A stretch of DNA of 64,000 nt, taken from Corbicula japonica (taxonomy: Eukaryota > Mollusca > Bivalvia > Venerida > Cyrenidae). Under the pieces are notes generated by a model. That model was not told the DNA's origin, made no database searches, and saw nothing but the letters and a program-made list of their open reading frames with translations. A program made the translations under genes and the position numbers. Location of the stretch: the NCBI GenBank assembly GCA_038501625.1, contig JAZAYU010000261.1, positions 651,078 to 715,077 on the forward strand. Reading direction: 5' to 3'. Numbering within the stretch: position 1 is the first letter of the stretch; each line of letters opens with the position of its first letter. Positions 1 to 64,000 of this stretch are shown piece by piece.

Positions 1-1060
1 ACATCACAAGATACGGCTTAAGTTAAAGTTCTGGTGCTGGTGGATTCAATGTTAAGGTCACTGTGACTAAAACTTGAAATATGGTTTCCGGACGATAACT
101 CATAAAATACTTAACAGATTAATTTAATATTTGGGACACAGATGTAACATTTCAAGCTACAGGTCAAGTTCGTCATTGGGGTCTGTGGGTTCAACGTTAA
201 TGTCACTGTTATTTAAACTTCAAAAATTTAAATTAATGTTCTCTCATTAAGTAAAGTTGGAATGAGAATCTTTAAAGAAATTTGGTGTATATGTAACTTC
301 TGCTGAGACAACTCTTGGGATTGAAAGTTGGGCCAGTTGGGTCAAGGTCACTATTACTAAAAATAGAAATAAAACTGGCGCTGTTCAGTATCTTTAGTTA
401 ATAATGGCATATTGTGATGTAAAATTTAATGTTAAAAAGAGAGCTTCTGTAAAAACGAAATTAGGATTTAAAACACTGCGGATGTGGTCATAGTCATTGT
501 GATTATAAATAGAAAAAAGTTTCCTGATGACTTCTCATGAAAGGCTTCACATATTTAAACAATGTTTGGCACTCATGTGTTAGATAAAGGTTAAGTTCGA
601 CTTTGATGCTGGTGCGGTAAAAGTAACTGTTACTAGAATATTCAAAGCGATTCCGCTAAATAACTTGAGTGAATGAGATATTGTGATTAAACTTGCTGTA
701 TAAGTAGCTACTTAAAAGACGGCGCTTTGGATTGAAAGTGGGGCAGCTGTTGAAAAGGTCACTGTTATTGAAGATAGAACAACTATTTATGCTAAATTAA
801 TTTAGAAAGAATTGATATATTGTGGTGAAACTTGCCTTTAAAGTTCATTTTATGCTTTTATCTGTATGTCTTTAAACTTAAAAACTGTTTCGAATAGAAA
901 GTCGGTGGGTGGGGTCAAGGTCAAGGTCACTGCTACACGTCATTGAAGATAAGTATTCCCAGTTCCAGTATCAAGCACTCGTGTGGGGGTATTGATCACC
1001 TTCAGTGATAGTTCGTTTCAACAGAAAGGTTAAGATCAATAAAGTTTGAATGCTTCTCAG
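1..1060. repeat. Degenerate tandem array, unit about 145 bp
   Basis: A diverged unit recurs with the core 'ggtcaaggtcactgttacta' followed by an A-rich 'aaaatagaaa' stretch. Recognisable cores lie near 53, 197, 343, 489, 617, 749 and 918, so the spacing is about 130-165 bp. Between cores there are recurring 'tttggcacacatgtaac'-like and 'gggattgaaagtgggg' steps. No open reading frame of note overlaps it. The array probably continues to the left of the window. Confidence 0.6.
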
Positions 1061-2477
1061 ACGTGTTTGCTTTTTAAAGCCGAAGTTCATTCGTCTATAT
1101 ATTTTGTTTACCAGAGATGGAAAATGGTTATTATCTATGTTAAATAATTAGTCAGGTGGTGTTAAATGTTGTAGATGTCTTTGATTTGAAGATGTACGTA
1201 AGTATTTTTAAAATCAGTATAACACAGATCAGCATATTGGGAAGACAAATGTTTATAAATATAGTTACCGAATGTCACATAAACATTAGCAAGAGATCGA
1301 CTCGATAAGGGTTCGACAAGTCCATAACATAATTTATCATTAATTTATTTAAATGAAACCACTCTGGAAGCCTCTCTGAAAAAATAACCACCGTTTTTTA
1401 TTCATTTTAGTTTTATTTACAGCATTTCATTTGCCTTAAATACAGTCAAACCTTTCTTAAGCTGCCACCCAAGGGTGTGACAAAAAATGGCTGCTTAAGA
1501 CAGGTGGCTGTTTAAGACAGTGAAACATTAGAACAAAATGTAAGTTAGGTCATATTCAAACTGGCTGTTTAAGACAGGTGGTTGCTCTTCGCAGGTGGCT
1601 GCTACGGCAGGTTTCACTGTATGTTTAAAAGGTTGGCTTAGACAGTTAAAATATGCGGATAAACCAATCGCTACACCGACACCATAACAAGGGTAATATC
1701 TTGAATAAACAAGGGAAGTAATGACGTAGTGTGCTCAATACGCATGGGTACTACTAGTTATCGGCAAATAGTACAATTTTTAATAATTAGAGAAAAATTG
1801 CTCTAAGCGATCGCTCGTTCATATTTTTAAAAATTGTAACACCATATCCGATGTTAAATATTCTTTAATGACACATTTACGAAATATTTGTATGCATTAT
1901 ATTAATGAAAAGTTATCTTTGTTTTTCATAGTTTTTCCCATCCTTAAAGTATTTATTAGTACGTCAGTATTTATTACATGCGAGCTAAGATAATTGATGG
2001 ATCAGTTTGAATATCTGGTGGTCGTTAACTGTTTTATTAGTGTACTAATTGCTGCAACGCTGATACCCATTGTTGATCTTTTTTTGTGTCCAGTACTATG
2101 TATACTGAAGCTTTCAAATCCGATACACCCTTGAAATTGAAGAGTTTAACATTGTTTGGTTCAAGGTTAACTTCAAATTTATAAGCTAAATAATAAAAAA
2201 ATGTATGTTTTACAAAGGGAGGCGTTCCTCTAAAGTTTCTTGAGTCGATGACTCAAAAGTAAGTTAAACCTTTCAAAGATGTCATTTGAAATATGATCGC
2301 TTAACGGGGTTGTATGCTATAATAACTCTATCGGGTTTGGAGGAATAAAATAAATAGAAAACAATTATAATTGTGCTTTACTAGTGTTTAGTAAAACGAT
2401 TAATTTCGGAACTAAATAAAATATATAACAGTACTGATTAATTAACTTGTTGTAACATTGAAAACAGTGTCTTTCTT
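1061..2477. other. Non-coding stretch upstream of the first anchor exon
   Basis: Apart from the small MITE at 1443-1619, no gene, splice-framed exon or clear repeat is seen. It is AT-rich. Since the window begins here, more first exons of the sulfotransferase locus could lie further left. Confidence 0.5.
1443..1619. mobile_element. Small MITE with TA target duplication (Tc1/mariner type)
   Basis: The ends are inverted copies: the left begins 'cagtcaaacct' and the right ends 'aggtttcactg', with imperfect pairing over about 30 bp. TA dinucleotides flank both sides (1441-1442 and 1620-1621). At 177 bp with no ORF it is non-autonomous. Internal 'ggctgtttaagacaggtgg' is repeated. Confidence 0.65.
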
Positions 2478-2485
2478 TATATAAG
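2478..2485 (+). promoter_or_regulatory. Candidate TATA box for first exon V1
   Basis: TATATAAG lies 64 bp before the ATG at 2542, which would leave a leader of roughly 30 nt. This fits a private promoter for this first exon. TATA-like strings are common by chance in AT-rich DNA, so support is weak. Confidence 0.3.
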
Positions 2486-2541
2486 AACGTTTCTTAAGAA
2501 GAGTATGTCATATCTTCATAAGCAGATATTTGCAAACCACG

Positions 2542-2650
2542 ATGAGTAATTGGAGATTACGAAGAGACGCCGTCTTCAAAAAAGGACTGTTTGGAATAAT
2601 ATGTGTGTTCCAAAGTTTAATTCTTGCTGTTCTGCTGATCACGAAAAAGG
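2542..2650 (+). CDS. Variable first exon V1: tail and membrane anchor of a Golgi sulfotransferase
   Basis: The ATG opens 36 codons plus one base, then a donor (g|gtaaat). The peptide starts with a basic tail (MSNWRLRRDAVFKKG) followed by about 19 hydrophobic residues and a terminal KK. That is the charge pattern of a type II signal anchor, with the N-terminus in the cytosol. The phase-1 end joins in frame to the 59-nt exon at 27304, giving a predicted 468-aa protein with the catalytic exon at 40981. Residues FKKGL-x-G-x3-V closely resemble gene B exon 1 (FKKGLRG), which argues for homology and not chance. The ORF is too short to be called alone. No transcript evidence is available. Confidence 0.72.
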
Positions 2651-3604
2651 GTAAATAATTTTGCTTTCAAACCGTGTTTAATATATAATTGTATATAATC
2701 AGTATTTTATTTTACATTGCATGTAGGGATAAACTTCCGGTAAAGTTGTTGTATTACTTGAGGAGCAGACAAGAACACATATACTGAACCGCAAATAATT
2801 ACTCACGAAACTAAATTTTAGCTGTGATATCAATAGTTATCATCGGAAAGTTTTGTAAACCTATTTTTTCTCTTTTAATTTAGAGATACAGGCATATAAT
2901 CTTCCCAACGATAGTCTTTGACAATACTATTCCATTTATAACATGTCCCTTAGAATTGACCCTTAACAGATTTTGGACATAATAGATTCTCAAAAGGTTC
3001 CATAATTGAAAACGTATCGAGCGGTGCTTTGTATGTCCATTTTCAACTTAACGACCCTACTTCTGAGATTTTGTCAGCGGGAAAAGAAGACGTTCAAATA
3101 TATAAACTTTTTTTTACGAGTTTCTTCTGTTTCCTGATTTAAATTGCCTCGCTCCGGTAGAAGTTTCGGGTTAAAAATTGCTTATCTCAATGAGAAATGG
3201 GTTGTTTAGTTTGAAATGGATATATGTCTTAAATTCCGTTATTTGTGCCAGTTTAAATGTTTTAAATCGAATTGAACCCTAGTGGTATGGTATGGTATTG
3301 TGCGTCTAAACAACTTTTTTTCGAAATTCCCTCAGTATTCTTGGATTTTATAGAATCAATCTTACACTAGGCTTATCGCTTGTCTTGTTATTGCATCTTG
3401 TTTAATGACATATATCTATATTGTGTCACCTTGTCTCCGGTTACCCGTGTTTTGGGCTTTGCCGACATTTTGCACGACGATAGTTTTGGTGGCGATGGAT
3501 TTATGATTGTGAGGGTTATTGATGGAAATTTTGAAAAAGAACTTTAGGGTTTTTATTTCTGTAATCAGGTTCTTGGAGATTCAATTTTAGGTTCTTCAGT
3601 CTTA

Positions 3605-3820
3605 GTGAGATCATTGAAAGCACTTCCCATTTTGCTTGACAGTACTATTAGCTACGCTTGCTTTGTGTGTTTCCATGCTTTCACAAGCAAAATTATTGAG
3701 AAGGCTGGATTCGAAGTATAAGGTTTAACCATCCAGGAACGTGGCTTAAAATCCCCGCTGCAAACATATTTTTCATCTGACAGTCCCAAGGCGGTAACCT
3801 CACAGATTCCCAATTTAATC
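3605..3820 (+). repeat. Dispersed repeat R1, degenerate copy
   Basis: It shares the R1 blocks 'tgctattagctgcttatg', 'tatgtttgtgtgcttt' and 'ccaaggcggtaacc'. R2 follows directly. Edges are approximate. Confidence 0.5.
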
Positions 3821-3863
3821 AATCGCAATATTACAACAAGCACTTATCCCAGCAAATATTAAT

Positions 3864-4370
3864 TTGGGTATTCTTCAATCATCCCTGGGATATTCTTCCT
3901 GCTTTTTAAGTTTTGCCTTAAGCGTTATCTGTGATGTTCAGGATCTATATTCTCTGATCTCCTGTCAAAATTCTATTCTGTTCAGTTCCGCCCAGTGTTT
4001 CTCGTTTAGGGAAAACCCATTCATTTATCTTGGGGTCGTATGCCGCTGAATATGGAATATTATTAATTAACTATTTCATATTGGCAATACCCAATAACAA
4101 GGCAAATATGAAATCACTTGATTAATAACATTATAGTATTATTTGAGAATATCGCATTTAAGGATTAATGTTAACCGCCATATGCACATCATCGTTTGGG
4201 TTTGATCAATATTGTACTATTACTTCTGCGCTCAACCCGGGGCTAGGCGGCGAGGGCATTAATATGTTTTTCCATTACTGTCCATGAACAGGCTCGACCG
4301 AACCGAGCCTACTATATTTTCATGTTTGTCGTGTTCGGTTGCTTTCAAAATTTCCGTTTAAACTATGTAT
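3864..4370 (+). repeat. Dispersed repeat R2, near full length
   Basis: R2 blocks run in order: 'attcttcctgctttttaa', 'gttccgccca', 'cgtttagggaaaacccatt', 'gtatgccgctgaatatggaa', 'ccgccatatgcacatcatcg', 'ctcaacccggggctaggcgg' and the palindromic 'aacaggctcgaccgaaccga'. The same order is seen at 12.1-12.65 kb and, inverted, at 49.8-50.4 kb. There is no coding potential. The class is unknown; it may be a non-autonomous DNA element. Confidence 0.65.
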
Positions 4371-5649
4371 TTTAATTAGCGTAGTACAAAAAAACTGTAT
4401 TTAGATCCAAAAAGTTCCAACATATATTATAACTGATATCTATTACCGGTTGCTTACACTTGTACAATTATTGTCTATAACAGCTCAAAATTTATGCGAG
4501 TTTTTTTTTCAAATTGTGAACGTGACAGAGCGTTTTATAGGCCAAAATTCGGCGAAAACTGTTAGGTTATTATAGAACAAATAATTAGCAATAAACTTGT
4601 AATTGCGATTTACCTGGTTATTTGGCAATCGTTGTCGAAATCTGTGATGAATGAATAATTGAAAACTGTAATTATTATCCTATTCATACCCTGAAGTGGA
4701 ATGTTGACATTTGTGAAAATATTATGAAATTTAATACTGCTACCAACCCATGTGGGAATAGAAATTTTAAACATTGCCTCTGAAGTGGGTATGATACGTA
4801 CAATAGTTTATTGTTTGGTTAAGTTGAATATTTGGTATTCTAGCCTAATTTCTGCATGATATATATATAATGAGTTCGTGACAGAATTTCAACGACACTG
4901 ACAAAATGTCAGTAAGTAACGTAATTTAAATCTAAATAGCCATGTGATATGCTTTTAAAAAGAAGGTATTTTATTTTCAAATAAGCAGATTGGAGAAATT
5001 AAAATTAAAATAAACATCATTATTATGTCGATCTCTCACATAAACTACGTTTGTCGCGTTGTTATTTGGCTATCAATATCGAAAGAAAATGAATAACAAA
5101 AGATCTTAATAAACAGAAAAAACAATGAGTGCAGCAGTCATATATAGAAATGACATCCACAATTCTAACAGCGGTAGAGAGAGAGAATGAAGCAACAAAG
5201 CAAACACAACCAAAATACACCTTATTAAACAAATGTTTTGACAAATATGGAAGACTTTCCACAGCCAGTAGACCACTAACCCCAGTTCTTTTGTATATTT
5301 TCAAGGGTATATGAATCTTCAAGCCTATGAAATACATCGCATTTTCCTGTCTGTTTGAATCTTAAGCAGTGCGGCGTTTTCCCGCAAAGCCTGTTTGATT
5401 AAAATGCGTTTGTGAACAAAAATGATAAAATCATTTAATTTATATATTTTATTTTTATAACAAATTATCTAAATCTATTATTTTCATCGGATAGATTTTG
5501 CTTGAATTACCCAAATATATCTACTGTGTATTGAAAAAAAACATGGCAAATCACCATAGATAAAATGAAAACCTTTAAAATAGAAATATACTCAGGTATT
5601 GCACAAAGGAAATGTTAAATTATTATCGCATTGCATCATCATTTGAATG

Positions 5650-5815
5650 AAAAAACCAACAGCCTGGCTCCAAGATATAAAAACGAGAATGGAGACCAGT
5701 CGCATATTTCAAGCATCTGATTGGATGAAGTCGAAACGTTCAGCCAAACAGATGCTTGAGATTTGAGACCGATCTCCAATCTCAGTTTCTTGTATCAGAA
5801 AGTGAAAAGTAATTT
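5650..5815. repeat. Fold-back repeat
   Basis: The left arm 'ggagaccagtcgcatatttc' with 'aagcatctgattgg' pairs imperfectly with the right arm 'cagatgcttgagatttgaga' plus 'ccgatctcc'. A related single arm occurs near 25.93 kb, so this is a dispersed family. Confidence 0.45.
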
Positions 5816-5829
5816 TAAGATTTTGGAGT

Positions 5830-6050
5830 TTGAGGTTGGAGCACTCTAGAACCTGATTTACACACCCAGAGGCTTTTTGCTAATGACTATTGTTTGTTTA
5901 TCTTTGTTATTTGAAACTGATTATTCAACTTAATAAATAAATTTAATTTAAACCAATCGTCTATTTTGCAGTCTGTATTTGGCTGTGTAAGGGACGCTGA
6001 TGTCCGTAAGTGTGGCTATTCCTCATATGCGTGTTTTACTTTTTTAATCC
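5830..6050 (+). repeat. Dispersed repeat R1, very degenerate
   Basis: It begins 'gaggttggagcactctagaa' followed by 'cctg', and ends 'gtgtggctattcctcatatg', both diagnostic R1 segments. The middle is diverged. Confidence 0.45.
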
Positions 6051-6193
6051 TCATATTAATCAAATGACTGACGTGTAATATAATAGGTTGAAAAAAGAGT
6101 GGGTTTTGTGCTACCGGACTACTTCAATATTTTGTATGTGCGAAGAGTTTCTTGACCTTGTTAAGGATTTAAAAGGTTTTACATTTCAATTAA

Positions 6194-6884
6194 GGGCTTA
6201 CCACACTCCTCCCAATCACGTTCATCGATAAAAAATTATCAAAATCTCAATAACGGCAAAACGCCGTTAAATGAAACTTTGCACAAATGTATGTTATTAA
6301 TGTATCTTAATTTTGCAGGTGGTAAGACACGTTAGAACAGTAAAGAAAAATAGCGATATCGAAAAATTCCCTCAACTTCTATTTACATAAATTCACAAAA
6401 ACTAAACACCACATATCATTTAAATGCCCACATGAGAAATATGATACTGACAACAATTTATTGTTTCCTCGTGACTTATGTAAACTTTACGAGATATTAG
6501 TAAAAGTGTGTTTGACCTTCAATTTCCTGGTCGCATCCTGGTCGCGTAAACGGATGACAATCACTGATTTCACTTTTAGTAGTTGAAAGTTTTTATTACA
6601 AAGTACACAACTTTTTCTTGTCAGTATCATTGCACTTACGCGGGAATTTAAAATTATGTTTTGTTTCGCTTAGTTTTTGTGAATTTATGTAAATAAAATT
6701 TTAGGGAATTTTTAGGTCTGGCTTTTTTCTTTACTTTTCTGACATGTCTTACTCTATGCAAAATAAAGATACATTAGTAACACTCATTTGTGCAAAGTTT
6801 TATTGAGCGGCATTTTGCCATTTTTGAGATTTTGATAATTTTCTTTTTATCGATGAACGTGATTGGGAGGAGTTTGGTAAGCCC
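6194..6884. mobile_element. MITE with long inverted repeats flanked by TTAA
   Basis: The terminal 'gggcttaccacactcctccc' is mirrored by 'gggaggagtttggtaagccc' at the right end. Pairing continues for about 230 bp per arm ('aatcacgttcatcgat' / 'atcgatgaacgtgatt', then 'gtgaatttatgtaaat'). TTAA occurs at 6190-6193 and 6885-6888. No transposase ORF is present. TTAA suggests a piggyBac-mobilised element, although piggyBac ends normally read CCC inward from TTAA, so the class is uncertain. Confidence 0.7.
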
Positions 6885-7883
6885 TTAAAGTAAAATAAGT
6901 TTTACACCTGAATAATGCTCGCGACGAGTGTTATTTTTCGTTCACATTTTCTAAATCGCTGTTTGTTTAAAGTCTTATAAACTGTAAAATCTGCTCGCCT
7001 ACAAATTCTGTTAACCAGACTTTATAAAATCCTAAGTTATTTATTGACATTAAATGTCCTTTTTGTTGTGTATTTTGTTTGTTATTTATACCGGTATCAC
7101 CCGTTTGTCTTTGTATAATTTTACTTCATAATCGGTTTCTAAGTATTTCAACATTTTGTTTTGCTATAGCTTTTAAAACTGAAATGTTTTCCTTTTACAC
7201 TATACAATTTTATTGCATTTATACTTTTAGTTATAATGATGCTTTTAAAATTTAAGGTGGATGCTTTTGTTATTTCTATTCGTTTTACTTTTGATGCGGA
7301 GCTAAGAACTGTAAATTTCTCAAACAAATCAATTTCATTTTTGTCAGTCAGAGAAACCAATAATTATCTTAGAGTATCTAGAATTGCTCTTGTAATCAGC
7401 AAATGATGCCATGTAAAGCCGCAATAAAATTGTAAACTATTTTTTTAGTCTGCAGTGCGGTGGTAAGAAGCCGTACAGAGTTAACGGATACTCCTAATTA
7501 AAGCATACTTTAAAAGTAGCTTAATTAGCGGATGTACATGATATATTTTACTTATCTCCTGGGTACTGGAACATTAAAAATACATCATCAACACCTTAAA
7601 TTATATTTTGTAAATCTCTATATTTTATACGTAGAATACATACTCCGAAAAAAAGGTTAATCAGAAGCTGACTGGATTTTACCAAACAGTCTCCATCAGC
7701 CAGATTCAGATAATTAACTCAATTTTGATCAAGTAAAAACCAAAAAATGGACATCTGCATTTGTGAAAAGGAAAAACGTTTTATTTAGGCAATAATGTAT
7801 AGACTTCAAAATAAACGTGTGGATCACACCATTTAAACGATAAGCTCAAAACATAACAATTGCTTCTTTGTTTCAAATGTTCA

Positions 7884-9345
7884 GTTACGGAGGAAAACTG
7901 CAGGTGCCTATAACACATGGTTTATAATAAACACTGTACTTATTACAGTATACACCTTCTAAACATGTTATTGTTGACTGGAAACATAGTTTAATGGATT
8001 AAACACACAATGTTTATGGAATATAAACAAAAACGACTGTTATTTCATCAACTATCATGAGTACATGTATGTCAAGATTTACAGAAAATAACTTTATAAC
8101 AAATACAGAGATGCAGTAACGTACTAACATACCTATAATTGTACGTATATGTATTAATAAACAAACTTAAAATTCAAATTCAATAAAACTTTTCTGAATT
8201 TACAATGCAAAACAACCAAAAAGTTATCCAACAGTTACGGAGGGAAAGTTACGGAGGAAAATGTATTAAGTAGGTGTATGTTGTTCATATTTTTCTAGAT
8301 GTTAAAAGGTATATCATCAGATTATATGAAACAGACTGTTTGCAATCTGTCTTCAATCAAACAAACGCCAAATCAAGCATTTCAAGTGAACTATGTTCAT
8401 AAAATAAGAATGCAGACCACTGTACATCTCACTGTCTGTGCTAACAACAACACGGGTATTTTCATCGTGCCTGGTACTGCATTGTGATTCAACTGATTTC
8501 AAGGTTTATTAAATGTTGTGAGCTAAATATTTTCACTTATGTTTGTATAACTTCCATATAAAATGTAATCTAAATATTTAAGCAATAGCGGCCAAGCTCA
8601 AGCAAAACCATGCACCAGTCAAAATAAAAAGTAACCTGCATATATTTTTCATGCAGTACAATAATAGTATTTGTTTGAATTTTGACAAACAATTTGGAGT
8701 ACTTACGTATCAGTTGCAATGGAGGAACATTTAAAAAAAACTCATGTGTGCAGCTTACATTTGGACACAAGTTATACGAGGATAAATTGGTAATCGTGCA
8801 TATTCTTCCTCCATTACTTTTCTAGCTTCCTCCGTAACCCAAAATTACAAGGGTAAATTTTAATTATCTTACCACTTCTGACCATATTACTTGAAGGCTT
8901 CTGTGATAATAACGAGGCAGTCAGTTGATAACAACAATTTAATTAGCACTAGAAGCACATGATACTTTTGGTTACGGAAGAAAAAAATACGGAGGAATTT
9001 TTTTAACATTTTTTGACTAATATTGGAAATAAATAATACTTATTTAGTGATGGTATGTATTAATCAATTGATAATCATGTAATTGATGTAAACTGTTTGA
9101 TCCATGGAAATAAAATAGATTTAAAGAAGTGAAATACACAGATACGGAGGAAAATTTTATTATCGGACATCAAGAATTTCGTGTTAAAGCTATGACCAAC
9201 AAAAATATAAAAAAGCCGCAGGTGTTTTCATTTTAAATAAATAAAATTTGATAATTCTATAAAATATTTATGCCTTTATAACTCTTTTTATCTTATTTAT
9301 TACCATCAGAAGTGAGGTTGAAAAATGGTTACAGTAGGAAAGTAG
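7884..9345. repeat. Cluster of the motif GTTACGGAGGAAA in both orientations
   Basis: Exact or near copies occur at 7884, 8234, 8248, 8971, 8987 and 9141. Reverse copies lie near 8806 and 8826 and a diverged one near 9328. Spacing is irregular, so this is not a simple tandem array. Short repeats in both orientations resemble subterminal transposase-binding arrays of DNA transposons, but I could not define termini. Confidence 0.5.
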
Positions 9346-11364
9346 TTTTTTGGCGACATCCCTTAAAACCAGTGTCATTGTTTGAAATGGCATCCAATTG
9401 CAACAGAACTTTCTAATATCATATTTGCACGTGCCTTAAACATTAAAAACAGCAAATTTCTTAATTGCCAATCATCATATTTCAACAATTTTACTGTAAA
9501 ATTTGATGTTTTGCCTGGCGACATGCAAAAAAGCGATGTTACTAGACATTTAGTATGCTATAAAACTTACAAGAAGTAACATAAATGGCTATCTCAGTGA
9601 TGTTTGTTCTAAGAAAACATCAGATCTCTCCCCAAAACAGCAATATTTAATTTTAGAGTTTTAACCTTGAAGATTTGGTCGTTCAAAGGCTGGCGACATG
9701 TTTTTCTCAAAATTGAGTCAATTTTTTGAATCTGGCTGTCCATATGGTTTGTTATGGTTGTTGATGAATAAAAACAATCAAGGTCGGGTATTTCATCTGC
9801 TTTCATTATATGACAAGAATTTGGAGGTCAAATAAAAGAAATAAAATCTGTTTCATCAAGTTACAAATATTAGAAAAATATAAAACATGAAGTAGAAACC
9901 CTATTTTTCAAGCGGTTGTTTTACGTCATCATTCAATCCTCAACTGGGCTTTGTAGCCATTACACAACAGCTGTTACATGACAGTTTAAGAATATATTAA
10001 GTAGATCACACGTATTCGAATATTTGCTCGTCTAATTTGATGCGGCATACTGCAGCAATATTCATTATTTGTAGGTTTGCCTTATTTAAACATACCTGGT
10101 ACTTTTACTGTGACGGAAAGGCTCCACATACAGAAAGTGGATTCTTTGATTATTGAAATAGTGTGAGCTGAAAAAGTAACATTAACATGAGCATAAAATC
10201 TTAAGCCTACTTTAAAAAAGTGTTCGGAGATTCTTAATGCTTCTGTGTGTATTGTAATTTGTCTAGGTCATAAATTTACTTGATTCTGTTTCGAAAAAAA
10301 ACAAAACCAAATGACCTTTTATTATAATTGCATCAGTTTTAAACAGTGTGCTCTTCTATTAGTTAGCTGTATTGTATTCGTTTGTTTCATTTACAGTTTG
10401 TAAAACGATGTAAGCCAAACAAAAATACAGCTAGCGAGGATTGTCTTTGCCTAGTATCATTTTTGTGCGTTCTGCGATAGAAGGTAGACACAAAGGGATC
10501 CAATTGGCCGGAGTTGTCGTCCTCGTCTGCTTGTCCCCCAACTTTAATATAAAAAAATTTTGATTGGAATATATCATTTTTGCATGAACAAATCCATCAA
10601 CGACAAGTTTTGTGAGTTATGTCCCTTTCAAATGACAATTATGCAATTACTGTTGCCTATAAAATTGAAAGTTCTTGTCTTTTTACCTAAATAATTGGAA
10701 AATATCATCTGCACGAAGAAAGCCATCTCTAAGAACAAGAAAGATAACTTTCAATATTTTTTCTATTTTTTTACATAATAATGATCAGCTGCTGTGCATT
10801 TCAAACTGAAAGTTAGAATGGAATAATTGCTGTTAGATTCAATGATTGGTACTCCGTTAATTAGTCTCACAAATAGAGTCACGATCACGTACCAACATAT
10901 CAAAAACGTATTCTCGAACTAAGTCTGACTCTTGTGATAAAAAAAGATTTTATTGTGTAATATCTGCAAATGGTTGCATGAAATAAAAACAAATGAAATA
11001 CATCAAATACAATGAGGATATATCTTTCCTAAAGATAAAAACAAACTTATCGGATCATCTTTAAGAAAGAAGAAAAGGGTCTAGATTCTTACCGATACAC
11101 ATAACCAAAGAGCTAGCAGTATTCAGCTGTCGCATTTGAAACGAGAGCACTTACTTTTATTTGACATGATCATTATATTTCAAAGACAAACAGAGCAATT
11201 ATCTGAAGCCTGTTTTAATTTTTTTTCTGGTAATGGTTTGTTTGTTTGATCTAGTGTTATGACAGTTTATGATGAAAGGATATTGATTTTACGTACCAGC
11301 TGGTTTTATGTTGGAATATGCTCGTTACTTACCGTAAAAAATAATTTGCATTTACACCATAACT

Positions 11365-11500
11365 GTAATGTTTAATGGTGTAAATATTGAGCTGCGCTCA
11401 ACCCGGGGCTCTGCGTCTTGGACAGTAATATGCATTTCCATTTAATGTTCCATGTACCTGGAATCCGTAAGGTAGAGAGCCTGCCCAATTTGCACGACGA
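11365..11500 (+). repeat. Dispersed repeat R2, 3' fragment
   Basis: It contains 'ggtgtaaatattgagctgcg' then 'ctcaacccggggct' and 'cagtaatatgcatttcc'. The rest of R2 is missing or unrecognisable. Confidence 0.55.
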
Positions 11501-11884
11501 TGCTTTTATTTTAGTTTGTGTGATTATGTGTTTTGTGTGCATAATTGCGAAAAGGTGGGTAGGTTGGAGTTAAGTTATCGAAACAACTTGGCTTTTTTGA
11601 TGGTCAAATCATACATGTATACTCTATTATTCTGCTCTCTGCTTTTTGTGTGTAGTGGTTATGTAGATGGTGGAAGAGTGGAATTTTCTTTTAAAGAAGC
11701 CGTCTTGCTTATTACACTTTTTATATACCGATTAAACTGTCCTTTTAATAGGGAACAAAAACAGGGGACATCTTTAATACAAATTCGATAAAAAATAAAT
11801 GTCCGACTTGTTTCGTAAGATTCATACTCGTCACTGCAAAAATTGCATTTTATTCAAATTTAAATAATAAAACACTTTTCTCAA

Positions 11885-12030
11885 TCCGTTGCTGGGCTGT
11901 TGGGCAGAAGTATGCATTTCCATTACTGCCCATGAACAGGCTCAATCAAACCGAGCCTGCAATATTTTCATATTTGTCGTGTTAGGCGGCTATCAAAGTT
12001 CCTTTTTCATCTATTTCAATATTAAAGTAG
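11885..12030 (+). repeat. Dispersed repeat R2, 3' fragment
   Basis: 'attactgcccatgaacaggc', 'tcaatcaaaccgagcctgc' and 'atatttgtcgtgtt' match the R2 terminal third. A nearly full R2 follows directly downstream, so two copies sit head to tail. Confidence 0.6.
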
Positions 12031-12074
12031 CATTATTTGTGTCGTGTGGCGGCTGTAAAAGTCTCTTCGTACCT

Positions 12075-12650
12075 TCAATTAGTCCAATTTCGTCCTTTGA
12101 AAGTATTTGAGCACGATACTTATGTACTATGTTAATAACTTAATAGTACTTTGCTTTTGTTTTTATATTACGGCCAGATTAAAGATGGGTGGTTTCAAAT
12201 TCCCAGCTAATATAGATTTGGATATTGTTCCATTACCCTCAAGGATATACTTTCTGCTTTTTAAATTTTGCCTTTGGCATTTTCCTTGACATGCAGGATT
12301 TTATTCTCAGATTCCCTGTCAAATTACTATTCTGTTTAGTTTCGCCCATTTAGAGCATTTTATATATTTAGGGCAAACCCATTCTTTTATCTGTGGACCA
12401 TACGCCGTAGAACATAGAAACATGGTATTAGTTTTAAAATACCGCATTAAAAGGGCCATTTTCCTCGCCATATGCATACTTTCGTTGGGGATGGATCAAA
12501 ATTGAACTGTTTATTGTTGTAAATATTGTGTAACACAGGGGCTAGGCGGCGTGGACATTAGTATGCATTTTCATATGTGTCGTGTTTGGCGGCTTGTAAA
12601 GTTCCCTTTGCATCTATTTCACTTTTTTCATCTAGTAAATCTTTTATGGT
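12075..12650 (+). repeat. Dispersed repeat R2, near full length
   Basis: It starts at 'cctttgaaagtatttgagca' and 'cgatacttatgtact', and ends at 'aaagttccctttgcatctat'. The start matches the inverted copy ending near 50.4 kb, which defines R2 at about 570 bp. The central 'aacaggctcg' palindrome is deleted here. Confidence 0.6.
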
Positions 12651-12780
12651 GTCATATTTGAAAATATATCATAACAAAAACCCATGCTCCCTTTTCCTCA
12701 CTCTCTCGCGTGGGGAGGCTGTGTTTTCTGGGTGTAGCAATTCTAGATATTCATATTTCACTCTTCTGGAACAAACATAA
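12650..12780 (+). repeat. Dispersed repeat R1, 3' fragment
   Basis: 'catgctcccttttcctcac', 'gcgtggggaggctgtgtttt' and 'ctgggtgtagcaattc' are the R1 terminal block. It abuts R2 on its left. Confidence 0.55.
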
Positions 12781-13139
12781 TTTTCAAAAAACGGCCTGCA
12801 AAAACTGCAGATGTATATTTTGTACTGCTATTTGGTTATTTTTAAAATTTCGGGGTTAAATCAATGTAAAAAATATTAGATAACACGACCGGTTTTTCGC
12901 TCATTCCATGGCAAATCTTTGAAAGAAAAAAACCTCAGCAAAGTTAAATGAATAAAATAGGTTTTTATCTAACATTCGAAAATGTAGAATATCTTGAGGA
13001 ATAAAATTAATGACACAAATGTCTGTTTTGTCAGAACTAAAAAGGTAGATGAGTTACTCAAAACAAAGAAAAATAGAACAAACAAAAAAAAAACGCGGCA
13101 GATATTGATTTGGCTTATCAATGGTTAACTCACTTGGAA

Positions 13140-13500
13140 AATTGAAGGAATCATTTCTTATTTAGTTCCGCCAATTGTTTTCTCGTTTAGGGCAAAACAT
13201 TCTTTTATTTGGGTATCATACGCAGCTGATCACGGAATGGTGTTAATCTGACAAATACCGCATTGAAGGGTCCGTGTTCACTATCATATGCTAACCATCG
13301 TTTGGGATGGATCAAAATTATAACTATACTTAGCTAGTCTATTTTCTGGTATACGTGTACATATTACGTAGGTTAAAAGCACTCCGGGGGCTAGGTGGCG
13401 TGGACAGTAATATGCACTCGTACAGGCTCGATCGAACCGAGTCTGAAATATAAATTCATATTTATCGTTTTCAGCGGTTCCCTTTTCATCTACATGCGCT
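13140..13500 (+). repeat. Dispersed repeat R2, diverged copy
   Basis: 'tttctcgtttagggcaaaac', 'catacgcagctgatcacgga', 'gggggctaggtggcgtggac' and 'acaggctcgatcgaaccgag' occur in R2 order. It ends about 400 bp before first exon V2. Confidence 0.55.
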
Positions 13501-13907
13501 TTTTGGTATTTTTAAATAATTACAAGCGATAACGTTTAAATTGTCATCTTAAGCTAATAGTTTCATGTTAACTAACCAGTTAAATAATTTAATGATGATT
13601 TCTGTTTGATCTAAAGCAATATTATAGTTTACTGTTTTCAAACAATTTTTATGCGAAATAATCAATTTTTTGCTTAAAATTAATCCCCACCTCAAAAAAA
13701 TTAAAATATTGTTAATTACCTACTTCTTGTTATTTAAACAAATGCCAAATTAATGCAGCGACCTATTCGTGCATCTACTTGTCATCACTCATGCATTGTT
13801 CTTTCTTCCCGTGTCAGCCTGTCAACAAGTGTGACGGATTTTTTGTTTACAAGTGCATTAAGTCCAATTTCACATTGAATTAAAGCTTTATTCGAACTGT
13901 TTTCAAA

Positions 13908-14010
13908 ATGAGATGCTTGTATTTTGTAAAGGAATTGATAAACAGATTCTATGGATTAATAGTTTTCTTTCAAATTGTGGTGCTTGTGACTGTACTGTTT
14001 CAACTTAAAG
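13908..14010 (+). CDS. Variable first exon V2: tail and membrane anchor of a Golgi sulfotransferase
   Basis: This exon has 34 codons plus one base before the donor (g|gtaaac). The peptide begins MRCLYFVKELINRFYG and continues with about 17 hydrophobic residues to a terminal QLK. It is exactly as long as gene B exon 1 (103 nt). It can be aligned to V1, V3 and gene B exon 1 without gaps over the last 19 residues (G, then Q/K six residues later, L four after that, and a basic residue at the end). The phase-1 end fits the exon at 27304; the predicted protein is 466 aa. No clear TATA box is seen. Confidence 0.72.
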
Positions 14011-14928
14011 GTAAACATGTTTCGTCTCATATTAAATGCATAGTTGCAGTTTGAATATATTGTAAATAATAAACATGAAAAAGCTTATACGTCCTTGATT
14101 TAAATCGACAAGCATTGCATCGGTGAATGGAAATATAACTTAAATTAACTTATAGGAAGAGCAAACATATACCAGCCCCTCCACAGGTTTAATAGAGAAC
14201 GACCTATGTGAATTAAATCCAACCCACAAAAACAGTCATTAGTCAAAGCGCAAAAGTGGCAAATATATCGGTCATAATGGAGCGTTCATGTATTATATGA
14301 CCTATATATCACAGTGTATGGAATAAATACAAATGCGATTCTGCAAAATCCTTATAAATAAATATATTATTTTTATAACGAAGATCTGTAAATTCTAGCC
14401 GTAAACGTCTAATTGCTCTTGCATTTTTATCTTTTTTCTATTTCGTTCATTTTTCAAGAATAAAAGTAAGATTTCATTTTTCAAGAATAATAGTAGGACA
14501 TCTTTGCGTTCGTTCACTAGAGTTCCTTAACACTTCAAAACTCTCAAAACCTTAAGGAAATTTTTATCTTTGGAACCAAATGAAATTAGTTATAATAACA
14601 ATTAGTTAACACATGATTACAAATTAAAAATTATACTGATTATAATCCGATGAAATTAAATTATGTTTATGTTTATACATATTTAAACAATTTGTAAGAG
14701 TTTGTTTGCTTAATTATCACAAGCTGTCACTGACACTTGCGCTATTTGTGCAGTGTGGCGGCCTTTAAAGGTATCTCCGTACATAATTTTAGTCATTACT
14801 GTTATTAGAAAATAACCAGTTTTCTATATAATGCAGCGATGTTTATGTTTAACGGGGTTGTCCTAATACATCCTTATAGAAAACTGTAGTATTTATGCTC
14901 ATTCTCTTCCACCCCCTCTCTCTCTTCC

Positions 14929-14930
<2 letters not shown>

Positions 14931-14991
<61 letters not shown>
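14931..14991. repeat. (CT)n microsatellite
   Basis: About 30 uninterrupted CT dinucleotides, preceded by an interrupted CT-rich stretch from 14902. Confidence 0.95.
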
Positions 14992-14993
<2 letters not shown>

Positions 14994-15769
14994 GCTCTCG
15001 GTAATGTTATTCGTAATATAGAAGAACTCTGTATGAGATACAAATCATATTCTGAACATTTTGAAAGGAACGTTATTTTGAACATCAAAAAAACAATCCC
15101 TTAGTCTCTGGCCAAAGCCTGACAAGGTCCGTGATCAGCATCCGATTTAGATTAAATAGCAAAAAGCAATCGGTTGGCATTTAGGATGCCGGCTGTTCGT
15201 ATGAAAGGCAAAGACAGCCATGCATTTCTATGATAAACACTTTATTTATAATTCCTTATTATTCACTCAACTGGCAACAATTATGGTTGCCAAGAAAACC
15301 GACTTACGCATTGAGGGCTTGTTCAGAGCATACGAATTAAATGTGTTTTTCTTATTGAAACTTAAGAACGGATTAGTAATTAGAAGTGTTTGTGTGGAGT
15401 TTTTTTCTTGTTACCAAAGCTAATGAAATCAAATTGTAAAAACTGACAGAACGTAAGGACCTTTCTATGGCATGAGGTTAGCACAATCATTGCTGAAACC
15501 AAAGGTTTTACGGATAAAGATATAGTTTCATATCTTAAACTACAGTTTTAGTTCCGAAAAGTTGAAATTATAGGATAAAGAATCTTTAACCCTATGGGTT
15601 TAACAGTTAAACATATGATTTAAGTAATTATTGTGCTAACCGCATGCCATAGTCTGCCTGCCGTGACAGTCGAGCCCGGTGCAAACTAAATAAAATTTAT
15701 TACTTGATAATGTAAGGTAATGTCTTTTAATAAGATTATGAAACAGCTTTAAATGTTAAGCCTTCATTT

Positions 15770-15995
15770 GAGCCTCAAAAGTTTGGCTAACTGAGGCAAG
15801 ATATGCGCTTGATTTAACCCGTGGCAAATTGTTTTGCTCCCCAAGTTCTCTTTTTCGTTAATTGCTTGTGGCGTCTTATTTGAAATTGATAATTTCATAA
15901 ATATACTCGCGGGTTTCCTTTTAAGTTGCGTGGTTAGGCTGCGTAGGTGTGGCGATTCTTGAAATTGCTAAATTGCTTTGCATTTAGTGTTTTCG
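15770..15995 (+). repeat. Dispersed repeat R1, partial
   Basis: 'ccgtggcaaattgttttgct', 'ttctctttttcgttaattgc', 'ggcgtcttatttgaaattga' and 'ggtgtggcgattcttg' are in R1 order. The front half is missing. Confidence 0.6.
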
Positions 15996-16733
15996 ATTCT
16001 TCAAGTAAGTTATTGCTTTTTGTCGGAGCACAGCAATAACAAATTGTGATAACTGTGATTGCATAAGATGCAAATATTTGACATTTAATTTATAAGACAG
16101 ACTCAGGGAGAAGTATAAGTGAGCGTATTTCGATGCAGTGCAATTTATGTCCCATCAAACATAATCTAAATGTATATGCAAATATATTAATACTGAAGCA
16201 TTAAAGTGAGCAGTTCAAATGTAAAAACTTATATAAATGAAATCAAAAGTGAAGTTTTAAAGGTTGCTTGCATTGTTGATTGTAAGCCAATGGTTTCAAC
16301 TGAATTATAGAATTATAATAAAAACGTTATATCGTATTTTACACACAAAAATACATTGAGTATTTTAGTGTGTTTGAAGTAAAAAAGAAGAAAAGTAATT
16401 ATCTGAGAAAGTTAAAAAAAAGTAATTGATAAAATCACCACTGTGAGACTGCAAAACGACAGTTAAACGTCTTTGATAGTGTCAATCTACTAAAATTAGA
16501 AATGTTTTATAACTAAGAGTCGTCTCTTAAAGAAAGACTTCATTCAAAACAAAAAAGATGGGTTCAATGTATTTTCGGAGAGAAATTAACTAACTTTAAA
16601 TTCACACCGTTACAGCGAACTCTAAGAACATTTTAAACACTTAAATTCAGATAATAAAAAGGGAGCGTAATTGGCGTTGCTTGGATAGGCGTGTTCGTCG
16701 TAAGGGTTCGCTCCCATTTAGTGGCAATATCTT

Positions 16734-17275
16734 TTGAAAGTGACTTTGACTGGGAAACCCAACTATTTAAGAGTTTATGAAGGTTTATGGGGAAATCTTT
16801 TCTTAAAAGAACCTATAAGCTCGATTCGTTTGTTTTATCCCTGTCATCGTGTTCTTGCTGAATTTACTCCAGAAGCTCTGGTAAGATCATTGAGTACCCT
16901 TCTTTTGGCTTTGCAATGCTATAAGCTTCTTATGTTTTATATGTTTGTGTGCTTTTGCATGCAACTTTGTTGAGCCGATGAGTTGGTTGGAGTTATTTCA
17001 CCAAGACTTGTACTTGTTTTGTGATCCGAGAACCTGTTGGGGCAAGTGTGAGGTTGGTGCACCCTAGAACCTGGTTTTGCCACTGAGCGTTCCAAGGCGA
17101 TATCCCCACAGGTTCTCTTTTTCGTTAATTGTTTGCGGCGTCATTTTTGAATTGACATACTTATAACAAGCATGCTCTCTCTCTTCCTCTCTTCTTTTTC
17201 GCTGCGTGGGGAGGCTGTGTTTTGTGGGTGTGGCGATTCCTGATATGCATATATTTCTTTTTTTAAGTAGATAGA
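16734..17275 (+). repeat. Dispersed repeat R1, near full length, left arm of an inverted pair
   Basis: It runs from 'gactgggaaacccaactatt' through 'cctgtcatcgtgttcttgct' and 'gaacctgttggggcaagtgt' to 'gctgcgtggggaggctgtgt' and 'gattcctgatatgcatat'. It defines R1 at over 520 bp. A second R1 in opposite orientation starts within about 10-30 bp. Confidence 0.7.
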
Positions 17276-17284
17276 GTTCATTTA

Positions 17285-17850
17285 ATAACAATGACGAAAA
17301 AAGTGAAATATGTATATCAGCTATCGCAACACTAGAAAACACAGCCTCTCCACGCAGTCAAAAACTAGAGAGGAAAGAAAGCATGGGTTTATAAAAATAA
17401 CTATTTCAAATAAGACAACATAACCAATAAACGCAAAGGAGAACTTTTGGGTTACCGCCTTGGAACGGTCAGTGGAAAAACAATTAGCCACTGAGGGTTT
17501 AAACAAGGTTCTAGGGTGCACATACATCACACTTGCCCCAACTGGTTCTGATTTAAACAAAAATGCACAAGTTGTCATGGTAGTATAACTTCAACCCACA
17601 CATCAACTCGACAAAGGTGCATGCAAAAGCACACAAACATATAGAACACAAGACGCTAATAGCATAGTAAAGCAAAAGGTTGTTACTCAGTGACCTTACC
17701 TAGACCAGAGCACCTGAAGCCAATTCAGGAAGAAAACGATGAAACTATAACCCTAATAAACTCTTAAATCCCTGCCACCGTCGTGCAAACAAAGAGGTTA
17801 GCATAACGATCAATCGCAGATTGGTTATTCAGTAGGCATGCAGAGCGTTG
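17285..17850 (-). repeat. Dispersed repeat R1, inverted partner of the copy at 16.7-17.3 kb
   Basis: Reverse R1 blocks are seen: 'gaaatatgtatatcagctat', 'aaaacacagcctctccacgc', 'ttgggttaccgccttggaac', 'ggttctagggtgcacatac' and 'ctaataaactcttaaatccc'. With the left copy this makes an imperfect palindrome of about 1.1 kb. Confidence 0.7.
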
Positions 17851-18724
17851 TAGAATATCATGTTTCTTTTGAATGTACTGATGGTTTTTACAAACAAAAT
17901 AGAGAAATTAAAATTTCCGTATATACTGTGTTTTCAAACGGAAATCTTTATACCGGTATATACTAGTACAGTTTTAGACAAAATAAAAATATCACAGATT
18001 ATATATTTGTTTTATGCTCTACAACAAAAATGTTTTAACCTTTAGCGACATTCTTTCTACTCGATTACCACTAAACGTTCTAAGGGCGGAATATGTTTTC
18101 AACATTCTATTTTTTGCAGGTATTGTGTAGATGGCTCTGTTTCACCTTTTTCACTATTATATGCCTTGTTATTTGTTTAATGAAATTATAGCAATAGTTC
18201 AAATTAATATAAAATTGAATACGGAAATAATCAATGAAGCATTTGGGAATAATCAAGATATTAATCTTATCAGTGTATAACATAACAATGTTGCCATCGG
18301 TTTCGAGTCACATCAAATATTTAAATATTATTGTCATTATGTCTATGGATAAGTCTCAGAATCATTATCATGGCGAATGTATTCATCAAATATTTATCAG
18401 TAATGTATCTATAATGTCCGAAGTGCATACTAGTACAAGCAAATCTTCATATAAAACCTGAATGTGATATTCGATAATCTATAAACAACTGCTTAAGAAA
18501 TGCTATATACTTTTTCGTTTTGTTTTTATCTTATACGTACATGTAACATATTCAACGAAATGAAATGCATTGATTTTGAAACCACATAATACAATTTATC
18601 AAGTGATTATGGTTCAAGACGGGTTTTATTTGAACACATTCTAAAAAGATATATATAACGGCTCACTGTGTTGCAAAACAAGTGAAAAATACATATCACG
18701 AATTGCCAGTCTGATTTGTTTCTT

Positions 18725-19165
18725 TTATACATGTCATCGTAATCATGCTAATTTGACTCCAGGGGCTCTGAACATTACAAGACCATTAAGTACCCGCCCT
18801 TTTGCTTTGCAGTGCTATTAGCTACTTATGTTTTATATGTTTGTGTGCGTTTGCATGCATCATTGTTGAGCTGATGGGTGGGTTGGAGTTATTTAATCAA
18901 GACAACTTGTTGCGGTGAGTGAATCTATTGTTTCGTCCACCCTAGAACCTGGCTTTAACGTGGCAATTTGTTTTACCCCTGACCGTTCCAAGGAAGGTTA
19001 CTCTTATGGTTCTTTTATGTGTTAATTGTTTGCGGTGTCTTATTTGAAATGGATATTCTTATAAACATATGCATGCTCTCTTTCCCTCTCTACCTTTTCG
19101 CTGCATGGGTAGGCTGTGTTGTTATAGTGTTGCGATTCCTCATATGCATATTTCTCTTTTTTTGC
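18725..19165 (+). repeat. Dispersed repeat R1, near full length
   Basis: It starts 'ttttatacatgtcatcgtaa' and ends 'gttgcgattcctcatatgca'. It lies about 450 bp upstream of first exon V3. Confidence 0.65.
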
Positions 19166-19610
19166 CGATTCACGCAAAACTCTTTTTAAAATTATAAAAC
19201 TAAGTTTCATAGGAATCTACAACTAAATCTCTCCTCCTGAACTTTTCAATTGTGTATGATTTAAATAAAATTAAACGAGTTCTGAATGAACTTTTTTGGA
19301 CACTTTTGATTACAGCTGGTCCTCTTTGGTTGCAAAAGGATTGGATATGACTACTTTATTTTTTATAAATGAAAAATAAAATGTCAAATAAGTCATGCGT
19401 TTCTAAAGCCGTTTAGTTCACTTATTCGGTCAGTCAAAATAACTTTATTTAATTGTATACAATTTATAACTCTTTGCCACAAGTGTTTTATGGTTTATAA
19501 ATATCTATAAATGTTTTATGAACTCTTTGTCTTGACCATTTTCCAATAAGTAACACTGACAGTACTTTTCGCGTTAGATATCATATACATGCAGTAGTGT
19601 TTGATTTAAG

Positions 19611-19719
19611 ATGGAATATTGTAGAAGGATCGCTTTTTGTAATATAACAACACGATTTGGCGGAACTTTATTCCTCGTACAGCTGATAGTTCTGGGATGT
19701 CTGTTCTCGTACCTCAGAG
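19611..19719 (+). CDS. Variable first exon V3: tail and membrane anchor of a Golgi sulfotransferase
   Basis: This exon has 36 codons plus one base, then donor g|gtatta (the same donor hexamer as gene B exon 1). The peptide opens MEYCRRIAFCNITTRFGG, followed by a hydrophobic stretch LFLVQLIVLGCLF and a terminal LR. The tail is basic and the segment length suits a Golgi anchor. The Asn-Ile-Thr sequon would be cytosolic and so unused. The phase-1 end joins the 59-nt exon at 27304; the predicted protein is 468 aa. Confidence 0.72.
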
Positions 19720-20089
19720 GTATTAATTATTGTTTTAATATATAAATTGATGTTGCATTACATGTAATATCAAAACATCGGTCATCATTAAACAGTTTTA
19801 CACATTAAATATACTACTTAAACATTCATATTACCAATTTAAAATATTTACAATCAGTTGTTCAAATATAGGTGAGGTGCATTATATATATATTTTGACA
19901 TTTGCATATAATATGGTGGTATATTTAATATTCCACTGAATTAAAACAAAACTTACTTATTATAGTTTTTTTCTTTCGTGAGAATGACTCACCGGAAAAT
20001 TTTCAACTCTCCCTAATATGCAATAAGATTAATTGTCTATTTATTCAGAGTAAAACTTGACTATTTATGTATAATTGGATTTATTTTAC

Positions 20090-20440
20090 AAAGTTATTAC
20101 TTAGTTATGGACGGTTTTGCTTCCAAGTTATGCTATGACCTTGACCTTCAAGGTAGCGACCATAATGTTGCACGCGACACGTCGTCTCGATATTGCGATA
20201 CTTTCTGTGAATTAATTTTAAAATCAAACTTTAAATAACGTAGTTATGAACCGGACACGATTTTTCTTCAAGGTCATGCTGTGACCCTGACTCGATATAA
20301 CGATCAATTTTTTCAAATAATTTTTAAAATGCGACATCAAGAAAACAACGAAGTTATGGGGTGGACACGAATTGAGGACAGACGGACGTTCGGACGGGCA
20401 AACGAATGAACAACGCATCGACTATGTGCTCCCCCGATTT
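20090..20440. repeat. Dispersed repeat with 'gacacgtcgtctcgatat' motifs
   Basis: 'gaccttgaccttcaaggtag', 'gcacgcgacacgtcgtctcg', 'tcaaggtcatgctgtgaccc', 'gttatggggtggacacgaat' and 'gacagacggacgttcgg' form a repeat type that I recognise as widespread in bivalve genomes (from memory, not searched). It ends in short G/A-rich steps. Any ORF within it is incidental. Confidence 0.55.
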
Positions 20441-20504
20441 TTATTACGGTTCGCATAAAACAAATAGCAAAATAATTTTACCGGCTAAGGCTAGAACAAC
20501 GAAA

Positions 20505-20725
20505 CACGCTTATCCCTAGAACCCAGCAAATTTTAAACAATCTCCAAGGTGGCAAATTTTAAACAATCTTCAAGGTGGTAACCCCTCAGATTCTGTTTTC
20601 GTCAATAGTTTGTTTTGTCTGACTTGAAGCTGATCTTTTCATAAACCCTTGCTCTTTTTCCTCTCAACTTTATTGCTCTATGGGGAGGCTGTGTTTTCTG
20701 CATGTAGTTATGACAGATACGCCTG
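20505..20725 (+). repeat. Dispersed repeat R1 with internal 26-bp tandem duplication
   Basis: The R1 terminal region includes 'ctatggggaggctgtgtttt'. Within it, 'ggcaaattttaaacaatctc' plus 'caaggt' occurs twice in tandem (from about 20525), a local duplication not seen in other R1 copies. Confidence 0.55.
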
Positions 20726-21349
20726 TGTCACCTTTAAATGTTTTATTCAACTGAAACCAACTGTAAACCTGTCTTTCAAAATTCTCAATCATATTAATAA
20801 ACAATCCTTGTACTTCAATCGTATTATTACACAAAGACAATTTATGAGTTATAAAGAATATAGTTGTTATTTAAGTCCCGATCATAAAAAAGAGACATAC
20901 AACTCACGTTTCAACAATAATATAATTTTATGATATTTATGTATAAATGTAGTTCCTAAAGTTGGCATTTGTCAGTGAATAAATAAAAGATGTTAAGAAG
21001 ATTTATAATGCGACCAAAAGTGTTACTCTTTTGGTAACCTTAACAAAAGTCTCTTCAGGTTTTTATTGCTTATAAAATCGTTGAAATCTGCTAAATTCTG
21101 TGTATCAAAGCCGATTTTATCAAATATGATGCACTCCAAATGTTAATCAATATTGTATTTCTCACCTCAAAATCATTATACGAATATATGACCTCTTGAG
21201 ACGCAGACAGAACAAATAAAGGTACCAGTGTAAATTTGACTAACGTGGATGCTATCTCATTGTCTCATAAGAATGGCTTTGACACTGAAACTAGTCTATG
21301 TGAATATATATTACTGGGGGAGGGGGGGGGGTGTTACTTCAACAATATT

Positions 21350-21690
21350 TCACGTCTTTCCTTCTTTTTCGCTGCGTGAGGAGGCTATATTTTGAAAGTG
21401 GGGCGATTCCCGATATGCATATTTCACTTTTTACAATCTTACAAAATTACATTCGGAAATATACCTAAGTCCAAACATTTTGACAAAAATGACTATTATA
21501 GTTCAACATAAGATTATTTTAACACCTCAATGCTTCTCTGTATCATTAGTTGTTTGTGGTGTCTAATTAAAAAATTTATTATCTTTTAATCTTGTGTTCT
21601 CTGTTCCTTTCAAGTTTAAGTCTACTTCGGGCTGCTGTTTATCCTGGTTTTGGCAATTCCCGATATGCATATTTCATTTTTACAATATAA
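21350..21690 (+). repeat. R1 3' fragments, two in tandem
   Basis: 'gctgcgtgaggaggctatat' with 'gattcccgatatgcatattt' (21370-21430) is followed by a second 'gcaattcccgatatgcatat' (about 21650-21680). Each is followed by 'acaatcttacaaa'. This looks like a local duplication of an R1 end. Confidence 0.5.
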
Positions 21691-23996
21691 CACGTCTTAC
21701 AATCTTACAAATTTACAATTGGAAAATTGTCTTAGTCCGAAACTTTTGGCTAAAAACGGCTAAGTATTACACAAGATTATTTTCACTTTAAGAATATAAC
21801 ATGTCTTACAATCTTAAAATCTTAAATGCAGGTGATTTGCAGGATATATATTCTCAGATCCCTGGAAAATTTTACAAACATTGCTATTACTTTAGAACTT
21901 CATCATTGATATATTGCTGGTTCTCGCAGATTTTCTTGCTTTTATTTCTTTTGATGATGTCAATTTAAGTGTATGTCATGTTATAATATGGTTTGTTATT
22001 TCAAGATAGATCTTTGTATCCCTAACGTTTGTTCAGTAAATAAAAAACTATTATAATTTTAAAACATGAAACATTATTTCCGTTAACATATAAAACACAC
22101 AGCTACTTTATATAATATGGATATTTTTTCCTTTGAAATTGTAAGAAAATGACGGGTTATTTTGAACATTCTAAGTAATGCATGACAATCGTATTCATTC
22201 TATATAACGAATAGTACAGTACACGGAGTAAGAATAGTCAGATGCCAGTGCACGTGTATGTTTTACTAGCTATCAACAAAAAATGTATTTAAATGAACCT
22301 ACTGTAAAATCCCGCTATTAAGACCTCTTTTGGTCCTGCTAAAAGTGGTCATAATAACGGGACGGTCTCTTTCTAAGGGACAGATTATTCGAGTAGCTCT
22401 TGAGTTCATGATTGATTTTAAAATTATTCATGGGGCATTTATAATTCCGTATTAATCAAGTTCTTTAAAAAGCACATATAATTTATACAGTGAAAAGAAA
22501 TGTGTAAACAATCAACACAAAACACATGAGCAATATTATAAATATTATTTATTTGATTCGAACATTTCGTGCCAAAAATAAATTTAGTTTGTTTTCATTT
22601 ACAATATTGAGATTTCCAATTCCAAATTACCTAATGCTACATGTAAGTTTCGCTGGCATACCGCAAGTTACATAGTTTTGTTGAAAGTGTATATTTATAT
22701 CGTATCTTATTGTAAGTTAAATGATCTGAATTTACAATTCTGCAATCATATAAATATTTCGATGTTTCAATGATAATATTAAAGATTCAATACCAAAGTA
22801 AAACGTAAGTAGCCCGTTTATCATTGGCAAAGCCCAAGCGAAGAGTTAAGAAATATTGTCAAGAAAGTACCGACGAATGCAAACCAAATTGAGCTTTAAC
22901 CTGTAAAACATGTTAACGTGATACCCCTGACCCAAATGTTTGCCCCACATACACATACAATATCACGGATCTGGATTCGGTCTTGGGTCGATACTTAACA
23001 AAAACATTATTTTGAAACGTACAGTAGACAACACAAGCGATTGCATTTCTATGTAAGGGCGATTGTGTAGAATATACTGCAAGCAATGCAAACCAGCATT
23101 TAAAGCGAATGATTTTTTGCGAGAACTTTCAGAACAGTGACATAACAACAATTACTATGGTCATATGATTGCTTTAAATACAAATAGTTCTTCTCGAGTT
23201 TCTGAAATAGTTTCAGAGAAAATTGTTTTAACAAAAAAAAAACCCCGATAAATGCATCAACATACTAACTTATTGTGTTTTTAAACGTCTTCATACGTCG
23301 TGAACTTCATGTTTGACCAGATCTGTTGAGTCAACTGGAACTACACTATATAAATGTTGTCAATGAATACTGACTATTTAAAAGCATCACTTGTCTGCTC
23401 AGTGTACAAATAAACATCGTCTGTTAAAAGTTCTATGATGGTACCGCTGTGAGCATTCATGTTAATAAAACATATTCATCCTATTTTGAGATGCTTAAAC
23501 AAATCATTATTTCTACACGTCATGAATAAAATAATAATTCAGTCTACTAGAAACATTTACATTAATTTCTTTTGCCGGTACACTTCTTCTTCATTTATAA
23601 AAAAAAAATCAAACATCAGCCTTTCCAACTTTTTTGCATGCTTTAAAGTAACAGCAGTGTACAACTAAATTCACAACTGGTTTGACCGACAGTAAATTTA
23701 CTAATCTTTGATTTCCATTGGTCTAGCAGTAAATGCAAGTACGAATACATATGATTATTCTATTAATAAATCTGCTAATGACCGACTAGCTTTTTGGAAA
23801 GCTAAAACTTGAATTGACCTTAGACTTAGTTAATCTCCGAAAATCTGACTTTAAGAAGGGAAGTTATTTGACAATACCACATGGACAACGCCATGCATTA
23901 GAAGCAACAGTTTTGCATGAGATTTCACGCGTAATGGGAAGCAAGTTCGGTATTTTTGTTTTGCATTCATATCTGGCGAAGAAGAGAGATTAAACC

Positions 23997-24078
23997 ATGC
24001 GGATGAGAGATTCCTGGAAATTTCTGCAATATTTTATTGCAAGTGCTTGCATGTTAATAATAGTTTATATGATGAAAG
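23997..24078 (+). CDS. Variable first exon V4: short tail and membrane anchor
   Basis: This exon has 27 codons plus one base, ending at donor g|gtaggt. The peptide MRMRDSWKFLQYF continues into a hydrophobic run (IASACMLIIVYMM) and a terminal K. Two ATGs are in frame (codons 1 and 3); the first is taken. It is shorter than V1-V3 and does not fit their gapless motif, so it is more distant. Phase 1, basic tail, hydrophobic segment and final Lys-Gly junction are shared. The predicted protein with exons 27304 and 40981 is 459 aa. Its existence in two copies helps confirm that it is a real exon. Confidence 0.68.
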
Positions 24079-24596
24079 GTAGGTCTGCTCTTGATTAAAA
24101 CGGCATTTCGAAATTCGGATTAAAATAATATTCAAATAGATTTTAATCGTCAAAAATGTGTTGAATAGAAAAGGGATAAGCGATAAGCATTTTAAAATAA
24201 ATTCAAATTCTATTCCTAAATATAAAAGTATAGAAAGTTGAATATGAATCTTTGATGAAACCTTATTATTTAACTTTACATAACAACTAAAATAGTAGAT
24301 AGCTGTTAAAATTGGGTGGGTGAAATTTTCAAGTAAACGTTAGATTACACCTATGATTGCATTCGTTAAACAATACTTTCATATAATAATAACGGCGACA
24401 AAGACAATTAAAACCTATCGTTTACTATTACGCTTGAACAGCATTATAAGATTTTATCGATTTTATGAGCATGATCATATAAATTTTCCGATTTAACGAC
24501 ATTTGGAGCAACAGATTTACAGGAGATTTCACGCATAATGGAAAGTTCGCTGTATTTGTTTTGTATTCATATCTGGCGAGGAAGAGGGATTAAATT

Positions 24597-24678
24597 ATGC
24601 GGATGAGATATTCCTGGAAATTTCTGCAATGTTTCATTGCAAGTGCTTGTATGTTAATAATAGTTTATATTATGAAAG
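24597..24678 (+). CDS. Variable first exon V5: duplicate of V4
   Basis: It is the same length as V4, with start, phase and donor (g|gtaggt) kept. The encoded 27 residues differ from V4 at three positions: Asp5 to Tyr, Tyr12 to Cys, and Met25 to Ile. Only two further silent changes occur. The frame and splice site have survived while amino acids changed. It lies 2.6 kb before exon 2 and is the nearest first exon. The intron just downstream carries an antisense R1. The predicted protein is 459 aa. Confidence 0.68.
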
Positions 24679-24856
24679 GTAGGTCCGCTTTCGATTAAAA
24701 TATTGGCATTTTAATAATCGGTATAAAATAACAATAAAAAAGAATTAAATAAAAAGAAAACAACAACAAAATTTTGAATAGAAAGGAATAAGCGATAAGC
24801 ATTTTAGTATGAATTTAAATTGGATTACTAAAGATAAAAGTATAGAAAGTAGAATA

Positions 24857-25110
24857 TGCATATCAGAAATCTCCACACTCACAAAACACAGCCTCCCCAC
24901 GCAGCGAAAAAGAAGAGAGGAAGACAGAGAGAGAGAGAGAGAGCATGTTTGATATAAGTGTGTCAATTCAAATAGGACGCCACACACAATTAACAAAAAA
25001 GAGAACCGCCTTGGAACGGTCTGTGGCAAAACAAATTGCCACTGGGGGGTTTAAACCAGGTTCTAGGGTTCACCAACCTCACACTTGCCCCGACAGGGTC
25101 TCATATTAAC
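24857..25110 (-). repeat. Dispersed repeat R1 inserted in the duplicated unit
   Basis: Reverse R1 blocks are seen: 'acacagcctccccacgcagc', a GA-rich run, 'accgccttggaacggtctgt', 'ccaggttctagggttcacca' and 'cttgccccgacagggtctca'. Sequence homologous to unit 1 resumes on the far side ('taatatgaa', 'aaacct'), so R1 landed after the 600-bp duplication formed. Confidence 0.7.
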
Positions 25111-26887
25111 AAACAAGTACAAGTTTAATATGAAGTACTCTTGTTTAGTAAAACCTAATAATTTAAATAATCCAACTTGAAACAAAAATAAATAAAGAGT
25201 AGCTGTTGAAATTTACAATTTACCTGAAGAAGAGTAAAAAAAACTCGAAACGCATAGTGAAAGATGGAATTTGTCTTCCTTAATTCATTTATATACAATT
25301 TTAAGTAAAATTTTTCGACTTTATCGATTTGCGGAAAAATGTTATATTGACACTAGGGAAAAGGGATAAGGGGTGCGGGGGTCCTACGAGAATGTATTTT
25401 AATTATCGGTATGTGGTTTCAGGGAAATCATACATCAGATTCTTACATTAAGTAGAATATGTGTACCAGAAATAGAAAAACGAACGGCTGTTTTACAAAT
25501 ACATGTAAGTAAAATGCACATGTAAGAAAAGTCACAAGCACAAAACACAGCCTCCCAAACGACTATTTGTTTAATATTGAAAACAGTTATATTATTTATA
25601 ATGACGAGTACATGTATTAGAATCTCTGGCTACATGTAATGGTCATGTTTGAAGTGTATCAGTAATTTTAAGAATAACTCGGTTTTTATTTAAATTTATT
25701 TATTACGATTAAAAATGAACTTGATGAAAGCAGCATTAAATCCGTAAAACAGCTTTATTGATAAAGATAGATTTAATAGATGAAAGTGGAACTTTGCTTT
25801 GAAAGCCACCAAACACAACCTTGGGCATAAGTTTTCTAGTTAGCCGCTTCTAAAATCTAACCAACAGTTTAAATCAACATCTGGACAGTATAAAGCTCTG
25901 GTCGCTATTACATTCAATCAGATGCTTGAGATTTGAGACTGGTCTCCAAGCTTAGTTTTATGATGTCTGGCCTTGATAAAATCAGAAAGACCATTAGTTA
26001 TTCGCCAGCTTGTACACGAGTTGTAATATGATAGGACAGGAATGGGCAGCACTATTAGTTAACACTTAATCATTCTTTTCAAACGTCAAGATTAATTGAG
26101 TGTAGAGTTAATGGATAATTGCGCTTTTGATAAAGATAAATACATGTGTTGTTTTTTTTTATTTCTTGTAATTGTTATTTGTAATTTAATCTTTTTCCCT
26201 TCTGTTGCCAAGTGCTTATTACCAGTGACGTTGTCATATTTGTTCGTGGTCGTGTTTTCTCAAGTAAAGTGAAAACAAAAATTAGCTTACCAGCTGGTGA
26301 TGGCATATTTTCCACATCGATATTATGATATTATGAAAATATTTATCTAATCTTAGTTGCTTGTTTTCAATCGGTTGACATTTGACCAAAGTATGGACAA
26401 CATGATGTTTACGGATCTCTAATTTCAATTATTCAGTTTCATACAGTCACAATTGGTAATGACAAATAGAAATGGTAATTAAAGTGTTCGTTTAAAAAAA
26501 GTTTGCTAAATCTAATCTAACCGGTAAGTAAAGATTTGTCGCATGATTAAACTGGCAAAAATAAACTTTCCAAAAAAGAACTATATACGTGTAATTACGG
26601 TAGTTATCAAAATGATGACTTACCCTTAGATGTCCAGGTATTTCTTTTTCTCGGTCGATCACGTGGTTCGCTTTAAGTCGGGCACAATTTTAAAATATAT
26701 ACATTTTATTTGAACCAATTAAAATGTAAATTATTCTTTTTTTAAAGCACGCTTTAACAGAACTGAACAGAAAAATATTTTTACACCTCAAGCATACAAT
26801 ATGCACTATGAGAGCTGTTCATTCAATCCATATTTACAAATTACAACAATAAGATCACGCAAAAGCCAAGTAAACAAAATCGCAAAA

Positions 26888-26926
<39 letters not shown>

Positions 26927-26927
26927 G

Positions 26928-26981
<54 letters not shown>

Positions 26982-27303
26982 TAAAAGTAGATATCTAGCA
27001 AGGTAGAAACGTGTGGAATATCTTTGAATTTGATGCATCAACGTGGATTATGGTACTGCTTTGTCGAGACTGGCTGCAAATTACTTAAAAAGAAAGCTAA
27101 CATGTAAAAAAGTACAAATTAAAAAACTGGGTAGAATGATGTAAATAGAAAGAAAGCAGCAGACTGAGTATTTTCCTAATCTTTTACACCTAATGGTGTC
27201 TTGTTGTCAACAAAAACCACAACAAACACCACAACAGAGTAGAGTATGACTTTGAGTGATTAATTAGATATGTTTTATTCAGTTTGATTTATTTTATTTT
27301 CAG
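25111..27303. other. Intron upstream of exon 2
   Basis: It contains an R1 remnant near 25.54 kb (reverse 'aaaacacagcctccc'), one arm of the 5.7-kb fold-back family near 25.93 kb, the CAT/ATT microsatellite and otherwise AT-rich sequence. No further first exon is recognised. Confidence 0.45.
26888..26981. repeat. Compound microsatellite (CAT)n-(ATT)n
   Basis: About 13 CAT repeats run straight into about 18 ATT repeats. The long His/Tyr or Asn/Asp open frames that cover it are artefacts of the repeat. Confidence 0.95.
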
Positions 27304-27362
27304 ACTCAGTGCCGTACTATGATAAGCTGTCTTTCGAAAATTCAAGCTTGGCCGAGGATTCG
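27304..27362 (+). CDS. Gene A exon 2: constant stem-region exon (59 nt)
   Basis: The acceptor 'ttattttattttcag' precedes 59 nt and the donor 'gtaagt' follows. With the single G left by each first exon it encodes 20 residues (DSVPYYDKLSFENSSLAEDS) and ends in phase 0, matching the catalytic exon at 40981. The gene B counterpart at 52212 is also 59 nt, has the same phases and shares Tyr5, Lys8, Ser10, Ser14, Ala17 and Ser20 plus several acidic positions. It would form the start of the lumenal stem after the anchor. No other copy was found between 2.5 and 40 kb. Confidence 0.75.
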
Positions 27363-29599
27363 GTAAGTTTCAAAAATTTATCATACTTTTCGAAAGTCGG
27401 CCGCCTCTAATTGATTGAGCTTCTCCATGTTAGGTTTTACTCTGACACCAAAAACTTCCGTTATGTGTTATCCAGGCAATATTTGCAAATCGGCCAGGGA
27501 AAACTTTTACTTCTTCGAATTCATAAACGCGACGTCATTTGCTATAACGATACAAGATTATAAGAGATTATGAGGGGAAAAAACAATTCTATATATCATA
27601 TACTTACAGGTTCACACCTAGCTGTTAGCATCTTAAACTGGCCCAAAAATAACCATGAATGTTAGAGAATACTTGTCAGTTTGGTATGAAATCAATGTGC
27701 AATCGGTTTATTCGTTTCATTTAGATCTTTTCATGAACTATATAATTATACTTACAAACACTATTTTTATGTATTGTGGTTAACGTCATAATTTATGACA
27801 CCAAGGACTGCACTACTGACAGGAAAATAAATACAAAATGAAAAAAAAAACAAAAACAAACAACAACAACAACAATAAAATGACAAAAAGTCTTGTAGAG
27901 ATGACCAACATGCAATGAATTCTTTTATTGTTAAACTATTATAAATCCATCTTTGGAATAAACAATTATTCAGTTGTATTCAGTATTTCATCTGATATGC
28001 ATATTGACATTAAATTTGGAGTTTCAGATGTTTTATTTGGTTTATTATTGAGAATCATGCGCAATTACTTTGCTTTTGCAAAGAAATGTTACCAAAGTAT
28101 AGTTTGAATGAAAACATTACAATCGTAAAACTACATTTTGGTTAGTTGTACAAGAGTTGCTGTATCAAATGCAGATACAAATTTGTATAAAAATGATGAC
28201 TCGCATGATTTAGTTTCTACAAATCGTGATAATTTTTGGTCCAGGCAAACTTCCTTATCATACTGAATGGAACACGATATTAAAATGTCACAACATGATA
28301 ACAGTAATCAAGATCCTGACTGCAGTTGTCACACACCTATCTACCATTTTCGTTTTTATACAATCATATCGTCAACAATCTACACTGTACATGTACAAAG
28401 CTTAACTCAAATACTAAGTGCGTGGAAAGCTGTGGAAAGCTGTTTTGATGGTATCAATCTTAAAATGGAATAGCTGAATCTTTATTCTAACCAAAACATA
28501 TTCAAATTCGAATAATGTCACCCGTTTATTTGATCATCCGGATGATAAAAAGGATTATAATAATAGGAGTCACTTAAATCCTGAGTACGCGGCGGCGTGT
28601 CTTTTTGCCAAATGAATAATGTCTCCACTAATTATAATTCGAATTTGTGGAAAAATTGTTGGAAAAGGTAGTGTTTCAGTATCATTAAAAAGCAATTGTC
28701 TTTACATGATTATCCAACTGTCCATCCAACACAAGCAAACAGAAAGACTACCTGCTTACAACGGGGCTAAGTACTGCATCTTGATTAGCGGGACAGATCC
28801 AAACCATGTTATAAAAAATACATCGCCGAGTATTCGAATACACGAATAGTAAACCATCGTGTCACAACGTGGAGCTCTATTCCCAAGGAGGTACAAGCAC
28901 ATCAAATACATCTTCCATTGTAGTTTCTTGCGTTGTATTTGTAGACGTGCACCGAATACAGCTCTACGGGCATCTGTATTCAAAGGAAAGTAAACTGGGA
29001 ATTGTAAATTAGGAAGAATCTTTATACGGTACATGATGTAAACAATTCATATATATTATTGTCAATGTATTATTCTTTTCATGGTCATGCTTAGCTTTTC
29101 CTGTGCATGCAGTTCTTTAAGGTAATTAAATCCCTCACCCAAACAGCCACCTAGAAGATTAATAGAGATATATATTTATAATAAGACTTAATTAAAAGTA
29201 ATGACACCGAAAACAACAACAACAAAAAAAGCTCAAAATGAGAATCTGAGAGATGTTGGGAAACTGCCTTGGAACAGTAAGTAACAAAACATTACTGTCA
29301 CCAGGGATTACGTTTATGCACAAATCCAGCCAAGTAACATATTTTAACATATTAAGAGCAACAAGAATGTGCAATATTTTACAATTAAAGTAATTGATAT
29401 CAAAACATGAACAAACTTTTCAAAGTCCTGCTTTGAATTAAATGCATTTGTTGTATCTGCGATATTCTTCAGATATTTCATATACCCAGTAAATGCAATT
29501 TATTAGGAAACTACACCTTAATTGGTCACTTTTGCCTTAAGTTATATTACAAACCTACTCTTATAAAAACCTTATAAATCTTTAAATCTTTAAATCTTA

Positions 29600-29815
29600 T
29601 TTAAACCCCCAGTGGCAATTTGTTTTGCCACTGACCGTTCCAAGGCGGTATCCCCAAAGGTTCTCTTGTTTATTAATTGTTTGTGGCGTCCTATTTGAAT
29701 TGACATACATATATAAAACATGCGCTCTCTCTATCTTCCTCTCTTCTTTTTCGCTGCGTGGGGAGGCTGTGTTTTTTGAGTGTGGAGATTCCTGATATGC
29801 ATATGTAGCTTTTTT
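29600..29815 (+). repeat. Dispersed repeat R1, well-preserved 3' half
   Basis: It is one of the cleaner copies: 'cccccagtggcaatttgttt', 'tgccactgaccgttccaagg', 'gctgcgtggggaggctgtgt' and 'cctgatatgcatat'. A reverse R1 scrap ('gccttggaacagtaagt') lies at about 29.27 kb. Confidence 0.65.
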
Positions 29816-32800
29816 ATTCAATTGTTCTGTTTTAATAGGATTACTCATGAGTAAAAAGGTGTAAATCCTTATTGATTAACAACATTTTTTTGTTTTTACA
29901 AAATCGATTTAAAGCATCAAATTTTATTATAAACTCCTTTTCGATTTAAGAATGTTCTAACTTTGAGCCTGCGGTGTAAATAAATATTATTCGACTGATT
30001 TAAGAAAATAATTAAAAATAAGATAAAAAATACATTCAATTTGAATAATTGATTTCAAGACAAAGGACGTCATTTCAAACTCTCTCTACACATAGGAAAG
30101 AAACGAAACTATCATACATTGTAAACATATACACTTGATGACCAATTACAACATTGTAGACCTAAGTGCAATAAATACTCCGGTGTGCAATTTACCATTT
30201 GGAAAGGAAACCACAGGGATAATGCTTCTACTGGGAGTACTTTAGTTTTGTTGAACATCCGTGCATCCATTTCCATAAAAACCTTTTAACAAATTAATTC
30301 GCTTAACACATCTGATTTGATCTAACCATGGTCATATTAATTCCATACTGACTTTTCCTTGCTACAAAAGTATTGTTTGCCCTGAAACAGTCTATTTTAT
30401 GAAGAAATTACATTTAGAGGGCGCCTTAACATACCCGTGAGACACTGAAAGGGATATCATGCTTTCCAACCATTTAACTGAAAATGGAAAAGTGTATCCA
30501 TAATAACAGAAACATCAAATGATATCGAAAACGTTGAAATAAATCATTCATTAAAGAGACAATTTTCACATCAGAGGAAAATCAAACGAAATAACTTATC
30601 TTAAAAACCACCAAAGCTAACCATACAGATTTCCATATAAATTGGCATAATTATTAAATTCTCCCTCTGGCCTTTCATCTTTTGTTGTCGTCGTCCATTG
30701 TCTTTTGGAATTCGGAAATTATTAAGCTGGTCTCCTGGTTTGTTAAGTGTCATGCTTGATATGTATAACATAAATTATTACAAATAATAATTGTGTTGAG
30801 ATATTTAAAGTTGAACATAGTTAGGTTATTCTAAAATGCGATTTCCAGGAGCGGGGATAAGTGCTGTTCGTAATAAATGAAAACCGATGTTTTCATAATC
30901 TGTTTAGCCTAGCAAAAATGCTTCGCAGTATCTTTAACAGGTTAATAGGGTTATATTTAATATTTCTTGTGATTCGATTACTACGATACCTAGCCGGCAC
31001 TTGATATTAATCACCATCGTTTCAACTGAATATGGGGAATCTCAAAGTTCGTGTTAATTTTAAACACAAAAAACATTTGAAAGGGTATCATTCAGAGAGG
31101 TCACATATGGCGATTTTGCTCACGATTTGTTTTTGTTTTGCAATCAAATACGCTAAGCGTAGAGTTTTGAGTGTGTTCTCTAATTGTTAGTAAAAGCATA
31201 GGGCATTATTAACTTTGCTATTATGAGTGTATGCAGCTTCGCATTTAGTTTTCCGTTGTTGTAACTATACATAAATACTGATCCAAAATGAAAATTTGAC
31301 AGAAATAACATGTGCAATTCTTTTGCCAATATGCTTATCTAAAAAAGTCATTTCAGTTTCTATCGATTTAAGAAAAGAAAAAAGCGTTGGATTGTGTTCT
31401 TTCTTTAATTCAGAGGGGGGATATTTGCCGGAACGGATATTAATGTAACTGTAGCTTATTTCTTTGCAACAGTGGACTTAAAAGATGTTGTTTTCCTTCT
31501 ATACATGTCATACACTTCTAAATATAATCGTGAAATACTCTGTTTAAGACTTTTGTTTTAAAAAATGATCGATATTGTCATTATTTACGAAATATTAGAT
31601 GACCTTCACCATCTTCCAGCTTTATCAAATGTCCAGATAATATTATGTGCAAATACCACAAATGAAATGAATGATAAAATAAAGCACCACTGAACACAAT
31701 TTTTAATTTTTGAAAACTGGTAAGTTTTCATTTTGCTCAGTATAATATTATAACAAAACAAGAAAGTTGTCAATTTAGCTGTCAAACATCGATTACAAAA
31801 TCGTCATCAATGCTTCATCTCCGCAAAGTGCAAGTGGATATTCTAGTGTATATGTACATGCTATCTGAAGTTTTTATGCTTTCTTTAACGAACACCAAAA
31901 TTCACCTCGCGTTAAGTTCGCTGAGAAGTTTATATTTCACACTTTGTTCATCTTTTTCTTTTAGTTAGTACTATTCGGAAAAATAATGAATTTCTGATTT
32001 TTAAAGAACAAATAAACCCCGTTTGACAAGTCGGATTGTGTATGAGGCATTCAAGTTACTGGTCTTTCAAAATAAGTAATCAAAGGACTGGAGGTACTGA
32101 TGGGTCGGCCATCAAAACACAATTGAAAAGCAATGGATTTTTGGATTTGATTAAGTTGGACCAGAAATAAACTTTCGTCTCAAGAACGGGGAACAATTTA
32201 TTTTATGTCCTCTGAGACACAGATCTTCGACCCCAAAAACAATTAATGTCCAATTAACAAGTCAAGACAAATATTGTTATCAAGTTTGCAGACGTGGTGA
32301 CATGGAAAGCGAACCTGGTGGTAGGACAATATGTCTAAAGACATAATTAGAATTTGATTGGACTTGTAGACGATAATATGAAATTGACCAATCAAAATTA
32401 AGTGAAGGATATCATACTTCATATATCATATGGTCAACAGTGAAACAAAGCTGGTCAAAGTACTCACACAACGCTTTATTTAAAGGTATTACTCCTTTCG
32501 GTCTTGCATTTTGCATTTAGACTGACTTTTTAATTTTTCATTTTATCAATGAGAGTGTAATGACAAATGGAATATTACCTTAATGGCGTGAATACTTTTG
32601 TAAAGTTTGGAAGAATCCTGTGAGCAGTTGTTTGCAAGCGCAGTATCATTAGACAGCACCTAAAATTCTGAGTTGAGATACGGTGACACCAATGACAGAA
32701 AAAAGTAGCTAAGCTAGTCATAATCTTTGAATATTCAAACTTGAAATCGACAAATAGAATTGGGTAACATGATTTAAAATAATACTACAAGTGACACTAT

Positions 32801-33262
32801 GTTTTTTTTTCAATGGTTCTTTCATTCAGCAAATAATGTTCAAACACACAATTACACTGATGCTTTTTTGTCAACTGATGTTTTTTCAATGAGGTGCACA
32901 TTAAAACGTTTTGGTTATATTTTATATAAATTGTCTCCATTTCACATCCACTATTTGTATCGACATTTGTGATTTTTTTTATTCTTGTCCATTACAAAAG
33001 CAGCATGCTCCATTGCAGGAATTAGTGGCAATTTAAAGGCTGTATGCTCCCTCAGACAGTCATAGACAGAATTGTCAAACTGGTCTCCTCACAGCATTCC
33101 ATGTAAAGCTGTTATCCTGAAATATTAATTTTAACAAATAACCTATTTATATTGAAGTTGTAATGATTTTAGCTGAAGTGTCTTTGTTTTCCTTAAGTTA
33201 AGGGTAATTTTGGTTATTAATTGCCAGAATCCACCAAAAAGTTACACTAGATGGGTGCTCAC

Positions 33263-33672
33263 TTGTGTCGCCCTGGGAACTAGATCAGGTTAAAAATGCA
33301 AGAACAAGAAAGGGAATAACCCCATCTTGACATAAAGAACTTGGAGTCATGATGAGTGTGTTGTCATGAGCAATATAATTTGAAAGTTTGATGTAGAAAC
33401 ATTAAGAAAAGGCAAAGTTATAGTCAACATTAAGTTTTTCTGTTAAAATAAAAGTACAAAAAGGGATTAACTCCATCAAATGTGACCTTGACCTGAAAAT
33501 TAACATCAGCTCAAGCATGTTGTTACAAACAATATAATTTGAAAATTTCATGAAGAAATATTAAGAAATGGCAAAGTTATAACCAACATTAATTTTTTGG
33601 GACAGATGGACAGATGGACGGACAGACAAAGTGATCCCTATGTATTGCCTTTTCTTCGAAAGGGCGACACAA
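33263..33672. mobile_element. Short non-autonomous element with 12-bp inverted ends
   Basis: The left end TTGTGTCGCCCT is exactly complementary to the right end AGGGCGACACAA. Inside, a block of roughly 160-170 bp ('caatataatttgaaa' ... 'ggcaaagttata') is present twice. The right side has 'gacagatggacagatggacg' steps. No target duplication is evident. Confidence 0.5.
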
Positions 33673-33739
33673 AAATGACCCTTTTGATTCAGCAGCTTGT
33701 GGACACCTGGAAAACAATAGATCAGTATCAGCAAGAACA

Positions 33740-36210
33740 ACTTTGGTGTCTGATCTGGATCTGATTGGAATCTACACTGTTTGCATATTTGTAAGAAATA
33801 GCCTCATGAAGCTTATTATGAACCGTGTAGATCCTGTTAAGACTGCACAGATATGCCTGCTGATCCGGATATACACTGGTCACTCATGTCATGTATTCAT
33901 GGAAGAAAGGGGCAAAAACAACACAGTAACTTTTATATAGGATGATTAATTTTCTTGTGAACTGAGGTCTCACAAGTCAACACATACATACAAACACAAT
34001 TTTATGTTTTCTTGTTACAAGATACAAAAATACAAATACCGACATATACAGATATATTTAGTGTGTCTCTATCATACATTCATGCAGCTTTATTAAAGAA
34101 AATAAAAAAATGCAAACCGTGTCTTCATTTTCTACAGTAACATTCACATTCTGCTCCCTAATGTTCTACCAATTCTGCAGACATTTCAAGTCCACAGCTT
34201 TCACTAAACTGATGATACACATGGCTGAAAATAAATGTTGTATTTTAAATCAAAACAAATAACCCAAATCAAGTTCACTGTACTTTTTGTTACTTATTAA
34301 GTTGTACATAAATTGATGTTGCAGGTTAACAGTTAACAGATTACACTGTTGTCATAATTCATTTTAAGGTAATTTTTTTTATAAATATCACACAAGCGGT
34401 TTTTTCTGATGTAGGCTTCATGCCATCTTCAATTCCTATAGGCTCATACACAATTTATCCCATTTAACCTTTTCCTCCATGTATATGCCTTTATGGCATG
34501 GGTGATCAGTGTAAATGTAGATCTACACTAGTCAAAAGTTCTAAGTGCACACTTGATAAATGTTAATTTTTCCAATAACTTGATTGAATCTTTCAAAATA
34601 GTGTAAATTACAATGAAGAAGAATCAATATTCTATTAAAGCACACCAAAAATTTTAAGTCTGCTTCACCAGATTAAAAAATAATAATATTTTAGCTCACT
34701 TGTTCTCAGAAAGCAATTCTCAAGTTAATTATCATTGCATCGGCTAACATTTGTGATCGTTTTCTCATCTCTGTATAATTTAAATTTCATGCAGATTTAA
34801 AGGAAATACTGTAGTTTGCCATTCCATTGCACTGAAATAGCTTTCTGTAGCTTTGTAATGGTCTGCTGGGCACGATGAGTCAACACACTCAACTTTATTT
34901 TATCCATTACGTTTTTACAGGATTTCAAGGAGAAAATTCCATTTTTCACACAATGTTTTGTGCCAAAAGCTTTTGAATTGTCTAGCAGTTTGGGATGATA
35001 CAATTTTCTATGATAGATGTGTAACAGCCTTTCCAAACGAAAAAAATGTATTCATTTCGATAAAATTGACCAGTTTTCGGATACGCCTTTTGACCGAATA
35101 AGCGTCATTTTCGAATAATTCGATTTTGAATTTTATTGAATTTCTATAAATTTTAGTTTTAAATTTTTATTTATTGGACACTTATCCAACAAATAATAAA
35201 CTAATTTTTTCGATTTTACGTTGTTTTACGTAAATATTTAATGACGTAATTGAGTAACATCAGCGTTCAACGTAAGCAACGTAATCAATCTAGAAAATAA
35301 TATCGTTTGATTTTATTCTTAAATTAATAAAATATGCAAAAATAAGGTATTTCTTTTGCATTTACGAAAACCGTCAAGATTTTTTTACAACAAATTTGAA
35401 GTTGTGCCTGTGAAAAGAATTTTGACGGCAATGTCGTTGTCTGCTGACGTCAACCGTTCCATGGTTACAATTTGTTGGTGTGTTTTTCGTGTTTGTCTTG
35501 AGTCGGTGAACATGTGAAAAACAAAAACGATTGTAAAAAAATAAATTTCGCTTGCCGCACGGGGATAATGCATAAAAAACGTATGCCGACGTGGATGTCG
35601 TAAAACGTAAAACATATGCACGGTTTTCAAAAAATTATTGTTGTTTGATCATTATTAACATTAAGTCAAACTTTCATTCAATTTGAATAAGTTTACTTTA
35701 AGATATTCAAAATTGAAAAGTGTGCACTTGGAACTTTTGACCAGTGTAGATCAGCCGACACATCCATAATGCCTGATTAGGATCTAAACTGTTAGCCTTT
35801 TTATTCAATAGGTTATTTCTGACCACAATGTGACCAGTGCAGATCCAGATCAGATCTGCCATCTGATCTGGATCTCTACACTGGTTGCAAAGTCATGAAA
35901 ATGTGTATATATGTAGTAAAGGGTTAATTATTACAAAAAACACACCTGCATTTTTATACTTCATTTCACTCGATGGATACACCTTTTAACACATGAGCAA
36001 CTATTGTAGATCTAGATGCTGACACATCTCCTTCCAGTTTAAAAGAGCTTTAAATGTATCTAATGAACAGAGTAGATACAGATCAGACCACAAAATGTCT
36101 GATGTGCCAGCTGGTCTGGAGCTACATCTGTGCTATCTCTATCTGATGTGGATTTACACTGGTTGCCCATGTGGTAAAATGGCGTGTAAATGGAGTAAAG
36201 GGTCAAGTTA
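33740..36210. repeat. Scattered copies of a 'ctgatctggatct...acactgg' repeat
   Basis: Related segments occur near 33743, 33855, 35843 and 36100 ('tctgatctggatctctacac', 'tggttgc', 'catgtcatgtatt'). They look like pieces of one old repeat split by the 34.5-35.75 kb element. Confidence 0.4.
34520..35752. mobile_element. 1.2-kb element with about 35-bp terminal inverted repeats
   Basis: The left end 'gatctacactagtcaaaagt' then 'tctaagtgcacactt' pairs with the right end 'aagtgtgcacttggaacttt' then 'tgaccagtgtagatc', with two mismatches. No transposase ORF is evident; the minus-strand frames inside (79 and 81 codons) show no known domain. The target duplication is not clear. This is probably a non-autonomous DNA transposon. 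Confidence 0.55.
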
Positions 36211-36365
36211 TTAACCATGAAAGTGGAAACAGCATTGGATTTTTGAGACACATTCATATGAGATTAACCTACGTAATAAACGAATAAGCAACCACAAGAA
36301 CCCATCGTGTTAGTTCAAGGTGGCCCACAGATGAATATTATTAAATATAATGTTAATAATCAAGT

Positions 36366-36476
36366 GAATTCAAGTTGACCTTGTTATTGGGTCAAGGGTA
36401 GTCATATATGCCTGAGGCAGAAGGCCGAGGGTAAATATGACAGCCCGTGGCCCAATAACATGGTCAAATTCATATG
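36366..36476. repeat. Fold-back repeat with 'attgggtcaa' arms
   Basis: Two arms of about 42 bp ('gaccttgttattgggtcaag' versus 'tggcccaataacatggtc') flank a loop reading 'gcctgaggcagaaggccgag'. The following 'actgggccaatacagg' repeats resemble those at 56.48-56.56 kb. Confidence 0.55.
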
Positions 36477-39223
36477 AAGACTAAACTGGGCCAATACAGG
36501 TGTTCTGGACCAATATTAGAATTTCTGGGCCATTATAAAATACTTAAGTATTGATGTGGTGTACCATGTAGTGTCTGCCAGGAAAATGGCATGTTCAGGT
36601 CAGGTGATGACATGCCTCGAGATTTTGCTACACTGCAGTCATGTAAAAAAAGGGCAAAGTATGCAATGCCTGTACTGTATATTAATACAGTGCTCTCACT
36701 AGAGAGAGACTTGAAGGAAGTAGTCTCATCAAAAGTGACCAGACTTCTCTCTTCGTTGAGCTTTGTGAGAAGTCATTTTGTATTTAAGATATAGGGAAAG
36801 AAAGCTGTTGACTGCAAACTTCTCCATAATGCAGTAAATTATGACAAAACTTCTCCCTGATTTGCAAGTCTGGTGAGAGCCCTGTTAATAGTCAAATAAT
36901 AAAATTTAATATACCATTAGCCTTCTTCCTCTCCTCTTCCAATTTCATGCTTTTTGAACCAGAGATGGCACATTTCTTTCATTTGATTTTATCACTGAAA
37001 TAATTACAAACACAAAATTGCAAGGGTGCAAGTTAGGAATTCTGAAAAACCTGAAATCCTGAAAATTTATTTAGGGAAAATGAAGAAAATCAATCATTTT
37101 TTAGACACACAAAAACCTGATTTTCAGGCAAACACACCCATGAAATTATAACAATTATTTTGATCTTTGCTCAAATTACAAATATTCTTTATAATAACTT
37201 ATTTTATTTTTTAAGTGAGTGATCATAACAATTAGTTTACTCTCATTTTGTACTTTGCTAGTCTGAGGTGTGAGGTGTATCTACAAAAAGTCACGCACAA
37301 TCTTTTGGACTGTGAAAAATGTTCTTCCTGTAGTTTCTGTGAAAAAGAGTGCTGTCATTTGTTTTGTAGTTAATATGCCTGTTCTAACAGCCATTCAAGA
37401 AAATTTCATAAAGTTATATTGATTAACTGTTGATTAACTGGATTAAGTATCCATATTGTTTCATCACTGCCAGAGAAGTTATTATGTGTTTCCTTCTTTA
37501 GAAAAAAAAATATGGATCCATCATCCAGGCATGTCACTTTAAAATTAACCAGAAAGTATCAGACTGCAAAAAGTCAAAAATGTGTTCAATGCTCTTATGA
37601 ACTGGTCAAATTGGGTTGTCACTAAAATTCACAAAGTGGGTTCCTTTCCAAATAACTACCGGTAATTTATTTTACATTGCTGATCAGAATTCAAGTCTGG
37701 GTAAAAATCATAGAATGAAATAGACAAAATTAATGTCTGAAGTAGTTTTGGTTTATTTTACCTTAAAACAATTTGTATTGGAAAGCTTATGAATACTTGT
37801 TACATCAAAATTATTGATCTGAAACACTGTGTAAACCCAGGTTCACTTCAATACTTAATACTGGTGTAACATCAAAAGGGAGATAATATATTCATTTTTA
37901 TAATTTGGCACATGTTTAGAGGGAACAAATATATTTTTGGTTTTCATTTCATAATTTATTGTTACTTTGTTAGGCAATTCTACTATTAACAAGACTTAGT
38001 TTAACACTATGAAACTAATTTGAGTTATTTATCAAATTACAGGAACCTGAATTTCCATCAGAAAATATTCTGATAGGAAAAAATATTTCCCAATGCAACG
38101 GATTTGTACCCCACCCACTAACATGTTACAAGAATTTACCAGTTGCAATGTTGACAGCGTTATCGCAGCTCAAGCATTACAAAGCATTAACAAAGAAACT
38201 AAAATATACGTTTTACAATAATTACATTTTCTTAACTGTCATTCTGGATTTAACTCAAACATTATTTTCTACCTTCACTTTTGTTGTCCACTTCATTGCA
38301 TGACGTCAAACAGTTCTCTACCTCTTCAAATGGGGGTATTATGTCAAATTTGGTTGATACAGGTCTGACCAGAACCAAAGATCATCTAATCCTGTTTATG
38401 AATAATTAAATCAATTAATAAATACTTGATTCTTTCTATAAGGATGCTAAATTCACCTGAAATGAATTTAAGAGATACTATTAAATAAATATTGTGAAGT
38501 TCCCATTTCTGTATAACTTTGGTGAATCCCTGAGGTGCTACTCTTTTTCTTCTTATGGTTTTCCCTGGGTTATTAATTTTGAGAATATCTGTTCTGATAA
38601 AATGACCTGTGAGACATATGAAATGGAGTGTAAGGCAAAATTGAAAGTAGGAAAAACTTCTGATAGCGGATTTCATAAGGTCTACATATAATGCGCAATT
38701 ATTGAAAACATTAGATTTTCATTTCTTTGAAATTCTATACTTCAGAAAATCCCGTGTCAACTATGTAGCTGGTAACGGTTTGGGAATGGGTTATATCGGA
38801 AAATGTCATTCATTTCAGATCTGGATATTTTCTGATGCACATTCAGGTTCTTGTGATCAAATGCATAAAATGCATTTATTAATATATCTGTTAAATCAAT
38901 TCATGTATGAATTTTAACTTAATTTAAACATAATTTTCAACAAATCTAAATGTATTAAAAAAATAAATCATTGTGAATCAGATGCTTAATGTTTTACTTT
39001 CAAGCATTCACACGAGTGACGATATTTAACCAAGTAATTCGTTAATCGTTCAAAATCCGACTTCTTTCAATGCAATACATTGAAATTATTTGATTACTTA
39101 CATCTCTACAAGGTTCCACAATAAATATCCACAATGATTAGGGCCCTAAATTAAAAAAGTTTCGGTTAGTCCTACGGTCGATTTTGAGACTCCTACTTTC
39201 ATTTTGGAGAGTGCATTAATTAA

Positions 39224-39534
39224 CATTCTCTCACCAGAGGGCGTGCTACACGCTTACACCTCTGTCAACGCCGGGAAAAGTAGTTCTCATACACGTGATA
39301 TTCTATATATATTCTATAAAATAGTTCCCCGAAAATTTGGGTTAAAATATATCTTAAACATTGTTCTAAAAAAAATAAAAATACCCATTTTCATTTTAAG
39401 TAAAATATACAGAGATCAAAATAATCTCACGAGCATTTTATTCATTATTTATATTTTGTACAAGAATCTTGTACATCGGGCGTTGACAGAGGTGTAAGCG
39501 AAACTTGTGTAGCACGCCCTCTGGTGAGAGAATG
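39224..39534. mobile_element. MITE with about 55-bp TIRs and a 10-bp target duplication (Mutator-like)
   Basis: The termini 'cattctctcaccagagggcg' and 'cgccctctggtgagagaatg' are perfect inverses, and pairing continues through 'gcttacacctctgtcaacgc' apart from a 9-10 bp indel. The direct repeat CATTAATTAA flanks it at 39214-39223 and 39535-39544. A 311-bp element with 9-11 bp duplications is typical of Mutator-superfamily MITEs. No coding capacity. Confidence 0.75.
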
Positions 39535-40224
39535 CATTAATTAAATGACGTAACGTTCAATAAAACCCAAAGAGCCAAAATCACGTTTACTGCGGTGTAG
39601 TCTTTCGAATCTAAAATTTCAAGTTTTACAATGATTTTGAAACGTACCATTCGAAAACCACCAAATCAACCTCCCGTTCCATATGAATAATTCTATTTTC
39701 AGAGAGAACTGCTATTGTCAATATACATTCAAATGTAACTTGGGTGTTATAAAAGCATTGCATCACGAAAATAACTCGATAAATACTCACTGTTCAGTTG
39801 ATTACGATGGATTTTTCGTCTTCACCGAACGTTGTCGAATCCAATATGGCGTTCCGCCATCAGGTATTCATGCGCGTTCATGACTCAAAATCCACGAGTT
39901 AAATTTCTTCAAATATTGATTGATTCCATATTTTTTAATATAAATTTTATCGTTTTCACAGAATTACAAAATTGACCGCTTTGTAGCATTGACTGACTTT
40001 TTGAAACTAAGAACTATATTCAGGGGAAGCAAGCATATACTCTATGGTAGCAAGCAAGTACTGTCGTTACTACATTGAAATAAAGAAGGAGTTAGGGCAG
40101 TATTGCATGCAACCCTCAAATTGATAGGTTCATAGTAAGGCAAAAACAATTGTCGAAAATTGGTTTTTACTGGGTCTGCCGACCCAATAACGGCATTGTG
40201 GTCGCCTTATCTACCTATTTATAG

Positions 40225-40870
40225 ATTGCCAAAAAATGAAATATGCATATCAGGAATAGCCACACTCAGAAAACACAGCCTTCCCACGCAACGAAAAAGA
40301 GGAGGGAGAGGGAAAGAGAGCATGTGTAACAATATTAATTTCAAATAAGGCATCACAAGCAATACACAAAAAGAGAACGATTATGGTTACCGCCTTGGAA
40401 CGGTCAGTGGCAAAACAATATTCCACTGGGGGTTTAAGCCAGGTTCTAAGATGCAACAACCTCTCACTTGCCCTAACAGGTTCTCATATCAACAAACAAG
40501 TACAAGTTGTCTTGGTGAATAACTCCACCCCAACCATCAGCTTAACAATGTTGCACGCAAAAGCTCACAAACATAAAATTTATGTAAGAACAGATGCAAA
40601 GGGAACTTTGAAAGTCATGGAACAAGACAAATATGAAAATATTGCAGGCTCGGTTTGCTCGAGCCTGTTCATGGACAATTATAATGGAAATTCATATTAC
40701 TGCCCACGCCGCCTAGCTTCGGGTTGCCCGCAACTCAATATTTACACCAATAAACAGTACAATTTTGACCATCCCAAACGATGGTGTGCATATGGCTTAT
40801 AGCATTGCAAAGAGAAAGGGGCGAGTACTCAATGATCTTACCGAGACCAGAGCCCCTGGAGTTAAATTAG
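40225..40870 (-). repeat. Dispersed repeat R1 split by a nested R2
   Basis: Reverse R1 runs from 'gaaatatgcatatcaggaat' to 'aaagctcacaaacataaaat' (about 40590), then resumes at about 40801 with 'agcattgcaaag' and 'atgatcttaccgagaccaga'. It ends about 110 bp before the catalytic exon, so it occupies the end of intron 2. Confidence 0.7.
40600..40800 (-). repeat. Dispersed repeat R2 nested in R1
   Basis: Reverse R2 blocks: 'gggaactttgaaagtcatgg', 'gcaggctcggtttgctcgag', 'tgcccacgccgcctagcttc' and 'caaacgatggtgtgcatatg'. The R1 sequence on both sides is continuous, so R2 moved after R1. Confidence 0.65.
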
Positions 40871-40980
40871 CAAGAAGTTTGTTTCTGTATTTTACTATCT
40901 ACATTAAACTTGTTCAATGTACATCCGACGAAATCCACATTTCTCAGAATAAGATATATTTTCAGTGTTTTCTATTTCAG

Positions 40981-42219
40981 TTACAAAATAGTCTTCTGCG
41001 TTCAGAGGAGAGATTGATTCTGAAATTAAAACGAGACGAGAGTAGACTGCAAACTTCAACACAACAATATAATTCCAAAATAGGCATAAGACAATCTGCA
41101 AAACCATCTGTGGCAAACAGTTTATATACTGAAAAATACAAAAAGCAAAATATATTAATGGAAAACCGTTTGTCAAATATAAGAAATAAATGTCTGGGTT
41201 TAATAAATGACCAATATTGGCAGAATATGAGACAAGGAGGGAGAGTCTGGACGTACAAACCTTTAGACCTTCACTACTGTATGGTTCCGAAGGTAGGATG
41301 TACGTTCTGGAAGAGGATCATGCGTTATCTGGCTCAGGATTATCCTTTAAATCAGAAAATTGAGCGGCCCTCCGATATAAACCGAATCTTTGTTCACTAT
41401 GGCGGGCTAAAGAATTTGACGGAGAACAGGGTAGATAACCCTATTGCCCGGATGATGATGATGAGCGGTAAAGCATTTATGTTTTCACGGGATCCATATT
41501 CAAGGCTTTGGTCAGCATATATTGATAAATTCTTGCTTCCAGACTTTTGGAGAACTGATGCACGCGCCGTAATAAAGAGACTAAGACCAAACTTTAATGC
41601 AACTGATAAAAACAGTTGTGCAAATAACGTAACATTCCATGAGTTTTTAATGTTTATCAATTTCACCTCAAAATTTGGTTTAAATGAACATTGGGATAAA
41701 GTTCACAAGATCTGCAGTCCTTGCCATGTTAAATATGATGTGATAGGCACGCAAGAAACGTTTTCCGATGACGCAGATTATATTCTGACAAAGTTCGGGC
41801 TTGACTACCTGAAGGAAAATACCACTAAACTTGATATGGTTCGTGAGGAAATAACGTCTTTAACAAATTATAATTTTGACCTTGAACCCTATATACAAAA
41901 GATCTGCTTTGACAAAATGGACATTGCAAGACGCATTTGGCTTGCCTTTCAGTACAATGGCTACATTCATAGAAACGCTAGCTTTCCTGAAAGCGAATTT
42001 CAAACTGAAGATTTTCTCAAAGAACCAAAAAAAATCTTTTTAAATGTCGTGTTTGAAACTATTGAACGCCAGAAAGATTTGGGGTATACACTAAAGTCAC
42101 AGAAAAGAACAATGATGTTAGAGGCATACAGGTCTATTCCACGAGATTTAATGACTGATATAGCGAAGGTTTATGAATACGACTTTGAACTGTTTGGATA
42201 TGAAAGAAATATTTTATGA
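40981..42219 (+). CDS. Gene A terminal exon: carbohydrate sulfotransferase catalytic domain
   Basis: It encodes a lumenal enzyme that should transfer sulfate from PAPS to a glycan acceptor in the Golgi (Sulfotransfer_2 / HNK-1ST, CHST8-14 superfamily). The exon follows the acceptor 'ttttctatttcag', starts in phase 0 (LQNSLLRSEERL) and gives 412 residues plus stop. The 5'-phosphosulfate site is PKVGCTFWKR at exon residues 103-112, and the 3'-phosphate site is SRDPYSRLWSAY from about residue 169. Later family landmarks are CHVKYDVIGTQETF and the C-terminal VYEYDFELFGY. A charged stem precedes the domain. Six or more Asn-X-Ser/Thr sequons fit a lumenal location. The open frame extends upstream to 40765, but that part is R1/R2 sequence and intron. 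The acceptor glycan cannot be told from sequence. It is roughly 70% identical by eye to gene B over the catalytic part. Confidence 0.9.
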   Translation, partial: LQNSLLRSEERLILKLKRDESRLQTSTQQYNSKIGIRQSAKPSVANSLYTEKYKKQNILMENRLSNIRNKCLGLINDQYWQNMRQGGRVWTYKPLDLHYCMVPKVGCTFWKRIMRYLAQDYPLNQKIERPSDINRIFVHYGGLKNLTENRVDNPIARMMMMSGKAFMFSRDPYSRLWSAYIDKFLLPDFWRTDARAVIKRLRPNFNATDKNSCANNVTFHEFLMFINFTSKFGLNEHWDKVHKICSPCHVKYDVIGTQETFSDDADYILTKFGLDYLKENTTKLDMVREEITSLTNYNFDLEPYIQKICFDKMDIARRIWLAFQYNGYIHRNASFPESEFQTEDFLKEPKKIFLNVVFETIERQKDLGYTLKSQKRTMMLEAYRSIPRDLMTDIAKVYEYDFELFGYERNIL

Positions 42220-42351
42220 TTTAAAACAATCAATGTAGTTGTATGTTTTTTGATAATATGCTTAGTTATCATTAACCTCCTGGTTGTCAGCAGAATATTG
42301 CAGACATTTATTTCTGAATCAGTATTATATAAATGGGACATGTACATCATT

Positions 42352-42357
42352 AATAAA
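42352..42357 (+). terminator. Candidate polyadenylation signal of gene A
   Basis: AATAAA lies 133 bp after the stop codon and is the first such hexamer downstream. A plausible short 3' UTR. Confidence 0.5.
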
Positions 42358-43780
42358 CGACAAAACTTCTTGGTATTTTCTTTGCTTGATTTGCGTGACA
42401 GTAATACATGTTTTCATGTTTTCGTTGCTTAAACAATTCTGTAGTTTTTCGTTTCATTGTGCGTATTGAAAAGCGTTTGCGCATCATATTATTTGAAAGT
42501 GTATACTTAAAAAGCGCAAATTCATCAATGACTTTTTTGAATTGCTTGAAATTCGAAAATGACAATCGAAGACGCACAGAATAAGGATAACTGATAACAT
42601 CAAAAGAAAGTCACGCGTTTGTTATTCTATTCATGACCTTTATTATTATTTAAAACAATCTGGCAGACACGTTATGTTTTCTCCTTCTTTATCGAGTCAA
42701 CAGAGTTTGGATGAGGAAGCCGATGACATTGTTATATCAACACATCCACTTCATGAAGTCTTACTTAGTGTTACTACAATCGGCAAGTTTTCAGACAACA
42801 CACTGACTTGGAATCTGATGACCAGAGATTTTTCTTAAAAATTCTCCTTTTTTTAATAAACGAATAAGATTTTATTGACATTCCAAATATAATATTGAAA
42901 AAAAGTGAAATAAGCATACTAGAAATCGCCACACCCAGACAAAACAGCGTCTCCACGCAGCAAAAAAGTAAACCAAAGTTCTAATTGGTCATCTATTGTA
43001 TATGTTTACAATGTATGCTAGTTTCGTTTCTTCCCTACGCCAAGAGCGGTTTGGGAAAGAGCTGTTGTGTCTTAAAATCAATTATCTAATGTCTTTTTAA
43101 TCTTTATTGATTGTTTTCGTAAATGAATCCAATACCATTTACTTACACCGCAGTGTCAAAATTAGAACACTCTTTAATTGAAAGGGAGGTAATTTTTAAA
43201 TTAGATACTTTGAAGGGGATTTATTTAAACAAATGTGCTGTTGATTAAAAAGGTTTCATGTTGCTTTTTTATAATGAGGGGTCCTATAAAAACAAAACAA
43301 GAAATTAAGAGCATATTTCTGTTTGCTTGACGTTGTTTTTCAATTTTCAAGAAATGCATTGGTAACAAAAATAAGGATAACTCTCGCCAAACTGTTCCAA
43401 AGTAAATTATTACAAGATTAATGCTTAAGTTAAAGACTGTTGTTGGCATCTGATTATAAATAAAGAGTGAATTCAATGTCTTTCTAATAAAAACTACGGA
43501 CAAAAAGTGACCAATTAGAACTTTGGTGAGTGTAGAGACACAACGGTAGAATCGGCTGTTGAAATTGTTTAAACACAAAATATTTCTATCAGCCTGTTTG
43601 TCATATCTTTACAGGGGATCATCATGTTTCATCAACTACTATACAACCCGTAATTTTATTTATCGGGTTTTCTTTTTCATTAATTGGATGTTGTGTCTAT
43701 TTTAAATTGATCCTTTTATCTGTGTGTGGCCATTCCTGACATCCATATTTCACTTTTAAGAAAGGTTACTTACATGATAT
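42358..43780. other. Intergenic stretch after gene A with two R1 fragments
   Basis: R1 3' ends lie at about 42900-42965 (reverse; 'gaaatcgccacacccagac', 'tctccacgcagcaaaa') and at about 43640-43765 (forward; 'gtgtggccattcctgacatc'). A 117-codon minus-strand open frame at 43225-43578 shows no domain and is not called. Confidence 0.45.
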
Positions 43781-43810
43781 TCTACAGCGCTCTGAATCTC
43801 GACTATCTTC

Positions 43811-46533
43811 CCCTGCGGAATATGTGAGACACCCGTTACATGGTCCTGCAAAGGTATAGAATGTGAAGGTTGTTTCACCTGGTTCCATGCAAACTGTGAA
43901 AAGGTAAGTGAGTTGATGTATGACAGACTAGCAAATTGCTCCAAAGTTGGTGTTTTGAAGTGCACAAAGTTTGAAAACCTAGTCTTGAATAGCTTGAATC
44001 TTATAACATCTTTGAAAAACTGGACCAGTCTGTCTGTCCTGATACCACTGACCCGATATAAGCTCCAACAACATCCACCCAAATAGTAAATCCTAGATTT
44101 ATGAATTTGTCAGCAAATAAGAAAACCTGCTATACTTATTAAAACAAAATACGCAGATCAATAAAATTCCTGGTCGTAAACTGTAGGTCCATAGTAGATA
44201 TAGAAGATAAAAAGCTAGACTATGTAAATCTCATTGACTCAACAAAGCCTGATATTATAATTGGAACTTGATCAAGGCTAAAACCCTAAAAACGTTTTGA
44301 TAATTAAAATCTTTAGTTCTGAACAGGGTTATATCCCTTATCGCATAGACCGACACAATCAAAATGGTGGTGGAGTATTTATCTCGGTGCGAAATAACAT
44401 CATAGCACAGGCAATGCCCCAGATCCAGTCTGATTTTGAGGACCTCTTTAACGATAGAGCTTTTTGGTAATAACTTGTTTCTAATTGTCGCTTATTATAA
44501 ACCCCATGAATATGATATCTACAGCTCCACTGAATTTGCTGAAGTCTTACGTTAGATAAGGCCCAGAAATTAAATTGACATATATGGGTAGCAGGTGACA
44601 TGAATCTTCCGAAGATGGACTAGGACAAGCTATGTCCCACTGCTGACAGTAAGTACCAATCTTATTATAAAAAAATTGTAGAAAATTTTAACGACATAAA
44701 CCTGACACAAAGTAACTATGATATTGTCCAAATACAGGTATCAACCTCTGCTAAACTTTTGAAAAAAAAAACACCTCGGAAAGTCCTTCTTTTCAAGAAA
44801 GCAGACTATAACCAGGACATGCTCCAGTCAGGTTAATATGAAACCCTTGATACTTAACACCGTTAGCTAGACTTTCATTCCACCCCGAATTTATTCCAAA
44901 CAGGTTGTCCTTTAAAAAAATAACCTACCATGTATCAATAAAAAAATTTAACGTATCCTGCTCCTGCGCAGACACGACAGAGCCTTCAAAAAGTATACAA
45001 AAACAAGTAAACACTCAGATAAAAAATACCTCTATTTGAAACATCTAGAAAGAAAATCTACCAAAATTAGCTACGAAATCTGGAAGACATTTTGCACATA
45101 CATTCAGAGACAACTAAACCAAATTCCAAAAACTTCCCTGCGTAATGACAATAAAACCTACAAGGATGACCAAACAAAGGCAAGTAAACTATATGACCTG
45201 TTTCAATCTGTTTTTAGTCCTTAAATCCCAATCAGTCTTCAATAACTTTAAAGGATAAAGACAGACGAACATAGTAATGACCAAACATCAGAGATGCCCA
45301 ACATCACAGTAAGTACAAAAGGTATTTTAAAAACTTCTAGAAAATTAAAGCAGCTGGACCAGACAGAATTAAACCTTTTAACTTAAAAACGTTGGCAACA
45401 GAACTCTCTCCTATACATACTATTCTTTTCTAAAATAATTAAATGAAGACAAAAGACCATCTTATTGGGAAAATGCAAATGCATCTCAAGTGTACAATAA
45501 AGGTGAAAAGTCTGACCCTGGCAACTATAAGCTTAATCCATAACATGCATATTATGTAAAACCCTGGAGCATATAGTTTCTTCTTCTATAACCCGATACT
45601 TTAATAATCGTCATTTATTCTATTAATTACAGCATGGCTTCAGGGAATAGCGTTCCTGCGAGACCCAGCTTCTAATGTTTTTAAATGACCTTGTTAAATC
45701 CATCAGAAAAAAAGCAAACAGATCTTATAATCCTTGATTTAAGCAAAGCTTTCGACCAGGTCAGTCATGAAAAACTTCTCCTGAAACTCCATACGTATGG
45801 TATAAGAGGTTCAAATCTTCAATGCATTAAGGCTTTCCTAGATGATAAATGCCAGGTGATTCATGTTACTAGGTCCAAACACTAGTACAAAATCAATATT
45901 TTCTGTGTGGTATTCAGCTAGCTTCAACATCCAAAAACTCAGGGAAAGACATCACATTAGACTTGACCAGGGAAACCCACATTAATAGAGTAACTCAAAA
46001 AATCTTATTGTTGCCTTCCTACGTAGGAATATAAAGTCTCACTCCGAACCCCTCAAAGCAACAACCTACAAATTGCTAGTAAGGTCTCAATTGGAGTATT
46101 TCTCTTCTGTCTGGTCCCCGTACGCGGAGACAATCACAAACCGAATCGAGGAAGTACAACGCAGGGCAGCGCGATGGTTCAAAATGATAACAGGCGGCAT
46201 TCCAGTGTATCAGTGATGCTTGAATCTCTACAGTGGCGCAGATTAGACCAACGACGTATAGACAGCCGTCTGGTCATGATGTTCAATTTGACCAACTGTC
46301 CTGAAGAAATTCCTATTTTCGGAAACCTTACCCAAATGACTGGCGAATTGAGACATTCTCACCCATTGGCTTATCAACTTATCTCTGCCACTACTGATTA
46401 TTATAAATACTCGTTTTCCCCAGAGCAATATTTCATTGGAACAAACTGCCACCAGATATTGTCTCATGTCAAAAAAAAATATCAGTTAAAAAAACTGTTA
46501 GCTGTGTTGGACATGTCTCCCCAAAAGCATTAA
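43811..46533 (+). pseudogene. Decayed CR1/L2-like non-LTR retrotransposon
   Basis: Four remnants follow in order in different frames. (1) A PHD-type zinc finger near 43811-43905 (PCGICETPVTWSCKG, then a C-x2-C and W-F-H-x2-C pattern); PHD fingers are known in ORF1 of CR1-like elements. (2) An endonuclease start near 44160 (VVNCRSI, then DIIIGT). (3) RT fragments near 45345 (AAGPDRIKPFN), 45470 (KGEKSDPGNYK) and 45718 (LDLSKAFDQVSHEKLLLKL). (4) The C-terminal tail near 46050-46533 (EEVQRRAARWF, SVSVMLESLQWRRLDQRR). Stops and frameshifts are frequent. The RT active-site YADD box is not seen and seems to be lost in a deletion around 45.9 kb. It is dead. Confidence 0.75.
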
Positions 46534-46719
46534 GTACACTTTTATTTTTAATCTAACACTCCTATCTTTCTTGTTTTACATCTCTTTTAAACTTTTAATC
46601 ATTTCTTTTCCCTTATTCTTTACTAACAGTTTTCCACCAGACGCGCAGTATGTCTTGGTTCCTACCAGGGGTTCGACATTATCGGCAGAAAGATGGTAAG
46701 CCTAGTGATTAACACTACA

Positions 46720-47190
46720 GTTGATCGTTATGCTTATCTTAACTTATGGTTATGGTTGCACGACGTTGGCACTTGTTTCAGAGTTTATGACTTTGTATGG
46801 GGAAAAAGTTGAAAAAGATTCTAAAAAAGAATCTAGAAGCTCGATCGGCTTCTTTTATCCCTCTCATCGTGTACTTGCTGATTCGACTCTGAGTCTCTGG
46901 TCTCGTTAAGGTTATTTGTGTTATTTTGCATACGGGATTGTCGAGATGATATTGAATGGATGGGTTGGAATTATTTCACAAAGGCAACGTGTACTTGTTC
47001 GTTCATACGAGAACCTGTTGGTGCAAGTGTGAGGCTGGTACACCCTAAAGCCTGGTTTGAATCCCTAGTGGCAAATTGTTTTGCCACTGACCGTTCTAAG
47101 GCGATAACCCCTCGGGTTATCATTTTCGTTAATTTTGAAATTGATCGTTGTATAACCATGCTCTCTTCTTCTCTCTGTTTCGAGTTAATG
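46720..47190 (+). repeat. Dispersed repeat R1, near full length
   Basis: It starts 'tgatcgttatgcttatctta', passes 'ctagaagctcgatcggcttc' and 'gagaacctgttggtgcaagt', and ends in a CT-rich tail near 47180. The final 'gcgtggggaggctg' block is missing. It follows the non-LTR remnant by about 190 bp. Confidence 0.65.
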
Positions 47191-48880
47191 ATGAGCTGTT
47201 GCAAATTCACTTAGGTAGCCTATTTTCCAATGGAAATCATGTTGTGCTTGAGAGCTTGACTGACCACATTGTCGATGGTTAATTGTAGAAACTGGTTTAA
47301 ACCCAAGTCTCAAAAATGTTTGCTCATGACAAAATTTCTTTCATTTCACACAAGTTTGCATGCAACTCTTTAAGAACTTCAGATCTTGTCTAAAGTGTGC
47401 AAACTAAGTCATGTATATGCACTATTTGATGTACACTTACACAAACATACCTGTTCAAAGTTGGTATGATGCTCTCAAGATGAGGTCAGTGCTTACAATA
47501 ACAGATTAATTATCGCAAATATGGAAAGACGGCTCCACTCTTGAACCTTCGCAGGCCTTTCCGGCCGGTTCATTTACCTTTTGGGTCCTTCAATTTATTA
47601 AAAAAATAAAAACCTTATCTGAGCTTTGAATCTTAAATCAAAAATATTTTCATTTTTACCGAGATAACAGTGAATTGCATTCGATCTGAATTTTGATTTC
47701 TTTTAAACATAATGGCATTTAATAGAAAACCTCGTTTAGCTGGTGAATTAAACATTAACGAGGTGATGTCAACATATCGTCTATACTTATATTTTTTTAA
47801 TAGTTATGGTATATCTTATGATTTTGTATTATTTTTCCTTTCATTAGCGTCTGTCGTTATACGTAGGCTTTATATTGCTTCGAGTTCATGTTAAATTTCT
47901 ATTTCCGTTTAGTCTCGACCAATACATGTAATTTCTCTTTAAGTGCAAACCCAAATTCGATATGAGAAATTAACACTGCTGTCATGAATCACGCATTGCG
48001 ATATCATTTCAATGCAATGTGTAATGATTCTAGTTCACAGGGCGAAGCTGTGAAATCTTTGCTTTAAAGAATGGAAATATAAGACATAATTTTTCATGTG
48101 GGAATACTTTCACTATGTTATACAATTCTTACCTTCTGTATCGGTTACAAACCTTTTAACAAATTATTATGCTTACCACATCTGCTTTGGTATTAAACAT
48201 TTTACTCAGTCATATTAGTCTCTCATTAACTTTTACGGGTAACAGCTGTATTTTATTGATATAACAATGGCGTTTAATGGGTTCTAACGTTTCAATTCAG
48301 TTGTACGTTTGCCTTCAGAGTAATAAATATGTATAGAAACATCAATTTCCAAGCCAGTAAAGCTTTGAAAATATTGACCAAAGAAGAGCTTGCTGCTAAT
48401 TGTAACAATGCCTTCGGGTTTAACCAATATAAAAAAAACTCCAAGGACACTAATGTTAAATAAGTGATTTTCAATTTCATTTTATCGTTTTTTATGTCTT
48501 AATTCCAGCAAAACCTTGTATCAGTTTAAAGGTCTGTCAATCCCCTTTTATCTAAAAAGCAAATGAGATGTTAACTTACTTGTAAGAAAATTCCAGTCCA
48601 CCAAATGACGTCACCTCAATGAGTCTAGCATCCATAAGCCGGATTTTCCAAACCTATCTACTTTCACTTTCCAATTAAATGATCAACCATTTTCTGTCTG
48701 ATTTTATCTTTTTTAATGTCTCAGATGATATCTAAATGATTACTTGTATCATAATGAACTAAATTAACCTCATTCTGATGTATTGCATGTCTTTACATAC
48801 AGAAAGAAAAACGCAATTCGCACTACATTCACAGAGGAATACTGGGTTATTTGGTAAAATACAACCTTTGGCCTTCTCTT
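47191..48880. other. Intergenic, nothing recognised
   Basis: AT-rich sequence without a supported exon, inverted repeat or recognisable dispersed repeat. The 60-codon frames on either strand lack domain features. Confidence 0.4.
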
Positions 48881-49220
48881 AAGTTCTCAGATCCCCTGTG
48901 TTTAGATCAGACAATTCTCGTTAGGATTAACCCATTCTTTTATGTGTGGTCCATACACCGCTGATTAACGTATTAATCTGAAAAAATCCATTAAATGTTC
49001 GACGTCATGTACACACCATCGTTTAGAATGGAAAAATGGTAATGTTAACATGTAAAATATCTAGTTTCGCTCGCCCGGGGCTAAAATATATATATTTATT
49101 ATTATTGTCCATGAACAGGTTCAACAAAACCGAGCCTGCAATAGTGTTTGGTGGCTTTCAAATTTGCCTTTGTATCGTTAAAGTGTTTGATTGCTTTCAA
49201 AATTTCTTTTTATCTATTTA
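48880..49220 (+). repeat. Dispersed repeat R2, diverged
   Basis: 'aacccattcttttatgtgtg', 'ccatacaccgctgattaac', 'gcccggggcta', 'tgtccatgaacaggttcaac' and 'aaaaccgagcctgcaatagt'. It pairs as an inverted partner with the R2 at 49.83-50.4 kb. Confidence 0.55.
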
Positions 49221-49829
49221 ACCAAACCAACATCATATATTTACCGACTAAATTGATACAGAAAATTAAGCCAGCTATTAATTTGGGTAAAATCGTTTTA
49301 TTGTAAGATATTGACATTCACTTAATACAAAATTCAAGATTGTCACTTAGAAAGATCTGTTTACGAGTCACACAAAAAATCATAATATTTAATCGTGTTA
49401 TTCTGCTTTCTAAACATTATACATTGATGTAAATTACAAAATAAAATATTGGAAATTAATTGAAACTCAAATGGTTAAAATAGCATCCTGCTAACAACGC
49501 ATCTTTAAACATGCTCTGAATGCTCTCTCTTCCTCTCTTCTATTACTTTTTTATACATCTGTTTTCCCAATTGAAAAAAAAGTGCAGCAAAAACCATAAA
49601 GCCGCGACAAGAAACCTTAAATTATATTATAACGTTTTTCTTGCCGAGACTGATATAAACAATCCAAAAATGCATTTAGAAATATCAGCTGATGCTACCC
49701 TTTACGAGGCTATTTTGATGCATTTCACGTGAATAAAAATGCAATCAGAAAAGAGTTGCAAAGTAGATCCTGTCTCGAAGAAAATAAAATATACACGTGT
49801 GCTGATCCTACAAATAGAACAACTTGAAA

Positions 49830-50400
49830 TTCTGAAATAGATGAAAAGGGAACTTTGAAAGCCATCGAACACGACAAATATGAAAATAGTGCAGGCTCGG
49901 TTTGATTAAGCCTGTTCATGGACAGAAATGGAAATGCAAATTACTGCCCACGCCGCCTAGCCCCGGGTTGAGCCCAACTCAATATTTACACCAATAAACA
50001 GTACAATTTTGTCCATTCCAAACGATGGTTTGCATATGGCGGTGAACATGGAACCTTCAATGCGGTATTTTCAGATTAATACCATTCCATGTTCAGCGGC
50101 GTATGGTCCCCAGAAAAAAAATTGGTTTGCCCTAAACGAGAAAACAATGGGCGGAACTTAACAGAATAGAATTTTGACAGGGGATTTTAGAATATAAATC
50201 CTGCATATCACCAACAACGCCAAAGGCAAAATTTAAAAATCAGGAAGAATATCCTTGGGGGTGATTGAACAATATCCGAATCAATATAGGCTGGGAAATT
50301 GAAACCACCCATCTCAAAACTGACCGAAATATTAAAACAAGGTAATTTTAGAAGTACTATTAACAAAGTACATAAGTATCGTGCTCAATGACCTTCAAAG
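49830..50400 (-). repeat. Dispersed repeat R2, most complete copy
   Basis: From 'tagatgaaaagggaactttg' through 'tgcccacgccgcctagcccc', 'gcggtgaacatggaaccttc', 'ggcggaacttaacagaatag' and 'gaaaccacccatctcaaaac' to 'agtatcgtgctcaatgacct'. This is the best reference for the R2 consensus in the window (about 570 bp). No ORF. Confidence 0.7.
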
Positions 50401-51272
50401 GACGTAATTGATAAAAGCACTGAAGTTAATGACGATAAATGTTAAGTTTTGGAAGACATAAGTGCAGATTTTTAAACCGATGAGAGAATTCCCCCATGCA
50501 ACCTGACCACTGGATTAACTACATGAATACATTTCCAATTATGTATTAATCATTAGATTAGGATATAGACACATTTAGATAGTGTACACTGTCAGCTCTA
50601 GCATAGAGGTCCAGTACATCATGATGACACAATAAGCAATGGCTATAGCAATATCTCTAACATGTGAACGTGGATACGTACAAATCATGATAACATAGAT
50701 AGCAATAGTAGTAGCAATATGTTTAACATGTCAACGTGAATCCGTACAAATTTTAAAATGCAAACATATGTTCGTATTCTTGAGACAGAATATCAACTTA
50801 ATTTCTCTACACTGCAATCACTTACTGAAAAATCTAGTGCAGTATGCGATTAAAAATCTAAGAATCAAAACTACTTAAAGTAGAAATTGAATATGTTTGA
50901 AAGAAAACGTAGAATGCGTTAAATCTTGAAGATATCTTGCATTCATTGCAATTTCTGTCGTTACTGTTTGTCCTCGTGATGTATAGCATACAAAGTTGGA
51001 AATGTGGTTAACCTTTAACTAAGAACGACTTTATCGAGGTCCTTGAGCAAATGTCGATATTTGTTACGGCCGAAATAAAAAAATTAATCTCGTGATAACT
51101 CAATATATTTGTAATATATATTAGTTATAGTAAGATATGCAATAAATGTCATGTGTTTAACCATAAGATGTGATAATTATAAGTGATTGCTACTAGTGAT
51201 TGTTTAAAGAAGCTGCAATAAATTTTATTTTTACAGTCTTATAAACCAGTCAATTTTAGGATAGAAACCGCA
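50401..51272. other. Region upstream of gene B
   Basis: A 66-bp imperfect tandem duplication lies at about 50645-50755 ('agcaatatctctaacatgtg' / 'agcaatatgtttaacatgtc'). A TATAAA at 51240 is only 33 bp before the gene B ATG, which is probably too close to serve it. No further first exon for gene B is recognised. Confidence 0.4.
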
Positions 51273-51375
51273 ATGACTGTTACACGCGGGCACATTTCCT
51301 TTAAAAAAGGATTGCGTGGAGTATTATGTGTAATTAAAATAATGATACTTATTATTATGGTTTTCATCCTGAAAG
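51273..51375 (+). CDS. Gene B exon 1: tail and membrane anchor
   Basis: This exon has 34 codons plus one base, with donor g|gtatta. The peptide MTVTRGHISFKKGLRG is followed by about 17 hydrophobic residues and a terminal LK, a type II signal anchor. It shares FKKGL-x-G and the gapless G-x5-[QK]-x3-L-x7-[KR] pattern with V1 (and the pattern with V2 and V3). The splice phase fits the exon at 52212. This compact copy of the gene shows how the gene A first exons should connect. Confidence 0.8.
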
Positions 51376-53025
51376 GTATTAGTTTTTCTTTAAATATTGA
51401 AATAATGAGATCAAACTAATTATGTTATCATGGTTTAAGTATTGCAAGAAGTAACAAAGTATAGCATAACATTAAAAGTGCTGTTTAAAATCTTTCTGAT
51501 CGGTTTTGCCGGACTCGTATTATTTTATTTTGCTCTTCACAGTTTCTTGTACGTAGAATGTTAATAATAAAAAAGAATTCTCAACTTTTAAACATTTCAA
51601 AATATAAACAATAACTGATTTAAATTTAAAATTGCCATTGCTTTGATATTTTTTATGTGAGCAACAATACACTAATTGCGGAAAAGAGAGATTTTTAGTG
51701 GTCATGTGATAAGAAACATGTTACTTTGCAAATATTAAGAGAAATTAGCATCAATTTTTGCCATTTATGTTAATATTTAAAAAAGGTTGATTTTCACACA
51801 CAATATACCTACACGTATTCACAGTTAAACGATTCAAAATGTTAAAACAAAAACATTCCGATTGGCCATCAAAAACAATGCAACTGGCTGCTAAAAAGGT
51901 GCGCAATATTTGGTTTTTGAAATGAATAGAACCTGGTTATCATAGAATGAAAATACCTCATTGAAGGTTCCATGTTCACCGCCTTATGCATACCTTCGTT
52001 TGGGATGGATCAAAACTGTACTATTTAATATATGTAAATATTGAGCTGCGCTCAACCCGGGACTAGGTGACGTGGGTAGTACTGTGCGTTTCTAATACTG
52101 CCCATGAACAGGCTCAGTCAAACCCAGTCTGCAATATGTTCATATTTGCCGAGTTTTTTTGCATTCAAAATTTCCTTTTCATCTTTTAAAATAATATGTG
52201 TTGTTATTCAGAATGGATAACTTATCACGAAAAGAAGAGTATCAAAAGATCCTGCTTTGCTGACGAATCGGTAAGAAAGAATAACAGACAATGGATATTA
52301 TACTAGATTTGCTGTGACTACGATCTATCGAGTATCATCTAGTGTTTTCATCTTCCGTGCTGTTTGTTTTTTTACGTAGTTTTTTAATATAATACTAACA
52401 CATTTATTACACTAAAGGTATAGAGCGAGATACGAATTGCCAAATTATTTCGTTGTAGAATACTGTAAAAGATAGTCTGGCATTACTCATGTGAAAATGT
52501 CAGTTTTGACATTGTCAAGTGAAAAAAAGATCGATATTACACTGAATCAAACATGTGGCTTTTTATCGTAAGGACTTTTAATAAATCATACTGTTTACAT
52601 TCAATTTGGAGTTTTTCAGTACTGTAACAGTAACTGAGTATTGATAGCTTGAGAACGTGATTAAGAATATAGTTTCAAGTATTCGGCGGAAATTTAAAAA
52701 AGACAACACTTATCATTACACTGTATATTGAAATTCCAATAATTCACATTTGCCACATCTTATTACCAGAATGTATAATTTAAAATTTAAAGCGAAAAAT
52801 GCAAATCCGACAAAGATTACTAAATAGCAATTTTAGACATCAACGAAAGATGTCTTCCAAGTGAAAACATAATTTATCAAATTTAATTATATTTAGAGTT
52901 ATTGTATTTGAAATAATGAAATGTAATTGTTAGTCCTCCTATATGTTCTGCGTTTTGTATTTGACTTAATGTGTAAATTGTTGCTTTCTTTTTTCAATAG
53001 TCTCAAATAACGGTATCTATTTCAG
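51376..53025 (+). other. Gene B introns 1 and 2
   Basis: Intron 1 is 836 bp and ends at 'ttgttattcag' (52211). It contains an R2 copy at about 51965-52195 in forward orientation ('tgaaggttccatgttcaccg', 'ctcaacccgggactaggtga', 'actgcccatgaacaggctca') that stops about 20 bp before exon 2. Intron 2 is 755 bp, starts 'gtaaga' and ends 'ggtatctatttcag'. An alternative acceptor at 53000 would break the frame. Confidence 0.6.
52212..52270 (+). CDS. Gene B exon 2: stem-region exon (59 nt)
   Basis: Exactly 59 nt between 'gttattcag' and 'gtaaga'. With the G of exon 1 it encodes 20 residues (EWITYHEKKSIKRSCFADES) and ends in phase 0. Length, phases and six identical residues match gene A exon 2. A forward R2 repeat ends just upstream. 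Confidence 0.78.
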
Positions 53026-54231
53026 GTAACAAACCTAAGTATGGCATATGACATTAACCGAGGTGAGAATTTGCCAGTTCAGTTTACTACACCACAAGTT
53101 AAGGACCCAGAAATATCAAAAACATTTCATAGCGTAAATAAAGAACGATATAGATCCCAAACAGAGTACATGGGAATTCGACGTCTGAATATATTAAATA
53201 AATGTTTTGATTTGAAGGCGAACAAATACTGGCAAAATTTGATACAAGGAGGGAAAGTATGGACTTACAAACCGCTGGACCTTCACTATTGTATCGTCCC
53301 GAAGGTAGGTTGCACGTTCTGGAAAAGAATCATGCGTTTTCTTGCCCAAGATTTTCCTTCGGGCCAAAATATTACGCGCCCTTCTGATATTGACCGGACA
53401 TTTGTTCATTATGGAAAAGTCCACAATCTTTCACAAAACAGCGTTCACAACCCCATCGTGAGAGTAATGATGATGAGCGGCAAGTCGTTCATGTTTTCAC
53501 GAGAACCATTTTCGCGACTGTGGTCAGCTTATATTGATAAATTCCTGCTCCCAGACTTTTGGAGATCCGATGCCCATGCCATAATTAAACGGCTGAGACC
53601 GAACGGAACGGAATTTGAAAGGAATTGTGCAAACAACGTAACTTTCTATGAGTTTATTAAGTATATAAATTTAACAGCAAAATCGGGCTTGAATGAACAC
53701 TGGGATAAAATCCACAGGATATACAGTCCATGCCATGTAAAATATGATGTAATTGGCAAGCTAGAAACTTTCTCTCTAGATGCAAATTATATACTTACAG
53801 CGTTTGGATTGGATTATCTTAAAGAAAATACCTCTAAACACGACATGGTGCGTGAAGAAATTTCATCTCTGACCAATTATAATTTTAATTTGGAACCGAA
53901 AATACGGAAGGGATGCTTTGACAAAATAGATGTTGCCAGACGGCTTTGGATCTCGTTTCAATATAATGGTTACATTCACAGAAATATTAGTTTTCCTAAG
54001 GACAGACTTCTAACGGACAAGTTTCTTAAAAACCCACAGAAGATTTTTACTGATTTAGTATTTGAAACACTCCAACAGCAAAACAAATTGGGGTATGCAT
54101 TAGAATCCCAGAAAAGAATAATGATGCTAGAGGCGTACAGGTCTATCCCGAAAAGTTTACTGAGTGAAATAGCGAAAGTATACGAGCACGACTTTGACCT
54201 TTTCGGTTATGATAAAAATATTCTTGGTTAG
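53026..54231 (+). CDS. Gene B terminal exon: carbohydrate sulfotransferase catalytic domain
   Basis: Role as for gene A: a PAPS-dependent Golgi sulfotransferase of the Sulfotransfer_2 superfamily. The exon begins after 'ctatttcag' at Val-Thr-Asn-Leu-Ser, five codons before the first internal Met, and gives 401 residues plus stop. Joined to exons 1 and 2 the protein is 455 aa, within the usual CHST range. PKVGCTFWKR starts at residue 146 of the full protein (5'-phosphosulfate loop), and SREPFSRLWSAY begins at about residue 212 (3'-phosphate site). The C-terminus VYEHDFDLFGY is conserved. Seven sequons support a lumenal domain. The stem is shorter and less similar to gene A (about 11 residues fewer before the P-loop) than the domain itself. 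It is a tandem paralogue of gene A in the same orientation. Confidence 0.9.
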   Translation, partial: VTNLSMAYDINRGENLPVQFTTPQVKDPEISKTFHSVNKERYRSQTEYMGIRRLNILNKCFDLKANKYWQNLIQGGKVWTYKPLDLHYCIVPKVGCTFWKRIMRFLAQDFPSGQNITRPSDIDRTFVHYGKVHNLSQNSVHNPIVRVMMMSGKSFMFSREPFSRLWSAYIDKFLLPDFWRSDAHAIIKRLRPNGTEFERNCANNVTFYEFIKYINLTAKSGLNEHWDKIHRIYSPCHVKYDVIGKLETFSLDANYILTAFGLDYLKENTSKHDMVREEISSLTNYNFNLEPKIRKGCFDKIDVARRLWISFQYNGYIHRNISFPKDRLLTDKFLKNPQKIFTDLVFETLQQQNKLGYALESQKRIMMLEAYRSIPKSLLSEIAKVYEHDFDLFGYDKNILG

Positions 54232-54433
54232 ACTTAGTCATATGTCGTTTTACCCCGCCTTTTCGGCCATTCCTGATATGCAGTTGCACTTTGTTTTACT
54301 CATGTTTTCGCCTTTGTACTATTTGTTGAGATTGCATGTGAATATTTTTACAAAGTGATTATATGAGAAAATTGGAAGCTACGGAAACTACCAACTTTAA
54401 AAATACTGGGATGTCTGTGCACAAAACGCTGAT

Positions 54434-54439
54434 AATAAA
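54434..54439 (+). terminator. Candidate polyadenylation signal of gene B
   Basis: AATAAA lies 203 bp after the stop codon. An R1-like scrap ('ggccattcctgatatgcagt') sits between at about 54268. Confidence 0.45.
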
Positions 54440-54735
54440 CCAGAGGTATGCATATGCATAAAGCATTTTGTAAAGATGCAAACATAAGTTCACAAGACAA
54501 CAATCATTGGGTAAAGTTTTTCGCTGATTAAGCGGAAATGGTTTAGAGTAGCCAAATTACAGAGCTTTCCACTTAGACATAGAGTTATCAGAATGACTAA
54601 ATTTTGATTTTGATGTGTACATAAAAACAATAGTAAACTGTTTGGAAACATAACATAGAAAAAAAAGGTCAATATAGAAGTCACCTCCACAAAAGATATC
54701 AGACAGCAGCATCGTAAAAATTGTTTCAAAGAGTA

Positions 54736-54849
54736 GTATTCAAGACTCAGTTTGAAATAAAAATATTCTGTTCACAAACATATTATTATGAAGTATTCCA
54801 GACTCTGTTTGAAATAAAAATAGCCTGTTCACGAACATATTATTATGAA
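54736..54849. repeat. 57-bp tandem duplication
   Basis: 'agactcagtttgaaataaaa' and 'agactctgtttgaaataaaa' begin two adjacent units that both end 'acatattattatgaa'. An open frame of 151 codons crosses it, but it has no domain and includes the duplicated peptide, so it is not called a gene. Confidence 0.75.
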
Positions 54850-56756
54850 AATATTTGTCGCATGTTAAATTGTTTAAGAAAGTATAGAGTTGCACACGTC
54901 CGTACGTCCGCGGGCGCGTCTTTTCGTCCGTTTCAAGTGTTGTTTCAGCTGTGGGGGCATCAGTGTCCCGAGGACACAGTCTCTTTTTTTCAACTTAATG
55001 CGACTTGTGATAAATTGAAATATTGCTTTTGTTTTTACCAATATCGCTTATCTTTAGAATGTAGGCCTGCTTTACCCTACTTTGCTGTGTTGTTTAAGAT
55101 CATTTATATCATAGCATCGTTGCATATCCTGGGAAGGCAAACACGTTTTAAATTTAAAAGAATTTTTAAGCGGTAACTAATGATGTAAAGGAAAAATATT
55201 AACATATCAGTTCACGTATAATAAATTATCGTGAAAAAATGTCCATATTAACCATAAACTCGTTATAAAGGACTCATTTGCTATGTTTGTGGAGATCTTA
55301 TTTACTATAAAAGAACTCCGCGAAATGCACACTTGTACCAAAAGTACTGCAATTCTCATTACAACGAGTACGATAACTAGACATTTATGATAACAAAATA
55401 TTCTAGTTTTTAAAACATTCTGTTTCAATTTACACATAGCAATTTGATAAGCTGTGCAAGAGCGTATATAAAAGATTTTCATTTAAATAAAATAATAAAA
55501 CGAGTCTGTTACATTGTGTATATTAAAATTGTAGTTGAACATGAATTTGTGCATTAGATCAAAATGACTTTATTGTCTTTCACCAGCCGATGCACGTGTT
55601 CCGTGGAACACCAAATTTTATTAGTTTATTTAATGTATTGTGTTTGACTATGAATTGTATGTATACAACTTCATGTTAAATTAAACATATGTCAATGATA
55701 TGTTAAGCTTTTAAAATTTACAGGATCAAAAAATAGCTTGAAATCTTACCATTAATAACCCTACTGGACAGGAATTAAGTCTTATCATTTTTATTGAATA
55801 ATCGTTTCAGTCCTGATTCACCTGTAAGCAAATACCTTGTAAAATACAGGAGTTTTTCATAGTGGACTAGATAATGGAAGTTTAGGATTTAAATAATAAA
55901 CACCAGTCCTGTATTTGTGCAATATGAAGATTCAGACAAAATACTTATTTAGGATTTATACATAACTTGCTATGTGTGCTGATCAACAATGTAAAAGCCT
56001 TGTCAACAGTATAGATGTCTGTTTTTTTTCTTAAAGATAATTGTATTTTATGTATGTAGTAGGCAGGTATCATATGATTTTAATATATATATACATTCAA
56101 AAGTTAACAGCTTCTGATTTTTAATATAACTGGTTTGGTAACTGACATTTTTCTTCCGATATAAATTTAGTGTTCTCTTTAAGAGTGACTAGTTTTCTTT
56201 TTTCCGTTTCGGGCCCCAATTAAGGGTAACCCCATTTCTTTTTTTCTTTATACCGATTAAGCAACAGTGTTACAGCAATATTGTAGTTACAAATTAGTAG
56301 CGAAGTCATTATTACAGCAGCTAGCTCAGCAATTTTTCAGTAATACAATATAACAACAATATTGACGACTTATCATTAATATATATTATTAATTAACAAA
56401 AACAATATTGACACAATATGTACAATTCAGTCCACCTTATATGGGTTGCACTCACTTCATTGGAAATCTCAACTGGGCAAATACGATATAACCTGGGCCA
56501 ATATAGGTTTTACTGGGCCAATATGAGATTGCTTGATTCTGATTGGATAATGAACTGGTCCAATATGAATTGAATCACTTCCTTTTAAAAACAAAAATGC
56601 CGCCATTTTGGAATTTCTAAGTAAATTTTTTATGGATAAAATTGTAATAGATAGTATGACTTTGGGCAGTAGAGGTGCAGTTACGCAAAGCGGCAGAGGA
56701 TAAGTCTATGTTGCTGATTTTGATGATATCTTTCTGTGTAATAAAACTCTTCTGTG
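54850..56756. other. Intergenic between gene B and the Gypsy element
   Basis: It holds a dispersed-repeat piece near 54945 ('gtgggggcatcagtgtcccg') and 'ctgggccaatat' repeats at 56480-56560 like those at 36.48 kb. Otherwise AT-rich with no supported exon. Confidence 0.4.
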
Positions 56757-58246
56757 TGTAACGTGCCTCGAGCGGAAGGCACTCAGACTATTTGTCTCAG
56801 CTTAAATATATAATAATTTTTCTCTCAAAAAATGATTTCAACATATAAGGCTGAGCAATGTATTTTGGTTAAACAATATAATGATTTTTTCTAAGCTACT
56901 TTGCTTCAAAATGATTACAATGATTTCTGAAATGATTTGGTGAGACACAATAATCAGGATTAGAATCAGCTGAACATATAACAATATTCCCAGGGCAATA
57001 AACCTCCTGGACAAAAATGACTGATTTAAAACTAAGTTCCAACACAATCAGAGTTCAAAACAAAACAATCTAACCTGAACCCAGCAAACACGCTGAGCAA
57101 TACAAACAAAGAACCACAATAATGTTTGGAACTTTTAAAACAGACCTGGGCAATTTCAAGTTTCAAAACAATGCTCAACAAGGTTTGAACAATCTCTTTT
57201 CGAACAAAACCCGAAACAAACAACCTTCAACACTAAAATCTAACCTAGCCTGTTCAACAATAGTGCCTCAGACGCATGTGTTTCCAGCAATTGTCTGAAG
57301 ACACTATTCTAAACCCTATCCTGAACTCCTACTCTCAAACTACAAGTGGCTCAGACGCATGTGTTTCCAGCAATTGTCTGAGGTCACTATCTAACCCTAT
57401 CCTCAACACTTATGCTGAAGCTACCTTACAAGTGGCTCAGACGCATGTGTTTCCAGCAATTGTCTGAGGACACTATCTAATATAACCTAGCCTCAACCAA
57501 TACTGTTCTATACGTTCAACGAAACAACCCGGTCAATATGCCCTAGTACAGAGCTGTACTATATTGGACCTATAATGCAGACCAATGTTGAATCTAAAAC
57601 TAATTAATTCACCGACGTGAACACCTTGACAGCAAGCAAGAGAATGACACATTCTACTGAACAGACTGCTATTTATACCTTCCTGCGGAACAGTTCGGTC
57701 ATTTTCGCTAAATCTTTAGTCCTAATGAGCGTCTAGTGATTACGAGTACGCCAACTTTCATTTCATAATTACAACAATTCTTATGCTCGTTTCCACTGTT
57801 CTCATTGGAAAACAACTAAATCTTAACAAGTATAACAGTTTACATTGAAGCAAACATATTATTTCGGTCCAGAACAATGCAATAACGAGTAAATTTGTCG
57901 TTTTATGGGACGCTTAACGGAAAGTACCTGAAATCAGCGAAACGGTTACTACCGAAACGGAAACAATTCACGAAATTGCTTCACATTACCCACGCCTCCG
58001 ACTACATTCGTCCCGAATGTATACGAATTACAAAAATAATGTGTCACCTCAAACTTTATTTTCTAAAGCTTAAGTTACAACTAACACATTTTTTAACTTT
58101 TATACAAGAAACATAGCGTTACTTTACGCATTTAAATGTCGACTTATAAAAAAAACAACAACAAAAAAAAAACTTAAGCGTCTCTACCTTATCTCTTTCT
58201 ACAAACAACAAGCAGAAGGTTTGCAGATTTAGAAGTTTTATGATCA
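56757..58246 (-). repeat. 3' LTR of the Gypsy element (1490 bp)
   Basis: On the plus strand it begins TGTAACG and ends 'tatgatca', so it has TG...CA ends. The inner edge is set by the adjacent polypurine tract. It is long for a Gypsy LTR and contains a three-copy tandem repeat (57263-57480). Confidence 0.8.
57263..57480. repeat. Three 83-86 bp tandem repeats inside the LTR, each with a hairpin
   Basis: 'ctcagacgcatgtgtttcca' starts at 57267, 57350 and 57436 and is followed by 'gcaattgtctgag'. CTCAGAC and GTCTGAG can pair in each unit. A related stem occurs at the LTR outer end ('ctcagactatttgtctcag', from about 56782). Confidence 0.75.
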
Positions 58247-58257
58247 ACTTCCTTTCT
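58247..58257 (-). promoter_or_regulatory. Polypurine tract of the Gypsy element
   Basis: On the minus strand AGAAAGGAAGT directly precedes the LTR start TGATCATAAAAC. This is the expected position and composition for the plus-strand primer. Confidence 0.7.
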
Positions 58258-58268
58258 GACCCAACAAC

Positions 58269-59810
58269 TTAAGTAGATAATGTATTGACTTTGAATACAT
58301 AATCTTTACTCCAAACTGGTTTCTTTCTTACTCGTCCACTTTGACCAACATTAACATCAACCGTACTTTCCGTATTTCCCTCCTGTTCCTCACCTATTGC
58401 TATATGCTGCTCACCTGAACTATCGTCTTCAATTAAGATCTCTGTTGGAGAAAACGAATTTTCCTGAACTACTTCACCTGTCAAAATCTGAGACTTAGCT
58501 TTCCTTATCCTATCTACATGAATAACTTGCACTAGTCCTGCTCTACCACAATCTACCTTGTACAACACATCAGACATTTTCTCTTTGATCTGAAAAGGGC
58601 CTCTCCAAAAAGAGGTAAACTTAGCTGAACAACCTACTCGTTTTACAGGGAAGTAAACATAAACACAATCGCCAACCTCAAAGTTCTCAAAAGACAACTT
58701 CCTATCATGATACTTTTTCTGACGTAACATCGCCATACTCATATTTTGTCTGACTAAAGTATGAGCATTTTCCAGATTCTCTTTCAGTTCCCAAACCCAT
58801 GTTACTGCTGGTATAGCCTTGATTGCTGATGGCATTTCATACATCAAATCCAGAGGTGTGGACGTCTCACGCCCAAACATCATCATATTTGGACTCATGC
58901 CTGTCGTTTCATGTTCGGTACTACGGTATGCCATCATTACGTATGGAAGCTTGGTGTCCCAGTCTCTTTGATTCTCATCCACATAGGCACTAAGCATGGC
59001 ACACAGCGTTTGATTAAATCTCTCCACCATTCCATCCGACTCTGGATGATAAGGCGTGGTTTGTGTCTTTTCTATCTCTAGCAATCGACACATTTCTATG
59101 AACAGCTGACTTACAAATTGCTTCCCTTGGTCCGAGTGTATTTTTCCCGGTACCCCAAGTCTGGAAACAAACTGTTCAACAACAATTCTTGCAACTGTTT
59201 GAGACTCTATATTTGACATGGGGAAACTTTCAACCCATTTTGTAAAATAATCGCCTATGACAAGAATGTACTGGTTGCCACTTTCTGTTTTCGGTAAAGG
59301 TCCAAGAATGTCTACTGCTATTCTTTCCAAAGGATAGCCACTTTGAACTAATTGCATTGGAGCTAATTTGGTAGGTTTCGGACCCTTCCGCTTGTTGCAG
59401 AATTCACACCCTGTTACAAAGGCTTTAACATCAGCTTGTAGTCCTGGCCAATAGTAACGCTGTCTAATTTTGCTTAGTGTTTTCTTCACGCCAAGGTGTC
59501 CTGATGTTTTATTGTCGTGGGAAAATTTCAAAACATTTCTTCTATGACTAACAGGCATAATAGCTTGCCAGTTGACTATATCTGTACCAAACACTTCAAA
59601 TTTTCTGAACACAACATCATCCAGTACTGCAAGTCTTTCCCACTGATTACACAAGCGCTTCAGGAAATAACTCTCTCTACAAAGTTCTTTCGTGCTAGGT
59701 TTGTTGCCATCAGATAACCAGGCTTTCAACTTCATAATATCACCATCGGACGCTTGTGTGGTTTTGATATCAGTAATTTCTTCGCATTTAGACACCCTTA
59801 TCTGATTCAC
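58269..59810 (-). CDS. Gypsy pol, 3' part: integrase with GPY/F module
   Basis: It inserts the element's cDNA. In order: a zinc-binding region with H-x-H and C-x2-C spacing (SGHLGVKKT ... GCEFCNKRK, about residues 105-145), the catalytic core (DILGPLPKTESGNQYILVI; then HSDQGKQF and the following Glu of the D,D-35-E triad), and a GPY/F-like module (FWRGPFQI) near residue 400. The frame runs upstream without stop to the break near 59896. The 59810 start is not an ATG, so this piece is the continuation of the upstream polyprotein in another frame, not a separate gene. Confidence 0.88.
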   Translation of the reverse strand: MNQIRVSKCEEITDIKTTQASDGDIMKLKAWLSDGNKPSTKELCRESYFLKRLCNQWERLAVLDDVVFRKFEVFGTDIVNWQAIMPVSHRRNVLKFSHDNKTSGHLGVKKTLSKIRQRYYWPGLQADVKAFVTGCEFCNKRKGPKPTKLAPMQLVQSGYPLERIAVDILGPLPKTESGNQYILVIGDYFTKWVESFPMSNIESQTVARIVVEQFVSRLGVPGKIHSDQGKQFVSQLFIEMCRLLEIEKTQTTPYHPESDGMVERFNQTLCAMLSAYVDENQRDWDTKLPYVMMAYRSTEHETTGMSPNMMMFGRETSTPLDLMYEMPSAIKAIPAVTWVWELKENLENAHTLVRQNMSMAMLRQKKYHDRKLSFENFEVGDCVYVYFPVKRVGCSAKFTSFWRGPFQIKEKMSDVLYKVDCGRAGLVQVIHVDRIRKAKSQILTGEVVQENSFSPTEILIEDDSSGEQHIAIGEEQEGNTESTVDVNVGQSGRVRKKPVWSKDYVFKVNTLST

Positions 59811-59881
59811 AGCTTCCAGGGGTTTTACTGGTCTTTCTTCCTGATCCTCTAGCCGACCGCACTGTTTGCACGGTATACGAC

Positions 59882-62800
59882 TTATCCCATCTGCATTTTA
59901 TGCAATCTTCCAGCTCTGTGCTCAATGTTAAATGAGAACGAGGACAAAATCTCCAACCAGCGCGCAACCTGACCTTCAGGATTTTTGAAGTTCATTAGCC
60001 ATCTTAATGAACCATGATCGGTTCTTACTGTAAAAGTTCGACCATATAAATAATGCCTGAAGTACTTGACGAAATATACGAGGGCCAACAGTTCCTTACG
60101 AGTCACGCAATATTTTGTTTCAGCTTTCATCAACGTCCGACTAGCATATGCCACTACTCGTTCCTGTCCATTTATTTTCTGGGACAGTACCGCCCCAATT
60201 GCTAAGTTACTAGCATCTGTGTCCAAAATAAATGGTTGTGAAAAGTCCGGATGTGCTAATATGGGCGATTGAACGAGTTTCTGCTTCAAGCATTCAAATG
60301 CTTGGGAACACTCATCAGTCCAAAGAAATTCACCGTTCTTCTCTGTCAGTCTATGAAGCGGCTTTGCTATCTCTGAGAAATTCATGATGAATTTCCTATA
60401 ATAACTGCATAATCCCAGAAATGACCGCAGTTCTCGAACATTCTTTGGAATCGGCCAAGTCCGAATACAGTCAGTTTTCTTCGGGTCAGTTCTGACATCT
60501 GCTGAAGGCACTATATGTCCCAAAAATTCTACTTCTTTTGCAAACAGAAAACACTTCTTCCCTTTTAATTTCAACCCTGCTTCTTCCAATCGTGTAAAAA
60601 CTGTATCCAAATTCTTCAACATGTCCTCAAACGTTCTCCCGATGACTATAATGTCATCAAGGTATACGAGACATATCTCCCAATTCAATCCTGCCAAAAC
60701 TATTTCAATTAAGCGCTCAAACGTAGCTGGTGCGTTGCACAAACCGAACGGCATTACTTGAAATTCAAACAGGCCTTGTCTTGTTGAAAAGGCTGTTTTC
60801 TCCCTATCCTCAGGCGCTACCTCAACCTGCCAGTATCCGGAGCTCAGATCAAGGCTCGAAAACCATTGCGAACCTGCCAATTGATCAAGAGACTCATCTA
60901 TTCGTGGTAGAGGATATGCATCCTTCGTTGTTACCTCATTGAGTTTCCGATAATCCACGCAAAACCGTCTACTCCCGTCTTTTTTTTGGACCATGACCAC
61001 CCCACTTGACCAAGGGCTTGAGGAATGTTGAATGATTCCTTTCTCCAACATTTCTTTGACTTGTTTATTCACTTCAGCATTCATGTGTTCAGGCAGTCTT
61101 CTCACCGGCTGTTTTATTGGTCGAGCATTACCAGTTGGAATGGTATGTCTTATAATGCCTGTTCTTCCAAGATCAGACTCCGTTTCGGAAAAGATGTGCG
61201 AAAATTTCAGAAGTAATTTCGCAACTTCTTGTCTTTGATCATTACTTAAATCACTTGTTGCTCGTTCATAAAGATCGACCATATGCAATGGAAGCTTTAT
61301 CATTTGCTTATTTCGCTGAGCTGTTCGACATACCCTCGAGATCTGACTAATTGTAGCAATATTAGTCCCCGGATAAATAACGTGAGTTTCATCTGACAAA
61401 TTCATAATTCTAATTGGAAAACTTTCACTTGCTTGTACTAATGTCCGAGCAATCAAACCTCTTTGATCCATCGTTTCGCACTTCGTAGGTTCCATCAGAT
61501 ATAAACCTTTAGGAACATGCTCCTTAACGCTTCCTTTTAGGATCATCTCAGATCTAGCAGGAATTTCTGTTTTCTCGGACAAAACCACCCTGAAACAACC
61601 AACTGGACCAACGCAATTTAACTTACATCGTTTTCCTTGAATAATCATACTGTCATTCAAAACATCGACAATTATCTTCTGTGACTTCATGAAGTCTAGC
61701 CCTAGTATAACTTCAACATCAATTTCGGCCACCAGAACATCGACAATTGTCTCAAAACCCTCTATTTCAATCCTGACACTTGTCCTACCTTTGTTCTGAA
61801 GTGGTTCACCCGTTGCGGTAACGATGTCATGTTTGAAACTCTCAAGATTTGGTAAGGTCTGTATACCATCCATAAACTTCGAGGATATTATTGTCAGTGT
61901 AGCCCCGGTATCAACTAAGCATGTGGCTGGTAATCCATTAATTTTAGCCTCAACATAAAGACCCGATCCTGAACATGACGACGTCTTCACACGGCGTTCT
62001 TTCGAATTATCCCTGCCATCTTTATTGGATTTCTGAAGCTTTGGACAGTAGTACTTCGTATGCCCTTCCTGACCACATTCATAACATGTAACAGTTTTCT
62101 TTGGAAACCTACTATTATTATTGTTTCGTTTGCCAGACTCTGTTACGGGTGGTTCTTTATACCTAGATTTGGTATTTTCAGCTTCTGAGGTGGTTTGTCT
62201 GGGCGCAGAGCTTGAATTCATCTGACTCTGAAGACTTTTCATGGTCGCTTTTAACTCCTCCATCGACTTCTTTAACGTTTCAATTTCCTCATTCGGATTT
62301 TGTTTTGAGGGTGTGTCTGAATTTCTTACTGTACGCAGCAGCCCTTGACTCTCGAGCGTCTTCTTCTCAGCTCGGTTGAACGCCTCTAGTTCGACAGCAT
62401 GTCTGACTGCATCGTTCAAACTTGTACGCCGGGCTTGTTTTATCCTCAGCCTCATGTCTGAGCTTGAAAGAGAGTCAATAAATTGTTCTTTGGCTAATGT
62501 CTCTCGTACATCAGCTGGGGCTGATGGATATGCAAGATTCGTTAACCTTCGTATATCCTGGCCCATTTCAGACAATGTTTCAGAAGCTCTCTGTCTTCTG
62601 TCCCGGAGTTGTGCCCTGTATAGTTCCGTCTGGTTTGGCGGAGAAAATCTCTCTTCCAAAGCCCTTGTAAGCTGGTTATAACTGTGTTTGCTCGAACTTA
62701 GGTTCCCGAAGACGCCCTGAGCTTGGCCTCTCAAGGACACAGCCAAGTAGAGACCTTTCTGCTTTTCTGTCCAGCCATTAATTTCCGAACATGCCTCAAA

Positions 62801-63355
62801 ATGCGCTATATAGTCCAGCCAAGATCCTGAACCATCAAATGTTGCTGGTTTCACATAGACCTTGGGATCTTTCTTAGGTCCAGGACCTCTATCTTCAAAA
62901 TCAAAATCTGGCATGTTGGTCCTCAACCTGTCATCATCTACTGTCACTTTCTTTCGTTTTGTAACGACTCTGTCCCAACCCAAACATGTTTGATCACAAT
63001 CCAATGTTGGGCTCTTGGTCACCTCTTTTGGTGTACCACGAGGCTTTTTGCTAACACCCTTAACTTCAGTATGTTCAAACTCTCTATGAACTTCTGAAGG
63101 AACATATGGAGTGCTTGAAGCTTGGGGTACATCTGGCAAATCAATCAAAACACGCTCTTGCCTAGTTTCTGGTTCCGGAGACCGTCTTGGGCTTGGCATC
63201 GTTGTCAGTTCACTAAGTTGCTTTTCAATGGTCATTTTTTCCAACTGCAACCTCAGACTTTCATTCTCAAGCTTGAGGAATTGCAACTCTCGGAAAAATA
63301 AAGCCATATCTCTGTCATCAACTTCTGACATATTTCCAGAGCGGTGTTCAGCCAT
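59882..63355 (-). CDS. Gypsy gag-protease-RT-RNase H polyprotein, frameshifted at its end
   Basis: A single ORF carries gag and pol without a stop between them. A coiled-coil-like heptad region (about residues 20-50) and a capsid-like gag domain (about 170-320; WLDYIAHFEAC ... LEERFSPP) are followed by a CCHC knuckle near residue 420 (CYECGQEGHTKYYC). Then come the aspartic protease (LVDTGATLTI, about 478), RT (MPFGLCNAPATF; active site YLDD near 895) and RNase H (DTDASNLAIGAVLS near 1043; RTDHGSLRWL). It ends early: just after the His of the motif following RNase H, the frame changes at an A-run (59896-59899 on the minus strand) and stops at 59882. Confidence 0.92.
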   Translation of the reverse strand: MAEHRSGNMSEVDDRDMALFFRELQFLKLENESLRLQLEKMTIEKQLSELTTMPSPRRSPEPETRQERVLIDLPDVPQASSTPYVPSEVHREFEHTEVKGVSKKPRGTPKEVTKSPTLDCDQTCLGWDRVVTKRKKVTVDDDRLRTNMPDFDFEDRGPGPKKDPKVYVKPATFDGSGSWLDYIAHFEACSEINGWTEKQKGLYLAVSLRGQAQGVFGNLSSSKHSYNQLTRALEERFSPPNQTELYRAQLRDRRQRASETLSEMGQDIRRLTNLAYPSAPADVRETLAKEQFIDSLSSSDMRLRIKQARRTSLNDAVRHAVELEAFNRAEKKTLESQGLLRTVRNSDTPSKQNPNEEIETLKKSMEELKATMKSLQSQMNSSSAPRQTTSEAENTKSRYKEPPVTESGKRNNNNSRFPKKTVTCYECGQEGHTKYYCPKLQKSNKDGRDNSKERRVKTSSCSGSGLYVEAKINGLPATCLVDTGATLTIISSKFMDGIQTLPNLESFKHDIVTATGEPLQNKGRTSVRIEIEGFETIVDVLVAEIDVEVILGLDFMKSQKIIVDVLNDSMIIQGKRCKLNCVGPVGCFRVVLSEKTEIPARSEMILKGSVKEHVPKGLYLMEPTKCETMDQRGLIARTLVQASESFPIRIMNLSDETHVIYPGTNIATISQISRVCRTAQRNKQMIKLPLHMVDLYERATSDLSNDQRQEVAKLLLKFSHIFSETESDLGRTGIIRHTIPTGNARPIKQPVRRLPEHMNAEVNKQVKEMLEKGIIQHSSSPWSSGVVMVQKKDGSRRFCVDYRKLNEVTTKDAYPLPRIDESLDQLAGSQWFSSLDLSSGYWQVEVAPEDREKTAFSTRQGLFEFQVMPFGLCNAPATFERLIEIVLAGLNWEICLVYLDDIIVIGRTFEDMLKNLDTVFTRLEEAGLKLKGKKCFLFAKEVEFLGHIVPSADVRTDPKKTDCIRTWPIPKNVRELRSFLGLCSYYRKFIMNFSEIAKPLHRLTEKNGEFLWTDECSQAFECLKQKLVQSPILAHPDFSQPFILDTDASNLAIGAVLSQKINGQERVVAYASRTLMKAETKYCVTRKELLALVYFVKYFRHYLYGRTFTVRTDHGSLRWLMNFKNPEGQVARWLEILSSFSFNIEHRAGRLHKMQMG

Positions 63356-63504
63356 TCTGAGTTATAGACGATCAACAGACCCCTATACTACTTATATAAA
63401 ACAAATAATGCCAACAAATATAAAGTATGTATCAACGTATTTCAATCATACAATTTCAAAATAATATTAACGTGGATCGACTACTGGTATTGTAGTCCTG
63501 TGGT

Positions 63505-63522
63505 ATCCCACCGCTGCCACTA
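63505..63522 (-). promoter_or_regulatory. Primer binding site matching tRNA-Leu
   Basis: The plus strand ATCCCACCGCTGCCACTA matches the 3' end of a eukaryotic tRNA-Leu including CCA, with one difference (CTA for CCA). It lies 5 bp inside the 5' LTR edge. The tRNA identity is from memory of leucine tRNA 3' sequences. Confidence 0.7.
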
Positions 63523-63527
63523 ATTTT

Positions 63528-64000
63528 TGTAACGTGCCTCGAGCGGAAGGCACTCAGACTATTTGTCTCAGCTTAAATATATAATAATTTTTCTCTCAAA
63601 AAAAATGATTTCAACATATAAGGCTGAGCAATGTATTTTTGTTAAACAATATAATGAATTTTTCTAAGCTACTTTGCTTCAAAATGATTACAATGATTTC
63701 TGAAATGATTTGGTGAGACACAATAATCAGGATTAGAATCAGCTGAACATATAACAATATTCCCAGGGCAATAAACCTCCTGGACAAAAATGACTGATTT
63801 AAAACTAAGTTCCAACACAATCAGAGTTCAAAACAAAACAATCTAACCTGAACCCAGCAAACACGCTGAGCAATACAAACAAAGAACCACAATAATGTTT
63901 GGAACTTTTAAAACAGACCTGGGCAATTTCAAGTTTCAAAACAATGCTCAACAAGGTTTGAACAATCTCTTTTCGAACAAAACCCGAAACAAACAACCTT
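63528..64000 (-). repeat. 5' LTR of the Gypsy element, partial
   Basis: The inner edge TGTAACG is at 63528. It matches 56757-57227 with two substitutions and one indel. The remaining roughly 1.0 kb lies beyond the window. Confidence 0.9.

Follow-up and report, generated by a model that had tools for sequence, protein, structure and literature searches.

A sulfotransferase locus of Corbicula japonica with five candidate alternative membrane-anchor exons

A variable first exon is very probable for one sulfotransferase gene of Corbicula japonica (gene A), judging from the matching phases of its exons, the recurrence of its plan in paralogues, the homologous classes formed by its anchor exons, and the lack of other catalytic exons nearby except that of its neighbor, gene B. 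Both genes lie in a 64,000-nt stretch of contig JAZAYU010000261.1 (the window). The favored reading, with a probability of roughly two in three, is a single Golgi carbohydrate sulfotransferase gene in which several first exons would be joined through a 59-nt exon to one catalytic exon. The features concerned are:

2542..2650, + strand: alternative first exon a1, class I; peptide MSNWRLRRDAVFKKGLFGIICVFQSLILAVLLITKK plus one G; donor GTAAAT; A at -3
13908..14010, + strand: alternative first exon a2, class I; peptide MRCLYFVKELINRFYGLIVFFQIVVLVTVLFQLK plus one G; donor GTAAAC
19611..19719, + strand: alternative first exon a3, class I; peptide MEYCRRIAFCNITTRFGGTLFLVQLIVLGCLFSYLR plus one G; donor GTATTA
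23896..24861, + strand: tandem duplication behind a4 and a5; aligned copies 23896-24249 and 24500-24861; direct repeats D10, D19
23997..24078, + strand: alternative first exon a4, class II; peptide MRMRDSWKFLQYFIASACMLIIVYMMK plus one G; donor GTAGGT
24597..24678, + strand: alternative first exon a5, class II; peptide MRMRYSWKFLQCFIASACMLIIVYIMK plus one G; donor GTAGGT
27304..27362, + strand: common middle exon of gene A; 59 nt; phase 1 in, 0 out; (D)SVPYYDKLSFENSSLAEDS
40981..42219, + strand: common catalytic exon of gene A; 412 aa plus stop; Sulfotransfer_2 (PF03567), Pfam E 2.1e-36
51273..51375, + strand: gene B anchor exon, class I; peptide MTVTRGHISFKKGLRGVLCVIKIMILIIMVFILK plus one G; donor GTATTA
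52212..52270, + strand: gene B middle exon; 59 nt; (E)WITYHEKKSIKRSCFADES
53026..54231, + strand: gene B catalytic exon; 401 aa plus stop; PF03567; 68-69% identical to that of gene A

The open frames from the ATG in a1 to a5 are 36, 34, 36, 27, and 27 codons long, and all finish with a codon plus one G immediately 5' of a GT. The middle exon of gene A is flanked by AG and GT, while the catalytic exon has TTTCAG directly 5' of its start and a TGA at its end. Joined to the 59 nt and the catalytic exon, each anchor gives one continuous frame (5/5), which is lost if the 59-nt exon is skipped. The coordinates, GT/AG borders, and frames of the original prediction, which had placed five anchors with matching phases upstream of a 59-nt exon and a single catalytic exon, were all verified. 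There is an in-frame stop 5' of every anchor, with no in-frame ATG between it and the anchor start, and A occupies position -3 at all five ATGs (background 0.345). The a3 donor has the lowest score of the five. In a scan of 24680-40900 for an acceptor, an open phase-matched exon, and a donor, 27304-27362 ranked first. At the level of sequence, the exon layout of gene A is well supported: as would be expected of a variable-first-exon gene, several first exons are phase-compatible with one common downstream exon, and they are related by duplication (a4 and a5 in tandem; a1 with a2, and a2 with a3, by homology).

The catalytic exons of the two genes match PF03567 at 126.8 and 125.3 bits (curated cut-off 22), with the best stretch at residues 96-291 of the gene A common exon. 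PKVGCTFWKR and SRDPYSRLWSAYIDKF, seen by eye in the catalytic frame, are taken here to be the 5'-PSB and 3'-PB PAPS-binding motifs. No sequence match was found among solved structures at E ≤ 10, nor in NCBIfam at E ≤ 1. The predicted proteins have the form of type II membrane enzymes, with a short basic tail, one span, and a lumenal enzyme. The original prediction confined variation to the tail and membrane segment, and this agrees with the exons, the variable ones supplying 27-36 residues and the common one PF03567. The top match among the collected proteins shares 70% identity across 77% of the query. Clams (Mercenaria, Ruditapes, Mya) supply the nearest named proteins, of which P0002 of Mercenaria is the closest (57% identity over 95%); by eye it has the same anchor-D-stem plan. 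It is named “isoform X3,” and its 90% identity cluster holds three sequences, which would be consistent with isoforms distinguished by a segment of about 36 of the 469 residues. With a composite of the anchors a1, a2, a3, and a5 as the query, none of 249 candidates was a relative at E ≤ 10. In shuffling comparisons with external anchors, only a3 with P0002 (0.0007) and a1 with P0007 (0.0005) fell below p 0.001; as 70 comparisons were made, with boundaries set by eye, these likenesses are suggestive only.

By homology the anchors divide into two classes, one comprising a1, a2, a3, and the anchors of genes B and C, the other a4, a5, and the anchor of gene A' (genes A' and C are paralogues on contigs C198 and C3, respectively). 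In register-fixed shuffles (2000 per pair, floor p 0.0005), 9 of 10 class I pairs reached p < 0.01 and all three class II pairs p ≤ 0.001. The a1 anchor is homologous to those of genes B and C (p 0.0005 each, the floor), a2 to a1, a3, and both of these, a3 to a2 and both of these, and a4 to the A' anchor; a1 and a3 did not reach p < 0.02. Likeness between the classes is weak (a2 with a4, p 0.0085). The anchors are present as originally predicted, with two amendments to that prediction: there are two classes, and a4/a5 is a recent duplicate pair. From its alignment this pair is a tandem duplicate with the exon conserved above the flanks (77/82 positions identical in the exon, 219/267 in the aligned flanks; Fisher p 0.005). 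Assembly-wide, the 401 bp around a2 match one place only. For 8 of the 28 anchor pairs, including a1-aC, a2-aC, a2-a3, a4-A', and a5-A' (aB and aC are the gene B and C anchors), synonymous differences exceed non-synonymous ones (p < 0.05), while many within-class Ka/Ks tests were not significant (a1-a2, 0.13; a1-aB, 0.23; a2-aB, 0.72; a4-a5, 0.21). Membrane-span composition accounts for part of the conservation at second codon positions in the anchors.

The three-exon plan recurs in gene B, as originally predicted, and extends to A' and, less surely, to C. The middle exons of A' and B are 59 nt long; that of C is a 95-nt candidate and less certain, and that of B came second in its acceptor/donor scan, below a 74-nt candidate (51825-51898). 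Within the stretches examined, B, A', and C have one homologous anchor each, so having several anchors is not general in the family; for A', the stretch covers only 12.7 kb 5' of the middle exon. When a1, the middle exon, a2, a3, a5, and aB were combined into one query against the assembly, the seven known window exons were recovered, together with the middle exon of A' and two matches at chance level. Since the existing A' and C anchors escaped this search, it rules out close copies only.

The possibility that the anchors are chance hydrophobic frames in AT-rich DNA was addressed by counting comparable frames in the window, 100 kb upstream, 30 kb of C3, and 50 kb of C198, with cut-offs (hydropathy ≥ 1.9, donor score ≥ 3.0) chosen when the claimed exons were already known. 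The + strand of the window in phase 1 has seven candidates: the five claimed, that of gene B, and one at 47766. The remaining 23 strand/phase sets have 35 in 1398 kb-phase, so that about 0.68 would be expected in the 27.3 kb 5' of the gene A middle exon, where five were found (Poisson 0.0007), or four with a4 and a5 counted as one (Poisson 0.005). Four candidates within 27.3 kb are also reached somewhere in two of the 23 other sets, namely phase 1 of the upstream minus strand and phase 0 of the C198 minus strand. Given this, and cut-offs set with the exons in view, the counting is moderate evidence against chance; homology to the paralogue anchors is the stronger argument. In the upstream set, several of the candidates are overlapping frames. 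Candidates at 1868-1958, 11600-11669, and 31032-31170, and one for gene C (C3:3292210-3292327), were dropped for low hydropathy (1.69-1.81). The candidate at 47766-47862 was kept out of the anchor set; since it passes both cut-offs, it might be a second anchor of gene B.

If the anchors are real, they might still be the remains of a tandem gene array, left by separate genes whose catalytic exons have since been lost. The family does occur in pairs (A with B; A' with a pseudogene on C198), and the decayed catalytic exon of that pseudogene is readily detected. Yet the matches listed for the catalytic exon of gene A and for the middle exon include no further middle or catalytic exon between the anchors; after gene B, the next-best + strand match to the former has an E of 0.31, at 40166. 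Nor is there any catalytic exon besides those of genes A and B in the window, whose right end is the contig end, or in the 100 kb upstream (which include 500 N), so the case in which each first exon has its own catalytic exon gains no support. The a4/a5 duplication is moreover exon-sized rather than gene-sized. Separate genes with lost partners were accordingly set aside as the main reading, and array remains appear very improbable.

A less easily dismissed alternative, though still an unlikely one, is that just one or two first exons are live, mainly a4/a5 or a1, and that the rest were silenced recently enough to look intact. The a4/a5 pair is nearest to the middle exon and shares its class with A', whose 12.7 kb contain no anchor but a class II one; the single homologous anchors of B and C and the low score of the a3 donor point the same way. 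Neutral relics would also last better on short branches, 17-19% of them staying intact at a branch length of 0.1 with indels. At 0.2-0.4, however, only 1-5% survive each with indels (5-18% with substitutions alone), and a1, a2, and a3, with 42-55% nucleotide identity to one another, have all retained an ATG, an open frame, a phase-1 donor, and a basic tail. Above the dead catalytic copy on C198 there is no intact anchor candidate, which also speaks against this alternative, although the copy could have arisen by partial duplication without ever having had an anchor.

Two variants of the favored reading keep all of the anchors in use. They could be mutually exclusive cassette exons behind a shared 5' untranslated exon, which is compatible with that reading. 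Acceptor-like sites at -90 of a2 and -177 of a3 would suit such an arrangement, but by the same rule the 300 nt 5' of a1, a4, a5, and the gene B anchor contain none, and the arrangement is judged improbable. TATA-like words as well as acceptor-like sites are seen at first exons, but in DNA this AT-rich they fit with or without separate promoters. A cassette arrangement would alter the mechanism of choice and leave the protein outcome unchanged. The other variant, a serious possibility somewhat short of even odds, is that the anchors leave location unaffected and their promoters give different expression patterns only. Expression patterning is a usual role of alternative first exons, and the anchors have diverged greatly in their letters while keeping their hydrophobicity. 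Against this, tail and span lengths differ between classes I and II and tail charge differs among anchors, and in human cells such tails decide GOLPH3-dependent retention (according to parts of PMC8421267).

Several known systems resemble gene A in part. In UGT1A and the clustered protocadherins, an array of variable first exons lies 5' of common exons, and the variable exon carries the recognition domain. In gene A it carries 27-36 residues of tail and span instead, so that the address would vary and the enzyme stay constant. The Drosophila pipe gene, a single sulfotransferase locus with many isoforms, is the mirror image, its catalytic end varying and its N-terminus being kept. The vertebrate CHST8-14/HNK-1 sulfotransferases share the Sulfotransfer_2 domain, and annotated relatives bear names such as CHST8-, 9-, 10-, 11-, 13-, or 14-like, but all named matches above 50% identity are clam proteins. 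GCNT2, the I-branching enzyme, is like gene A a Golgi glycan enzyme with several coding first exons on common exons, but its first exon also encodes part of the catalytic region, whereas those of gene A encode tail and membrane span only, and there are five of them. Passages of PMC5147899 describe three GCNT2 coding first exons (1A, 1B, 1C) joined to common exons 2-3. B4GALNT2, another Golgi enzyme, has two first exons (1S, 1L) that alter the cytoplasmic tail, the long form acquiring a post-Golgi vesicle location (passages of PMC9959560); its membrane span is identical in both, while in gene A tail and span are swapped together. With these two precedents, the novelty originally proposed for variable N-terminal anchors was overstated as to kind. 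A limited literature search, covering parts of sources and few subscription journals, returned no sulfotransferase with alternative membrane anchors among the matches listed, and five interchangeable anchors of this type on one sulfotransferase look new within it.

Under the favored reading of gene A as a variable-first-exon gene, each coding first exon, probably with its own promoter, would be spliced via the obligatory 59-nt stem exon to the single catalytic exon, and all five would be used in mRNA. Every isoform would then be a type II membrane protein, presumably of the Golgi, with a constant lumenal enzyme and a different cytoplasmic tail and membrane span; the likeliest effect would be cell- or stage-specific expression combined with graded Golgi retention. 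The tails of a1 to a5 are 8-15 residues long with net charges, including the N-terminal amine, of +5, +3, +3, +3, and +4, and the uncharged spans are 20, 20, 20, 18, and 18 residues. In human cells, GOLPH3 generally binds short basic tails robustly only at a net charge of at least 4, and acidic residues interfere (parts of PMC8421267). By this rule, GOLPH3 would be predicted to retain a1 and a5 better than a2, a3, and a4.

The placement of Golgi enzymes by tail and span has often been examined with engineered chimaeras, and gene A, if its anchors vary while the enzyme is constant, would be a natural set of these. It could then be asked directly whether shifting one sulfotransferase along the stack alters the glycans made, and whether cells make use of the shift. 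Exon duplication would here be acting on subcellular address instead of recognition. A tentative extension, more doubtful than not, sees the locus as an evolving array of Golgi addresses, with exon duplication and turnover feeding new tail-plus-span cassettes to a constant sulfotransferase, so that, depending on the cell, the same reaction could take place at any of several stages of glycan assembly. The a4/a5 pair would then be a freshly made pair of addresses; their tails differ by the sole acidic residue of the tail (net +3 in a4, +4 in a5).

The exon coordinates originally predicted for gene A, a sulfotransferase gene with five candidate alternative first exons (a1-a5), each encoding an anchor made up of a cytoplasmic tail and a membrane span, were all correct when the sequence was re-read. 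They are as follows.

Positions 2542-2650, 13908-14010, 19611-19719, 23997-24078 and 24597-24678: anchor exons a1 to a5
Positions 27304-27362: middle exon of 59 nt, between AG and GT, entered in phase 1 and left in phase 0
Positions 40981-42219: catalytic exon, with a reading frame open up to its stop

Each anchor exon starts with an ATG, runs for 36, 34, 36, 27 or 27 codons (a1 to a5, respectively), and ends in a single additional G before a GT donor. The reading frame is complete when any single anchor is followed by the 59-nt exon and then the catalytic exon; joining an anchor straight to the catalytic exon would break it, which makes the 59-nt exon obligatory. An in-frame stop lies upstream of every anchor, all five ATGs have A at -3 (window background 0.345), and a scan of the interval from a5 to the catalytic exon for internal exons ranks 27304-27362 first.

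Chance occurrence of anchor-like frames was estimated with cut-offs (hydropathy at least 1.9, donor score at least 3.0) chosen with the claimed exons already seen. Seven candidates pass in the window's plus-strand phase 1, and 35 in a total of 1398 kb-phase across the 23 remaining strand/phase sets scanned. In the 27.3 kb upstream of the middle exon, 0.68 would be expected and five were found (Poisson 0.0007, or 0.005 for four), and four within one stretch of that length were also reached by two of the 23 other sets. Part of this background came from hydrophobic minus-strand frames ~6.4 kb before the window, which by eye resemble part of a seven-span receptor.

The best named relatives are clam proteins. 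The assembly (1.07 Gb, 1630 contigs; the window is C261:651078-715077 and reaches the end of that contig) has 70 matches to PF03567, a large sulfotransferase expansion, with several grouped on single contigs (C144, C52, C15, C1) and some containing stops. With the catalytic exon of A as query, the close clade consists of A itself, A' (85%), B (69%), C (66%), and a pseudogene (73%); the place ranked next has 36% identity.

Gene B, window: anchor aB 51273-51375; 59-nt middle exon 52212-52270; catalytic exon from 53026
A', contig C198, minus strand: anchor, 59-nt exon and catalytic exon
Gene C, contig C3: anchor aC 3297861-3297963; middle exon, a 95-nt best candidate; catalytic exon 3304651-3305871
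Pseudogene, contig C198, 908151-909288: dead catalytic exon copy with stops

In the internal-exon scan, the 59-nt exon of B ranks second, not first as in gene A. A, B, A', and C all have anchors in phase 1 and catalytic exons in phase 0. Several homologous anchors are found in gene A only, within the sequence covered, which extended 12.7 kb above the A' middle exon, to the contig end, and ~28.6 kb above the C catalytic exon. Between A and B, a candidate frame at 47766-47862 passes both cut-offs and is a putative second anchor for B.

Anchor homology was assessed by shuffling tail and span separately, with the exon end held in register. Class I (a1, a2, a3, aB, aC) gave p<0.01 in nine of ten pairs, the exception being a1-a3, and class II (a4, a5, A' anchor) p<=0.001 in all three. 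Over all tests, 22 of 91 pairs among 14 anchors fell below 0.02, including a few cross-class ones (e.g., a5-aB, 0.0025). In all five class I anchors of the assembly, the residue 13 positions from the exon end is polar (Q, Q, Q, K, K). A tandem duplication spanning a few hundred bases gave rise to exons a4 and a5; they are identical at 77 of 82 positions, versus 219 of 267 in the aligned flanks (Fisher 0.005).

Between A and A', Ks is 0.48 (Ka 0.09) for the catalytic exon and 0.50 for the middle exon. The A' anchor, however, differs from a4 or a5 at 80-82% of synonymous sites, over ~14 sites only, so it is no plain orthologue of either. Either several class II anchors predate the separation of A from A', or new anchors take the place of old ones, with the enzyme part preserved or homogenised. 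The pattern, over few sites, is compatible with an exon array undergoing turnover. Synonymous change exceeded non-synonymous at nominal p<0.05 in eight of 28 anchor pairs: a1-aC, a2-aC, a2-a3, a4-A', a5-A', and three cross-class pairs with doubtful alignment. The excess was not significant in the remaining within-class pairs. Were such exons decaying neutrally, with 0.1 indels for every substitution, 1-5% would be expected to look intact at branch lengths of 0.2-0.4, rising to 17-19% at a length of 0.1; if substitutions were the only changes, the figure would be 5-18% at 0.2-0.4.

In P0002, a Mercenaria protein with 57% identity over 95%, a 36-residue anchor at the N-terminus is followed by D and then a short stem, a plan that by eye matches that of gene A. 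The protein carries the label isoform X3, and three sequences make up its 90%-identity cluster, as alternative first exons would predict if these three are its isoforms.

Alternative first exons are described for two Golgi enzymes, GCNT2 (PMC5147899) and B4GALNT2 (PMC9959560). Gene A, as read from sequence, would resemble each in carrying such exons on a Golgi-type enzyme gene, but would differ from both in their larger number and in exchanging whole anchors and nothing else. A limited literature search found no sulfotransferase with exchange of whole anchors alone. Tail net charges, including the N-terminal amine, are +5, +3, +3, +3 and +4 for a1-a5, and uncharged spans are 20, 20, 20, 18 and 18 residues; differences between a4 and a5 include the tail's only acidic residue, among others. 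In human cells, short basic tails are recognised by GOLPH3 and GOLPH3L; robust in vitro binding generally needs a net charge of at least 4, and acidic residues interfere (PMC8421267). By analogy with this rule, different anchors may, in a clam too, give one sulfotransferase different Golgi addresses through tail charge and GOLPH3-type recognition, an idea that the differences between the tails make testable.

No further catalytic exon besides that of B was found in the window or the preceding 100 kb. A composite anchor query against the assembly turned up no other close copy of a1-a5; the query did not recover the A' and C anchors and is therefore insensitive to diverged copies. The C198 pseudogene shares ~90% identity with the A' catalytic exon and the adjoining end of the last A' intron; the ~24 kb above it has neither a match to the middle exon nor a plus-strand phase-1 anchor candidate, and it may be a partial duplicate. 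At C198:930803-930865, a marginal a2-like peptide containing a stop (E 0.13) may be a decayed anchor. An array of ~65-nt repeats (C198:939500-944600) lies in the intron that follows the A' middle exon, and its translation has a recurring short motif similar to that exon's end.

The A-B pair lies near a contig end (C261:715077), as does the A'-pseudogene pair (C198:957446), so the two may be pieces of a single tandem array; window positions 54223-64000 showed no match to the C198 end. At the C261 end, the minus strand of 57000-64000 has frames of 1159 and 542 aa that resemble LTR-retrotransposon gag-pol and integrase. Matching short peptides ~6.8 kb apart lie at 57100-57201 and 63873-63974.
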